This document shows positions 1 through 46,338 of a stretch of 46,338 bases of DNA, piece by piece; the stretch's first letter is position 1; each line of letters starts with the position of its first letter. Both the position numbers and the translations under genes were made by a program. The stretch spans positions 46,432 through 92,769 of the forward strand of contig NZ_QYTW02000014.1 of the NCBI RefSeq assembly GCF_003605405.2. The letters run 5' to 3'. The stretch comes from Siminovitchia terrae. Its GTDB lineage: Bacteria; Bacillota; Bacilli; Bacillales; Bacillaceae_C. The notes below the pieces were generated by a model. The model was not told where the DNA came from. It saw nothing but the letters and a program-made list of their open reading frames with translations, and made no database searches.

Positions 1-19
1 TTTTCAATTTTATATTCGA

Positions 20-92
20 GGGGCCTTAGCTCAGCTGGGAGAGCGCCTGCTTTGCACGCAGGAGGTCAGCGGTTCGATCCCGCTAGGCTCCA
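20..92 (+). tRNA. tRNA-Ala (anticodon TGC)
   Basis: A full cloverleaf is visible. The acceptor arm GGGGCCT pairs with AGGCTCC with one G-U pair, the anticodon loop reads CTTTGCACG with TGC as anticodon, and the T-arm carries GGTTCGATCC. The 3' CCA is not encoded, because the discriminator A is followed by TCC, so it must be added after transcription. Its own promoter is outside or at the very edge of the window, and it may be the last gene of a tRNA/rRNA cluster. Confidence 0.97.
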
Positions 93-99
93 TCCTTTT

Positions 100-129
100 A
101 AAAACCTATGCCGTAGCGTAGGTTTTTTT
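100..129 (+). terminator. Intrinsic terminator after tRNA-Ala
   Basis: The arms AAAAACCTA and TAGGTTTTT form a hairpin whose 3' arm runs into a T tract. It lies 7 nt after the tRNA and is a normal end for a tRNA transcript. Confidence 0.85.
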
Positions 130-178
130 ATTGCTAAAAAATCAAATAAAGTTCCCCTTGAGCCGTCGTTTTTCTAAT

Positions 179-1171
179 GTCCAACTTCAGTACTCAGTGA
201 TTAGCAGACTTCACTTCCTTCGATAAGTCAATATCGGCCTCCTCTGTCGCCGTGTTTCCTTTATCTCGATGAAGGCACTCCAGTCAGTACATCACTAAAC
301 GTCGTCCTCCGCTATTCTTCTGTCCAGATCCAGCGCCTAGCCTCTCGAGGTCATAAGCCAATTCCCTGTGGTGGCTGAAAAGCTGCCTCCTCGGGAATCA
401 TCTTATGCTTGTCGGGGCTAACAAGGCGCTTCCGCCTTTCTGCATTGTCCAGCTACGGTGCCTATCGACTATCAGACTTCGCGCCTTCTCCTATGATAAG
501 TCAACATCGCTCCGCTTTGCTTCGCGTGTTTCCTTTATCTCGTCGAAGGCACTCCAGTTAGTACGTCGATGGCCAGGCACCTCCGCCTTTCTTCTGTCCA
601 GCTCCAGCGCCTAGCCCCTCGAGGTCATAAGCCAATTCCCTGTGGTGGCTGAAAAGCTGCCTCCTCGGGAATCGTCTTATGCTTGTCGGGGCTGACAAGG
701 CGCTTCCGCTTTTCTGTATTGTCCAGCTACGGTGCCTATCGACTATCAGACTTCGCGCCTTCTCCTACGATAAGTCAACATCGCTCCGCTTTGCTTCGCG
801 TGTTTCCTTTATCTCGTCGAAGGCACTCCAGTCAGTACGTCGATGGCCAGGCACCTCCGCCTTTCTGCATTGTCCAGCTACGGTGCCTATCGACTATCAG
901 ACTTCGCGCCTTCTCCTATGATAAGTCAACATCGCTCCGCTTTGCTTCGCGTGTTTCCTTTATCTCGTCGAAGGCACTCCAGTCAGTACGTCGATGGCCA
1001 GGCACCTCCGCCTTTCTGCATTGTCCAGCTACGGTGCCTATCGACTATCAGACTTCGCGCCTTCTCCTATGATAAGTCAACATCGCTCCGCTTTGCTTCG
1101 CGTGTTTCCTTTATCTCGTCGAAGGCACTCCAGTCAGTACGTCGATGGCCAGGCACCTCCGCCTTTCTGCA
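179..1171. repeat. Tandem array of 151-bp and 274-bp repeat units
   Basis: One decayed unit (about 179-321) is followed by two long units of 274 bp (starting near 322 and 596) and two short units of 151 bp (near 870 and 1021). The short unit equals the long unit minus a 123-bp block. Within that block AGCGCCT and AGCCCC can pair with GGGGCT and AGGCGCT, giving a long hairpin. Copies differ at only a few positions, so the amplification is recent. The array stops abruptly at 1171, about 85 bp before rocF. Reading frames inside it are repeat artefacts. Its class resembles the intergenic repeats that are abundant in Bacillaceae. Confidence 0.9.
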
Positions 1172-1255
1172 TATATATTCACTTTTTTGCCTAGTTGAGT
1201 CATTTGTTGTTCTCGGGATAGAATATAGGCATTATGTTGGTGAAGGAGCGAGCCC

Positions 1256-2155
1256 ATGAGAAGGAAATTTTCGATTGTTGGCGTGCCCATGGATCTGGGA
1301 CAGATGCGCAGAGGCGTTGATATGGGACCGAGTGCCATGAGATACGCGGATGCTGTTAAACGTTTGGATAACATAGGATATGAGGTTGAAGATCTCGGGG
1401 ATATTCATGTGGATCAGATAAATGATGATTTGAATGATCAACCTTATTTAAGAAATTTGAAAGCGATCACAAAGGCGGCTTTAAGTTTGGCCGACTGTGT
1501 AGATTCCATTATAAAAAACGGCCGATTCCCGCTGGTTCTTGGAGGCGATCACAGTATTGCAATCGGAACGCTTGCAGGTGTGGCAAGGCACTTTCAAAAT
1601 TTGGGAGTAATCTGGTATGATGCACACGGGGATTTAAATACGGATGAAACGACTCCTTCAGGCAACATTCATGGTATGCCGCTTGCCGCAAGCCTTGGTT
1701 TTGGACATCCTGAACTGACTGATGTTGGAGGGTTCCATCCGAAGGTGAAACCTGAAAATGTTGTAATCATTGGGGCGCGCGATCTTGATCAGGCTGAAAG
1801 GGATTTGATCAGGAAGCATTCCATCAAAGTCTATACGATGCATGAGATTGATCGCTTGGGAATGACTAAGGTGATGGAAGAGACAATTGCTTACTTGAAA
1901 GAAACAACAGACGGTGTGCATTTATCCCTTGATTTGGATGGTTTGGACCCCCATGATGCTCCAGGTGTAGGGACACCAGTATTGGGCGGCATCAGCTATC
2001 GCGAGAGTCATTTGGCGATGGAAATGCTCGCAGAATCGGGGCTCATCACCTCTGCAGAATTTGTGGAAGTTAACCCTATCTTAGATGAAAAAAATAAGAC
2101 AGCAGAAGTTGCTGTCGCGTTGATGGGATCATTATTTGGTGAAAAGCTTTTGTGA
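1256..2155 (+). CDS. rocF: Arginase
   Basis: Hydrolyses L-arginine to ornithine and urea in the cytoplasm, the first step of arginine catabolism. The 299-residue product has the ureohydrolase manganese ligands: His99 in GGDHS, Asp122/His124/Asp126 in DAHGD, and Asp226/Asp228 in SLDLDGLDP. The length is normal for Bacillus RocF. The ATG follows a GAAGGAG ribosome binding site. The gene lies alone rather than in a rocDEF operon, next to sigW as in several non-subtilis Bacillaceae. The tandem repeat array ends just upstream, so its promoter must lie within about 85 bp; TTGTTG near 1207 with TAGAAT near 1220 is a weak candidate. Confidence 0.96.
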   Translation: MRRKFSIVGVPMDLGQMRRGVDMGPSAMRYADAVKRLDNIGYEVEDLGDIHVDQINDDLNDQPYLRNLKAITKAALSLADCVDSIIKNGRFPLVLGGDHSIAIGTLAGVARHFQNLGVIWYDAHGDLNTDETTPSGNIHGMPLAASLGFGHPELTDVGGFHPKVKPENVVIIGARDLDQAERDLIRKHSIKVYTMHEIDRLGMTKVMEETIAYLKETTDGVHLSLDLDGLDPHDAPGVGTPVLGGISYRESHLAMEMLAESGLITSAEFVEVNPILDEKNKTAEVAVALMGSLFGEKLL

Positions 2156-2171
2156 AAAAACCTTCGGTAAA

Positions 2172-2210
2172 CAAGCAGCAGCTCCATTATGAACTGTTGC
2201 TTGCCTCTTT
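2172..2210 (+). terminator. Possible terminator after rocF
   Basis: CAAGCAGCAG pairs with CTGTTGCTTG (one G-T pair) around a 12-nt loop and is followed by CCTCTTT. It is a modest hairpin with a poor T tract. It overlaps the 3' end of the Spo0E-like remnant on the other strand. Confidence 0.4.
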
Positions 2211-2358
2211 CTGCTCGATTATATGATATCTATTCAATAATTGGTCTAATTGGTCGCTTAAACGTACGACGCGCTCATCGTCAAATGACCGGGATAGCCC
2301 AATTTAACCATTTCTTTTCTTCTTTCCTCAATTTTCTTTAACAGGGTTTCCTGTCCAT
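2187..2358 (-). pseudogene. Frameshifted Spo0E-family aspartyl phosphatase remnant
   Basis: Read on the minus strand, one frame gives LLKKIEERRKEMVKLG and then runs out of frame. A second frame continues with DERVVRLSDQLDQLLNRY and a stop at 2187. Joined, these match the Spo0E-like small phosphatase pattern, an Arg-rich helix with a central Met and then SxxLDxLLNxY. A 1-nt deletion near the middle separates the halves. The ATG at 2358, behind GAGGGA, is in a third frame and reaches a stop after six codons. At least two frameshifts therefore disable it unless the assembly is wrong. Intact members dephosphorylate Spo0A~P in the sporulation phosphorelay. Confidence 0.62.
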
Positions 2359-2470
2359 TATTTATCCCTCAAAAGGTGGTTAATAATAACTGTCTAACCA
2401 TTTTTCTACAGATTAAACCAATTTCACTAACGACTGTAAAAATTTGTTATGATAGACACATAATTAAATT

Positions 2471-2498
2471 TGAAACCTTTTTTAAAATGGGACGTATA
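2471..2498 (+). promoter_or_regulatory. Sigma-W promoter (autoregulatory)
   Basis: TGAAAC at 2471-2476 and CGTATA at 2493-2498 are separated by exactly 16 nt, the established sigma-W consensus. The site is 36 nt upstream of the sigW start, as expected for autoregulated ECF sigma factor operons. Confidence 0.93.
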
Positions 2499-2533
2499 TA
2501 AAGAGAACCGCGTTGGCGGGAGGGTTAAATGAG

Positions 2534-3097
2534 ATGGATAAGTTGGTGAATCAAAGAATCAGGCAAGTTTTAAAAGGCGATCAGGAAGCATTTGGGGAAA
2601 TCGTAGAAATATACAGAGATAGAATTTGTTCCCTTTGCTACCGGATGCTTGGAAATCGGCATGAGGCTGAAGATATTGCTCAGGAGGCGTTTGTCCGGGC
2701 ATATGTCAATATCGAAAGCTTTCAGTTGAACCGCAAGTTTTCCACATGGCTGTATAGAATCGCTACTAATCTTTGCATTGATCGGATAAGAAAGAAAAAA
2801 CCTGATTATTTTCTTGATGCTGAAATTGCAGGAACAGAAGGTTTGACTTTATATTCACAATTGGCAGCAGCAGGAAAGACGCCTGATGCAGAAGTTGAGA
2901 CTTTGGAACTTCAGGAAATTGTGCAAAACGAAATTTTGCGATTGCCGGATAAATACAGATCGGTCATTATTCTCAGGTACATTGATGATCTTTCGCTGAA
3001 TGAAATCGCAGAAGTGTTAGAAATGCCGCTTGGAACGGTGAAAACAAGAATTCACCGCGGCAGGGAAGCACTTCGAAAGAGATTGCACAATATGTGA
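2534..3097 (+). CDS. sigW: ECF RNA polymerase sigma factor SigW
   Basis: Directs transcription of the cell-envelope stress and antimicrobial-resistance regulon. The 187-residue product has region 2 (FSTWLYRIATN, followed by IDRIRKKKPDY) and a region 4 helix-turn-helix (LSLNEIAEVLEMPLGTVKTR), closely resembling B. subtilis SigW. A longer frame starts with TTG at 2513. The ATG at 2534 is preferred because GGGAGGG sits about 9 nt before it and because the homologue starts there. The gene is transcribed from the sigma-W promoter just upstream and overlaps rsiW by 4 nt, indicating translational coupling with its inhibitor. Confidence 0.96.
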   Translation: MDKLVNQRIRQVLKGDQEAFGEIVEIYRDRICSLCYRMLGNRHEAEDIAQEAFVRAYVNIESFQLNRKFSTWLYRIATNLCIDRIRKKKPDYFLDAEIAGTEGLTLYSQLAAAGKTPDAEVETLELQEIVQNEILRLPDKYRSVIILRYIDDLSLNEIAEVLEMPLGTVKTRIHRGREALRKRLHNM

Positions 3098-3729
3098 GAA
3101 AGGTGAGAAGGAAATTGAAGGCTTGTTCAGAAGAGATCGTTCTCTATATGCAGGAATACATGGACGGAGATCTGACACAAGATAAAGAACGTGAATTGAA
3201 GGAACACTTACAAACTTGCGAGGCCTGTCAATCACATTTTCAAGAACTGAAAAGAACAGAAGCATTGGTGAAAAGTGTCTCCCGAATTGCAGCTCCCGCT
3301 CACTTTACAAATCAGGTCATGGATCGCCTCCCGAAAGAGAAGAATATTGTAGGGGTCAAACGTTGGTTCAGACATCATCCTATGCTGATTGCTGTTTCAT
3401 TATTCTTTTTATTAATGGCAGGTAGTCTTGTCAGTGGATGGAATGATGACCAAAAATTTGCGTTCACGAAAAAACCTAATATAATCGTGGAAAATGATAC
3501 AGTGATTGTTCCTGAAGGAGAAGTGGTCGAAGGAGACCTCGTTGTAAAAAATGGGAATATAAGAATAGAAGGCCAAATAGATGGGAATGTCACCATCATT
3601 AACGGGAATCAATACATGGCTTCTGCTGGGAACGTGACTGGTGATATAGATGAAATTGATGAAATGTTTGAATGGATTTGGTATAAGGTGAAAGAGGGCG
3701 GAAAAAAGGTGGGCCAACTATTTAAATAA
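3094..3729 (+). CDS. rsiW: Anti-sigma-W factor RsiW
   Basis: Membrane-spanning anti-sigma factor that holds SigW inactive until regulated proteolysis (PrsW then RasP, in B. subtilis) releases it. It has 211 residues. The N-terminal cytoplasmic zinc-binding anti-sigma domain shows Cys11 and His38-x3-Cys42-x2-Cys45, one transmembrane helix lies at about 97-115, and the extracytoplasmic part is beta-rich and valine/glycine-rich. The GTG start overlaps the sigW stop (ATGTGA), the usual coupling for this pair. The N-terminus is about eight residues longer than the B. subtilis protein, so initiation further in is possible, but no better start is visible. Confidence 0.94.
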   Translation: MRKVRRKLKACSEEIVLYMQEYMDGDLTQDKERELKEHLQTCEACQSHFQELKRTEALVKSVSRIAAPAHFTNQVMDRLPKEKNIVGVKRWFRHHPMLIAVSLFFLLMAGSLVSGWNDDQKFAFTKKPNIIVENDTVIVPEGEVVEGDLVVKNGNIRIEGQIDGNVTIINGNQYMASAGNVTGDIDEIDEMFEWIWYKVKEGGKKVGQLFK

Positions 3730-3739
3730 CTTCAACACT

Positions 3740-3761
3740 GACTGCTTATGCAGTCTTTTTT
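3740..3761 (+). terminator. Terminator of sigW-rsiW
   Basis: GACTGC, a TTAT loop and GCAGTC followed by six T residues, 11 nt after the rsiW stop. It separates the stress pair from the cdaA operon. Confidence 0.9.
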
Positions 3762-3927
3762 AAAAGGGATTAGACAAAAAATGGTATTAAGCCGGTTAGG
3801 TACCATGGGCAAGAAGGTTAAGCGGGCGTAAGTATGTCAATAATACAGGTTAGTCAAGGTGACATATGTTTCCAGCGCGTAAATCTACTTACTAAGAGCA
3901 GCTTCATATGATTTGTTTCAAGGCAGC

Positions 3928-4000
3928 GGGTTTGCTGTGGTGGCTAAAAAGGTCTCCCATCAAATTTGTCTTGTACTTGTCACAAGGCTATGCGCTTTTT
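3928..4000. repeat. Decayed copy of the 123-bp block of the 179-1171 repeat
   Basis: CTGTGGTGGCT, GTCTTGTACTTGTC and ACAAGG-(insert)-GCGCTT appear in the same order and spacing as the block in the tandem array (CTGTGGTGGCT, GTCTTATGCTTGTC, ACAAGGCGCTT). Many substitutions show that it is old. The rest of the rsiW-cdaA gap (3762-4079) holds no convincing gene. Confidence 0.6.
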
Positions 4001-4079
4001 ATAAAATCAGCCCTTTTCGCGTTTTCCAAAATAAAGCTACATTGACATATTATCGGCAAATGTCTCTGGTTTATTTTTA

Positions 4080-4088
4080 TGTTATAAT
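4080..4088 (+). promoter_or_regulatory. Extended -10 promoter for cdaA-cdaR-glmM
   Basis: TGTTATAAT is an extended -10 element (TGn-TATAAT) 53 nt upstream of the cdaA start. The -35 region is poor, as is common for extended -10 promoters. TTGACA at 4042-4047 is too far away to pair with it. Confidence 0.6.
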
Positions 4089-4141
4089 TGGTTTGTTTTC
4101 AACATGATGTCAGCGCTTAAAAAATAGATGGAGGAAAGATT

Positions 4142-4957
4142 ATGCCGTTTGCCGACCTTTCTATTATGGACTACTTGTCCCGCATAGTAGATATTTTCCT
4201 CGTTTGGTACGTTATATATAAGCTGCTTATGATTATACGCGGCACAAAAGCGGTACAGCTTTTAAAAGGAATTTTTGTCATTATCATTGCCCGGTTTGTC
4301 AGCGAATACCTTAACTTGCATACACTCAGCTGGATTTTGGAAAATGCTATTACCTGGGGGTTCCTTGGCATTATTATCATATTCCAGCCAGAACTGAGGC
4401 GTGCCCTCGAACAACTTGGACGCGGAAGTATCTTTACAAGAGGCGGCATCCAAGAAGAAGAGGAATTGCAGCAAAGGGTGACTGCGATCACCGATGCCAT
4501 CAGTTATATGGCGAAGCGCAGAATCGGGGCCTTGATTTCAATCGAACGCGAAACGGGTATGGGCGATTACATAGAAACTGGAATTCCGCTTCATTCCAAT
4601 TTGACTTCGCAGCTACTGATCAATATATTCATCCCTAATACGCCACTGCATGATGGGGCAGTCATTATTCAAAAAAACCAAATTGCTGCAGCTGCCTGCT
4701 ATCTTCCTCTTTCTGAGAGTCCGTTCATTTCGAAGGAACTCGGTACAAGGCACCGGGCAGCGGTAGGAATCAGTGAAGTAACAGATGCCCTGACGATTAT
4801 CGTTTCTGAAGAAACAGGACATGTATCCGTATCGCAGCATGGTGAACTGTTTAGAGACCTGTCTCCTGAAGAATTTAAGGAACTTCTGGAAAAGGAATGG
4901 ACGAAACAGACTTCCTCATCACTTTGGAAAAGAAAGGGGAAGAAACAGGATGGATAA
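4142..4957 (+). CDS. cdaA: Diadenylate cyclase CdaA
   Basis: Membrane-bound enzyme that condenses two ATP into cyclic di-AMP, which controls potassium and osmolyte balance. The 271-residue product has three N-terminal hydrophobic helices (about 10-30, 40-53 and 63-82). The DAC domain follows, with the DGA motif at 171-173 (LHDGAVII) and the GTRHRAA motif at 201-207, so the active site is intact. The ATG follows GGAGGAAAG. The gene overlaps cdaR by 8 nt and heads the conserved cdaA-cdaR-glmM operon, in which both partners modulate its activity. Confidence 0.97.
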   Translation: MPFADLSIMDYLSRIVDIFLVWYVIYKLLMIIRGTKAVQLLKGIFVIIIARFVSEYLNLHTLSWILENAITWGFLGIIIIFQPELRRALEQLGRGSIFTRGGIQEEEELQQRVTAITDAISYMAKRRIGALISIERETGMGDYIETGIPLHSNLTSQLLINIFIPNTPLHDGAVIIQKNQIAAAACYLPLSESPFISKELGTRHRAAVGISEVTDALTIIVSEETGHVSVSQHGELFRDLSPEEFKELLEKEWTKQTSSSLWKRKGKKQDG

Positions 4958-6197
4958 ATTCATGGATAACCCCTGGTTCGTAAGAATTGTGGCCATGGCG
5001 CTTGCATTTCTTATGTTTCTCTCAGTGCAGGATATGGGGAACAAAAACGGAGCATCCAGGCCAAACGGAATGGAAAACAATGAGGTTGAAACCATCACCG
5101 ATGTGCCATTGGAGAAATACTATGATTCCGAAAACCTTGTTGTAACAGGTGTGCCCGATACAGTAGAGGTAACAATCGAAGGCCAAAGAAGGTTTGTGGA
5201 AGCGACAAAGCGGCAAAGAGATTTTACCGTTTATGTGGATTTATCTGATTTGAGCATTGGAAACCACCGTGTTCCAATTTTATATAAAAACTTTTCCGAC
5301 AAGCTTAAGGTAAAGGTCGAGCCTGTATATGTGGAGATTTCCATTCAAGAAAAGATGACTAAGGAATTCGATGTCGAGCCGGAATTCAATAACAATATAT
5401 TGGCAGAAGGATTTGAAGCGGAACGTCCGATGGTTGAACCGAATAAAGTCCAAATCACCGCCGGAAAAGAAACGCTTGAAAAAATCTCATATGTTAAAGC
5501 GTCCATTGATGCTAAAGGTTTGATTACAGATACCATCGAGCGAGACACAAAAGTGACAGTTCTTGACCGTGAATTGAACAAACTTGATGTGTATGTTGAG
5601 CCTGAATATGTAACTGTGACTGTCCCGGTAAATAATCCGAGAAAGACTGTTCCACTCAAAATCAAACAGGTCGGAACCCCACCTGACGGTATTGTCATCA
5701 AGCGAATGGAGCCTGATCTAGATGAGGTTATGATTTTCGGATGGACGGAGATTTTAAAATCAATTGATGAAATTGAAGTTGAAGTAGATGTAAGTAAGGT
5801 TGACAAGGATAATGTATTGGATGTGCCGATCATATATCCGGAAGGCGTCAATAAAATCACTCCGGAAAGAGTCAAAGTAAAGGTCGTGACGGACAAAGGT
5901 AAAAAAAGTGAAGAGACAAATGTGAGCGAAGTTCCGATCGATAGCAAGGGTTTGGCGGAAGGATTGGACGTTGAGTTTTTGACGCCCAAGGATGGGGCTG
6001 TATCCATTAAGTTGGAAGGTAGTAAAGATCAGTTGAAAAAGGCTCAGGAGGGCGCGTTTGAGGTATTTATGAACATGGAGGGCCTTCAGGCTGGAGATCA
6101 CGAAGTGAACCTGGAAGTGAAAGGGCCAAAAGACGTCAAGTGGGAACTTTCGACAGACACAGCGAAGATACGGATAAAGGAAAAAGGAACTGTTTAA
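4950..6197 (+). CDS. cdaR: CdaA regulatory protein CdaR (YbbR-domain protein)
   Basis: Extracytoplasmic regulator of CdaA, anchored by one N-terminal helix at about residues 10-27. The remainder is four beta-rich YbbR-type repeats facing the cell wall side. The 415-residue length is somewhat shorter than the B. subtilis protein (483), mainly because the C-terminal tail is short. The ATG at 4950 is chosen over a much longer frame because it follows GGGGAAGAAACAGG and overlaps the cdaA stop by 8 nt. It is followed 80 nt later by glmM, with which it is normally co-transcribed. Confidence 0.94.
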
Positions 6198-6277
6198 ACA
6201 TAGCAGACAACTCTATCAGGTTATTTCTGTTAAATGACTGTTTAAACAAAGTTGAACGAAGGAGCGATACAATCGAA

Positions 6278-7627
6278 ATGGGTAAATATTTTGGAACAGA
6301 CGGAGTAAGGGGAGTGGCCAACGCGGAACTTACTCCGGAGCTGGCGTTTAAGTTAGGCCGTTTCGGCGGTTATGTTTTAACAAAAAGCGCGGAGCATCCT
6401 AAAGTTCTGATTGGCAGGGATACCCGGATTTCCGGACATATGTTGGAAGGGGCGCTTGTAGCGGGCTTGCTTTCTATTGGGGCGGAAGTCATGCGTCTAG
6501 GCGTCATTTCAACTCCTGGCGTGGCTTATTTGACAAAAGCTCTGGAAGCCCATGCCGGAGTAATGATTTCGGCATCTCATAATCCGGTTCCTGATAACGG
6601 TATTAAATTTTTTGGTCCGGATGGTTTTAAGCTTTCGGATGAAGAAGAAGCCCAAATTGAGGAACTGCTCGATCTAAATGAGGATCACCTTCCACGCCCT
6701 ACAGGGTCAAAACTTGGGATTGTGAACGACTATTTTGAAGGCGGTCAGAAGTATTTGCAATTCCTTAAGCAGACGGTAGATGAGGAATTTACCGATATTC
6801 ACGTGGCTCTTGATTGTGCGAACGGTGCTACATCCGCTCTCGCTACCCATTTATTTGCAGATCTTGATGCCGATACATCTACAATGGGTGCGTCACCGAA
6901 CGGGCTGAATATTAATGAAGGAGTGGGATCCACTCATCCGGAAACCCTAGCCGCTTTTTTAAAAGAAAAGCAGGCTGATATCGGCTTGGCTTTTGATGGA
7001 GATGGCGACCGTCTTATCGCTATCGATGAAAACGGAGAGATTGTAGACGGAGACCAAATCATGTACATATGTGCGAAACACTTGAAAGAAGAAGGGCGCC
7101 TGAAACAAGATACAGTCGTTTCTACCGTCATGAGCAATTTGGGCTTCTATAAGGCTATAGAGGCTAATGGGATGCACAGCGTGCCAACTGCTGTGGGAGA
7201 TCGCTATGTCGTAGAAGAAATGAAGAACAATGATTATAATTTGGGTGGAGAACAGTCCGGACATATTATTTTCCTAGACTACAACACGACAGGTGATGGT
7301 CTTTTAACCGGTCTTCAGCTCGTCAATATTATGAAGTTGACGAATAAGCCGCTTTCCGAATTAGCAAAAGAAATGCAGAAGTTCCCGCAAAAGCTTGTGA
7401 ATGTCAAAGTGAAGGACAAACATCACGTGACAGACAATGAAAAAGTAAAAGCTGTCATTGAAGAAGTCGAAGGGGAAATGGATGGAAACGGAAGAATTCT
7501 GGTTAGACCTTCCGGAACAGAGCCGCTTGTCCGTGTGATGGTAGAGGCTCCTACTGAAGAAGCGTGTGAAAAATATGTTCAGCGCATTGCGGAAGTTGTA
7601 AAAGAAGAAATGGGATTGGACGAATAA
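6278..7627 (+). CDS. glmM: Phosphoglucosamine mutase GlmM
   Basis: Converts glucosamine-6-phosphate to glucosamine-1-phosphate, a cytoplasmic step toward UDP-GlcNAc and peptidoglycan. It has 449 residues, the family length. The catalytic phosphoserine is Ser100 in ISASHNP, the metal loop DGDGDR spans 240-245, and the phosphate-binding [11 protein letters not shown] loop is near the C-terminus. A longer frame begins at 6140, but homologues start at [12 protein letters not shown]. The GAAGGAG site lies 13 nt before this ATG, an unusually long spacing. GlmM also inhibits CdaA in related bacteria. glmS is not the next gene. Confidence 0.97.
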
Positions 7628-7631
7628 ATTG

Positions 7632-7676
7632 AAAAAAATGCATGGGAAAGCAGAAGATGCTCTCATGCATTTTTTT
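7632..7676 (+). terminator. Strong terminator of cdaA-cdaR-glmM
   Basis: AAAAAAATGCATG pairs with CATGCATTTTTTT, enclosing a smaller GCA/TGC hairpin. It begins 5 nt after the glmM stop. Confidence 0.92.
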
Positions 7677-7689
7677 ATTAAATAATGAT

Positions 7690-7802
7690 TATATACAGTA
7701 CTTTGCAATAAACAGTACCATGTGATATTCTAGGATTGCAGCTAAGGGTTGCTTTTTTATCGAGGTACTGTATATTATTCAGTAGTTTGCAATGAATAGA
7801 TG
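7690..7802 (+). promoter_or_regulatory. Duplicated operator-like element upstream of the padR operon
   Basis: Two related 30-bp stretches lie 82 bp apart. 7690-7719 contains ACAGTACTTTGCAATAAACAG and 7772-7801 contains TTCAGTAGTTTGCAATGAATAG in the same orientation. In addition, GGTACTGTATA at 7764-7774 is the inverse of TATACAGTACT at 7692-7702. TTGCAA at 7703 with TATTCT at 7726 gives a 17-bp-spaced promoter inside the first copy. The arrangement fits autorepression by the PadR protein encoded next, which is an inference. Confidence 0.5.
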
Positions 7803-7814
7803 GGGTGGGCCATA

Positions 7815-8135
7815 ATGAATGTTCAATTTAAAAAGGGTGTTTTAGAGCTTTGTGTCCTTTCATTATTATACAAAAAAGACCGCTATGGATATGAACTTGT
7901 ACAAAAGATTTCCAATCAGATTGCAATATCTGAAGGATCGGTATATCCGCTGTTAAGGCGCCTAACAAAGGAGGGCTATTTTACTACCTACTTAAAGGAG
8001 TCGACAGAGGGTCCGTCAAGAAAGTATTACCAGCTCACGCTCCAAGGAAGGGAACGTTTGGATAATCTGCTTCAAGAGTGGCAGGAGTTTACAAGTGGTG
8101 TCAATCAATTGATCAAAGAAGGTGTTGGGCAATGA
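7815..8135 (+). CDS. PadR-family transcriptional regulator
   Basis: Winged-helix repressor of 106 residues. The N-terminal PadR domain shows [21 protein letters not shown] and then the recognition region [18 protein letters not shown] and the wing SRKYYQLT. It is of the short PadR-s1 type without a large effector domain. The ATG at 7815 follows GGGGTGGG and starts with MNVQFKKG as is typical for the family; an in-frame ATG at 7800 is rejected. Its stop overlaps the next start (ATGA). The regulator-HAAS-DUF4097 order is a widespread Bacillaceae module thought to respond to envelope conditions. Confidence 0.93.
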
Positions 8136-8692
8136 CGAAGTATCAGTTTATGAGAATTTTGGAATCATCTTTAGAAAAGCTTTCTGAAGAGGAGCGCAAA
8201 GATATTTTACAAGATTTCGAAGAGCATTTTATCCTTGGTAAGGAAGAAGGAAAGACAGAGGAGGAAATCTCGGCTTCACTGGGTTCGCCGCAGCAGATTG
8301 CCAAGGATCTGCTGGTAAATCACCATCTTGAAAAAGTGGAAACAACTAAAACAACCGGGAATGTTTTTCGGGCAGTATGGGCAGTCATCGGCTTAAGTTT
8401 TTTCAACCTTGTGTTTGTTCTTGGCCCTTTCATAGGATTAATTGGAGCGATTGTAGGCGGTTGGGTATCGGGAATGGCTTTTATCGTTTCACCTCTGCTT
8501 GTCTTGGTGAGCGCGATCATTTTTCCAGAGGCTTTTCAATGGTTTGATATGTTTTTCTCTTTTATACTTTCCGGTATCGGCTTTTTCATAGTTATAGGGA
8601 TGTATTTTGCCACCCGAGGTATCATCAATGGCTTTGTCCGATATTTGAAGTTTAATACTAGGCTTGTAAAAGGGGGATTGAAACATGATTAA
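8132..8692 (+). CDS. HAAS (DUF1700) domain membrane protein
   Basis: 186 residues. The N-terminal soluble part of about 70 residues carries the HAAS/DUF1700 pattern ([17 protein letters not shown], then [21 protein letters not shown]). About three to four hydrophobic helices follow between roughly 85 and 175. HAAS proteins are commonly paired with PadR regulators and probably act as membrane-bound signalling partners. The exact mechanism is not known from sequence. The start overlaps the padR stop and the end overlaps the next gene by 8 nt, so the three genes form one translationally coupled unit. Confidence 0.9.
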
Positions 8693-9539
8693 AAAGGTTT
8701 CAATCATTGCTTTGGTCCTTTTGATTGTCGGCATTGCAGGCAGTTTGCTGACTGTTAAATCTAAAATGACAGGTACAGAAGTCTCTGAAACAAAAACTGT
8801 CCAAGGCAATTTTTCAAATATTGATGTTAACACAAATAGCTCAAGGATTGAAATCCTTCCAACAAAGGATTCCACTGCAACCGCAGAACTTTCAGGCGAG
8901 GTGGGGAAAGGAGAGAAATTTACATTTGATGCAGATGTGAAACATGATACACTTCTTGTCCGGTTAAAAAACAAGCAGAAGTTCATTCATTTTGATTTCT
9001 ATCCTACATCGCCCCTGTCACTAAAAGTTTACTTGCCCGAAAAGGAATATGACTCCATGCAGATTAAAAACAATAATGGCAGGGTCCATGTGGAAAGAAT
9101 GGAGACTGAAGAGCTCATTGTTGATATTGATAACGGAAGGATCGAACTAAGTGACATCAAGGGTTCCTCAGTAAGGGCTAAATCAGCCAATGGTAGAATT
9201 GATGCAAAAAATATAAGAGGGGCTTCATTCACCACAAGGCTGTACAACGGCAGGATTAATCTTGAAGATGTTGAAGGAGAGATATCGGGTCAAACGAGCA
9301 ATGGTCGCATCTCTTTAATAACGGATAACTTGGATCGTCCAATTGATTTGGGTACAGATAATGGAAGAATTGAGATTCTAGCGACCAAAGAACCTGAGAA
9401 TGCCACTTTTGATATAAGGGTGGGAAATGGTAAGGTGAATGTTTTCGGCGAGCCTAATCGGAAAGAGGCTGTATTTGGAAATGGTGAGAACTTAATCAAA
9501 TTAAGTACTTATAATGGAAGTGTTACAGTAAGTAAATAA
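8685..9539 (+). CDS. DUF4097-family beta-repeat protein
   Basis: 284 residues. An N-terminal signal-anchor helix (about 4-22) precedes a regular beta-strand array marked by recurring Asn-Gly-Arg-Ile or similar turns about every 20 residues (NNGRVHVE, DNGRIELS, ANGRIDAK, YNGRINLE, SNGRISLI, DNGRIEIL, GNGKVNVF). This is the DUF4097/LiaG-like fold and probably faces the outside of the membrane. It is translated with the upstream HAAS gene. The function is unknown; a role in sensing or stabilising the envelope is inference. Confidence 0.88.
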   Translation: MIKKVSIIALVLLIVGIAGSLLTVKSKMTGTEVSETKTVQGNFSNIDVNTNSSRIEILPTKDSTATAELSGEVGKGEKFTFDADVKHDTLLVRLKNKQKFIHFDFYPTSPLSLKVYLPEKEYDSMQIKNNNGRVHVERMETEELIVDIDNGRIELSDIKGSSVRAKSANGRIDAKNIRGASFTTRLYNGRINLEDVEGEISGQTSNGRISLITDNLDRPIDLGTDNGRIEILATKEPENATFDIRVGNGKVNVFGEPNRKEAVFGNGENLIKLSTYNGSVTVSK

Positions 9540-9555
9540 CCAGCATGTTGAACTT

Positions 9556-9590
9556 AATCCGCTGATCCTTTCGGACCAGCGGATTATTTC
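9556..9590. terminator. Bidirectional terminator
   Basis: AATCCGCTG pairs with CAGCGGATT around an inner TCC/GGA hairpin with one mismatch. It stands between the convergent DUF4097 and SASP genes and can serve both. Confidence 0.8.
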
Positions 9591-9859
9591 TATTTCTTCA
9601 TCTGTTCCTGGGCCATTTTAATCATCTCTTTGACCATGTTGCCTCCGATCGGCCCTCCGATTTTTCCAGCCTGCTCGGAAGTCAATTGGCCGTTATTTCC
9701 TTCTTTCAATGGGATGCCTTGTTCACGTGCGATTTCGTATTTCACATTGTCAGGCTTTTCCGGATTCACCCGGTATCCTTTATCCTTCATCACCCGGGCT
9801 TTTAATTGATCCAATCCCGCACGAGCTTCAGGAACTAAAATTTTATTGTTTCTGGTCAT
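9590..9859 (-). CDS. Alpha/beta-type small acid-soluble spore protein
   Basis: Binds and protects DNA in the dormant spore and is degraded on germination. The 89-residue product shows the GPR protease site region (YEIAREQGI), followed by the glycine-rich family signature (LTSEQAGKIGGPIGGNMVKEMI) near the C-terminus. The N-terminal extension (about 35 residues, with PEARAGLDQLK) is family-like. AAGGAGG precedes the ATG. A sporulation (sigma-G) promoter is expected in the 44-nt gap behind the MFS gene, but no convincing -35/-10 pair was identified. It shows that the organism forms endospores. Confidence 0.93.
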   Translation of the reverse strand: MTRNNKILVPEARAGLDQLKARVMKDKGYRVNPEKPDNVKYEIAREQGIPLKEGNNGQLTSEQAGKIGGPIGGNMVKEMIKMAQEQMKK

Positions 9860-9903
9860 TAGGGAAACCTCCTTTTGCCATAGTGTTTCCCTAACAATGA
9901 CTA

Positions 9904-11049
9904 CTATGCTCCACCAGGAACTGTATTTTTCATGAATTTAATAAGAGCTGTTGCAGTAAAAAGTAACACCCCAGTGAATAAAAATCCTCCGTTTGCCGAG
10001 AGCTCCAATAAGCCTGTAATGCTTGAACCAGCAACAACTCCGATGGAAAAGAAAGCATAAAAATAACCGTATGCTTTCCCTCGATTTTCTTCTGTCGTAG
10101 ACTCAATGAGCAGAGAGTTGATCGAAGGGAAGAGAAAGGCAAATCCAGTACCGTACAATGCCATGAATATAAACAGAAGGGACAAGGTTTCGGAAAAGCT
10201 GATACAAATCATGCTGGCGGACATTGTAAGCATTCCAAATACTAGGGTATTGATCGGCTTCAAACGATCAAATAGGCGGTTGGTCGGCAGGATGAAAATC
10301 AAAACGGCTACAACACCGAACGTGCTTAGCAGCATTCCGCTCATCTGCGTATCGCTTCCAAGATTATCCACTTTCAATGGGAGCATATAGGCAAGCACAC
10401 CTTGAGAAAACATAAGGAAAAAAGCGCCTGCGAATGCTTTGACAACCGGCCGGCTTCTGAATAGTTGGTGTACAGGACGCTTTGTTCTTTTTCGGGCAGC
10501 AGGGATGGCAATGGCTTTTTTCCTCAGGGTAAAAAAAGCGAGGACTCCCAATATGAGCAGAGCAAACCCGGTTGTCTGTAGCACTGTTACTTCGGTTGTC
10601 CTACTGGCTAAAATGCCGCTGAAAGCCGGACCTATAATGGCAGCCATACCTATAAATGCTCCGGACAGGGCGACACTCCTGCCCTTTTCATGTTTGGCGG
10701 TCGAATTAGCTACGAATGTGAAAGCAGCTGGGACAATCAAGCCAGCGTGCAAGCCATGAATAAAGCGTACAAACAGCAATAATAACGGATCAAAAGCAAG
10801 CTGATATAAAAATAGGGAAATGCTTGTCAAAAGCAGTCCTGCTAGGAGAATCAGGAAAGGTCCCTTTCTGTCTGTCAAAATGCCTGAAGTGATGTTCCCG
10901 ATCATATTTGATAGGGAAAACATCCCGACAACGAGGCCGGTTATAAACGGTGTAGCCCCAAGCGAACTTGCTAGCGGTGTCATGATGGGTAACTGTGAAA
11001 ATAAATCAAAGAAGGAAAAAAAGATAATGATGTATACAAATATGCGCAT
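9904..11049 (-). CDS. Major facilitator superfamily transporter
   Basis: 381 residues with about 12 hydrophobic helices. The MFS motif A region after helix 2 (GILTDRKGP) and RFIHGLHAG in helix 4 place it with drug/metabolite proton antiporters. The substrate cannot be inferred. The ATG at 11049 begins directly before helix 1 and follows GGGGTG. An in-frame TTG at 11079, with AGGAG about 10 nt upstream, would add ten residues and is a real alternative. No regulator is adjacent, and the SASP gene that follows on the same strand is probably independently expressed. Confidence 0.88.
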   Translation of the reverse strand: MRIFVYIIIFFSFFDLFSQLPIMTPLASSLGATPFITGLVVGMFSLSNMIGNITSGILTDRKGPFLILLAGLLLTSISLFLYQLAFDPLLLLFVRFIHGLHAGLIVPAAFTFVANSTAKHEKGRSVALSGAFIGMAAIIGPAFSGILASRTTEVTVLQTTGFALLILGVLAFFTLRKKAIAIPAARKRTKRPVHQLFRSRPVVKAFAGAFFLMFSQGVLAYMLPLKVDNLGSDTQMSGMLLSTFGVVAVLIFILPTNRLFDRLKPINTLVFGMLTMSASMICISFSETLSLLFIFMALYGTGFAFLFPSINSLLIESTTEENRGKAYGYFYAFFSIGVVAGSSITGLLELSANGGFLFTGVLLFTATALIKFMKNTVPGGA

Positions 11050-11327
11050 TAAAAATAAACACCCCAATAATTTAATCAAACTCTATTTTCTCCTGTTCCT
11101 AATAATTAGGCAAGAGGTTGGGCTTCTCCGATCTAGCAAAATTATTTCTTGATAATTCCTAAAAACATTATTATGAGAAAACATGACCATATTCATTCTT
11201 TCGACACTAATAATCAGTAAGTCTTAAATTTTGATAAATAGCATTTTTGTAAATAACTCTATTATTTACAGATAATATTGTGTATTATTAATAAATGTAT
11301 GATTTTATTAAAGTAGGGGGAAGAAAG

Positions 11328-12485
11328 ATGTCTTTGAAAAGAACATTCTTATTTGTCGCACTATTCAGCGCCTTTTTGCTTGCGGCATGTGGAGGCGGTA
11401 GCTCTACAAGCAAAGAGTCTGAAAATAATGATAAGGGAAGCGACCAGCCGATTGAGGCCAAAGTAGGGGTTATTGCTTGGATGACCGGTTCTGGCGCAAG
11501 TTATGGAGAAGCCATCACGAATGGACTCAAGCTGGCTAACGAAGAACTGTCAGAAAAGGGAGAGGTAAAAATCGACCTTTTAGTAGAAGACTCTGCAGGA
11601 GCCCAAGATCAAGCGTTATCTGCGGCACAGAAATTAATGAATAATGAAAATGTTTCTGCTATTATAGGACCAACATTGAGTACAGAGATGAATGTCGTAG
11701 GACCTGAAGCTGATTTGAACGGTATTCCAATCATGGGTACGTCTACAACTGCAGAGGGAATCCCGCAGATTGGGGAGTACGTATTCCGTGACTCTATTCC
11801 AGAGGCAGTAGCAATTCCAGCCTCCGTAAAAAAAGCTGTTGATGAATATGGTGCGAAAAAAGTTGCTCTTATTTATGGAAATGATGATGTGTTCACGAAG
11901 TCTGGTTATGACACCATGAAGAAAACAGTGGAAGATATGGGGCTTGAAGTTGTGACTACTGAGACGTTCCAAATTGGACAGTCCGACTATAAGGCACAGT
12001 TGACTAAAATTAAAAACCTAAAACCTGATATAGTCCTCGCATCTGCACTTTACAATGAAGGTGCCGTGATTTTGGACCAAGCAAGAAAAATGGGCATTGA
12101 TGTACCATTTGTAGGTGGAAATGGATTCAACTCACCAGAAATTATCAATATTGCTGGAGATGCAGCAAATGGCCTCATCGTTGCTACACCATGGTTTTCT
12201 GAAAAAGATAATGAGAAAGTACAAAATTTTGTAAAAAAATATAATGACGCCTATGGAAAAGATCCTGACCAATTTGCTGCACAAGCTTATGATGGACTTT
12301 ACTTAATGGCTGAAGCGATCAAAACAGCTGGCGGCGATGACTCAGATGACATCCGTGACGGTTTGGCAGAAATAAAGGACTTCGAAGGAGTTCTTGGAAC
12401 AATGTCCTTTGATAAAGACGGAGATATTGTCATGGAGCCTACAGTATTGATTGTTGAAGATGGAAAGTTTAAAGAGTTTGAGTAA
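11328..12485 (+). CDS. livJ: Branched-chain amino acid ABC transporter, substrate-binding lipoprotein
   Basis: Captures leucine, isoleucine, valine or related ligands outside the membrane for the LivHMGF importer. The 385-residue product has a lipoprotein signal peptide ending LLAAC with Cys21 as the lipidated residue. It continues with a type I periplasmic-binding fold of the Peripla_BP_6 family (GVIAWMTGSGASYGEA near the start). The ATG at 11328 follows GTAGGGGGAAG; a longer frame from 11295 would disrupt the signal peptide. It leads the operon but is separated from livH by 272 nt containing a structured repeat and a perfect hairpin, which may raise its expression relative to the rest. Confidence 0.94.
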   Translation: MSLKRTFLFVALFSAFLLAACGGGSSTSKESENNDKGSDQPIEAKVGVIAWMTGSGASYGEAITNGLKLANEELSEKGEVKIDLLVEDSAGAQDQALSAAQKLMNNENVSAIIGPTLSTEMNVVGPEADLNGIPIMGTSTTAEGIPQIGEYVFRDSIPEAVAIPASVKKAVDEYGAKKVALIYGNDDVFTKSGYDTMKKTVEDMGLEVVTTETFQIGQSDYKAQLTKIKNLKPDIVLASALYNEGAVILDQARKMGIDVPFVGGNGFNSPEIINIAGDAANGLIVATPWFSEKDNEKVQNFVKKYNDAYGKDPDQFAAQAYDGLYLMAEAIKTAGGDDSDDIRDGLAEIKDFEGVLGTMSFDKDGDIVMEPTVLIVEDGKFKEFE

Positions 12486-12486
12486 G

Positions 12487-12683
12487 TTTTAACTTCATTC
12501 AGCAGAAATTTCCCACTACTGTAAGTGGTGAGATGAATGCATATTGGTATTCCATTCAGTGGGGGTTCAAACCCCGGCTGAATAAAGTCAAAGCCTCCGG
12601 CGGATGCCACAGATTTTCAGAGGAAATTTATCGAGCGGTGCTCGATAAAATCTGGGCGCAAATACGCCAAGGCGAATTTGATA
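12487..12683 (+). repeat. Multi-hairpin repeat element, copy 1
   Basis: Starts 2 nt after the livJ stop with TTTAACTTCATTCAGCAG. Four successive foldable parts can be seen. CATTC..CCCACT-x-GTAAGTGG..GAATG comes first. ATTCAG..GGGG-GTTCAAA-CCCC..CTGAAT follows. TTTATCGAGC-GGT-GCTCGATAAA lies within CAGATTTT/AAAATCTG. CAAAT-CGCC-AA-GGCG-ATTTG is last. Other copies are at 16109, 30073 and 46163, all in the same orientation. Confidence 0.9.
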
Positions 12684-12685
12684 AT

Positions 12686-12713
12686 CAAGCCTCCGTTCCT
12701 GAACGGGGGCTTG
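12686..12713 (+). other. 13-bp perfect hairpin between livJ and livH
   Basis: CAAGCCTCCGTTC and GAACGGGGGCTTG flank a CT loop, with one T-G pair in the RNA. No T tract follows. It is better read as an RNA-stabilising or processing hairpin than as a terminator, and it is absent from the other repeat copies. Confidence 0.7.
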
Positions 12714-12757
12714 TATGCCGAAAATCAAAGTAGATTTGAAACGGGAGGAAAAATAAT

Positions 12758-13642
12758 TTGTTACTTGAACAGATAATCAACGGTCTGACTCTCGGAAGCA
12801 TATATGCGATCGTTGCTCTCGGCTATACTCTCGTGTTTGGTGTGCTGAATATCATTAACATGGGCCACGGAGAAATTTTCATGTTCGGAGCCTTTATGGG
12901 AGTATTAGTTACAAGTGTACTGGGTATGCCCCTTTATGTCGCTTTCATTGCAGCCATAATTGTAACCGCGGTGATAGGTTATCTAATGGAGCGCTTAGCA
13001 CTCCGCCCGCTGCGGGGAAAAAAGGGTGTATCCCACTTGGCGCCGTTAATCAGTACAATTGGTGTATCCATCTTTTTGGAGAACCTCGCACATCACTTAT
13101 TTGGTGCCGGAAATAAACCATTCAGAACGCAGCTTTCCGAGATGAGTATTCAGATTGGATCAGTCTCCGTATACTATGTGCAAATTGTTATATTTATCAT
13201 TGCTATTATTTTGATGGTAGGGCTGTCATTCTGGCTTTCAAAGGCAAAAGCAGGCAAGGCATTGAGAGCGAGTGCCGAAAACTTGGAGGTTGCTAGCCTG
13301 CTTGGAGTAGATACGAAAAAAATGATCACCCTCACTGTTGTCATTGCTTCGGCAATGGGTGGGGTTGCCGGCGTGCTCGTTGGACTGGCGTTCAACTCTG
13401 TTGCACCTCAGATGGGCTTATCCATTGGATTAAAAGGATTGGCCATCATTATTCTCGGTGGAATGGGAAGTGTCAATGGAGCCATGGCCGGTGGGCTGAT
13501 TCTGGGTCTTTCGGAAACAATGGTTGTCGCTTTCGGAGATTCGGGTTACCGGGATGCTATTGCATTTGTTGCTATCATTGTTATTTTAATCGTACGGCCG
13601 CAAGGAATCTTTGGCAAGGCCGCGTCGGGAGATAGGCGGTGA
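12758..13642 (+). CDS. livH: Branched-chain amino acid ABC transporter permease LivH
   Basis: One of two membrane subunits of the importer. The 294-residue product has about eight hydrophobic helices and the LivH N-terminal signature (INGLTLGSIYAIVALGYTLVFG, NMGHGEIFMFGAF). The C-terminal GLKGLAIIILGGMGSVNGA segment is typical. The start is TTG, with CGGGAGG nine nt upstream. livM follows after 4 nt, and together they form the heterodimeric channel. Confidence 0.95.
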   Translation: MLLEQIINGLTLGSIYAIVALGYTLVFGVLNIINMGHGEIFMFGAFMGVLVTSVLGMPLYVAFIAAIIVTAVIGYLMERLALRPLRGKKGVSHLAPLISTIGVSIFLENLAHHLFGAGNKPFRTQLSEMSIQIGSVSVYYVQIVIFIIAIILMVGLSFWLSKAKAGKALRASAENLEVASLLGVDTKKMITLTVVIASAMGGVAGVLVGLAFNSVAPQMGLSIGLKGLAIIILGGMGSVNGAMAGGLILGLSETMVVAFGDSGYRDAIAFVAIIVILIVRPQGIFGKAASGDRR

Positions 13643-13646
13643 GGAC

Positions 13647-14600
13647 ATGTTAGAATTCATTAATCCATATTACTTACAAGTTGGGTCTTTCGTATTAATT
13701 AATATTTTACTGGGTGTCAGTATGTATGTGACTCTTTCGACCGGCCAGCTTTCACTTGGACATGCAGGTTTTATGAGTATCGGAGCTTACACGACGACGA
13801 TATTGACATTGAACTATGAAATGCCGATGATTGTTGGGATTGTTGCAGGAGCGGTCCTCGCATGTATCGTGGGCGTAATTGTGGGATTTCCGGCGCTTAG
13901 GCTTGAGGGAGTATATTTAGCGATTGCCACTCTTGGTTTTGGTGAGGTCATTCGCGTGCTTCTTATCAACTGGGAGTCTCTTACAAAGGGTGCAGTTGGT
14001 ATTTCGGGCATTCCGCATTTAGGACGTGAAGTTCTTGCTTTTAGTAAAGACATCGGTTTTACACCTGATATGCTGGGACTTAGAAATAACCAATTTATCA
14101 GTCTTGCAGTCTTTCTTATTTTATTAATCATCGTTGTGGCGGTTGTCGCCTTCTTTATCAGACAGGAACATTCTAGGGTCGGCCGTGCTTATGCTTCAAT
14201 CAAGATGGACGAAAGAGCGGCTGAGGCGATGGGAGTAAACATTACGTATTATAAAATCCTTGCATTCGGGCAGGGCGCTATGATCGCAGGTTTTGCAGGG
14301 GCACTATATGCACACATTACCGCTTATATAAGCCCGTCAGACTTTGCGTACCATCGTGCCGTTGAAATATTGATCTTTGCGGTATTTGGCGGAAGCGAAG
14401 TCATATGGGGACCAATTTTCGGCTCAATCTTTTTGACTGCCATGCCGGAAGCGCTCCGGTTCATCAGCGATTACCGTTTTATGGTGTACGGTGCGCTCTT
14501 GATCGTCATGATGGCATATCGTCCACAGGGCCTTATTGATGCTAAAGTGGTCAATTGGTTCAAAAAGCGGGGACGAGGGCAAAGGAGGAAAGCTTCATGA
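13647..14600 (+). CDS. livM: Branched-chain amino acid ABC transporter permease LivM
   Basis: Second membrane subunit, 317 residues, with about nine hydrophobic helices. It carries the LivM-type LSTGQLSLGHAGFMSIGAY segment near the N-terminus and the cytoplasmic coupling region RVGRAYASIKMDERAAEAMG. The ATG at 13647 follows GGTGAGG and lies 4 nt past the livH stop; a frame from 13611 would run into livH. The stop overlaps the livG start as ATGA. Confidence 0.95.
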   Translation: MLEFINPYYLQVGSFVLINILLGVSMYVTLSTGQLSLGHAGFMSIGAYTTTILTLNYEMPMIVGIVAGAVLACIVGVIVGFPALRLEGVYLAIATLGFGEVIRVLLINWESLTKGAVGISGIPHLGREVLAFSKDIGFTPDMLGLRNNQFISLAVFLILLIIVVAVVAFFIRQEHSRVGRAYASIKMDERAAEAMGVNITYYKILAFGQGAMIAGFAGALYAHITAYISPSDFAYHRAVEILIFAVFGGSEVIWGPIFGSIFLTAMPEALRFISDYRFMVYGALLIVMMAYRPQGLIDAKVVNWFKKRGRGQRRKAS

Positions 14601-15367
14601 TCCTTGCGATCGATCAAATAAGTAAAAATTTCGGCGGTATCCAGGCATTGACAGATGTATCGTTTTCCATCGAAAAGGGAGAAGTACTAGGTTTGATTGG
14701 CCCGAACGGTGCTGGAAAAACGACCATGTTCAATATGATTACTGCAATGTATCCTCCTTCCAGCGGCCAAATTTCTTTTCATGGGGAGAAATTGACGAAT
14801 TTGAAGCCCCATCAAATTACCAAAAAAGGAATCTGCCGTACATTTCAAAATATCCGTCTCTTTCCTGAAATGACCGCGCTGGAAAATGTGATGGTAGGCA
14901 ATCATTGCCGACTGGACTCAGGCGTTTTCAGAAGTGTGTTCCGGACTAGATTTCAGAAAAAAGAAGAGGCGGCTTTAAAGGAAAAGGCGAGACAATTATT
15001 GGAGACCGTCGATTTAGCCGAGCATGTGGATACTTTGGCGGAAAACCTTGCATACGGGCAGCAGCGGCGCCTCGAAATCGCCCGCGCGCTGGCAAGTGAT
15101 CCATCGCTCCTGCTCCTTGACGAACCGGCTGCTGGAATGAATGAAAGAGAAACGAACGAGCTGTTTGATCTGATTCAGAAAATCAAAAAGCTCGACATTA
15201 CCATGTTATTGATTGAACACGACATGCCGCTGGTCATGCGGGCTTGCGACCGGATTGTCGTATTGAACTTCGGAAAGAAAATTGCAGAAGGATTGCCTAA
15301 AGAAATTCAGAATAACCCGGAAGTAATTGAGGCATACCTCGGGAAAGAGGAGGATGACCTTGCTTAA
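14597..15367 (+). CDS. livG: Branched-chain amino acid ABC transporter ATPase LivG
   Basis: Cytoplasmic ATPase of 256 residues. Walker A is GPNGAGKTT, the signature region is AYGQQRRLEIARAL (the usual LSGGQ is replaced by the AYGQQ form characteristic of LivG), Walker B is LLLLDEPAAG, and the H-loop is in LLIEHDM. The ATG at 14597 overlaps the livM stop and has AAAGGAGG at an ideal distance. It pairs with LivF. Confidence 0.95.
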   Translation: MILAIDQISKNFGGIQALTDVSFSIEKGEVLGLIGPNGAGKTTMFNMITAMYPPSSGQISFHGEKLTNLKPHQITKKGICRTFQNIRLFPEMTALENVMVGNHCRLDSGVFRSVFRTRFQKKEEAALKEKARQLLETVDLAEHVDTLAENLAYGQQRRLEIARALASDPSLLLLDEPAAGMNERETNELFDLIQKIKKLDITMLLIEHDMPLVMRACDRIVVLNFGKKIAEGLPKEIQNNPEVIEAYLGKEEDDLA

Positions 15368-16061
15368 AGTAACAAACGTTAGTACTTATTACGATAATAT
15401 TCAAGCTCTTAAAGAAATCAATCTCGAAGTGGAGCAGGGAAGTATTGTGACCATTTTGGGGGCAAACGGTGCTGGAAAAACCACTACAATGAAAACTATT
15501 GCTGGTTTGCTGAAGCCACGTACAGGAAAGATTGAGTTTTTAGGAGAAGATGTCACGAAGCTTCGCCCCGATCAGCTTTTGCGAAGGGGATTGGCTCTAG
15601 TGCCTGAAGGACGCGGCATTTTGTCGAATATGACAGTTCTTGAAAACCTTGAGATGGGTGCCTATCACCGGAAGGATTCCGGGGTGTCGGCGGATTTGGA
15701 AATGGTGATGGAGCGTTTTCCTATTTTGCGGGAAAGAAAGTCCCAGCTTGGTGGCACTATGTCTGGCGGCCAGCAGCAGATGCTGGCGATTGCGCGGGCC
15801 ATTATGTCAAAGCCGAAATTGCTTCTTCTAGATGAGCCATCCATGGGTCTAGCGCCAATTATTGTTGCAGAGATTTTTAAAATCATCAAAGAAATCAATG
15901 AATCCGGGACAACTGTTCTGCTTGTTGAGCAAAATGCCCGCCAGGCTTTGCGTATAGCTGATTATGGCTATGTGTTGGAGTCCGGACGTGTGGTGACAAA
16001 CGGGCCTGCACAGGAACTACTCAGCGACGAGCGGATCAAAGCTGCCTATTTGGGCTACTGA
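15360..16061 (+). CDS. livF: Branched-chain amino acid ABC transporter ATPase LivF
   Basis: Second ATPase, 233 residues. Walker A is GANGAGKTT, the signature MSGGQQQMLAIARAI and Walker B LLLLDEPSMG. An in-frame ATG at 15354 directly abuts the GAGGAGG ribosome binding site and so is too close to be used. The TTG at 15360 has a 6-nt spacing and gives the normal LivF start MLKVTNVSTYY. It overlaps livG by 8 nt and is the last gene of the operon. Confidence 0.94.
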   Translation: MLKVTNVSTYYDNIQALKEINLEVEQGSIVTILGANGAGKTTTMKTIAGLLKPRTGKIEFLGEDVTKLRPDQLLRRGLALVPEGRGILSNMTVLENLEMGAYHRKDSGVSADLEMVMERFPILRERKSQLGGTMSGGQQQMLAIARAIMSKPKLLLLDEPSMGLAPIIVAEIFKIIKEINESGTTVLLVEQNARQALRIADYGYVLESGRVVTNGPAQELLSDERIKAAYLGY

Positions 16062-16108
16062 TTAAACATAGCGGGCGAATCAGGAAATCTTTGGCTGATC
16101 AGAAAGCT

Positions 16109-16303
16109 TTTAACTTCATTCAACAGAAGTCTCCCACTTCTGTAAGTGGTGAGATGAATGCCTATTGGTAATCCATTCAGTGGGGGTTCAAACCCCGGCT
16201 GAATAAAGTCAAAGCCTCCGGCGGATGCCACAGATTTTCAGAGGAAACTTATCGAGCGAAGCTCGATAAAATCTGGGCGCAAATACGTCAAGGCGCATTT
16301 GAT
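16109..16303 (+). repeat. Multi-hairpin repeat element, copy 2
   Basis: Begins 47 nt after the livF stop and matches copy 1 nearly base for base. The third hairpin loop is GAA instead of GGT, and CGCC is changed to CGTC. It lies between livF and the operon terminator, so it is transcribed as part of the livF 3' untranslated region. Confidence 0.9.
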
Positions 16304-16344
16304 GTAAAGACTATAAACACATTCGGTATCTGAAGGATGGAGTG

Positions 16345-16374
16345 AAGCCCCGGGGAAATTCTTCCGGGGCTTTT
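16345..16374 (+). terminator. Terminator of the liv operon
   Basis: AAGCCCCGG pairs with CCGGGGCTT and is followed by TT, giving a strong GC-rich stem with a TTTT tail at 16371-16374. Confidence 0.88.
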
Positions 16375-16852
16375 CCGTTGGATAGTTGCTGTATAACGTG
16401 ATAATCTTTTAAGAAAAGCGGCAAGGTACCCGATGATCGCCGGCCAGCAGAAGGCGAATTTTGATGAGGGAATTTTTTAGCCGCCACACCAAACCAGCTG
16501 CATCGTGTGAAGCATCTCTGGGCATGCTTCATGGAACTTTGCTACGATGTTCCAATGGCTTTCTCGAATAAAGCTATATCGCAGGAGCATATTCTACTTT
16601 GAATAGGCTTCCTTGCTGGCTTGATCCTTTCACCGGTCGCGCCTGAGCTACGTCTTGTGGCTCAGGACGTAACACCTGTCGCCTCGCTTGCAGTCCGTCG
16701 GAGCTGTACATACCATATCATCATGATTTGTAGAAGATTAGTCCAAATTTTATACTTGCTTTAACAGTTAAAAGTAACTTTTCCTGTAAGTATGTGTTCA
16801 GCTAACAGGAAGGGGATAGAACTGCTGTGGCAGTTGTGATAGGAGGGAAAAG
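16375..16852. other. Intergenic region upstream of lutA
   Basis: 478 nt without a convincing gene. CCTGAGC and GCTCAGG near 16646-16669 can form a hairpin, and the surrounding segment looks like decayed intergenic repeat sequence. TGTTCAGCTAACA at 16795-16807 is a small dyad (TGTT/AACA arms) near the expected lut promoter. It resembles a FadR-type GntR operator and could be the LutR site, but it is weak. Confidence 0.4.
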
Positions 16853-17575
16853 ATGAAGGTTTCATTATTTATTACATGTTTGGCAGATGTTTTTTACCCG
16901 GAAGTTGGGATGGATGTCGTTGAAGTCTTGGAACGGTGCGGCTGTGAAGTAGATTTTCCAGAAACGCAGACGTGCTGTGGGCAGCCTGCATATAGCACGG
17001 GATACTTGGAGGATGCCAAAGAGGCGATGAAGCAGATGATTACGACATTTGCAGATTCGGAATACGTTGTAACACCATCCGGTTCCTGCGCTTATATGTT
17101 CAAAGAATACCCTGAGTTTTTCAAGGGTGATGTGGAATGGGAGAGTCAAGCAAAGGATTTAGCGGATAAAACATACGAATTCGGCCAGTTTCTCGTAGAT
17201 GTTTTAAAATTGGAAGATGTAGGTGCAGCTTTTGAAGGGCGTGCCACCTATCATAAATCTTGCCATATGACCCGTCTGCTCGGTGTGAAAGAGGCACCTA
17301 TTACACTCTTAAAAAATGTGGAGGGTCTTGAACTTGAACCTTTACCGCGGAGCCAGGATTGCTGTGGGTTCGGAGGAACTTTTTCAGTGAAAATGGGTGA
17401 TATTTCGTCGGCTATGGTGGAGGAAAAAGTGGAGCATATTAAAGAAACAGGTGCAGACGTGCTGGTTGGCGGAGATTGCGGATGTTTGATGAACATTGGA
17501 GGAAGAATCAAACGGGAAGGATTGCCAATCAAAGTGATGCACCTAGCTGAAATTTTAAATAAAACAAAAGCGTAG
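16853..17575 (+). CDS. lutA: L-lactate oxidation protein LutA
   Basis: Subunit of the iron-sulfur L-lactate dehydrogenase complex LutABC, which converts lactate to pyruvate. The 240-residue product contains the two CCG cysteine-rich repeats of the glycolate-oxidase-FeS-subunit family, with [11 protein letters not shown] near residue 40 and [11 protein letters not shown] near residue 170. The ATG follows ATAGGAGGG. The length matches B. subtilis LutA (238). lutB follows after 66 nt. Confidence 0.96.
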
Positions 17576-17586
17576 ACGCTTGTTTT
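17561..17586 (+). other. Hairpin with T tract between lutA and lutB
   Basis: AAACAAAAGCGT, including the lutA stop region, can pair with ACGCTTGTTTTT with one bulge. It resembles a weak intrinsic terminator inside the operon and may reduce read-through into lutBC. Confidence 0.45.
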
Positions 17587-17641
17587 TATGGGGCGCTTGG
17601 TGGCTCTAGGATTGATGTTTGAATAGAAAGGGGAGAGGCAA

Positions 17642-19060
17642 TTGGGAATTAAAATCGGCAATGCTGCCTTTGACGTGCGTGCAGACGAAGCGCTCCGAGA
17701 TCAGAATGTACAGGGGGCGGTCCCGTCTGCACAGGAACGGCTTCAATCTGTCCGATTAAAGGCGGTCGGTGAGCTGGACGATTGGGAACGCTGGCGTGAC
17801 CTGGGCGAAGAAATCCGTTCGCATACGATAGACAACCTTGATTACTATTTGACCGAGCTAAGCAATAATGTGGCGAAGCGTGGCGGACATGTGTTTTTTG
17901 CAGAAACTGCAGAAGACGCCAATCAATACATTGAAGAGGTCGTTCGGAAGAAGCAGGCAAAAAAGATTGTAAAATCAAAATCGATGGTCACAGAGGAAAT
18001 TGGACTGAATCCAGTTTTGGAAAAATCCGGCTGTGAGGTCATTGAAACGGATCTTGGCGAATACATCATTCAATTGGATAATGACCACCCTTCTCATTTC
18101 CTCGGTCCTGCTCTTCATAAGACGAGGGAGCAGGTCAGGGATATTTTTTCAGAAAAAAGGGGATACGTCGGTAGCGAAGAGCCGGAAGAGCTCACACAGT
18201 TTGCCCGCGAACAGCTTCGGAAGGAATTTTTATCAGCTGATGTCGGCATAACTGGGTGCAACTTTGCCATTGCCAATTCGGGAACAGTCGGTATTGTGAC
18301 GAACGAAGGGAATGCGCGGCTTTCAACGACGGTGCCGAAAACGCAGATCACCGTTATGGGAATGGAGCGGCTTGTTCCTTCGTGGGAAGATTTCGATGTG
18401 ATGGTTTCCTTACTTTGCCGTAGCGCAGTTGGACAAAAGCTTTCGACGTATGTAACGGCTGTGAGCGGGCCGAGGCTAGAAGGAGAAGCAGACGGGCCGG
18501 AGGAATTCCATTTAGTGATCGTCGACAACGGCAGATCCGGTATTCTTGGAACGCAATTTCAATCGGCCCTGCACTGTATCCGCTGTTCAGCCTGTGTCAA
18601 TGTATGCCCGGTATACCGCCATATCGGCGGACATGCATACGGTTCAATTTACCAGGGGCCGATCGGAGCTGTTTTGACTCCGCTCTTGGGCGGATACGAG
18701 GAATATAAAGAACTTCCGTATGCTTCTTCATTATGTGCTGCCTGTACGGAAGTATGCCCGGTGCGCATACCGCTGCACGAATTGCTCTATAAGCATCGTC
18801 AGCAAATCGTTCAGGAAGAAGGACTTGCACCAGCCGGGGAAAAAATGGTGATGAAAACGTTCCGGACGGTCACATCATCCAGCCGGCTTTATAAAGTTAG
18901 TACAAAATCCGCCACGGCTGTACGCGGAGTGATTGCAGGCATGTCCAAGGGCGGGCCAAAGCCAATCCGAGGATGGACGCAATCGCGAAACCTGCCTTCC
19001 GTCGGGAAAAAGAGATTCCGGGATCTGTATAAAGAACGGAAAAAGGGGGCGGGCGAATGA
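17642..19060 (+). CDS. lutB: L-lactate oxidation iron-sulfur protein LutB
   Basis: 472 residues, close to the B. subtilis protein. The N-terminal LUD/DUF162 domain ([37 protein letters not shown]) is followed by two ferredoxin-type clusters, [19 protein letters not shown] and [18 protein letters not shown], that bind 4Fe-4S centres. The start is TTG with GGGGAGAGG about 6 nt before it. It overlaps lutC by 4 nt. It probably transfers electrons from lactate to the respiratory chain together with LutA and LutC. Confidence 0.96.
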
Positions 19061-19776
19061 GTACACGAGACGAGCTTAATGGCCGAATTGCCAATCGGGA
19101 GCAGTTCCTGGAGCGGCTGGCTAAAAGTTTTGGACGGGATCGTATAATGGAGAAGCCCGCCCGGCCTAATCGAGAGTACAAGCCTCAATGGGAGGTTTTT
19201 TCCGGCTTGACGAGTGATGAACTTGTCGAAGTCCTGAAGAATCAGTGCCTCCTCGTTTACACGGAAGTGATTGAAACGGAGAAGGCAGAGCTCGGAGCCG
19301 CTTTAAAAGAAGCGTTAGACCAAAATGATTGTAAATCGATCGTTACATGGAAAGATCCAAGATTTGCAGAGTTCGGATTGAACGGTGTTTTAGGACAGTA
19401 CAAGGTAAGTGAGTGGAATTCTGAAGATCGGATCGGGAGCATAGCTGCAGCCGAGCAGGCCGATGTTGGGATCACTTTCAGCGATATCACACTTGCAGAA
19501 TCTGCGACAGTCGTCCTTTTTTCAAGCGAAGGCAAAGGCCGTTCCGTGAGCCTCTTACCGAGGAACTACATTGCTGTCATTCCAAAAAGCACCATCGTTC
19601 CGAGGATCACTCAGGCTGCGGCAGAAATCGATAGGCGAATTGCAGCCGGGGAGAGCGTTGCCTCCTGCGTCAACTTCATCTCTGGGCCGAGCAACTCCGC
19701 CGACATCGAAATGAGCCTCGTTGTTGGCGTGCACGGTCCTGTCCACGCTACCTACATCATTGTGGCCGATGCATAG
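19057..19776 (+). CDS. lutC: L-lactate oxidation protein LutC
   Basis: 239-residue LUD-domain (DUF162) protein, the third LutABC component. The typical core [28 protein letters not shown] and the C-terminal [19 protein letters not shown] are present. The ATG overlaps the lutB stop (ATGA), so the two are coupled. The gene ends 8 nt before a strong terminator. Confidence 0.95.
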
Positions 19777-19783
19777 AATATGA

Positions 19784-19831
19784 AGAGTTGGAGCGCGCCG
19801 GCCCCTTTGGGGCGATGCGCGCTCCAACTCT
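19784..19831 (+). terminator. Terminator of lutABC
   Basis: AGAGTTGGAGCGCGC (19784-19798) pairs perfectly with GCGCGCTCCAACTCT (19817-19831) around an inner GCCCC-TTT-GGGGC hairpin. The 3' arm is the first unit of the 20-bp tandem repeat that follows. Confidence 0.85.
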
Positions 19832-19920
19832 CTTATAAAAGCTCCAACTCTCTTATAAAAGCTCCAACTCTCTTATAAAAGCTCCAACTCTCTTATAAAA
19901 GCTCCAACTCTCTTATAAAT
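19821..19920. repeat. Five tandem copies of a 20-bp unit
   Basis: GCTCCAACTCTCTTATAAAA is repeated at 19821, 19841, 19861 and 19881, with a fifth copy at 19901 changed only at its last base. Each copy contains the 11-nt 3' arm of the lutC terminator. The last copy holds the stop codon of the minus-strand NERD gene (TAA at 19913-19915). Confidence 0.98.
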
Positions 19921-20887
19921 CTTTTTTATGAAAATCTAAGGTATATCTGCGATAGCGGCAGGAACCGATGCTGTTTAAATCCATAGAACATAATATTCTA
20001 GAAGCAATATTCATATCAACCCCAAGAAACTCCCTGCAATCCTTATTTGTCATTTCCCGCCCCATTATAAGAAACCACTCCCTAACCCCGCGTTCATGCG
20101 CTCTATGATCGAGGAATCCGCATGAACGGCAACGCCAGCTCCTTTTAATTTTAACCATTCCGATCACCCCGCAATTGAGGCAGATGACCCCGGTTCGAAT
20201 GTCCTTTCTTGGAATATTGTAAGTTTCACAGACCGGCCTTGGAACATAGTTGATGTGACGATCCAGAAATTCTTCAGCTAGCCAATTGAACGTTTTTTGA
20301 TCGAGCAACGTTTCTTTGCGGGGCAATTCCATAATATAGCGAGGAACATGGTTGGGGAATAACACTGGAGTCTTTGCTGGGGCCCGATCCAGAATCTGCT
20401 TTGGATACGCTAATACTACAGCTTGGAAAATGGGGATGTAGATTCCTTTCGACTTCAGCCAGCCTTCAAGCAGCTCCCCGTTGCGTTCTACTTGGGCAGC
20501 CGCGCTTTCAAATCCATCAACCTCCCCTGTCTCGCGAGTTCGAATCAATTGGGGAGGGTTGTCCCTAAATTCCAATCGTCCTCCAATATTTTTCACTTCA
20601 AGAACAAGGGCATAGAATGGGGTTAGAAACAGGGAGTCTATTTGAAAGGGAGTAGTAGATGCTAAGGAAAGGTCATGGATCACTCTGTGTTCAAATGGAA
20701 ATGAGTGTTTGTGAAGTGCTTCAGCCAGCTTTATTTCACCAGAAATGCCAGCTTCGAGGGAAAATTCTTTTGCGGTTAAAATAGGAATTACTGCATGTCT
20801 CGGATGCAGCCGTTTGATAGAAGCTTGTACACCTTCTAAAGGAAGCGATCTTCCTCTATGTTTGATAACGATATATTCCACCTCCAT
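19913..20887 (-). CDS. NERD-domain protein with C-terminal zinc ribbon
   Basis: 324 residues. The N-terminal half is a nuclease-related (NERD) domain with the PD-(D/E)xK-like core Asp84 (FQIDSLFL) and Glu97-x-Lys99 (LVLEVKN). The C-terminal third has a CxxC-x18-CxxC zinc ribbon (CLNCG, CRSCG) and then a basic, helix-turn-helix-like tail. NERD proteins are thought to act on DNA or RNA, but the substrate of this one is unknown. The ATG start has only a distant AGGA upstream and a GGAGGTG lies immediately inside the frame, so a slightly later GTG start is possible. It is a single gene; its stop lies in the 20-bp tandem array. Confidence 0.85.
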   Translation of the reverse strand: MEVEYIVIKHRGRSLPLEGVQASIKRLHPRHAVIPILTAKEFSLEAGISGEIKLAEALHKHSFPFEHRVIHDLSLASTTPFQIDSLFLTPFYALVLEVKNIGGRLEFRDNPPQLIRTRETGEVDGFESAAAQVERNGELLEGWLKSKGIYIPIFQAVVLAYPKQILDRAPAKTPVLFPNHVPRYIMELPRKETLLDQKTFNWLAEEFLDRHINYVPRPVCETYNIPRKDIRTGVICLNCGVIGMVKIKRSWRCRSCGFLDHRAHERGVREWFLIMGREMTNKDCREFLGVDMNIASRILCSMDLNSIGSCRYRRYTLDFHKKDL

Positions 20888-20938
20888 AGTAGTTTACAAG
20901 TATCCTAGCATAATTCGTAAGCGTATTCCATAGAGTAT

Positions 20939-21274
20939 TTACCCCCGCATCCAGTCCATATCCTCTCCGGCAGGTCCTTCCCAGCGGAATGTTTTCATGT
21001 CAATTCGGCCGTTTTCATTTAGCTCTATCCCTTCTTGCTCAAGGAGCTGTCTCTGCTTGTCCGCTTTAAAAAGGACAATCTCTCCTTTTGTATTGACTAC
21101 CCGGTGCCACGGTAAATTATACTTCTCACTCATGGAATGCAGAATTCTGCCAACCTGCCTAGCCGCTCTGTGATTTCCTGCAAATGTTGCAATTTGTCCG
21201 TAAGAAGCAACGCGTCCCGCTGGAATTTGCAAGATGGTGTCTATAACTTTTTCTGTAAAATGATTCATCTCCAT
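20939..21274 (-). CDS. Alkyltransferase-like protein (ATL)
   Basis: 111-residue DNA-binding protein of the O6-alkylguanine transferase fold. The sequence retains the helix-turn-helix and arginine-finger region (HRAARQVGRIL) but has PWHR (Trp56) instead of the catalytic PCHR cysteine. It therefore cannot transfer alkyl groups. ATL proteins bind O6-alkylguanine and hand the lesion to nucleotide excision repair. AAGGAG precedes two in-frame ATGs at 21274 and 21268; the second has the better spacing and would shorten the protein by two residues. It is divergent from the cupin gene and shares a palindromic promoter region with it. Confidence 0.92.
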   Translation of the reverse strand: MEMNHFTEKVIDTILQIPAGRVASYGQIATFAGNHRAARQVGRILHSMSEKYNLPWHRVVNTKGEIVLFKADKQRQLLEQEGIELNENGRIDMKTFRWEGPAGEDMDWMRG

Positions 21275-21314
21275 TATCTCCTTATAAAGATGTTCTATTG
21301 ATCTCGAATCTACT

Positions 21315-21356
21315 CTGTAATCATTATATCAAAATTATCTGATATAATGATTACAG
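21315..21356. promoter_or_regulatory. Perfect 17-bp inverted repeat with back-to-back extended -10 promoters
   Basis: CTGTAATCATTATATCA (21315-21331) and its exact reverse complement (21340-21356) flank an 8-nt spacer. Each arm contains TGATATAAT, an extended -10 element, so one fires toward the cupin gene and the other toward the ATL gene. No -35 boxes are needed or visible. The two promoters overlap and could not be occupied together, and the dyad may also be a repressor site. Confidence 0.8.
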
Positions 21357-21380
21357 ATATCTGTGACAGGAGTTGTTCCC

Positions 21381-21692
21381 ATGTTAAAAAACATTAAAGA
21401 ATCTCAGGAGTTCAACGAAAGCCGCTTTGTCAGGAAGAAGCTTTTTCAAGAGGGAAAAACTGACGCATTCGTCTTGAATCTTTTGCCTGGTCAGTCAGTC
21501 CCTCCGCATCCGCACCCCAATGCACATGTTTATATGTATGTAGTTGAAGGAGCGGGCACATTAATCATTGATGAAAAAGAACTCACCGTCTCGCAAAAGG
21601 ATGTTGTTCACTGTGAAGATCAACAAATGCTAGAGATTGAGAATACTGGCGATAAGCCTCTTTCTATCTACGTTGTATTAGCAAAGTCCTAG
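21381..21692 (+). CDS. Small single-domain cupin protein
   Basis: 103 residues forming one cupin_2 barrel. Metal-binding motif 1 is GQSVPPHPHPNAHVYMYVVEG (three histidines and a tyrosine where the glutamate usually sits), and motif 2 is near CEDQQMLEIENTGDKP. The ligand or reaction is unknown. The ATG at 21381 follows AGGAG by 9 nt; a longer frame from 21363 is rejected. It is divergent from the ATL gene, which hints at shared control but not at a shared function. Confidence 0.85.
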   Translation: MLKNIKESQEFNESRFVRKKLFQEGKTDAFVLNLLPGQSVPPHPHPNAHVYMYVVEGAGTLIIDEKELTVSQKDVVHCEDQQMLEIENTGDKPLSIYVVLAKS

Positions 21693-21788
21693 TTGTTCAT
21701 AAAAGTTCCACAATTGTCTCATTCTTTGGCAGGTAAAAGCTATTTCTTTATACTCGTAATTGATTTAAAATAGAGCTAGTGCGTTTGG

Positions 21789-21864
21789 AGTACGTCTGAC
21801 GGACTGGTTTTTTTTGGCCCCTTCGGGTCATAAATCGCCCTTTTTCAAGGATTGTCGACGTACT
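21789..21864 (+). other. Structured leader or terminator region before the SsuA-like gene
   Basis: AGTACGTC (21789-21796) is complementary to GACGTACT (21857-21864), enclosing GGCCC-CTTC-GGGTC and CCTT-TTTC-AAGG hairpins. AGTACG can alternatively pair with CGGACT at 21100+700-705 (21800-21805), a stem followed by eight T residues at 21808-21815, which would be a terminator. The alternatives are mutually exclusive. It matches no riboswitch class that I recognise, and it may simply end the cupin transcript. Confidence 0.45.
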
Positions 21865-21918
21865 GACACTTTAGTATGGTAGAGCAAAGAAGTTTTTCAA
21901 AAATGAGGGGGAAGTAAA

Positions 21919-22920
21919 ATGAAGTTGAGAATTCTAGCCATCAGCATCGCAATTTTCATGCTAATTGCTGCTGGATGCTCCAATAGCTCCAATGAAGGAG
22001 CAAAAGATAAAGACGGCGGAAATGCCAATGGAGATACGCAGACCATCAAAGTGGCTGTTCAGCCATGGGTGGGCAACGGCCCGTTCTGGATTGCTGAGGA
22101 AAAAGGGATTGATGAGAAACACGGTATCAAAATCGAAACAGTCCCCTTTGAACAGGACTCTGATATGAATGCAGCTTTTGCTTCCGATAAAGTGGATGTA
22201 GCGAACCTTGCAACTCATACAACCATTCGGATGAAATCCAATCAGGATCTGGACATGAAAGCCATCATTTTCATGGACGAGTCCCATGATGCAGACGCAA
22301 TTTTAGCTACAAAAGACATTCAGTCAGTCAAAGAGTTTAAAGGACAGAAGGTTGCGTTTGAAGAGGGCGCAACATCAGAGCTTCTTCTTCAGCAGGCATT
22401 GAGCGAAGAGGGCATGACACTGGATGATGTTGAAACGGTATTTATGCCGGCACCGCAGGCAGGTCTTTCTATGATTTCCGGTGATGTAAAAACGGCTGTT
22501 ACTTATGCTCCATATATTAAAGAAGTGCTGGATAAGAAGAAGGATGAGGGAGTGCATCTTCTTTACACTGGCAATAACTCACCTGGTTTGATCAGCGATA
22601 TTGTAGTTGGTAAAACAAAATTCTTCGAAGACAATCCTGAAGCAAAAGAAAGCTTGCGCGCTGTATGGGACGAAGCCCTTCAATATTGGAGAGACCATGA
22701 AGAAGAGGGGAATGAAATCGTGGCAAAAGGCAGCGGCATCACTGCTGACGAATTGCCATCTATCCTCAGCGGGCTAAAATTTTACAATAGTGAAGAGCAG
22801 TCTGAAAAAGTCAGCTCTGGTGAATTGAGAAAAGCGGCGGAAAACATTCAGAAGCTTATGCTTGAAGGCGGAAGCATGAAGAACGAAATCAACTTAGACG
22901 AAATATTTGATATGGAATAG
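21919..22920 (+). CDS. ABC transporter substrate-binding lipoprotein, nitrate/sulfonate/taurine type
   Basis: 333 residues. The lipoprotein signal ends LIAAGC with Cys20 lipidated. The mature protein is an NMT1/SsuA-like type II binding fold (VAVQPWVGNGPFWIAEEKGI, then AFASDKVDVANLATHTT and KGQKVAFEEGATSELLL). The family imports sulfonates, taurine, nitrate or pyrimidine precursors, and the ligand cannot be decided here. No thiamine or other riboswitch is recognisable upstream. The ATG follows GAGGGGGAAG. It is first of a three-gene operon with its permease and ATPase. Confidence 0.92.
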   Translation: MKLRILAISIAIFMLIAAGCSNSSNEGAKDKDGGNANGDTQTIKVAVQPWVGNGPFWIAEEKGIDEKHGIKIETVPFEQDSDMNAAFASDKVDVANLATHTTIRMKSNQDLDMKAIIFMDESHDADAILATKDIQSVKEFKGQKVAFEEGATSELLLQQALSEEGMTLDDVETVFMPAPQAGLSMISGDVKTAVTYAPYIKEVLDKKKDEGVHLLYTGNNSPGLISDIVVGKTKFFEDNPEAKESLRAVWDEALQYWRDHEEEGNEIVAKGSGITADELPSILSGLKFYNSEEQSEKVSSGELRKAAENIQKLMLEGGSMKNEINLDEIFDME

Positions 22921-22930
22921 TTGGTACAAA

Positions 22931-23695
22931 ATGAAGCGATATCCAATCATTTCAACAATAAGTGTATTTTTTATATTTGCTGTATGGAGCATTGTGACGT
23001 ATGGGGGCTACGTAGACCCTCTATTTCTTCCATCTCCGAGTGATGTGGTGCGCGCAGCAATGGAGGAAATTGAAGAAGGTATCTTTTTCAAAGATATCGG
23101 TGTCAGCTTTTACAGAATTTTCATGGGCTTTTTCATTTCAACATTGTTCGCTTTGCCAATTGGAATCATGATGGGGACATCCAGAGCGTGGCAATCCATT
23201 TGGGAACCAGTTGTCGGACTTGTTCGCTACATGCCGGCCGTCGCTTTTATTCCGTTATCCATTTTATGGTTTGGCACAACCGATACTCAAAAGTTCTTCA
23301 TCCTATTCCTAGGTGTATTCTTTCAAGAAGTGATCATGGTTGCCGACAATTGTAAAACGGTTAACCGTTCCTTGGTTGAAGTCGGGATGACAATCGGTTT
23401 GAAAAAATTTGAGATTATCAAAGATATCGTGTTCAGGGCGGCTTTTCCGGGAATTATGGATACATTCCGGACGACATGGGGATGGGCATGGACCTATCTG
23501 GTCGTCGCTGAACTCGTTGCGGCTTCCGAAGGTCTCGGGTTCCGGATCATGCAGGCACAGCGTTATCTTGCAACGGACCGGATCATTCTCGGAATTCTTG
23601 TGATTGGGCTCCTCGGCCTCATTACAGATATGTTGTTCAAATTGTTGTATCACCGTTTATTCCCGTGGAAGGAATCAGCCAAGGTAAAAGAATGA
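22931..23695 (+). CDS. ABC transporter permease, SsuC/TauC type
   Basis: 254 residues with about six hydrophobic helices and the binding-protein-dependent permease coupling loop (EVGMTIGLKKFEIIKDIVFRAAFPGI). The ATG at 22931 is chosen because an upstream TTG at 22907 lies inside the binding-protein gene. Its ribosome binding site is weak (GGAA) and lies across the upstream stop, suggesting translational coupling. It ends 13 nt before the ATPase gene. Confidence 0.92.
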   Translation: MKRYPIISTISVFFIFAVWSIVTYGGYVDPLFLPSPSDVVRAAMEEIEEGIFFKDIGVSFYRIFMGFFISTLFALPIGIMMGTSRAWQSIWEPVVGLVRYMPAVAFIPLSILWFGTTDTQKFFILFLGVFFQEVIMVADNCKTVNRSLVEVGMTIGLKKFEIIKDIVFRAAFPGIMDTFRTTWGWAWTYLVVAELVAASEGLGFRIMQAQRYLATDRIILGILVIGLLGLITDMLFKLLYHRLFPWKESAKVKE

Positions 23696-23708
23696 TGGAG
23701 GGGATATC

Positions 23709-24500
23709 ATGGAAGAAGTTCGTTTAGCAGCCAAAGATATCAATAAGATTTTTATCAGCAATAAAAAAGAAGTCGTTGCCCTCCAAGATGTTAACCTGGA
23801 CATAAAAACAGGAGAGTTTGTTTCCTTGCTCGGTCCCTCAGGCTGCGGGAAGTCGACTTTTCTTAGACTAGTGGCGGGATTAGACACATACACCGCAGGC
23901 GACCTTCAATTGGACGGCAAACAAATAACTGGAGCGGGAAGAGATCGCGGCGTTGTTTTTCAGCAATACAGCTTGCTGCCTTGGCTCCATGCGTGGGAAA
24001 ATGTCGCATTTGCATTGAAAAAAGACAACACATTAAATAAAGCTCAAAAGAAAGAAATGGCTATGCATTTTCTGAAGCTTGTCGGTTTGTCTGGCTTTGA
24101 AAACCATTATCCTTCCCAAATGTCCGGTGGAATGCAGCAGCGTGTGGCTATTGCGAGGGCGCTTGTTTATAAGCCAAGCTTGCTGCTCATGGATGAGCCG
24201 TTCGGTGCATTGGATGCCCAAACGAGAAAAGAAATGCAGGACCTGCTTCTAAGCGTTTGGGAAGAAGAAAAGTGCAGTGTATTGTTCGTCACCCACGATG
24301 TAGATGAAGCGGTCTACTTGTCAGACCGGATCTATGTCATGTCGGCACGGCCTGGAAAAATTGCGAAAGAAATCCAAGTTGAACTGCCGCGGCCCCGTGA
24401 ATGGGATATGCAGTTAACAAAAGAATTTATTGAATATAAACGTGAAATCATTTTAGAACTGCAGGGCAAACAAAATGCCCCTTTGGCAAATCAAACTTGA
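23709..24500 (+). CDS. ABC transporter ATPase, SsuB/TauB type
   Basis: 263 residues. Walker A is GPSGCGKST, the Q-loop FQQYSLLPW, the signature MSGGMQQRVAIARAL, Walker B LLLMDEPFGALD and the H-loop FVTHDVDEA. Those features are typical for the nitrate/sulfonate/taurine import family. GGAGGGG precedes the ATG. It closes the operon, and the stop is inside the terminator stem. Confidence 0.94.
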   Translation: MEEVRLAAKDINKIFISNKKEVVALQDVNLDIKTGEFVSLLGPSGCGKSTFLRLVAGLDTYTAGDLQLDGKQITGAGRDRGVVFQQYSLLPWLHAWENVAFALKKDNTLNKAQKKEMAMHFLKLVGLSGFENHYPSQMSGGMQQRVAIARALVYKPSLLLMDEPFGALDAQTRKEMQDLLLSVWEEEKCSVLFVTHDVDEAVYLSDRIYVMSARPGKIAKEIQVELPRPREWDMQLTKEFIEYKREIILELQGKQNAPLANQT

Positions 24501-24523
24501 ACCGTCCATCAGGGCGGTTTTTT
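24500..24523 (+). terminator. Terminator of the SsuABC-like operon
   Basis: AACCGTCC pairs with GGGCGGTT (one T-G pair) around ATCA and is followed by TTTT. Confidence 0.85.
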
Positions 24524-24540
24524 CATTATGGAGATATCTA

Positions 24541-24554
24541 ATCAATCATTTGAT
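24541..24554. repeat. TetR-operator-like palindrome, site 1
   Basis: ATCAATCATTTGAT, with TA before and TAATA after. It matches the ATCAAACGTTTGAT consensus at 12 of 14 positions. Read in frame it gives Asn-Gln-Ser-Phe-Asp-stop. Confidence 0.6.
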
Positions 24555-24612
24555 TAATAAGATGAGTTTATTGTTCCAGTTGCTAAGGTTACTGTACAGT
24601 CGCGAATTATTC

Positions 24613-24636
24613 AATGAATCAAACGTTTGATTCATT
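24613..24636. repeat. TetR-operator-like palindrome, site 2 (perfect 24-bp)
   Basis: AATGAATCAAAC is followed directly by its exact reverse complement GTTTGATTCATT. This is the best copy of the motif and lies 67 nt upstream of the small gene at 24703, in a position suited to control it. Confidence 0.75.
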
Positions 24637-24702
24637 TCGGCAATCCCTAAACGAAACCTTTCCCTGCTGTATCCGTAAGGGAGATAAAGGGGGAAAGATC
24701 GA

Positions 24703-24996
24703 ATGAAAAAAACAGGTATTATCAGTACATTAATTGTAGCTGCATTGATCATTGGATCAATCGTTTGGTACTTTAACACTGCTTCCGGACAAAGGACGCT
24801 AAAAAACATGAAATCCAACAACTCCGGCGGAATGGAAAGAATCGTCAAAGTGTACAGTGGTGACGGAGAACTGATAGAGCAATACGAAGGAAAAATTGAT
24901 ATCCAGGACACGGAATACGGAAACAAGGTATTATTTGATATAAATGGAAAGCGCATCGTTATCTATAACGCTACAGTGGTGACCGAGGAAAAATAA
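24703..24996 (+). CDS. Small membrane-anchored protein of unknown function
   Basis: 97 residues. It has an N-terminal signal-anchor helix (about 4-23), a short polar linker and a compact beta-rich domain of about 55 residues (MERIVKVYSGDGELIEQYEG, then VLFDINGKRIVIYNATVVTEE). The pattern recalls small YxeA-like or phage/ICE-associated proteins, but I do not recognise the family with certainty. GGGGGAAAG precedes the ATG. The 24-bp palindrome lies upstream. Confidence 0.72.
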   Translation: MKKTGIISTLIVAALIIGSIVWYFNTASGQRTLKNMKSNNSGGMERIVKVYSGDGELIEQYEGKIDIQDTEYGNKVLFDINGKRIVIYNATVVTEEK

Positions 24997-25064
24997 GGGG
25001 TCTGACCCCCACTCAATTAACGCGTTAAAGCAAAAAACTCTTTCCGATTAAGCAGGAGTGCGGC

Positions 25065-25279
25065 ATGGTGCTATCGAAGATTATGATCATGAGGGAGACA
25101 GCAGCGAAGTCCATAAATGAAAAGTTTATAGCGACCTTCACCAAGTCTCTGGAAAAAGGTGGAGACACGGGCTTATGATTGCTTGGATTCAAGTGGAGAG
25201 GGATTCCATAATTGTTTCTAACGAATCAGGAGAACTTCCTGTCTATTATGAGGGAGCTATTAATCAACCGTTTGATTGA
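25065..25279 (+). pseudogene. Possible frameshifted small gene
   Basis: An ATG at 25065 behind GCAGGAG opens 37 codons ending EKGGDTGL and stops at 25178. An ATG overlapping that stop (ATGA) opens 34 codons, MIAWIQVERDSIIVSNESGE and so on to a stop at 25279. Together they read like one soluble protein of about 70 residues broken by a frameshift near 25170, but two coupled mini-genes or chance cannot be excluded. The C-terminus NQPFD is encoded by palindrome site 3. No family was recognised. Confidence 0.35.
25263..25276. repeat. TetR-operator-like palindrome, site 3
   Basis: ATCAACCGTTTGAT, within TAATCAACCGTTTGATTGA. In frame it encodes Asn-Gln-Pro-Phe-Asp and a stop. Confidence 0.65.
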
Positions 25280-25340
25280 AAAATGAGATACTGAAGCGGC
25301 TGCCTAATAAAGGCTGATAAATGAAGCGGTGCTCACACTA

Positions 25341-25354
25341 ATCAACTGTTTGAT
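25341..25354. repeat. TetR-operator-like palindrome, site 4
   Basis: ATCAACTGTTTGAT, within CTAATCAACTGTTTGATTAA. In frame it encodes Asn-Gln-Leu-Phe-Asp and a stop. It lies 41 nt upstream of the membrane protein gene at 25395. Confidence 0.65.
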
Positions 25355-25394
25355 TAATAAAAGGCCAACTCCAATTAAACAGAGGAGCGGTAGC

Positions 25395-26210
25395 ATGAAG
25401 ACAGAAAGCAATTTTACCAAAATATTAAAGCGAAAATTATTGGCCACATTCTTTACGGCTTTGTTTTTCTCTCTTGCCATGGGAGCCTTTTCCTTAGGTG
25501 TGGATGGACCTTATCATAAAGGGAATCAATTCATAGGGTGGTCGTACGTGGTTTTCACTTATAGCGGACCCATTATTTTGGTGTATGGAAATTTGGTTTC
25601 TCTTGCATTGGAGCATGCACAAAGGAAATGGTTTAAAGGGAACCAATGGTTGTATATTCTATTACATGTTGTATTTGGTTCGGCTAGTGGTTTATTGTTT
25701 CAACAGGCTGGATTTGCAATTAATGGAATGGCGGCTGCTTTGCTGTATGCTCTCGTCGACCGTTTGTTGTTACTATACAAGGGTCCCAAGCGAAAGAAAG
25801 TTTATTTTTTTGCTTTGATTCCTATCTTGTTATCGTTAATAGCTTGGGTCACTCTCGAATACACCTCTCCTAAAATACCGCCTTTTACAAAGGAAGAGGC
25901 AGTGAAAATCGCCGCATCAGATGAGGGAAGGGCACTGGGGACATTTCCGGATAAGATTGGCCAAAGGGAAGGAATCATCAATGATTATCGTGTAACGATG
26001 AAGACAGAGGCATCTGAGTTAGAGAAGGAGAAATATTTAGTGGTCTTTACCGAGACATGGGAAGGTAATGGAGAAAAGGGTGTGAGGTCGGTATCATATG
26101 TGGTGGAGGAAAATTTCTTCCAATCTCAGGGGGAGGAAGGTACAGTCCCTCCTTATTATTTCGACAGCGACAGAAAAGAGCAATGGACAAACCAAACGTT
26201 TGATGAATAA
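25395..26210 (+). CDS. Multi-pass membrane protein of unknown function
   Basis: 271 residues. The first 155 residues hold about five hydrophobic helices. The rest is a soluble domain (PPFTKEEAVKIAASDEGRA, then EKYLVVFTETWEGNG and VSYVVEENFF) that resembles PepSY-like or other small beta-alpha domains without a clear match. The ATG at 25395 follows AGAGGAGCGG; a longer frame from 25329 begins inside palindrome site 4 and is rejected. The last codons, TNQTFDE, are encoded by palindrome site 5. Neighbouring palindromes suggest joint control with the 24703 gene. Confidence 0.72.
   Translation: MKTESNFTKILKRKLLATFFTALFFSLAMGAFSLGVDGPYHKGNQFIGWSYVVFTYSGPIILVYGNLVSLALEHAQRKWFKGNQWLYILLHVVFGSASGLLFQQAGFAINGMAAALLYALVDRLLLLYKGPKRKKVYFFALIPILLSLIAWVTLEYTSPKIPPFTKEEAVKIAASDEGRALGTFPDKIGQREGIINDYRVTMKTEASELEKEKYLVVFTETWEGNGEKGVRSVSYVVEENFFQSQGEEGTVPPYYFDSDRKEQWTNQTFDE
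26191..26204. repeat. TetR-operator-like palindrome, site 5
   Basis: ACCAAACGTTTGAT, matching the consensus at 13 of 14 positions. It lies in the last codons of the membrane protein gene and encodes Asn-Gln-Thr-Phe-Asp. Confidence 0.6.
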
Positions 26211-26241
26211 AATCACCATCTCGCTTGGATGGATCTGTTTG

Positions 26242-26868
26242 TCATGAGGATTTCTCTCTTTTTTCCAAATCCTTGACGGTTTTACTTGTTTGGACTTCCT
26301 TTTCATCCTTTAGCGTACCAAACAATATATCCACAAAAGGGGTGGAGACGCCGTACCAATAGTTCTCATTTTTGAAGTGGTGCAGCAAATGAAGCTTTTT
26401 TACCCACACCCCGAATTTAGTGATCGGTTTAATGGGACGATGTGCAACGTAATGTTTCCACTCGTAAATTAGCAACATGACAATGTTCCCCATAAGGAAG
26501 GAAAAAGCGCCTGTTAGGGTTGACTCGATAAGATAAAAGACCCCGGCAGCGATAACAAGATTTGGAAGGGTGTACCAAATCGGCAGAAATAAAAGTTTTA
26601 AATCATTCGGGTCTTTGTGATGGTCATAATGAAGGCGTTTTAGGAGCTTTAAAAACAGCTGGTTTTTAGGAGCTTTGAGATGGAAAAAAAATCGGTGAGT
26701 TGCATATTCAGTAAACATATACGCAACCAGTCCAAGAAAAAAGTAGATGGCTAGAATCCATGTATCGCCCTTTAACCATACAAAAATACTCAAGGCCGCA
26801 AAAATGAATAGCATTATGGTAATATCGAAAAACAGGAAAAAATCACGGTACAAGCCCTTCTTCTTCAT
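26242..26868 (-). CDS. Fatty acid hydroxylase / sterol desaturase family protein
   Basis: 208-residue integral membrane di-iron enzyme. The eight-histidine signature is present in clusters His58/His63 (ATHRFFFH), His80/His83/His84 (HYDHH), His139/His143 (KHYVAH) and His160/His163/His164 (HLLHH), set between hydrophobic helices. Members hydroxylate or desaturate lipids or carotenoids using O2; the substrate here is unknown. GAGGATGG lies before the ATG. It is a single gene convergent with the membrane protein at 25395. Confidence 0.9.
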   Translation of the reverse strand: MKKKGLYRDFFLFFDITIMLFIFAALSIFVWLKGDTWILAIYFFLGLVAYMFTEYATHRFFFHLKAPKNQLFLKLLKRLHYDHHKDPNDLKLLFLPIWYTLPNLVIAAGVFYLIESTLTGAFSFLMGNIVMLLIYEWKHYVAHRPIKPITKFGVWVKKLHLLHHFKNENYWYGVSTPFVDILFGTLKDEKEVQTSKTVKDLEKREKSS

Positions 26869-26880
26869 GTTTGACCATCC

Positions 26881-27333
26881 TCTTCCTTTGTAATTTCACC
26901 TAGCATAGGGACGACATGTGGATTAGTTTCGCGAAAGCTGTTTCATATGGCCGATCCACTCAACCAGTGAAAGCAAACTTTTGGAAGGACATGCGTAATA
27001 ATATCTCCTTCTATGTTTCGGCATCATTTTTAAGAATCGTCGCGATTGTCATGGGATCTCCTACTACTTTTTCAGCTGATGTAAGTCTTCCTGCGTTAAT
27101 AGCCCCCTTTCCTGCAATGAACCTTCATCTTTTTCACGCAAAGAATGTCCGTTTTAGGGCATGGTATTATCAATATATTAAAAGATGTATACGTAGATGT
27201 CTATATTATCGGAAAATTCGGCGATAAATCTAAACCGATGGTTTCATCAAAAATCATCGGTTTTCTTATTGCTATTTTTAATGTTGTATCATATACTACA
27301 TTACAACAGTAATGCACCCATCCAGAGAGGAGG
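26881..27333. other. Gene-poor region, probably decayed coding sequence
   Basis: No intact gene is supported. On the minus strand, short in-frame pieces with plausible ribosome binding sites occur in different frames: LLTQEDLHQLKK ending at a double stop, AINAGRLTSAEKVVGDP and MTIATILKNDAET. These look like fragments of degraded genes. AATCTAAACCGATGG at 27227-27241 and CATCAAAAATCATCGGTTTTCTT at the end form a CCGATG..CATCGG hairpin with a T tract, a terminator candidate at about 27234-27265. Confidence 0.4.
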
Positions 27334-27339
27334 ATGTGT

Positions 27340-27720
27340 ATGTTAATTGATCCAAATGATACGAAGCCGATTTATCTTCAGATTTCGGAATCGTTGGAGA
27401 ACGAGATCATTGGTGGCCGTTTTAAAGTGAATGACAAAGTGTATTCTCAATACCAGCTGGCAGATATGTTCAATATTAATCCGGCAACTGCCGCGAAGGG
27501 GCTGAATGTATTGGTGGACGAAGGTATTTTATATAAAAGGCGGGGACTTGGTATGTTCGTTGCAGAAGGAGCGAAAGAAAAGGTTATAAGCAAACGAAGG
27601 AATGAAACGTTAAAACGATTGATTCAGGAGCTTGTCCTTGAAGCTGAAAGATTGAATGTTTCGGAGAATGATCTTATTGATATGCTTAAAGAAGTGCACA
27701 AGGGGAGGGGCGGAGAGTGA
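27340..27720 (+). CDS. GntR-family regulator, YtrA type
   Basis: 126 residues. An N-terminal winged helix (IYLQISESLENEIIGGRF, then YSQYQLADMFNINPATAAKGLNVLVDEGIL) is followed by a short C-terminal helical dimerisation segment and no large effector domain, as in YtrA. The ATG at 27340 is preferred over the ATG at 27334 because GAGGAGG is then 6 nt away. The stop overlaps the GTG of the ATPase gene. YtrA regulators repress their own ABC operon and respond to cell-wall antibiotics in B. subtilis; that role is inferred here. Confidence 0.92.
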   Translation: MLIDPNDTKPIYLQISESLENEIIGGRFKVNDKVYSQYQLADMFNINPATAAKGLNVLVDEGILYKRRGLGMFVAEGAKEKVISKRRNETLKRLIQELVLEAERLNVSENDLIDMLKEVHKGRGGE

Positions 27721-28628
27721 ATATCATCGAATGTACAGATCTGACGAAAAAATACGGACGACACCAGGTGCTGGATCAACTGTCATTGACAATCAATGAA
27801 AATAAAATGACGGGGCTTGTTGGAAGAAACGGGGCTGGCAAGACGACGCTGTTAAAGCTGATTTCCGGCTTTATTCATCCAACTTCAGGAACGATCGAAG
27901 TTTTTTCAGAGAATCCTTTCAACAATCTGCGGGTCTCAGCCAACAGCATTTTCATAGATGATCAGATGGGGCTTCCGCCTGCACTTACTTTAAAAGAAAT
28001 ATTGGAAGAGGCAGGGCGTTTTTATGAAAAATGGGATGAGAAACTGGCAGAAGGCCTATTTGATTACTTTTCTTTCAACCCCAATTTTCACCATGGAAAT
28101 TTATCAAAAGGGATGAAGAGCACATTCAACATGATTTTGGGGCTGGCGTCCCGATGCGCTTTGACGATTTTCGATGAGCCCACGACAGGAATGGATGCTG
28201 CAGTCCGCAAAGATTTTTACCGGGCTTTGTTAAAGGATTATCTCGCTCATCCGCGGACCATCATTGTTTCGAGTCATCATTTGAGTGAGATAGAGGATGT
28301 ACTGGAAGATGTCCTGTTGATTAACAATGGGAAAGTCCGTTTGCATTTGTCTGTTTCCGATCTGAAGGAGTGGGCGATCGGTCTTACTGGAAAAATGTCA
28401 GCCATTGCGAAATGGAGCGAAAATAAGGAAATCATCCATGAGAAGGAAGCTGGACCTGGCCGCACTTTTACCGTTGTAAAAAATGATTTTTCCGAAGATC
28501 AGATCAATCAAATGAAGCTTGACGGAATAAAGGTGTCTCAGGTGTCGGCAAGTGATGTGTGCGTTTATTTGACGAGCAGACAAAAAGGGGGAATCGACGA
28601 TGTCTTTAACCGAAATGAGTTTGTCTGA
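27717..28628 (+). CDS. ABC transporter ATPase, YtrB-like
   Basis: 303 residues. Walker A is GRNGAGKTT. The signature is degenerate (LSKGMKSTFNMILGLA), as is typical for the YtrB group, Walker B is LTIFDEPTTGMD, and the H-loop is IVSSHHLSEIED. The C-terminal 80 residues form an accessory domain. The GTG start overlaps the regulator stop (GTGA) and follows a purine-rich GGGGAGGGG. It presumably energises the permease encoded next. Confidence 0.92.
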   Translation: MNIIECTDLTKKYGRHQVLDQLSLTINENKMTGLVGRNGAGKTTLLKLISGFIHPTSGTIEVFSENPFNNLRVSANSIFIDDQMGLPPALTLKEILEEAGRFYEKWDEKLAEGLFDYFSFNPNFHHGNLSKGMKSTFNMILGLASRCALTIFDEPTTGMDAAVRKDFYRALLKDYLAHPRTIIVSSHHLSEIEDVLEDVLLINNGKVRLHLSVSDLKEWAIGLTGKMSAIAKWSENKEIIHEKEAGPGRTFTVVKNDFSEDQINQMKLDGIKVSQVSASDVCVYLTSRQKGGIDDVFNRNEFV

Positions 28629-29349
28629 TGTCGTAAAAAGACAATATGAGTTCAAGATGCGGGCTTTTTTGGGTGTATTTATTTCGATGGCTGGGGTTCA
28701 TCTAATTAGCCTTCTGTTTTCACTCGGAGGTGTGAGTTCTTCTGGAACAAGTTCGAGCACGGGAATATCAATTGATGTTTCTTATTATTCTGCCGATATA
28801 ATTGTTATTTTTACAATGGTTTGGATATTCATTACTGGCATACTGATTACTACAAAGTCGGTCAGATATGATGATTTTACTTTTATAGCGAATCGTTTAA
28901 GCAGCAATTTAGCAAATGTATTATTTTTGCTGACTGCGAGTGCCATCGGAGGGGCAGCTGCTGTTTTAGTAGGCTTCCTGCTAAAAGTCATCGTTTTCTT
29001 TTTGGCAGATATCCAATATAGTACGGGAAACAGCTTAATGGGGGCACCTGCGGAATTTTTCATCGCTGTGACTGCGGCTATTTTATACATGATTTTGTTT
29101 GCTTCTCTTGGTTATTTAACCGGTATGATAGTGCAGGTGAATAAAATTTTCGTCTTTTTGTTGCCAGCGCTTTTAGCCGGATTTGCCGTTTATTTGGGAA
29201 TCCGTAACGTGAAATTGGCAAAAGCCATTTTTGATTTCATTTTTGCTGAATCATCTTTGTTATTATTTGCTGTTAAAGCACTTGTCTTATCAGCTCTATT
29301 TTTTGCAGGATCTATGTTCCTCTCGAATCGAATGGAGGTCAGGAAATAA
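28600..29349 (+). CDS. ABC transporter membrane subunit
   Basis: 249 residues with about six hydrophobic helices and a Ser/Gly-rich first external loop (SSSGTSSSTG). It is the membrane partner of the YtrB-like ATPase by position. AAAGGGGG lies before the ATG. It overlaps the ATPase gene by 29 nt and the next gene by 1 nt. Substrate unknown. Confidence 0.85.
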   Translation: MSLTEMSLSDVVKRQYEFKMRAFLGVFISMAGVHLISLLFSLGGVSSSGTSSSTGISIDVSYYSADIIVIFTMVWIFITGILITTKSVRYDDFTFIANRLSSNLANVLFLLTASAIGGAAAVLVGFLLKVIVFFLADIQYSTGNSLMGAPAEFFIAVTAAILYMILFASLGYLTGMIVQVNKIFVFLLPALLAGFAVYLGIRNVKLAKAIFDFIFAESSLLLFAVKALVLSALFFAGSMFLSNRMEVRK

Positions 29350-30053
29350 TGGGCATGACTGGTTTGCTGGTGCTTGTAGGGTTTGCCGGTATTCTGATAT
29401 GGGGAATCAAGGGAATGCAGCGGAACGTTTTGAAAAATAAACATTACGTAAAACTACTATTAATCGGCTATGGACTTGTGCTGATAGCTGGGGTATTTAT
29501 TTTTGAAGCTTTGCCAATCAGTGAAAAAGAACCCGATTTTAATCGGTCTTCTGATGAACAACTGAATCAAGAAATGGACAGATTGGTTGGTGCCCTTTTG
29601 GATGGGCGTACGAATGAAGTTGATACTCGGTATGTCCTAAATGAATGGCGATGGAAATACAGTGGAAAAGAGCTCCGCATAGAAGATCAAGACTGGTTTG
29701 ATGGATCGGTGATTGTGGAAAGAAAACCTGAAAATGACAGAATGATTGAAGGAACCTATTACTCAAAGTCTGTCGTTGGGGGAATCGATATAACGAATGA
29801 GTATCGGCCATTGAATGTGACATTGGAAAAAGACACAATGCATGTGAAGGGAAAATGGGAAGAGAAAGACCTTAAATTTACGATATATGAAAAAGAATTT
29901 GTCATTACACAGTTTACCGGCGGAGGTAAAGGCGCTATGGATTACGGTGGTTTCATGGAAATCGATTATCTTTATTTAAAAATTCCCAAAGACCTGAAGC
30001 TTAAACCGACGAACGAAGACCTATATATCCATTATGTTGGGGAAGACGAGTAA
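29349..30053 (+). CDS. Membrane protein of unknown function, YtrA-operon member
   Basis: 234 residues. Two N-terminal helices (about 4-22 and 36-56) precede a soluble beta-rich domain of about 175 residues that probably lies outside the membrane. No family was recognised. GGAGGTC precedes the ATG, which overlaps the permease stop (TAATG), so it belongs to the same operon and may be an accessory or sensor subunit of the exporter. The next feature is repeat copy 3, 19 nt downstream. Confidence 0.82.
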   Translation: MGMTGLLVLVGFAGILIWGIKGMQRNVLKNKHYVKLLLIGYGLVLIAGVFIFEALPISEKEPDFNRSSDEQLNQEMDRLVGALLDGRTNEVDTRYVLNEWRWKYSGKELRIEDQDWFDGSVIVERKPENDRMIEGTYYSKSVVGGIDITNEYRPLNVTLEKDTMHVKGKWEEKDLKFTIYEKEFVITQFTGGGKGAMDYGGFMEIDYLYLKIPKDLKLKPTNEDLYIHYVGEDE

Positions 30054-30072
30054 AGAATTGGAGAAAAATATG

Positions 30073-30256
30073 TTTAACTTCATTCAGCAGAAGTCTCCCA
30101 CTTCTGTAAGTGGTGAGATGAATGCTATTTCAGTGGGGGTTCAAACCCCGGCTGAATAAAGTTAAAGCCTCCGGCGGATGCCTCAGATTTTCAGAGGAAA
30201 TTTATCGAGCGGAGCTCGATAAAATCTGGGCGCAAATACGCCAAGGCGCATTTGAT
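30073..30256 (+). repeat. Multi-hairpin repeat element, copy 3
   Basis: Same element as at 12487, with about 11 nt missing between the first and second hairpins and compensating-type changes elsewhere (the third loop is GGA). It starts 19 nt after the stop of the gene ending at 30053, on the same strand. Confidence 0.9.
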
Positions 30257-30281
30257 CTTTGGGTCGTATGAATCCTGAAGC

Positions 30282-30465
30282 GGACAGTATTTTGGAAAAT
30301 TGGATAGTATTTTTGAATATCGGATAGTATTCCGAGAAAGTCGCAAGTATTCCCGTGAACTTGGATAGTATTTGCACGAAGTAGGACAGTAATAGCGTAA
30401 ACCTGGATAGTATTCCTGAAAAGTCGCAAGTATTTCCACGAATCTGGACAGTACCAGCGCAAACT
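30282..30465. repeat. Nine imperfect 20-21-bp tandem units
   Basis: Units of the form GGATAGTATTCCxxGAAxxT begin at 30282, 30302, 30322, 30343, 30363, 30384, 30405, 30426 and 30446. Variants start with GGACAGT or GCAAGTATT. The spacing alternates between 20 and 21 bp, two helical turns. Reading frames across it are artefacts rich in Tyr/Pro/Ser. It follows repeat copy 3 directly. Confidence 0.88.
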
Positions 30466-30505
30466 GTTATTTCAGTACAGATCGATCTTTCGCTTTTTAT
30501 ATCAA

Positions 30506-30540
30506 GAGGGTCCAGCAAAAGCTGGCCCCTCATTTATTTT
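30506..30540. terminator. Bidirectional terminator
   Basis: GAGGG-T-CCAGC pairs with GCTGG-C-CCCTC around AAAA with one mismatch. It is T-rich on the plus side (ATTTATTTT) and lies between the convergent YtrA-type operon and the MerR gene. Confidence 0.75.
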
Positions 30541-30592
30541 AAAAAAGTAAAAAATTTTCACAAGATCCATCGCCCCAAGTCATAGTTAGCGC

Positions 30593-31360
30593 CTAGTCGC
30601 CCAAGTCTGAGCGCCTTTCGATTTCCTTCTTATCAGCAAATGCAGCCATCGCTTCGCACATGAACTTCGCCAAGCCTTCTCCAAATTGATCGATGTTTTT
30701 TGTAAAACGCTCGTCACTGACATACATTTGTCCTAATCCCTTAAACGCCTCAAATGAATAGCTCCCGAAGTTGTCGTTTAAAAAGTCATACCACTCCTTG
30801 ATAGCGGACTGTGCCTCATCAGAATTCGGCGCTTCTTTGCGAAGGGCGGCCAATTTTCTATAAATAGCATTCATTTTTTCAGTCATCGCCTCTTGCTCCT
30901 CTCCCGACATACCCGCAAGCTTCGCATTGGATCGATCCACTGCCTTGTTTCCCCAGCGTTCGCGAGCCTCTTTTTCATAAGGATTTTGACTGAAATCAAA
31001 ACCTTCAAATTTTTCTTTGTTCGTCATTTGAATCTCTCCTTCGGCGTGTTGAATCGTTCTTTCAATCAGAAGGATCATTTGATCAAGCCGGGAACGCTTT
31101 TCCAGCAGCATTTTTTTCTGCAGCAGCAAGGCTTCCTGACGATCGAATGATGGGCTGTTCAACACGTCTTTTATTTTCTTTAAAGGGAAGCCGAGCTCTC
31201 TGAAAAAAAGGATTTGCTGCAGGGTTTCCAAATCTTCATCTGTATATTCTCGATAACCTGATTCTGCCTTTCGTTTAGGCGAGAGTAGGCCGATTTCATC
31301 GTAATGGTGCAGCGTCCGGACGCTAATTCCTATCAACTCTGCCACTTCCTTGACTTTCAT
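30593..31360 (-). CDS. MerR-family regulator with TipAS domain (Mta-like)
   Basis: 255 residues. The N-terminal MerR winged helix (VKEVAELIGISVRTLHHYDEIGLLSP, YREYTDEDL) is followed by a coiled-coil dimerisation helix (about 75-110). A C-terminal TipAS antibiotic-recognition domain (about 120-250) then follows. Its size and plan match B. subtilis Mta, which activates multidrug transporter genes and itself. The promoter upstream has the 19-bp spacer and central dyad of MerR-activated promoters, so autoactivation is likely. No transporter is adjacent. Confidence 0.93.
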   Translation of the reverse strand: MKVKEVAELIGISVRTLHHYDEIGLLSPKRKAESGYREYTDEDLETLQQILFFRELGFPLKKIKDVLNSPSFDRQEALLLQKKMLLEKRSRLDQMILLIERTIQHAEGEIQMTNKEKFEGFDFSQNPYEKEARERWGNKAVDRSNAKLAGMSGEEQEAMTEKMNAIYRKLAALRKEAPNSDEAQSAIKEWYDFLNDNFGSYSFEAFKGLGQMYVSDERFTKNIDQFGEGLAKFMCEAMAAFADKKEIERRSDLGD

Positions 31361-31383
31361 CGATTTCTCCTCCCTTCCATCAC

Positions 31384-31414
31384 AATATAAAGGATCACGT
31401 TACGTGAGAGTCAA
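31384..31414 (-). promoter_or_regulatory. MerR-type promoter of the Mta-like gene
   Basis: On the minus strand TTGACT (31414-31409) and TATATT (31389-31384) are 19 bp apart. The spacer contains the perfect dyad TCACGTAACGTGA (31395-31407). The long spacer with a central dyad is the hallmark of MerR-controlled promoters. It lies within the last codons of the MocR gene. Confidence 0.88.
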
Positions 31415-32837
31415 TAGGTTTTTGTTGATCCTCATAAAAAGGCAGCCAGGCCTCATGGAGAAGTTCAATTCCTTCAACAATCTGTTCCTCTGATAAGCCT
31501 CCAAATCCCAGTAAAATGAGTGGATTTCCCTTCTCTTGCCCAATGCTCCAATTGGCAGTCGTGCTGTAAACTTTCACTCCTAACCTTTCAGCAATTTCTA
31601 CAAGTTCATCAGCACTTTTTCTGCTTTTTATTTGAGTGACAATATGCAGCCCTGCGTTTTGTCCGGTGATTTTCACATAGTCACCCATGGTGTTTTTAAT
31701 GGTTTGGAGAAGAAGATCATGCTTTTTCTGATAAATCTTTCTCATTCTGCGGATATGCCGCTCCCATTCGCCACTTTCCATGAACATCTGCAATGTTCTT
31801 TGATGCAGCCTCGAAACGGTTTGATCATATTTAAATCTATTCGCCTGGTATATATGCAAAAGCCTTTCTGGAAGGACGATATAGCTCATTCGAATGGCTG
31901 GCATGAGTGATTTTGAAAAAGTCCCGGCATAAATGACATTCCCGTTGGCATCCAGTCCCTGCAAAGAAGGAATGGGTTTTCCATGATACCGGAACTCGCC
32001 ATCATAGTCGTCTTCAATAATCAATCCGCCGTTCTCTTCCGCCCATTGCAACAGTTTGATCCGCTTCGTAATGGGCATGACCATCCCCAGTGGAAATTGG
32101 TGGGATGGCGTAATGTAAACAACTTTCGCACCGCTTCGCTCCAATGCGTCCAGATTGATTCCATCCGCTTCGAGCTTGACTGGTGACATTTCGAATCCCA
32201 GTCCTTGAAAAACATGTCGCACTCCGTCATATCCGGGTTCTTCCATGGCAATCTTTTTTCCATCCAATCCAATCAACTGACATAAAAGCCTCATGATGGT
32301 TTGAGTGCCCGACCCAATAACAATCTGTTCTTCCGCGCAGTTTACCGCACGAGCTTGACGGAGATAGCGGCTGATGGAGGACCGAAGTCCAGGCTCCCCC
32401 TGCTTGTCTCCATATGAAAGGAATTCCGAGTTCAGACTTTGATTGACGTATGCTTTCCATTTTTGGAAAGGAAAATGGTCTACATCAATATGAGACATGT
32501 AAAAATCAAACAGGATGTTTTTCTGTGCGGCAGTGGGCTTTTTTTCTGATGGCGGCTGCGAAAAATGAGGTAGGTCCCCGAAGGGCTCTTTTTCCATTTT
32601 AACTACAAAATACCCACTGCGCTCTTTGCTCTCGACATATCCTTCGGCTAAAAGCTGCTGATAAGCCATTTGAACTGTTGTTTTGCTAATGTGTAAATCA
32701 TCGGCAAGCTCGCGGATGGACGGAAGGCGTTTAAGAGATGGGATTCCTCCCGTCTGAATTTCCTCTTTTAAGTATTGATAGAGTTGTAGATACAACGGTT
32801 CGCTTGATTGATTTTCCAATCGAGGACATATTTTCAT
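31395..32837 (-). CDS. MocR/PdxR-type GntR regulator with aminotransferase domain
   Basis: 480 residues. An N-terminal GntR winged helix (LYLQLYQYLKEEIQTGG, LPSIRELADDLHISKTTVQMAYQ) is fused to a fold-type I aminotransferase domain. The PLP-lysine motif is GTFSKSLMPAIRMSY, and the Asp/Tyr pocket is IIEDDYDGEFRY. Such proteins use PLP adducts as effectors rather than for catalysis. The ATG follows GGTGATTTT. It is divergent from a GNAT gene across a 108-nt region carrying an inverted repeat, so it probably regulates that gene and itself. Confidence 0.93.
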   Translation of the reverse strand: MKICPRLENQSSEPLYLQLYQYLKEEIQTGGIPSLKRLPSIRELADDLHISKTTVQMAYQQLLAEGYVESKERSGYFVVKMEKEPFGDLPHFSQPPSEKKPTAAQKNILFDFYMSHIDVDHFPFQKWKAYVNQSLNSEFLSYGDKQGEPGLRSSISRYLRQARAVNCAEEQIVIGSGTQTIMRLLCQLIGLDGKKIAMEEPGYDGVRHVFQGLGFEMSPVKLEADGINLDALERSGAKVVYITPSHQFPLGMVMPITKRIKLLQWAEENGGLIIEDDYDGEFRYHGKPIPSLQGLDANGNVIYAGTFSKSLMPAIRMSYIVLPERLLHIYQANRFKYDQTVSRLHQRTLQMFMESGEWERHIRRMRKIYQKKHDLLLQTIKNTMGDYVKITGQNAGLHIVTQIKSRKSADELVEIAERLGVKVYSTTANWSIGQEKGNPLILLGFGGLSEEQIVEGIELLHEAWLPFYEDQQKPIDSHVT

Positions 32838-32852
32838 AAAATCACCTCAAAT

Positions 32853-32881
32853 CTGTACTGGTTAAATTTTATTTAACTGTA
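32853..32881. promoter_or_regulatory. Probable MocR operator
   Basis: GTTAAAT-TTT-ATTTAAC (32861-32877) is a perfect 7-bp inverted repeat flanked by CTGTACTG on the left and TGTAT on the right. It lies between the divergent MocR and GNAT genes. A second GTGTACAGAT at 32891-32900 may be an additional half-site. The GNAT -10 candidate TATACT follows at about 32900. Confidence 0.6.
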
Positions 32882-32945
32882 TCTTTCTTAGTGTACAGAT
32901 ATACTATAACCTTTTATTTAACACAGTGGAATGGGGGAATGGATT

Positions 32946-33389
32946 ATGCCAATAAATGTAAGACCAGCTGAGAAGAAAGATAGAGATGAGTTAACAAAGC
33001 TTATGTATGAGTATGTTGTCGATTTTTACCAAAGGCCAAGGCCGGAAGTTGAAAAAATGCATCATATCATTGAACTGCTGCTTGAAAAAAAGGAAGGGAT
33101 CCAATTCGTAGCCGAGAAAGGTGGAAAGCTGGCAGGGTTTGCGACTCTGTACTTTACGTACAGTACAACAAGGGCAGATAAAATAACTATCATGAATGAT
33201 TTGTATGTCGTTGAAGAGGAGAGGGGGGCAGGCGTTGCACAGGAACTGTTTAAAGCCTGCGAAGACTATACGAAGGAGAATGGTTATTTCTATATGTCTT
33301 GGGTGACCGCCCCTGATAACTACCGCGCGCAGCGATTTTATGAAAAAATGGGTGGAAGTCGCGCAGATTGGCTGAACTATACGATATAA
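32946..33389 (+). CDS. GNAT-family N-acetyltransferase
   Basis: 147 residues with the GNAT core: motif A is IMNDLYVVEEERGAGVAQEL (acetyl-CoA pyrophosphate loop), and motif B is near NYRAQRFYEKMG. The acceptor substrate is unknown. The ATG at 32946 has GGGGG 8 nt upstream and gives MPINVRPA; the ATG at 32931 lacks a site and is rejected. It is divergent from, and probably controlled by, the MocR regulator. A similar regulator-acetyltransferase pairing is common in Bacillus. Confidence 0.9.
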   Translation: MPINVRPAEKKDRDELTKLMYEYVVDFYQRPRPEVEKMHHIIELLLEKKEGIQFVAEKGGKLAGFATLYFTYSTTRADKITIMNDLYVVEEERGAGVAQELFKACEDYTKENGYFYMSWVTAPDNYRAQRFYEKMGGSRADWLNYTI

Positions 33390-33391
33390 GC

Positions 33392-33424
33392 AAAGAAGTC
33401 TGCGGGCAGGCAGACTTCTTTTTC
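33392..33424. terminator. Bidirectional terminator
   Basis: AAAGAAGTCTGC pairs with GCAGACTTCTTT around a short loop and is followed by TT. It serves the GNAT gene and, on the other strand, overlaps the end of the dehydrogenase-like gene. Confidence 0.88.
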
Positions 33425-33974
33425 ATGGACGCAAATTCCATGGTTCTACAGTGCCGATGATATGAAGTGGCGCATCTTTTTGGATGCAGTCGATGATACC
33501 ATGTGATATTTCTTTATGGTTCAGCCACCGAGAATGGTCATTTTCAATGACAAATCCTAGCTGAATTTGCCGATAACGGCATCCGGACGGTATGTCCACA
33601 TCTCGGACAGTCTTTTTCAAGTCTATACTGCTGCCCAATACATGAAAGAGCCTCCACTTGTTTTTGCTGTTTTTTGATATGACCTCTGCAATGATGGGCA
33701 AAGCATTTTTTCCTATGGAATGGATCCAGGCTACAACTAATTTGATCTCCCCATTTTCGTGAATAATCCTCTTTATCTCGCTGCGAAGATCTGTTACGTT
33801 ACAGTAATCTACGAGTACAGGTGTAATGGCAGAAGGCTTTTCTGATTGGTCAATCAATCTTTTCATCCGACCCCAGTTTCTTGCTATAACAGATACCCGG
33901 TAATTCTGCTGGACAAGCCAGTGTGTAGCACCTGATAGCATTCCCGTTCCACCAATGACAAGAGCATGCTCCAA
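33423..33974 (-). CDS. Rossmann-fold NAD(P)-binding short-chain dehydrogenase-like protein
   Basis: 183 residues beginning EHALVIGGTGMLSGATHWL, a GGTGM nucleotide-binding loop. Alternating strands and helices follow as in atypical short-chain dehydrogenases. No clear YxxxK catalytic pair is visible, so activity is uncertain. The TTG at 33974 is chosen because GAGGAGG is 9 nt upstream; the longer frame to 34058 would put a hydrophobic tail of non-coding sequence ahead of the Rossmann fold. A LexA-box-like site lies just upstream, between it and the toxin gene. Confidence 0.82.
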   Translation of the reverse strand: MEHALVIGGTGMLSGATHWLVQQNYRVSVIARNWGRMKRLIDQSEKPSAITPVLVDYCNVTDLRSEIKRIIHENGEIKLVVAWIHSIGKNALPIIAEVISKNSKNKWRLFHVLGSSIDLKKTVRDVDIPSGCRYRQIQLGFVIENDHSRWLNHKEISHGIIDCIQKDAPLHIIGTVEPWNLRP

Positions 33975-34010
33975 CTCAATTCGCCTCCTCGTTCTAAAGT
34001 AACAAAAAAT

Positions 34011-34024
34011 AAAACATATGTTCG
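34011..34024. promoter_or_regulatory. LexA-box-like site
   Basis: AAAACATATGTTCG matches the Bacillus SOS consensus CGAAC-n4-GTTCG at all right-half positions and three of five left-half positions. It overlaps the -35 region of the toxin promoter and sits 37 nt from the divergent dehydrogenase start. SOS control is an inference from this single site. Confidence 0.45.
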
Positions 34025-34042
34025 TATTTATGAAAAAAATGG

Positions 34043-34048
34043 TATAAT
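34043..34048 (+). promoter_or_regulatory. -10 box of the toxin promoter
   Basis: TATAAT, with TTCGTA 16 bp upstream as a weak -35. Transcription would start near 34055 and give a leader of about 63 nt. Confidence 0.65.
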
Positions 34049-34117
34049 ATAAGAACAATAGAACAGGTTTCTCAAGGGCGGTCCGTGCACACTTCTCGCA
34101 AGGAGGGAGGTGGTGCC

Positions 34118-34198
34118 ATGACAGTATACGAATCTATCTCGTCCATGATTGGTTTTGCTGTTTTGATTGTGGCCATTCTGTCATTTAAAAAAGACTAA
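34118..34198 (+). CDS. Putative holin-like type I toxin, 26 aa
   Basis: 26-residue peptide beginning MTVYESISSM and ending LSFKKD with one hydrophobic helix (about 9-23). This is the signature of the holin-like toxin family (Hol_Tox, related to TxpA/BsrG-type peptides of Bacillus), which damages the membrane when over-produced. The AAGGAGGGAGGTGG ribosome binding site is exceptionally strong. CCCCTCC in the 3' untranslated region (34217-34223) could pair with GGAGGG of that site and hide it. A convergent antisense RNA gene covers the 3' end. It is too short for most gene finders. Confidence 0.83.
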   Translation: MTVYESISSMIGFAVLIVAILSFKKD

Positions 34199-34331
34199 AA
34201 GCCGCCTTTGAGATGACCCCTCCAGACGGCTTTAGTACACATTTGTGCTGATCCCCGGCGGGACCTGCTATTGTCGGATCGTTTCGGTGTTCCCAGCGCC
34301 GGAACGATCATTCTGACTATATGGTGTTTCT
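34187..34331 (-). ncRNA. Predicted antisense RNA antitoxin
   Basis: Predicted from a strong minus-strand promoter and a terminator. The transcript would start near 34331, contain a GATCGTT..AACGATC hairpin (34276-34307), and end after the AAAGCCG/CGGCTTT stem followed by TTTTAGTCTTTTTT on the minus strand. It overlaps the toxin stop codon and 3' untranslated region, the arrangement of RatA/TxpA and SR4/BsrG. Size about 145 nt. Expression has not been observed. Confidence 0.65.
34197..34234. terminator. Shared terminator of toxin mRNA and antisense RNA
   Basis: AAAGCCG (34198-34204) pairs with CGGCTTT (34227-34233). The T tract is good on the minus strand and poor on the plus strand, so toxin mRNA may extend further and overlap the antisense RNA more. 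Confidence 0.65.
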
Positions 34332-34337
34332 CTCCTC

Positions 34338-34366
34338 ATTATACCCCAATACTTCTTATGTGAAAA
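34338..34366 (-). promoter_or_regulatory. Promoter of the antisense RNA
   Basis: On the minus strand TTTTCA (34366-34361) and TATAAT (34343-34338) are separated by 17 bp. The -10 is a consensus box. No open reading frame follows on that strand, which supports an RNA product. Confidence 0.72.
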
Positions 34367-34432
34367 TACCTCAAAGGGGCGGAACCCGATTTTATCACTT
34401 CTATTTTTGTGGAATTTGTTTATAATAAAAAG

Positions 34433-34446
34433 TGAGTAATCACTCA
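34433..34446 (+). promoter_or_regulatory. Probable TetR operator of the ABC exporter operon
   Basis: TGAGT-AATC-ACTCA is an interrupted palindrome directly downstream of TATAAT at 34421-34426 and 21 nt before the operon start, a position suited to repression by the TetR protein encoded third in the operon. Confidence 0.6.
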
Positions 34447-34467
34447 TGGTGAAAAGGGGTGAAATAA

Positions 34468-35193
34468 TTGAACAATGCTTGTGTTTCCATTCGCAGTGTC
34501 TCCAAAACATTTGGAACAGTGGAGGTTTTGAAAGATATTGATCTTGAAATTCAACAAGGAGAAATTTTTGGCCTGCTTGGACCTTCAGGGGCAGGGAAAA
34601 CAACTTTGGTCAAGGAGCTTGCAGGGCTTGAAGTGCCAACCTCGGGTGAAATCGATGTTTTTCAGGAGAAAATGCCCTCCTTGCCCCTGATTGAAAAGCT
34701 GGGATATATGGCTCAGTCGGATGCGCTTTATATGGAACTGACCGCCCGTGAAAATCTTGAATTTTTTGCTGCTTTGTATGGCCTGAGGAAAAGAGAACGC
34801 AAACAAAGGCTCGTGGAAGTGATGGAACTTGTCCAACTGACTGATCATCTTGAAAAGCAGGTGTCCAATTATTCCGGCGGTATGAAAAGGCGACTTTCCT
34901 TGGCCATCGCTCTTTTGCATAAGCCCGAGCTATTAATTTTAGATGAGCCGACTGTTGGTATTGACCCTGTACTCCGAAGAAGTGTTTGGGAAGCCTTCCA
35001 TCAATTGAAAGAGGAAGGGAAGACGCTGATTGTCACAACCCATGTCATGGATGAAGCAGAAAAATGCGACCGCTTGGGGCTGATGCGTGAGGGCCGGCTC
35101 ATTGCTGTTGGCACGCCGGGGGAACTGAAGCAAGAAACGGACTCAAATTCAATAGAAGAAGCTTTTCTGGTATATGGAGGTGTATCCTCATGA
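34468..35193 (+). CDS. ABC-2-type transporter ATPase
   Basis: 241 residues. Walker A is GPSGAGKTT, the signature YSGGMKRRLSLAIAL, Walker B LLILDEPTVGIDP and the H-loop VTTHVMDEAEKC. The pattern is that of drug/lipid exporters (CcmA/NatA/LnrL group). The start is TTG, behind AAAAGGGGTGA. The stop overlaps the permease ATG. The operon is ATPase, permease, TetR, a common self-regulated multidrug or bacteriocin export layout. Confidence 0.92.
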   Translation: MNNACVSIRSVSKTFGTVEVLKDIDLEIQQGEIFGLLGPSGAGKTTLVKELAGLEVPTSGEIDVFQEKMPSLPLIEKLGYMAQSDALYMELTARENLEFFAALYGLRKRERKQRLVEVMELVQLTDHLEKQVSNYSGGMKRRLSLAIALLHKPELLILDEPTVGIDPVLRRSVWEAFHQLKEEGKTLIVTTHVMDEAEKCDRLGLMREGRLIAVGTPGELKQETDSNSIEEAFLVYGGVSS

Positions 35194-36218
35194 GAGTCAT
35201 GGCTTTGGTAAAAAGGATTTTACAGCAGATCGGAAGAGATAAGAGAACCCTCGGCCTTTTAGTTTTTGCCCCTATTCTTGTTCTAACGATGCTCCATCTC
35301 GTTTTTAACGGAGATGACTACACGCCCAAAATTGGACTGGTGAATGCGCCTGAACAAATCAAAGATAAAATGGACCTTAAAGGTGCGAAGGTCACTGACT
35401 TAAAAGGGGAGGATCAGGCTAAAAAGCTTCTTTCTTCCCGTGAATTGGACGGTTATCTTGTTTTCGACCGGATGCCGCCGTCCGTATATCTTGAAGGCAG
35501 TGACCCGCTTGTCAACGGCTCCGCGATGAAGTGGATGCAAAAAGCGTTTAAGCCCTTGCAGGGCCCAAGTGAAATGGCAGACATAGAGATCCACTATTTG
35601 CACGGTTCGGCTGACATGAGCCAATTCGATTATTTCGGGCCTGTCCTACTTGGTTTTTTCGTTTTCTTCTTTGTGTTTATCATTGCAGGAGTTTCTTTTA
35701 TAAGAGAGAGGACGTCAGGGACATTGGAGCGCCTATTATCGACTCCGCTCCGCAAATGGGAGATTGTCATTGGGTATGTAGTTGGGTTTGGCGTTTTTAC
35801 ACTATTTCAAGCGACAATCATAGCCGCCTACAGCATTTATGTCCTGGGCATGTTAATCGAAGGATCTTTCTGGTATGTGCTATTAATCATTGTGCTTCTT
35901 TCATTGACGGCCTTGACTCTCGGAATTTTATTATCCTCATTTGCAAATAACGAGCTGCAGATGATTCAGTTTATTCCGATTGTCGTCGTACCGCAAATTT
36001 TTTTCTCAGGGCTGTTCAATCTTGAAACTATTTCAGACTGGTTGAGCTGGGTAGGTCCGCTTACGCCTCTTTATTATGCAGCAGATGCATTAAGGGATGT
36101 TATGGTCAGGGGCTATGGAGTGAAAGAAATTGCTCTGGATCTGGTGGCTATGCTGGGGTTTGCGGTTCTATTCATGGTACTGAATATCGGAGCTCTTAGA
36201 AAATATAGGAAAATATAA
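35190..36218 (+). CDS. ABC-2-type transporter permease
   Basis: 342 residues. One N-terminal helix (about 20-38), an external domain of about 120 residues, then five helices in the C-terminal half. The ABC2 membrane signature IRERTSGTLERLLSTPLRKWEIVIGY is present. The ATG at 35190 overlaps the ATPase stop (ATGA); a second ATG at 35199 is possible. It probably dimerises to form the exporter. Confidence 0.92.
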   Translation: MRVMALVKRILQQIGRDKRTLGLLVFAPILVLTMLHLVFNGDDYTPKIGLVNAPEQIKDKMDLKGAKVTDLKGEDQAKKLLSSRELDGYLVFDRMPPSVYLEGSDPLVNGSAMKWMQKAFKPLQGPSEMADIEIHYLHGSADMSQFDYFGPVLLGFFVFFFVFIIAGVSFIRERTSGTLERLLSTPLRKWEIVIGYVVGFGVFTLFQATIIAAYSIYVLGMLIEGSFWYVLLIIVLLSLTALTLGILLSSFANNELQMIQFIPIVVVPQIFFSGLFNLETISDWLSWVGPLTPLYYAADALRDVMVRGYGVKEIALDLVAMLGFAVLFMVLNIGALRKYRKI

Positions 36219-36231
36219 CAAGGAGTCTATT

Positions 36232-36882
36232 ATGTTGGAACAAAATCAGATTTGGGATCAATTGTCTTTGGATGAGGAAGAGTTCACGCCGAAGCAGAAG
36301 AAAATCATAGCGGCAGCAGTCGAAATCTTTGCTGAAAAAGGCTATGCTGCTACATCGACAAGTGAAATCGCAAAAAAAGCCGGCGTCGCGGAAGGAACGA
36401 TTTTCCGCCATTATAAAACAAAAAAGGAATTGCTTTTATCCATTGTTGCACCGATGATGGCCAAAATGATTGCCCCTTTTGTTATAAAGGATATCAATCG
36501 GGTGCTGGATAAGGATTATGATACTTTGGAGGATTTCCTCAGAGCAATGATCAAAAACAGGGAAGCTTTTATGGAGAAAAACATGCTTCTTTTCAGAATT
36601 CTTGTGCAGGAGCTACCTTTTCAAAAGGAACTGCAGGAGCAATTCAAGGAGCATATCGCGGCTAAAATATATACTCGTATGGAGAAGGCCGTCATGCATT
36701 ACCAAGAAAAAGGTGAAATCATGGTTATGCCGTCAAAAACCGTCATCCGCTTGTTTCTTTCGACGATTTTCGGCCATTTAATGGCCCGTTTTTTTATATT
36801 GTCTTCTGAAGAGTGGGAAGATGAAGAGGAAATGGAAAGAACCATTCAATTTTTGATGAAAGGATTAAGCCCGGACGAATAA
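36232..36882 (+). CDS. TetR-family transcriptional regulator
   Basis: 216 residues. The N-terminal TetR DNA-binding domain (about 20-68) contains IIAAAVEIFAEKGYAATSTSEIAKKAGVAEGTIFRHYKTKKELL without the last letters of family variation, and an all-helical ligand-binding domain follows. GGAG precedes the ATG, 13 nt after the permease. It most likely represses its own ABC operon through the dyad at 34433. The ligand is probably the exported compound. Confidence 0.93.
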   Translation: MLEQNQIWDQLSLDEEEFTPKQKKIIAAAVEIFAEKGYAATSTSEIAKKAGVAEGTIFRHYKTKKELLLSIVAPMMAKMIAPFVIKDINRVLDKDYDTLEDFLRAMIKNREAFMEKNMLLFRILVQELPFQKELQEQFKEHIAAKIYTRMEKAVMHYQEKGEIMVMPSKTVIRLFLSTIFGHLMARFFILSSEEWEDEEEMERTIQFLMKGLSPDE

Positions 36883-36904
36883 GAGCCTGCGAATGCAGGC
36901 TCTT
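36881..36904. terminator. Bidirectional terminator
   Basis: AAGAGCCTGC-GAAT-GCAGGCTCTT starts within the TetR stop codon. It is nearly the same stem as the terminator of the intact AIM24 gene at 41798, consistent with having been duplicated with the AIM24 remnant. Confidence 0.85.
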
Positions 36905-36906
36905 CA

Positions 36907-37063
36907 TTATCTGTTACTAAATATGTTAAAAAGGCCGCCGATTCCGTCTTCATCTTTTGATTCTCCTCCTTGGGAAGAACCGTCTCCAAAAACTGTCTCA
37001 CCCGGATCCAACTCCACTTATGTCATCGCCAATAAATTGATAAACAATCTCATGATTATTCAC
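36907..37063 (-). pseudogene. Internally deleted copy of the AIM24-family gene
   Basis: On the minus strand the remnant starts GTG with NNHEIVYQFIGDD, continues out of frame through LDPGETV and FGDGSSQ, and ends [14 protein letters not shown] before a stop at 36907. The same blocks are present in the intact gene at 41820-42608 ([42 protein letters not shown]). About 80% of the gene is lost in two internal deletions. Homology also extends upstream into the leader (TTGGATTCAA near 37107, as at 42649). It is non-functional. Confidence 0.88.
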
Positions 37064-37208
37064 TTTTTTCCACCATCCTTTTAAGGGAATTACTGTCAAT
37101 TGAACCTTTGGATTCAAAAAAAATTTTAAAGCCATAGCATTTGATTTTTCTTGCACCTATTGCGACAATTAACGCTATTATAATGTCGAATAAAAGAGAG
37201 GTAAGCCT

Positions 37209-38159
37209 ATGATAAAATTCGATAAAGTTACGAAGCTTTATGATGATCGGACAAAGGCTGTTGACCAACTTGATCTACATATACAAGAAAATGAGTTTTT
37301 TGTATTAATCGGACCCAGCGGCTGCGGAAAAACGACTACCTTGAAAATGATCAACCGTTTGATTGATGCGTCAGACGGCAGTATTTTCATAGGAGATAAA
37401 AAAATCACCGATTACAATATCCATGAACTGCGCTGGAATATCGGCTATGTTCTCCAGCAGATTGCGCTTTTCCCGCATATGACGATTGCAGAAAACATTG
37501 CCGTTGTACCGGAACTGAAAAAGTGGAGCCGAAAACAAATTCTAGGCAGGGTTGATGAACTGCTTGAAATGGTCGGATTGGATCCTGCCGTTTATCGGGA
37601 CCGGAAACCGACGGAGCTTTCTGGAGGCCAACAGCAACGTATCGGGGTCGCCAGGGCATTGGCTGCTGATCCGAGTATTATTTTAATGGATGAGCCTTTT
37701 AGTGCGCTTGACCCGATCAGTCGGGAAAAATTGCAGAATGATATGCTGCATTTGAAACGGACAATCAATAAAACGATTGTTTTTGTGACTCATGATATCC
37801 GGGAAGCCCTTAAACTCGGTGACAGGATCTGCATCATGAAAGAAGGAAAGGTGGTGCAGGTCGGAACCCCAGATGATATTTTAAATAAACCGGCCAATCC
37901 TTTTGTCCGTGACTTTGTTGGGGTGCATAAACAGGATGAAAGAATTGACCTTGAATCACTTGTCCTTCCTTTGGACGCATCAGTCGTTTTAAATCGTCTT
38001 CCAGCGAAAGCTTCATTGGCCGAAGTGCTTGAAAATTTGTCACAGCATGACAAAGTCCTAATTGAAAAGGATGGAAAGTCGATTGGTTTGATAGACAGGC
38101 AAAGGGTCATTGAATATATGGCAAGCCAATTGGATGAAAGAGGCTGTAAACATGAGTAG
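37209..38159 (+). CDS. ABC transporter ATPase, OpuCA/EgtV type
   Basis: 316 residues. Walker A is GPSGCGKTT, the Q-loop VLQQIALFPHMT, the signature LSGGQQQRIGVARAL, Walker B IILMDEPFSALDP and the H-loop FVTHDIREA. The C-terminal extension (about 240-316) resembles a reduced CBS module (VLIEKDGKSIGLIDRQRVIEYM). It belongs to the betaine/carnitine/choline (OpuC, BilE) and ergothioneine (EgtV) group. GAGAGG precedes the ATG, with TATAAT at 37181. It overlaps the fused permease-binding protein gene by 8 nt. Confidence 0.9.
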   Translation: MIKFDKVTKLYDDRTKAVDQLDLHIQENEFFVLIGPSGCGKTTTLKMINRLIDASDGSIFIGDKKITDYNIHELRWNIGYVLQQIALFPHMTIAENIAVVPELKKWSRKQILGRVDELLEMVGLDPAVYRDRKPTELSGGQQQRIGVARALAADPSIILMDEPFSALDPISREKLQNDMLHLKRTINKTIVFVTHDIREALKLGDRICIMKEGKVVQVGTPDDILNKPANPFVRDFVGVHKQDERIDLESLVLPLDASVVLNRLPAKASLAEVLENLSQHDKVLIEKDGKSIGLIDRQRVIEYMASQLDERGCKHE

Positions 38160-39666
38160 CTTTATGAAGATTTTTCAAGATAGAAGAGAAGAATTGGTCA
38201 CGGCATTGCTGGAGCATATTGAGCTGTCGTTCATTGCATTGTTCTTTGCAGTTTTGATAGCTATTCCGCTTGGCATTTTTTTAACAAGGAGGAAAAGGGT
38301 GGCTGAAAGCATCATTGGCATCACCGCTGTGTTGCAGACCATCCCGTCGCTGGCGTTGCTTGGGCTGTTGATTCCGTTGCTCGGAATTGGAAAAGTTCCA
38401 GCAATAATCGCTCTTGTGGTGTATGCACTGCTCCCTATTTTGCGGAACACTTATACAGGCATCAAAGAAGTCGACCCTTCTTTGACGGAGGCAGCCAGGG
38501 CAATGGGGATGAACGGACGGCAGCAGTTGATGAAAGTCGAGCTTCCGCTTGCAATGCCTGTCATCATGGCAGGAATCCGGACGGGAATGGTGCTCATTGT
38601 CGGAACCGCTACACTCGCTGCATTGATTGGGGCCGGCGGTCTGGGTGATATCATCTTGCTTGGAATTGACCGAAATAACTCTGCCCTCATTGTGCTTGGT
38701 GCAGTCCCAGCAGCCCTCTTAGCCATCTTATTCGACCTGCTTCTTCGCAGGTTTGAGCATCTCTCTTTTAAAAAATCAGCCGGTGTGATCGGCGTAATCG
38801 CCGTTGCTGCATTGTTGATTATCATCATCCCTTTTGCAGCCGGCGGCAAGAAAAAAGAGCTGGTCATTGCAGGGAAGCTCGGTTCTGAACCTGAAATTTT
38901 AATTAATATGTACAAAGTCCTGATTGAGGAAAATACCGATCTGAGGGTTGAGTTGAAGCCAGGACTTGGAAAAACTTCTTTTTTATTCAACGCGTTAAGA
39001 AGTGAAAGCATTGATATTTACCCTGAATTTACAGGAACGGTCATCTCTGAATTTTTAAAAGAGAAAGCGGTCAGCACAGACAGAAAAGAAGTTTATGAAC
39101 AGGCCAGAGCTGGCTTGCTGGAGAAGTTTGACCTCATGCTGCTTGAGCCGATGAAATTTAATAACACGTATGCGCTGGCAGTCCCTGAGCAGTTCGCGGA
39201 TACTTACGAAATTGGCACAATCTCGGATTTGTCTACTCTGACCGATAAAATCAAAGCCGGATTCACATTGGAATTTTCCGACCGGGAGGATGGGTATGTC
39301 GGAGTTCAAAAGCTGTACGGGCTGACATTTCCTTCGATGAAAACGATGGAGCCGAAGCTGCGATACGCTGCGGTTGAATCCAGGGATATCAATTTGATCG
39401 ACGCTTATTCAACAGATAGCGAGATCGAGCATTACAAGCTTGTCGTATTGGAAGATGATAAGAATCTTTTTCCTCCGTATCAGGGTGCTCCGCTTATGAG
39501 GAAAGAGATTGCTGAACAATTTCCGGAGGTGGTGGACGCCTTGAACCAACTGGCTGGAAAAATTACGGATGATGAGATGCGTGAAATGAACTATAAAGTG
39601 AATGTTGATGGAGTGTCGCCGGAAAAGGTTGCGAAAGAATTTTTGGAGAAAGAGAACTTTTACTGA
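38152..39666 (+). CDS. ABC transporter permease fused to substrate-binding domain (OpuCB-OpuCC / BilEB / EgtU type)
   Basis: 504 residues. The N-terminal permease domain (about 1-215, five to six helices) has the coupling motif EAARAMGMNGRQQLMKVELPLAMPVI. A further helix at about 222-240 precedes a C-terminal OpuAC-type binding domain (about 245-504; LVIAGKLGSEPEILINMYK, IDIYPEFTGTV, YSTDSEIEHYKLVVLEDDK). This one-gene fusion is known from Listeria BilEB and streptococcal EgtU. The ligand could be a betaine-type osmolyte or ergothioneine, which the sequence alone does not settle. The ATG at 38152 overlaps the ATPase gene. Confidence 0.9.
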   Translation: MSSFMKIFQDRREELVTALLEHIELSFIALFFAVLIAIPLGIFLTRRKRVAESIIGITAVLQTIPSLALLGLLIPLLGIGKVPAIIALVVYALLPILRNTYTGIKEVDPSLTEAARAMGMNGRQQLMKVELPLAMPVIMAGIRTGMVLIVGTATLAALIGAGGLGDIILLGIDRNNSALIVLGAVPAALLAILFDLLLRRFEHLSFKKSAGVIGVIAVAALLIIIIPFAAGGKKKELVIAGKLGSEPEILINMYKVLIEENTDLRVELKPGLGKTSFLFNALRSESIDIYPEFTGTVISEFLKEKAVSTDRKEVYEQARAGLLEKFDLMLLEPMKFNNTYALAVPEQFADTYEIGTISDLSTLTDKIKAGFTLEFSDREDGYVGVQKLYGLTFPSMKTMEPKLRYAAVESRDINLIDAYSTDSEIEHYKLVVLEDDKNLFPPYQGAPLMRKEIAEQFPEVVDALNQLAGKITDDEMREMNYKVNVDGVSPEKVAKEFLEKENFY

Positions 39667-39901
39667 AAAGGGAGCAGGGGAAGATGTGTGTTGGCAGGCC
39701 CGATGGGGGATAATAATCTGTACAATTATATGAATAATTGAATGTCTTCAAAGAAAAATGTATCCTAATATTGAATTTGTTAGAAAGCGAGTGATTTATA
39801 TTATGATAGTCAGCTCTTTATATTTTATAGCTAAAAAGAACCAGGAGCGGGAGAAATAACATTTGAATAAATTCTTCCGCATATAAAATGGAGGAATTGA
39901 A

Positions 39902-40660
39902 TTGTTTAGTTATTATGGTGAACTAAGTACGGAACTTTATAATTTTACAAAGCCTATTGGACATTCAGTAGGTGGTGATATTGAGTATTATCTTGAAAGA
40001 TTAAAAGACACGAACGGAAAGATACTTGAAGCTGCAGTGGGATCTGGGCGTGTTCTTATACCATTATTCGAGAAGGGATATACCGTTGACGGCATTGACT
40101 ATTCACCTGCAATGTTAGATTCTTGTCGAAAACGTTGTAAAGAAAGAGGATTGACCCCGAATTTATATGAAGGTGATTTGCGTCACTTTAAATTGCCTTC
40201 AAAATATGAAGTGATTATAATACCGACTGGCTCCTTTTGTTTAATTGAGAAGTTAGAGGATGCCAAGGCGGCTCTGGAGTGTTTTTATAATCATTTATTA
40301 CCTGGAGGACGTGTGATCATTGATCTTCTAATACCCAGTGATTGGCATACAGGAGAAACTTCCACTTCAACTTTTCCTTTTTCTAATGAAGAAGGTATTT
40401 TGTTAGAAAGTAAATCAATAGAAATGAACTGGGTAGATCAATATACCTTGACCTATCTAAAATATGAGAAATGGAGAAAAGGTAAGTTAGTGGACACTGA
40501 ACTACAAAGGTTTGCCATGCGTTGGTATGGAGTTGAGGAATTCAAACTTATATTGAAAAGTATAGGTTTCCTTGAAATAACTTGTTCTGCTGGTTATTCT
40601 TATAAAAAAGATCCAACGAAAGAAACTCAATTGATTACATTTGAAGCTGTTCGAAAATAA
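39902..40660 (+). CDS. Class I SAM-dependent methyltransferase
   Basis: 252 residues. The SAM-binding motif I is ILEAAVGSGRVLIPL (a Glu-Ala-Ala-Val-Gly-Ser-Gly variant of ExGxGxG). The acidic ribose-binding residue is in VDGIDYSPAML, motif II is around YEGDLRHFKLP, and LLPGGRVIIDL marks the later strand. The substrate is unknown. The start is TTG with GGAGG 7 nt upstream. It is a single gene; the 235-nt gap before it holds no clear terminator for the transporter operon. Confidence 0.88.
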   Translation: MFSYYGELSTELYNFTKPIGHSVGGDIEYYLERLKDTNGKILEAAVGSGRVLIPLFEKGYTVDGIDYSPAMLDSCRKRCKERGLTPNLYEGDLRHFKLPSKYEVIIIPTGSFCLIEKLEDAKAALECFYNHLLPGGRVIIDLLIPSDWHTGETSTSTFPFSNEEGILLESKSIEMNWVDQYTLTYLKYEKWRKGKLVDTELQRFAMRWYGVEEFKLILKSIGFLEITCSAGYSYKKDPTKETQLITFEAVRK

Positions 40661-40735
40661 TGTTAAATTCCAGGTGCTGGAAATATAAAGGGCAATGCGT
40701 TGAATATATTCAGGCAACGATGATTGTTAAAGAGG

Positions 40736-40765
40736 GCGACCTATCCTTTGGATGGGTCGCTTTTT
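40736..40765 (+). terminator. Terminator after the methyltransferase
   Basis: GCGACCTATCC-TTT-GGATGGGTCGC followed by TTTTT. The 11-bp stem includes one T-G pair. Confidence 0.92.
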
Positions 40766-41037
40766 GATTATATAGCGTACAATATCAGCTACCTGAGTTG
40801 TAAATAAATTTTTCACTAAATGCTGTGTCCATATCTGAGAAGTCGCGTCCCGAGCCTGTTGGCACCGTAGCATGTAACGCTTTACACCAGCCAAGCCTTG
40901 CTTTTTCTCAAATAAAATATTTATATAACTGGCTTCTTAAAAGCTTTTAATAGATTTAAAAAGAAAATGTATATTTAAGTACAGTATGATTAAAACGGAA
41001 TCAATTTAATAGTTTAGTTAGAAAGGAAGGACATACC
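40766..41037. other. Intergenic region upstream of the XRE gene
   Basis: 272 nt with no gene. No recognisable repeat. The XRE promoter is expected near TACAGTATGATT at 40980-40991 but no consensus pair is clear. Confidence 0.4.
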
Positions 41038-41403
41038 GTGCTAACGTCTTTTGGAAAGTTTTGTAGAAAGCTAAGAGTAGATAATGATGAGCTATTAAAA
41101 GACATGGCTGATAAAATAGGGGTCGCCTCTTCTTATTTATCAGCTGTTGAAAACGGCAAAAGAAACGTTCCTCAAGAATGGATTGGTAAGATTGCTACAT
41201 CCTACTCATTAAGTGCTTCGGGGCTAGCTGAATTAAATCAAGCTGTTCAAGAATCACAAAATACACTGAAAGTTGATTTTGAAGGATTCAGTGGAGAAGA
41301 TAAAATCGTCTTTATGACTATGATCAGAGAATTTAAAGGTTTGGATGAGAAGGACAGAGCAAAAATCAAAGAAATTCTCCTGAAGAATGAGGAAAGCATG
41401 TAA
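41038..41403 (+). CDS. XRE-family helix-turn-helix regulator
   Basis: 121 residues. An N-terminal HTH of the Cro/CI type occupies about 6-60 (FGKFCRKLRVDNDELLKDMADKI, then SSYLSAVENGKRNVPQEW), and a C-terminal helical segment may mediate dimerisation. The start is GTG with AAGGAAGG 8-9 nt upstream. The target is unknown. No phage genes are nearby, so it is a stand-alone chromosomal regulator or a leftover of a mobile element. Confidence 0.85.
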   Translation: MLTSFGKFCRKLRVDNDELLKDMADKIGVASSYLSAVENGKRNVPQEWIGKIATSYSLSASGLAELNQAVQESQNTLKVDFEGFSGEDKIVFMTMIREFKGLDEKDRAKIKEILLKNEESM

Positions 41404-41797
41404 GAATTGCTTCATAAATGAAAATCGAGAATTGTCCACAGTCTCAAGTATCCCGGCTAAAGATTGAATAAAAAGACGACGATGATGAGGGAGTAATAAA
41501 TTATTTTGTGTAATTGGACTTTTAACTAGGCTCTTGCTCATTAGGCAGATAGGGTCGTTCTGCGAATATTACCACAAGCACTTGGTGAGGTTCCGATGGA
41601 TCAGTGGAAGGCCCTAGTGGACGATCAGTAGGATACGCGTTGGAAAGAGGGCGAAGTATCATTATCCCTGCTATTTTCGCACTTATATTCATCGGTTGAA
41701 AAAGGATGCATAACTAATATTGAGGAGACATGCTCTTGATCGGAAGAAGGCAAATTTCATCATGAACCGTGATTTTGACATAGGTTAGAATCATGAA
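41404..41797. other. Gene-poor region between XRE and AIM24 genes
   Basis: About 390 nt without an intact gene. Plus-strand fragments such as ILPQALGEVPMDQWKALVDDQ (ending at a stop near 41632) and ERGRSIIIPAIFALIFIG (stop near 41700) read like decayed coding sequence without a usable start. They could also be chance. Confidence 0.35.
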
Positions 41798-41816
41798 GAG
41801 CCTGCTTGGCAGGCTC
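41798..41816 (-). terminator. Terminator of the AIM24-family gene
   Basis: On the minus strand GAGCCTGC-CAA-GCAGGCTC followed by TTCAT, directly after the stop at 41820. Confidence 0.8.
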
Positions 41817-41819
41817 CTC

Positions 41820-42608
41820 TCATGATCTGTCGCTGAATATATTAAACAGTCCACCGATTCCGCCTTCATCCTTTGAACCACCGGTCGCTGGCATGGCTGC
41901 AAATACTCGGCTGGCCAGCCGGCTGAATGGCAGTGACTGCACCCAAACAGTACCCGGCCCACGTAATGTGGCAAAAAAGAGCCCTTCTCCTCCAAACAAT
42001 GCCGTTTTCACGCCGCGGACAAATTCAATATCGTAATCCACATCACGGGTTATGGCCACTAGACAACCCGTGTCAATTTTCAATGTCTCACCTGGTCCCA
42101 ATGTCTTTTGGTGGATCGTTCCTCCGGCATGAACAAACGCCATTCCGTCACCTTCAAGCTTTTGCATGATGAATCCTTCTCCCCCGAAGAATCCAGTCCC
42201 TATTTTGCGTTGGAACTCGATTCCTACAGATACGCCTTTTGCTGCGCATAAAAATGCATCTTTTTGACAGATGATTTTTCCATCCAGTTCCTTCAAATCC
42301 ATCGGGATAATTTTTCCTGGGTAAGGGGAGGCGAACGAAACGTGCTTTTTTCCGCTACCTTCATTTGTAAACATCGTCATGAACAGGCTTTCTCCTGTCA
42401 ACACCCGTTTGCCTGCGCCGAGCAGCTTGTCCATCAGTCCTCCGCTTTGAGAAGAGCCGTCTCCAAAAACTGTCTCCATATGAATGTGGTCATCCATCAT
42501 CATCAGACTTCCGGCTTCTGCCACAACCGTTTCACCTGGGTCCAGCTCTACTTCTACAAATTGCATGTCATCGCCAATAATTTGATAGTCAATCTCATGA
42601 TTATTCAT
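41820..42608 (-). CDS. AIM24 / TIGR00266-family protein
   Basis: 262 residues of glycine-rich beta structure typical of the TIGR00266/AIM24 family ([32 protein letters not shown] split over the first 40 residues, [15 protein letters not shown] and [15 protein letters not shown] later). The C-terminal tail [14 protein letters not shown] looks like a tether or recognition tail. The bacterial function is poorly known; the yeast relative is mitochondrial. GGTGG lies before the ATG. A deleted paralogue is at 36907-37063. Confidence 0.9.
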
Positions 42609-42760
42609 GTTTCCACCGTCCTTTTAACAGAACTACGGATAGGCAGGGCTATTGGATTCAAGAAAATATTAACAGTATCTAGTCTATTATTTTTCTGTAG
42701 CCTTTATAAAAAGTACGGTACGAATTCGAAATTGATTTTGCCTAAAAAGCTTCATTTAAG

Positions 42761-44002
42761 TTATGGTGCGACTCTTTTCTCATTTTTATCCTTTAAGGTT
42801 AACTGGTAGCTTAATGGCTTCCTGAATGTTCGGAAGTTTATCACGAGATGTGCTAACATACCTGCTACCAACCCCCAAAATGCACCGCCTACTCCCAAAA
42901 GCGTTACATTTGCTGCAGTGGCCAAGAAAGTAATTAATGCCACTTCTCGACCTGCGGGATCTTTCATTGCATCTGCAAGGCTACTTCCAATCGTTCCCAA
43001 CAAAGCTAAACCGGCTAAAGTTGCTATAAATGTTGAGGGTAGTATTAAAAACAATGTGACAAGTGTAACGCCAAAAATACCGACAACTATATATAGCGTA
43101 CCGCAAATGATACCGGCAATATAACGTTTTGATTGATTTTCATGAGCATCCGGTCCTGTACAAATAGCGGAAGATATCGCGGCTATGTTAAAAGCATGTG
43201 AGCCAAAGGGAGCCATAATGAGCGAGCCGATGCCTGTAACAGTCAGTATAGGATTCGCACTCGTTTTAAATCCATCACTTCTTAAGATCAACATACCAGG
43301 GATGTATTGCCCGGTTAATGTAATGATAAATAATGGTAATGCAACACCTAATAATGAAGATATAGAAAACTCTGGCATGGTAAACACCGGAAGTGCAAAG
43401 TCCAGCCCAACCCCTGTAAAATCGACTTTATTGAATAAGACGAGGGACAATGACCCGACAACTAAGATACCTACTATAGCAAATCGAGGGAGAAGCCGTT
43501 TTAAAACTATATACGTAAAAAATAACATAATAACAAAAGCTGGGTCTATTTCAGCTCCTCCGAAGGCTGCTATTCCAAATTGAAGCAATATACCCGCTAA
43601 TAAACCAGCTGAAATCCCAGGAGGAATATATTGAATCAGACGGTCAAACATTCCAGAAACACCCAATATAATAAAACCGATGGCAGATATCATATAGGCA
43701 CCAATGGCTTCACTATAGGGTGTAAACACTAAAGCCGATGCTAAAAAGGCAACCCCTGGAGTTGACCAAGCCGTGATAATAGGTTCTTTGTATTTGTAAC
43801 TTAACCATACCCCAGTTATTCCAATACCTATAGAAAGAGAAAATACCCATGAAGCGGTTAGTTCGGGGCTTAGATTAGCTACTTTGGCGGCTTGGAATAC
43901 AATTGCAAACGTTCCACCATAATTAATAAGTACAGATACTAAGGCAGCTACCGATGGAAAAAATAAATCGTTTAGCCGCAGCGGATTTGATTTAGATTTC
44001 AT
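42761..44002 (-). CDS. BenE-family transporter
   Basis: 413 residues with about 12 hydrophobic helices and the benzoate-membrane-transport (BenE) pattern: ITAWSTPGVAFLA near the N-terminus, PFGSHAFNIAAISSAICTGPDAHENQ in the middle and ALLGTIGSSLADAM later. Such proteins are proposed to import benzoate or related compounds, but the ligand is not known here. The ATG at 44002 follows GAAGGAG; the longer frame to 44044 is rejected. It is divergent from a MocR-type regulator across 558 nt, which may control it. Confidence 0.9.
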   Translation of the reverse strand: MKSKSNPLRLNDLFFPSVAALVSVLINYGGTFAIVFQAAKVANLSPELTASWVFSLSIGIGITGVWLSYKYKEPIITAWSTPGVAFLASALVFTPYSEAIGAYMISAIGFIILGVSGMFDRLIQYIPPGISAGLLAGILLQFGIAAFGGAEIDPAFVIMLFFTYIVLKRLLPRFAIVGILVVGSLSLVLFNKVDFTGVGLDFALPVFTMPEFSISSLLGVALPLFIITLTGQYIPGMLILRSDGFKTSANPILTVTGIGSLIMAPFGSHAFNIAAISSAICTGPDAHENQSKRYIAGIICGTLYIVVGIFGVTLVTLFLILPSTFIATLAGLALLGTIGSSLADAMKDPAGREVALITFLATAANVTLLGVGGAFWGLVAGMLAHLVINFRTFRKPLSYQLTLKDKNEKRVAP

Positions 44003-44560
44003 TCTGATTTCTCCTTCCGAAAGCATTTTGTAAAATCCCACCAAGTATGATAATTCCTGTAATTACGTTCATTATTGGTACACTCTGAAAACGAGTTTCT
44101 TAGGTTGTTGCTCGACTTTTTGTGAAAAAGTGAGCATATAGACTTGGGTCTGAATATAGATGATGCTATTGGGCCAGCAAATGAGAGGTATCTTATAAGA
44201 TAAGTTCATGCCTCGCTTTGTTAACAGTCATTAAGAGCCGGCTTTACATAAGCAACGCCTGATGTTCATGAGCATGTTTTTTCCATATTGGCGGATTCTT
44301 TCATTGTCTATGACGACCAGATTTTTGGGATATCTGATACAAAGTTTTCAACGGCTATTTTTCAATTTTTCCTTCCTGTCGACTCATTCAAGTGTAAAAT
44401 ACTCCCGTTATTTTGAATTTTACATTTCATATGCTTCATGCTTGTTTCTCTCCATTCATAATGTGATTTATGGTGCAACCGTAGTATAACAACGAATGGA
44501 GTGGTATGATATATCCAAAAATAGCAATTTTAATCAGTCCATAAAGGAGTGAATTGCGCA
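44003..44560. other. Long intergenic region between BenE and MocR genes
   Basis: 558 nt with no gene that I can support; the frame at 44262-44489 lacks a ribosome binding site and family features. ACTTTTT-GTG-AAAAAGT near 44115-44131 is a small perfect hairpin. TATCTTATAAGATA at 44189-44202 is a perfect 14-bp palindrome. TGGTA-containing short repeats occur near both gene starts (ATTGGTACAC at about 44074 and GTGGTATGAT at about 44502), as expected for MocR direct-repeat operators. Confidence 0.5.
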
Positions 44561-45991
44561 GTGATAAAGATAGATCGACAAGCTCATAAACCAATTTGGA
44601 AACAGTTGCTTGATCAAGCTGTTCATAATATTACGAGTGGAAAATGGAAAGCTGGTTACCGCCTCCCACCGACACGTGAACTGGCTCAACAATTAGGAGT
44701 CGCTCGCTCAACAGTACAAGCCGTGTATGAAGAGCTATATAGCAGGGGCTATACTGTTACTTCACGTCGTGGAGGCACACGTGTAAGTGACTGGAGCCAA
44801 CCTAACATCTCAAAGGAGGAAAGATCGGCCCAACGCTTGTCTCCACCATCTTTGCCTGTTTTAGAAGATGCGGTAGAGAGATTACATGATTGGTCTTGGG
44901 GAAAAGAGGTTAACGAAGTCGATATCGACTTTTCTCCCCATGAGCCTTATTTAGATTCTTTATTCTTGAAAAAATGGAGGCAATCATTTCTTCATTCATC
45001 GGACAAAGCTGATTTGTCCAGCTGGCTTTACGGAAACCCTTTTGGTTATGAACCATTGCGCTATCAAATCCAAAATTATTTATCAGTTGGAAGGGGGATC
45101 CATGTTGATATAGATCAGATATTACTAACATCTGGTGCTCAGCAAAGCATAGACCTGATCTCACAAGCATTACTGACGGAGGGGGACACAGTAGCTGTCG
45201 AGGATCCGGGGTTTCCTCCGGCTGGACTGACACTGATGTATCGAAACATGAACGTCATCCCTGTTCCAGTCGATGAACAAGGAATAGTGGTGGACCGCAT
45301 TCCTGAACAATCCAAGATTATTTTTGTTACACCTGCCCATCAGTCTGCAACAGGTGTGATCATGTCTGTTAAGCGGAGAGGGGAATTATTTAAGCGAGCT
45401 ATTTCCAACCAATCTTGGATTATAGAAGATGACTATGATGGTGAATTTCGCCATAAAGGTGACCCACTTCCGACATTATTTAGTCAAGAGCCTGAATGTA
45501 CACTCTATCTGATGAGCTTTTCCAAAATGATTGCTCCGGGAATTCGGATTTCAGCCATTATAGGATCTGTTGAGGCAATTGCACAAATAGCTCGTGTACA
45601 AAAGCTCACTTCCCGGCATCTTCCCATCATGGAACAGCTAACCCTTACTCATTTTATTGAGCAGGGTCACTTCATGCGACATATGAGGCGAGTCAAAAAC
45701 GTCTATAGACGGAGGCATGAGGCGATGGTAAAAGCGATTGCTTCAACCCAATTAGATGAATTGTTTTCTATAAAAGGTGTTGAGACAGGTCTGCATATGT
45801 TACTGGAAGCAGATGAGGATTTTAAGGAAGAAGAAATGACAAATAAAGCTTTAGAGAACGGAATACGTGTCTATCCTCTAAGTCCTTATTGTCTGGAAAG
45901 CAAGCGAAAAGGATGGGTATTGGGATACTCCAAAGTGAATGAGGAGACAATTCAGTGTGGTATTAACCAATTGTCTAACATATTTAAATGA
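44561..45991 (+). CDS. MocR/PdxR-type GntR regulator with aminotransferase domain
   Basis: 476 residues. The N-terminal GntR winged helix (IWKQLLDQAVHNITSGKW, LPPTRELAQQLGVARSTVQAVYE) is joined to a fold-type I aminotransferase domain with the PLP-lysine motif SFSKMIAPGIRISA and the IIEDDYDGEFRHKG pocket. It is only distantly similar to the MocR protein at 31395. A GTG at 44549 lies inside the AAAGGAG site, so the GTG at 44561 is chosen, with a long 11-nt spacing. It probably regulates the divergent BenE gene. Confidence 0.9.
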   Translation: MIKIDRQAHKPIWKQLLDQAVHNITSGKWKAGYRLPPTRELAQQLGVARSTVQAVYEELYSRGYTVTSRRGGTRVSDWSQPNISKEERSAQRLSPPSLPVLEDAVERLHDWSWGKEVNEVDIDFSPHEPYLDSLFLKKWRQSFLHSSDKADLSSWLYGNPFGYEPLRYQIQNYLSVGRGIHVDIDQILLTSGAQQSIDLISQALLTEGDTVAVEDPGFPPAGLTLMYRNMNVIPVPVDEQGIVVDRIPEQSKIIFVTPAHQSATGVIMSVKRRGELFKRAISNQSWIIEDDYDGEFRHKGDPLPTLFSQEPECTLYLMSFSKMIAPGIRISAIIGSVEAIAQIARVQKLTSRHLPIMEQLTLTHFIEQGHFMRHMRRVKNVYRRRHEAMVKAIASTQLDELFSIKGVETGLHMLLEADEDFKEEEMTNKALENGIRVYPLSPYCLESKRKGWVLGYSKVNEETIQCGINQLSNIFK

Positions 45992-45995
45992 AATT

Positions 45996-46047
45996 AAACC
46001 TATGAATGGCCCTGGTGTAGAACTTGGGCCATTCATAGGTTTTTTTA
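45996..46047 (+). terminator. Strong terminator of the second MocR gene
   Basis: AAACCTATGAATGGCCC pairs with GGGCCATTCATAGGTTT and runs into seven T residues. Confidence 0.95.
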
Positions 46048-46093
46048 CAAAACGGAAGTTACTGCTAGATTAAAAATATGCTGGTTGCCGCAC

Positions 46094-46121
46094 TTCGTGA
46101 GGGTGAACGTACCCTCACGAA
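46094..46121. other. Perfect 11-bp hairpin
   Basis: TTCGTGAGGGT and ACCCTCACGAA flank GAACGT. No T tract follows. It lies between the MocR terminator and repeat copy 4, with a second hairpin GGGCCT-ACTAGC-AGGCCC at 46145-46162 that abuts the repeat. Confidence 0.7.
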
Positions 46122-46162
46122 TCACATCACTTCTATAAGGAGCCGGGCCTACTAGCAGGCCC

Positions 46163-46338
46163 TTTAACTTCATTCAGCAGAAATCTCCCACTTCTGTATG
46201 TGGTGAGATGAATGCCTATTGGTATTCCATTCAGTGGGGGTTTAAACCCCGGTTGAATATAGACAAAGCCTCCGGCGGATGCCACAGATTTTCAGCGGAA
46301 ATTTATCGAGCGGAGCTCGATAAAATCTGGGCGCAAAT
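46163..46338 (+). repeat. Multi-hairpin repeat element, copy 4 (cut by window end)
   Basis: Same element as copies 1-3, same orientation, starting 171 nt after the MocR stop. Several changes (GTATGTGG, GTTTAAAC, TTGAATATAG) weaken the first two hairpins, but TTTATCGAGC-GGA-GCTCGATAAA is intact. The window ends inside the last part. Confidence 0.9.

Follow-up and report, generated by a model that had tools for sequence, protein, structure and literature searches.

A dispersed multi-hairpin repeat of Siminovitchia terrae as a putative noncoding mobile element oriented with replication

INTRODUCTION

Insertion sequences of the IS200/IS605 family, such as IS608 and ISDra2, insert 3' of a fixed target without duplicating it, end in hairpins, pair their target with a guide, and use the lagging-strand template, as set out in two accounts (PMC7290912, PMC6006769). 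In known members, the guide is on the 5' side of the foot of the hairpin. PATEs, elements of the IS200/IS605 type found for example in Haloquadratum and Halanaerobium, are portrayed as short and noncoding, with near-terminal palindromes, a left target of 4 to 5 nt, and other small elements as guests (PMC3119063, PMC7290912), and one Halanaerobium study saw no strand preference for IS605 (10 of 22). REP and REPIN sequences, with their RAYT proteins, are dispersed intergenic palindromes. MITEs, such as bcr1 of B. cereus, are short intergenic repeats that usually make target duplications. Finally, the Bacillaceae-1 RNA (RF01690) appears in a table of the most abundant bacterial small-RNA families that lack a known function (PMC9029176), and its strand had been termed uncertain (PMC4333381).

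Here, we analyze a repeat in a 46,338-nt stretch of the Siminovitchia terrae genome (the window), and comparative evidence indicates that the repeat is mobile DNA and no dedicated part of 3' UTRs. Like IS200/IS605 insertion sequences, it inserts 3' of a penta-nucleotide without duplication, has hairpin ends, and combines apparent target-guide pairing with a lagging-strand template, but it has no gene, its target-complementary guide sits at the 3' base of its first hairpin (P1), and no S. terrae insertion sequence was seen with the same right end. With PATEs it shares the short noncoding form, near-terminal palindromes, 4- to 5-nt left target, and small guests, but it differs in its conserved interior core, in having its guide on the first hairpin's 3' side, in its strong replication bias, and in that no parent insertion sequence sharing both ends was found. 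It resembles REP/REPIN sequences in being dispersed intergenic palindromes, but the RAYT of S. terrae has GGGGTCWGACCCC repeats of its own, and it resembles MITEs as a short intergenic repeat, but no target duplication was seen. Bacillaceae-1 corresponds to an internal module of some relatives and not to the whole element. A search of titles and abstracts and of the text of open PMC papers found no description of the repeat or of its core, GCCTCCGGCGGATG.

RESULTS

Copies in the window and in the genome. Comparison of the window with itself revealed four copies of a multi-hairpin unit of about 190 bp, all on the plus strand, and a profile built from 29 genomic copies found four copies at 240, 236, 216, and 205 bits, with the next match at 10.6 bits; both bear out the four-copy, plus-strand repeat of the initial annotation. 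The copy limits of the profile take in the 5-nt TTTAA target. The features, all on the plus strand, are as follows.

12488-12682, plus: copy 1 with its TTTAA target (profile match)
12493-12682, plus: copy 1, mobile unit proper of 190 bp, lying between livJ and livH (delimited by the empty site of sister genome G002)
12488-12492, plus: host DNA at the left side of copy 1, its TTTAA target (base counts in 60 full copies)
12488-12592, plus: P1 domain, stem 12488-12503/12577-12592, which encloses P2 and P3 and whose base pairs TTTAA with an internal guide (compensatory changes)
12509-12533, plus: P2 hairpin, resembling the left-end hairpin of TnpB insertion sequence L034 of the same genome (compensatory changes, end comparison)
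12562-12575, plus: P3 hairpin, GGGG/CCCC (compensatory changes)
12593-12606, plus: core GCCTCCGGCGGATG (348 exact genomic copies)
12610-12654, plus: P4 long hairpin with TCGAGC/GCTCGA at its tip (tip covaries, lower stem nearly invariant)
12659-12682, plus: P5 terminal hairpin and right end (A)TTTGAT (compensatory changes)
16109-16303, plus: copy 2 with its TTTAA target at 16109-16113 (profile match; G003 lacks this copy and has a small deletion at the site)
30073-30256, plus: copy 3 with its TTTAA target at 30073-30077 (profile match; clean empty site in G003)
46163-46338, plus: copy 4 and its TTTAA target, truncated at the end of the window (profile match)

Copy 3 is 11 nt shorter. In the contig, copy 4 is followed by an N and then by a second right half, and thus it is probably truncated by a scaffold join. 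The upstream open reading frames end at 12485, 16061, 30053, and 45991, in agreement with annotated distances of 1, 47, 19, and 171 nt from stop codon to copy, and domain matches to Peripla_BP_6 and BPD_transp_2 in the livJ-like and livH-like genes that flank copy 1 confirm that it separates the two.

The 14-mer core occurs 348 times in the 5.30-Mb genome versus 0 times for a reversed control, and thus the repeat is not due to chance. The profile gave 97 matches in 922,863 bases (80 full-length and 17 partial, with a few copies represented by two fragments each), from which we extrapolate to about 560 matches, about 460 of them full-length, in the genome. The 80 full copies lie a median of 4.7% from their consensus, none lies within 1%, and the burst of transposition in this genome looks to be past. 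Substitutions per site in these copies were 2.0% in the core versus 4.1% in the whole unit, and the least variable regions were the core and the flanks of P4.

Target and empty sites. The left-flank TTTAA was present, base by base, in 58, 60, 59, 57, and 60 of 60 full copies, and the six bases to its left showed no preference. Queries made of joined flanks gave a spanning match for 11 of 117, two of which are the same copy. Empty sites join exactly for copy 1 and C12:59419 in G002 and for copy 3 in G003; C12:55047 likewise joins exactly in G002, with a 1-nt gap a few bases on, and for one C1 copy the empty site in G003 shows a gap of 3 nt on the left side of the junction. The C12 copies checked in G002 were missing at four of four sites. 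Neither C6:36748 nor C6:39308 gave a clean junction in the empty-site comparison, and no target-site duplication was found at the empty sites in sister species. The alignments show that the whole 190-bp unit inserts 3' of TTTAA without target duplication. In G032, a closed chromosome of another genus, TTTAA precedes the element in 15 of the 21 copies whose left end can be read. Some spanning matches were paralogous or weak and prove nothing (C12:147639, C12:78193, and one C1 copy); others look like further empty sites at 82 to 85% identity and were left unused (C6:116234 in G005, and C6:8324 against IS copies of S. terrae itself).

Orientation. Element direction equals replication direction, as judged by GC skew, in 94 of 97 profile matches over 0.92 Mb (P = 2e-24): 36/37 on contig C1, 38/40 on C12, and 20/20 on C6, where skew was computed within the window only. 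The bias exceeds the 80% bias of coding bases (P = 1e-6), and intergenic TTTAA is about equally common on both strands (401 versus 437). In G032, 20 of 24 elements run with replication. By skew, 78 of 88 elements in Bacillales loci do so too, but genes and skew are inseparable in that test, and skew agrees in only 5 of the 13 loci where local genes oppose the element. Among the 94 S. terrae matches are copies between genes running the opposite way, and the strand bias is thus mostly a replication bias. Over the 0.92 Mb covered, the tabulation of strand proposed with the initial annotation gave a clear bias that tracks replication, and this bias, the empty sites, and the TTTAA target support its suggestion of a mobile element that enters in one orientation.

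The same annotation had offered a transcribed 3' element as the cause of the pattern. A functional 3'-end element, kept for RNA stability or processing, would fit the position of all four window copies behind plus-strand genes and the strong structure on the plus strand. It would also fit an excess of copies, both right at stop codons (11/48 copies versus 19/253 TTTAA sites, P = 0.003) and at distances of up to 50 nt from a stop codon (about 20/48 versus about 63/253, P = 0.02). The proportion of copies with a same-strand upstream gene, however, was like the background (48/65 versus 253/396 intergenic TTTAA sites; P = 0.12, not significant); tabulating the distance to the upstream stop left a mild excess at stop codons. 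Moreover, orientation follows replication where the neighboring genes do not: 24 of the 65 replication-oriented copies on C1 and C12 adjoin at least one gene opposing replication, and 7 lie between two such genes. Copies also lie between diverging (10/65) and converging (7/65) genes, orthologous sites in sister species are without copies, and two congeners are without any element match. We consider a dedicated 3' element very improbable.

Structure and target-guide pairing. In folding, copy 1 outperforms 200 shuffles (z = -5.8 for DNA and -5.0 for RNA), and P1 is missing from its lowest-energy DNA and RNA folds. The initial annotation had called for a covariance check on genomic copies, and in an alignment of 69 copies, compensatory changes back P1, P2, P3, the P4 tip, and P5. 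The 69 were hand-chosen from 102 distinct copies, and copies that contained N, were incomplete, or fell outside 165 to 212 nt had been excluded beforehand. Of the cells, 89.6% were paired, and 115 cells were doubly changed versus 41 ± 5 in shuffles and 37 to 54 in slid controls, but doubly changed pairs, at 21, were no higher than in slid controls (18 to 23). A competing extension of P3 was formed in 93% of cells. Transitions in the stems of the 80 S. terrae copies favored the kind that keeps G-T or G-U on the plus strand (100:95 versus 62:133 at unpaired positions, P = 1.4e-4; 100:63 versus 58:97 without four hypervariable positions). The alignment shows the plus strand of the element with conserved and apparently covarying helices.

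The target is matched by a complementary sequence at the 3' base of P1, GTTAAA for TTTAA and, in some lineages, GATAAA for TTTAT, and the two tend to change together. Complementarity was 294/378 versus 206 ± 9.5 when permuted, an effect that is overstated because the permutation mixes registers, and the inner P1 was not clear in 33 of 96 records. In G032, GTGAAA occurs in 10 of 14 aligned copies, 5 of those 10 follow TTTAA, and only about half of the 10 fit the pairing. The right end is AATTGAT in some lineages. Minimum-energy folds contain a long pairing between core and right end, but its TCAAA/TTTGA block fails in the AATTGAT lineages and its GCCT/AGGC block breaks in some copies that retain P5, and thus it is unsupported rather than excluded.

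Relatives and internal modules. Relatives of the element occur across the Bacillales, and other genomes with any exact core have 1 to 108 of them; conservation of the core among these core-searched loci is by construction. One record with 88 cores, G079, is titled Arthrobacter, outside the Bacillales. A search for phage and plasmid carriers gave no match; one viral contig has the core. Some relatives hold Bacillaceae-1 inside, within the P4 loop in some other species, and the 67-nt Bacillaceae-1 model matches an internal module in part of the relatives. Within elements it always has the orientation of the element, and it also occurs outside elements. An Rfam scan of the window returned only BsrG and tRNA, with no Bacillaceae-1 in the window copies, and the element copy in locus L003 gave two Rfam matches with E values of 0.24 and 0.32, far below gathering. 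The repeat had been suspected to be a composite of two halves. For the mobile unit of S. terrae this is wrong, as both halves move together, but in other Bacillales the loops have exchangeable modules, Bacillaceae-1 among them.

Search for the mobilizing enzyme. Loci for the family and Y1 searches were taken from the best 8 to 30 matches, and among the Y1 loci so fetched there was neither a cognate Y1 TnpA nor a parent insertion sequence sharing both ends. Of 27 element-bearing draft assemblies, 8 were without a Y1_Tnp match, and 2 of these 8 have 41 and 30 exact cores. Two genomes with 108 and 88 cores gave only short Y1 fragments. The intact IS200 TnpA of S. terrae (L046) was rejected as the mobilizer, as its ends show no likeness to the element.

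The left half had been likened to right ends of IS200/IS605 elements. In a comparison of four ends, both ends of the TnpB insertion sequence L034 beat all 300 mononucleotide shuffles (the right end scored 14 somewhere in the element versus at most 13 in the shuffles), but the aligned match, within P2, is with its left end, and the ends of L039 did not beat all shuffles (17 and 24 of 300). The proposed likeness is thus partly right; among the loci fetched, the search for TnpB and TnpA genes yielded no insertion sequence sharing both ends. In B. timonensis, TTTAAC precedes a left end of the L034-like type in a tnpA-bearing IS605 (L353). The proposed likeness to omegaRNA found no support: in 30 loci GTCAA is followed by the fixed core and not by a variable guide, and L034 and L039, read through, end otherwise, yet the L034 right end did score above shuffles. 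In L033 and L039, a copy of the element lies downstream of tnpB, past the insertion sequence.

A RAYT-like Y1 protein of S. terrae (C13:34510-35064) might move the element as a REP-like sequence. Presence and absence match, as the five of 34 family genomes with a RAYT at least 71% identical (S. terrae, G001, G003, G022, and G032) all carry the element and congeners G002 and G004 have neither; in both G001 and G003 the RAYT has an element no more than 1.5 kb away, though not adjacent. G005, however, has 15 scored element matches and no RAYT, and the 8 of 27 element-bearing genomes without a Y1 match argue in the same direction. Moreover, an exact GGGGTCWGACCCC palindrome flanks 6 of 15 RAYT loci, two of them in element-free genomes (G010 and G017), and occurs at three other places in 846 kb of the S. 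terrae genome. The likeness of 10 RAYT flanks to the element in no case went beyond 20 of 300 shuffles, and the protein scores 70.9 bits against a cutoff of 80 in the NCBI RAYT model. No element lies within 1.5 kb of the S. terrae RAYT locus, which has GGGGTCWGACCCC. We rejected RAYT for its own repeats, despite the presence/absence match, and regard it as an improbable mobilizer.

Alternatively, single-stranded DNA might be moved by a non-Y1 or unknown enzyme, or an RNA copy might be reverse transcribed into a lagging-strand gap, with the core and helices as recognition RNA. Such a route would accommodate the Y1 proteins missing or fragmentary in several high-copy-number genomes, the low variability of the core and P4 flanks, the stem changes that keep G-U, and a single group II intron match at L257, a locus with the core. 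The target-guide complementarity, however, fits HUH systems, and we think this route unlikely.

DISCUSSION

We infer that a Y1 (HUH) transposase is involved, and the repeat is probably a noncoding, nonautonomous mobile element of the Bacillales that moves as single-stranded DNA by means of such an enzyme acting in trans. Its traits of the PATE type are a fixed penta-nucleotide target, lack of duplication, hairpins near both ends (P1/P2 and P5), and a lagging-strand-template bias. As neither a cognate TnpA nor a parent insertion sequence was found, we do not claim membership among PATEs, only likeness of action. Also speaking against this reading are the guide at the 3' base of P1, the lowest-energy folds of copy 1 that lack P1, and the Halanaerobium study in which IS605 showed no strand preference. 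The transposase would bind the end hairpins while the lagging-strand template is single stranded. The left cut would fall after the target, marked by the internal guide, and the right cut after TTTGAT, and the excised strand would be joined into another TTTAA on the lagging-strand template. Selection would tolerate insertions at stop codons and between genes, and any RNA from the element would be a by-product. A bolder possibility, which we hold as doubtful, is an unnamed, order-wide class of modular mobile elements in which the target is set in cis by pairing with the 3' base of the first hairpin, loops dock structured RNAs such as Bacillaceae-1, and the enzyme is other than a known Y1.

As a putative mobile element, what had looked like 3'-UTR elements becomes a family with several hundred copies in the S. 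terrae genome. Its strand bias would be explained by replication, and such a bias can be misread as gene regulation. The pairing of TTTAA with GTTAAA and of TTTAT with GATAAA offers a testable target-guide rule. The analysis also shows Bacillaceae-1 to form part of a mobile element, as a module, at a number of loci.

Copies, boundaries, and target of the element

The initial annotation described one repeated unit with four copies in the window, all on the plus strand, and both self-comparison and a profile search bore this out. The profile, built from 29 genomic copies, was run on 922,863 bases of the own genome and gave 97 matches, 80 of them full-length and 17 partial. Extrapolated genome-wide, this amounts to approximately 560 matches and 460 full copies; a loose first screen gave 597 candidates, which is not a copy number. 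A 14-nt core, conserved between the domain of hairpin P1 (which encloses P2 and P3) and hairpin P4, has 348 exact occurrences genome-wide, and its reversed control has none. Just past the end of the window (46338), at position 92770 of its contig (C6), there is an N, after which the right half of copy 4 recurs; this is likely a scaffold-join artifact at the repeat. Comparable N-joined duplications were seen at the TnpB loci L034, L039, and L045.

Other features seen in the window and on contig C1 of the own genome
Window 251-1155: tandem repeat with spacings of 151 and 274 nt
Window 19801-19920: GCTCCAACTCTCTTATAAAA, a 20-bp unit in about five tandem repeats
Window 34055-34304: BsrG-type RNA, of the type I toxin-antitoxin kind (68.7 bits)
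Window 37020-37067 and 42565-42612: 48-nt repeat, 90% identity, 5.5 kb apart
C1 locus L055, 3414-4011: OLE RNA (442 bits)

Empty sites, the orthologous places in sister species that lack a copy, define the limits of the unit. Exact joins at the predicted point were found for copy 1 and C12:59419 in the congener G002 and for copy 3 in the congener G003. At C12:55047 in G002 the join was likewise exact, and a gap of 1 nt followed a few bases further on; for one C1 copy, the site in G003 had a gap of 3 nt to the left of the junction. Copy 2 is missing from G003, with a small deletion at the site. G002 lacks both C12:53401, where there is a 7-nt gap, and C12:56395, where the site has diverged, and neither junction is clear. 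A third congener, G005, carries at the place of copy 1 a sequence resembling an internally deleted remnant. No target duplication was seen at the empty sites compared. Among 60 full copies, the 5 nt left of the unit read TTTAA, with base-by-base counts of 58, 60, 59, 57, and 60; at the six preceding bases, the most frequent base occurred in at most 24 of the 60. The TAA of this target coincides with the stop of a same-strand gene in 11 of the 48 copies located behind such a gene, hence the placement "one base after the stop." The copy at C12:106706-106799 has TTTAA immediately followed by AGCCTCCGG, which would fit a loss of the P1 domain between TTTAA and TTAAA.

Structure and target pairing

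Compensating pairs, which the initial annotation had proposed to seek in the foldable parts, stood out by two measures and, by a third, against shuffles only. Across 69 copies from many genera and 55 pairs, pairs formed in 89.6% of cells. Doubly changed cells numbered 115, versus 41 ± 5 in shuffles (0 of 500 as high) and 37 to 54 in slid controls, and the covariation score was 0.127, versus 0.082 and 0.037 to 0.046, respectively. Pairs showing at least one double change numbered 21, a value that 5 of 500 shuffles reached and that lay within the 18 to 23 of the slid controls. Six of them fell in P1, three each in P2, P3, and the P4 tip, and six in the right-end hairpin P5; P4's lower stem is near-invariant and contributes little evidence. 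Kinship among the copies inflates all of these figures. In the own genome, stem transitions were more often of the kind that preserves plus-strand G-T/G-U pairs (100:95, versus 62:133 in unpaired sites; p = 1.4e-4), also after hypervariable positions, one paired and three in loops, were dropped (100:63 versus 58:97; p = 2e-5). When copy 1 is folded to its energy minimum, as DNA or as RNA, P1 is absent, and an extended P3 and a pairing of the core with the right end appear instead. In the alignment, 93% of cells form the extended P3, and one of its pairs is doubly changed. Because these folds lack P1, P1 may form only once the ends are engaged. Some relatives retain P1 or P5 with very different sequence, and P1 is either a plain hairpin or encloses P2 and P3.

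The outer part of P1 includes the target, which is complementary to a guide at the 3' base of P1. In the 63 records, of 96, whose inner stem was clear, 294 of 378 positions there were paired, versus 206 ± 9.5 when permuted, a contrast that is overstated because registers vary between records. TTTAT pairs with GATAAA in some copies, including those of Sporosarcina, and TTTAA with GTTAAA in many others. The guide is GTGAAA in 10 of 14 aligned copies of genome G032, and because 5 of these 10 nonetheless follow TTTAA, pairing is, judged from sequence, not the sole determinant of the target.

Orientation

By GC skew, 94 of 97 matches in the own genome point with replication: 36 of 37 on C1 (skew, -0.108), 38 of 40 on C12 (+0.097), and 20 of 20 on C6 (+0.094, calculated within the window only). 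This exceeds the approximately 80% share of coding bases (p = 1e-6), and intergenic TTTAA is near-equal between strands (401 versus 437). Among 65 replication-oriented copies on C1 and C12 with both neighbors known, at least one neighboring gene runs against replication in 24 and both do in 7. A closed chromosome of another genus gave 20 of 24 with replication, counting short matches, and Bacillales loci gave 78 of 88, in a test where genes and replication are inseparable. A mild surplus of copies at stop codons persists, and we infer that it is due to selection.

Distribution and the Bacillaceae-1 module

A search for the core plus 11 nt located it in at least 91 stretches, from Bacillales genera plus one outlier, a record titled Arthrobacter.

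Core-bearing genera (basis, core plus 11 nt)
Lysinibacillus, Sporosarcina, Psychrobacillus, Ureibacillus, Solibacillus, Metasolibacillus
Siminovitchia, Fredinandcohnia, Schinkia, Alkalihalobacillus, Bacillus, others

Some relatives (L249, L250, L256, L310, and others) contain the Rfam family Bacillaceae-1 (RF01690) as an internal module, at one or the other of two positions. It lay within the element in 21 of 22 matches at 21 core-bearing loci, most of them picked for seeming to carry it, in 3 of 5 matches at 18 other core-bearing loci, and at three more places in G040 and G026, loci retrieved via the element; it was unmatched in three further core-bearing loci (L275, L302, and L308). All 5 matches in sequence unselected on the core (140 kb of C1 and 120 kb of G032) lay outside the element. 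By a rough pattern count, 22 of 98 core copies carry the module, 16 in P4 and 6 before the core, and every embedded match listed has the element's orientation. From matches both inside and outside elements, Bacillaceae-1 is, on sequence grounds, a separate RNA family captured by part of the elements. Arrays of RUCCU-loop hairpins at L055 (10713-10778 and 14834-14899) match Bacillaceae-1 weakly.

Relation to known systems and candidate mobilizing enzymes

No paper on the repeat was found in the open PMC literature searched. Its insertion habits are common to PATEs and IS200/IS605, as described in the cited papers (PMC3119063, PMC7290912, and PMC6006769). Unlike in those systems, no cognate transposase was found and the guide is positioned differently, and for these two reasons we do not class the element as a member of either. 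Of 27 element-bearing assemblies, 8 gave no match to Y1_Tnp, an HUH transposase family; two assemblies rich in cores had short fragments only. The presence of RAYT, a REP-associated Y1-like protein, tracks the element across the family, G005 excepted, and RAYT has repeats of its own. A RAYT-like gene of the own genome (C13:34510-35064; L188) is flanked by GGGGTCWGACCCC palindromes, and GGGGTCWGACCCC also occurs at window 24997. Outside the RAYT locus, the palindromes, single or in inverted pairs, occupy three places in 846 kb of the own genome; they are a small REPIN-like family.

For some Geobacillus TnpB proteins, TTTAA serves as a TAM. When the element was compared with four ends from two TnpB insertion sequences, the two ends of L034, from the own genome, scored above all 300 shuffles, and those of L039 did not, being reached by 17 and 24 of 300. 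In a Bacillus timonensis IS605 with tnpA, TTTAAC precedes a left end of the L034-like type (one locus). Because the own copies lie 1.6 to 15% from their consensus (median, 4.7%), a past burst of the element, with the mobilizing enzyme since lost, is plausible.
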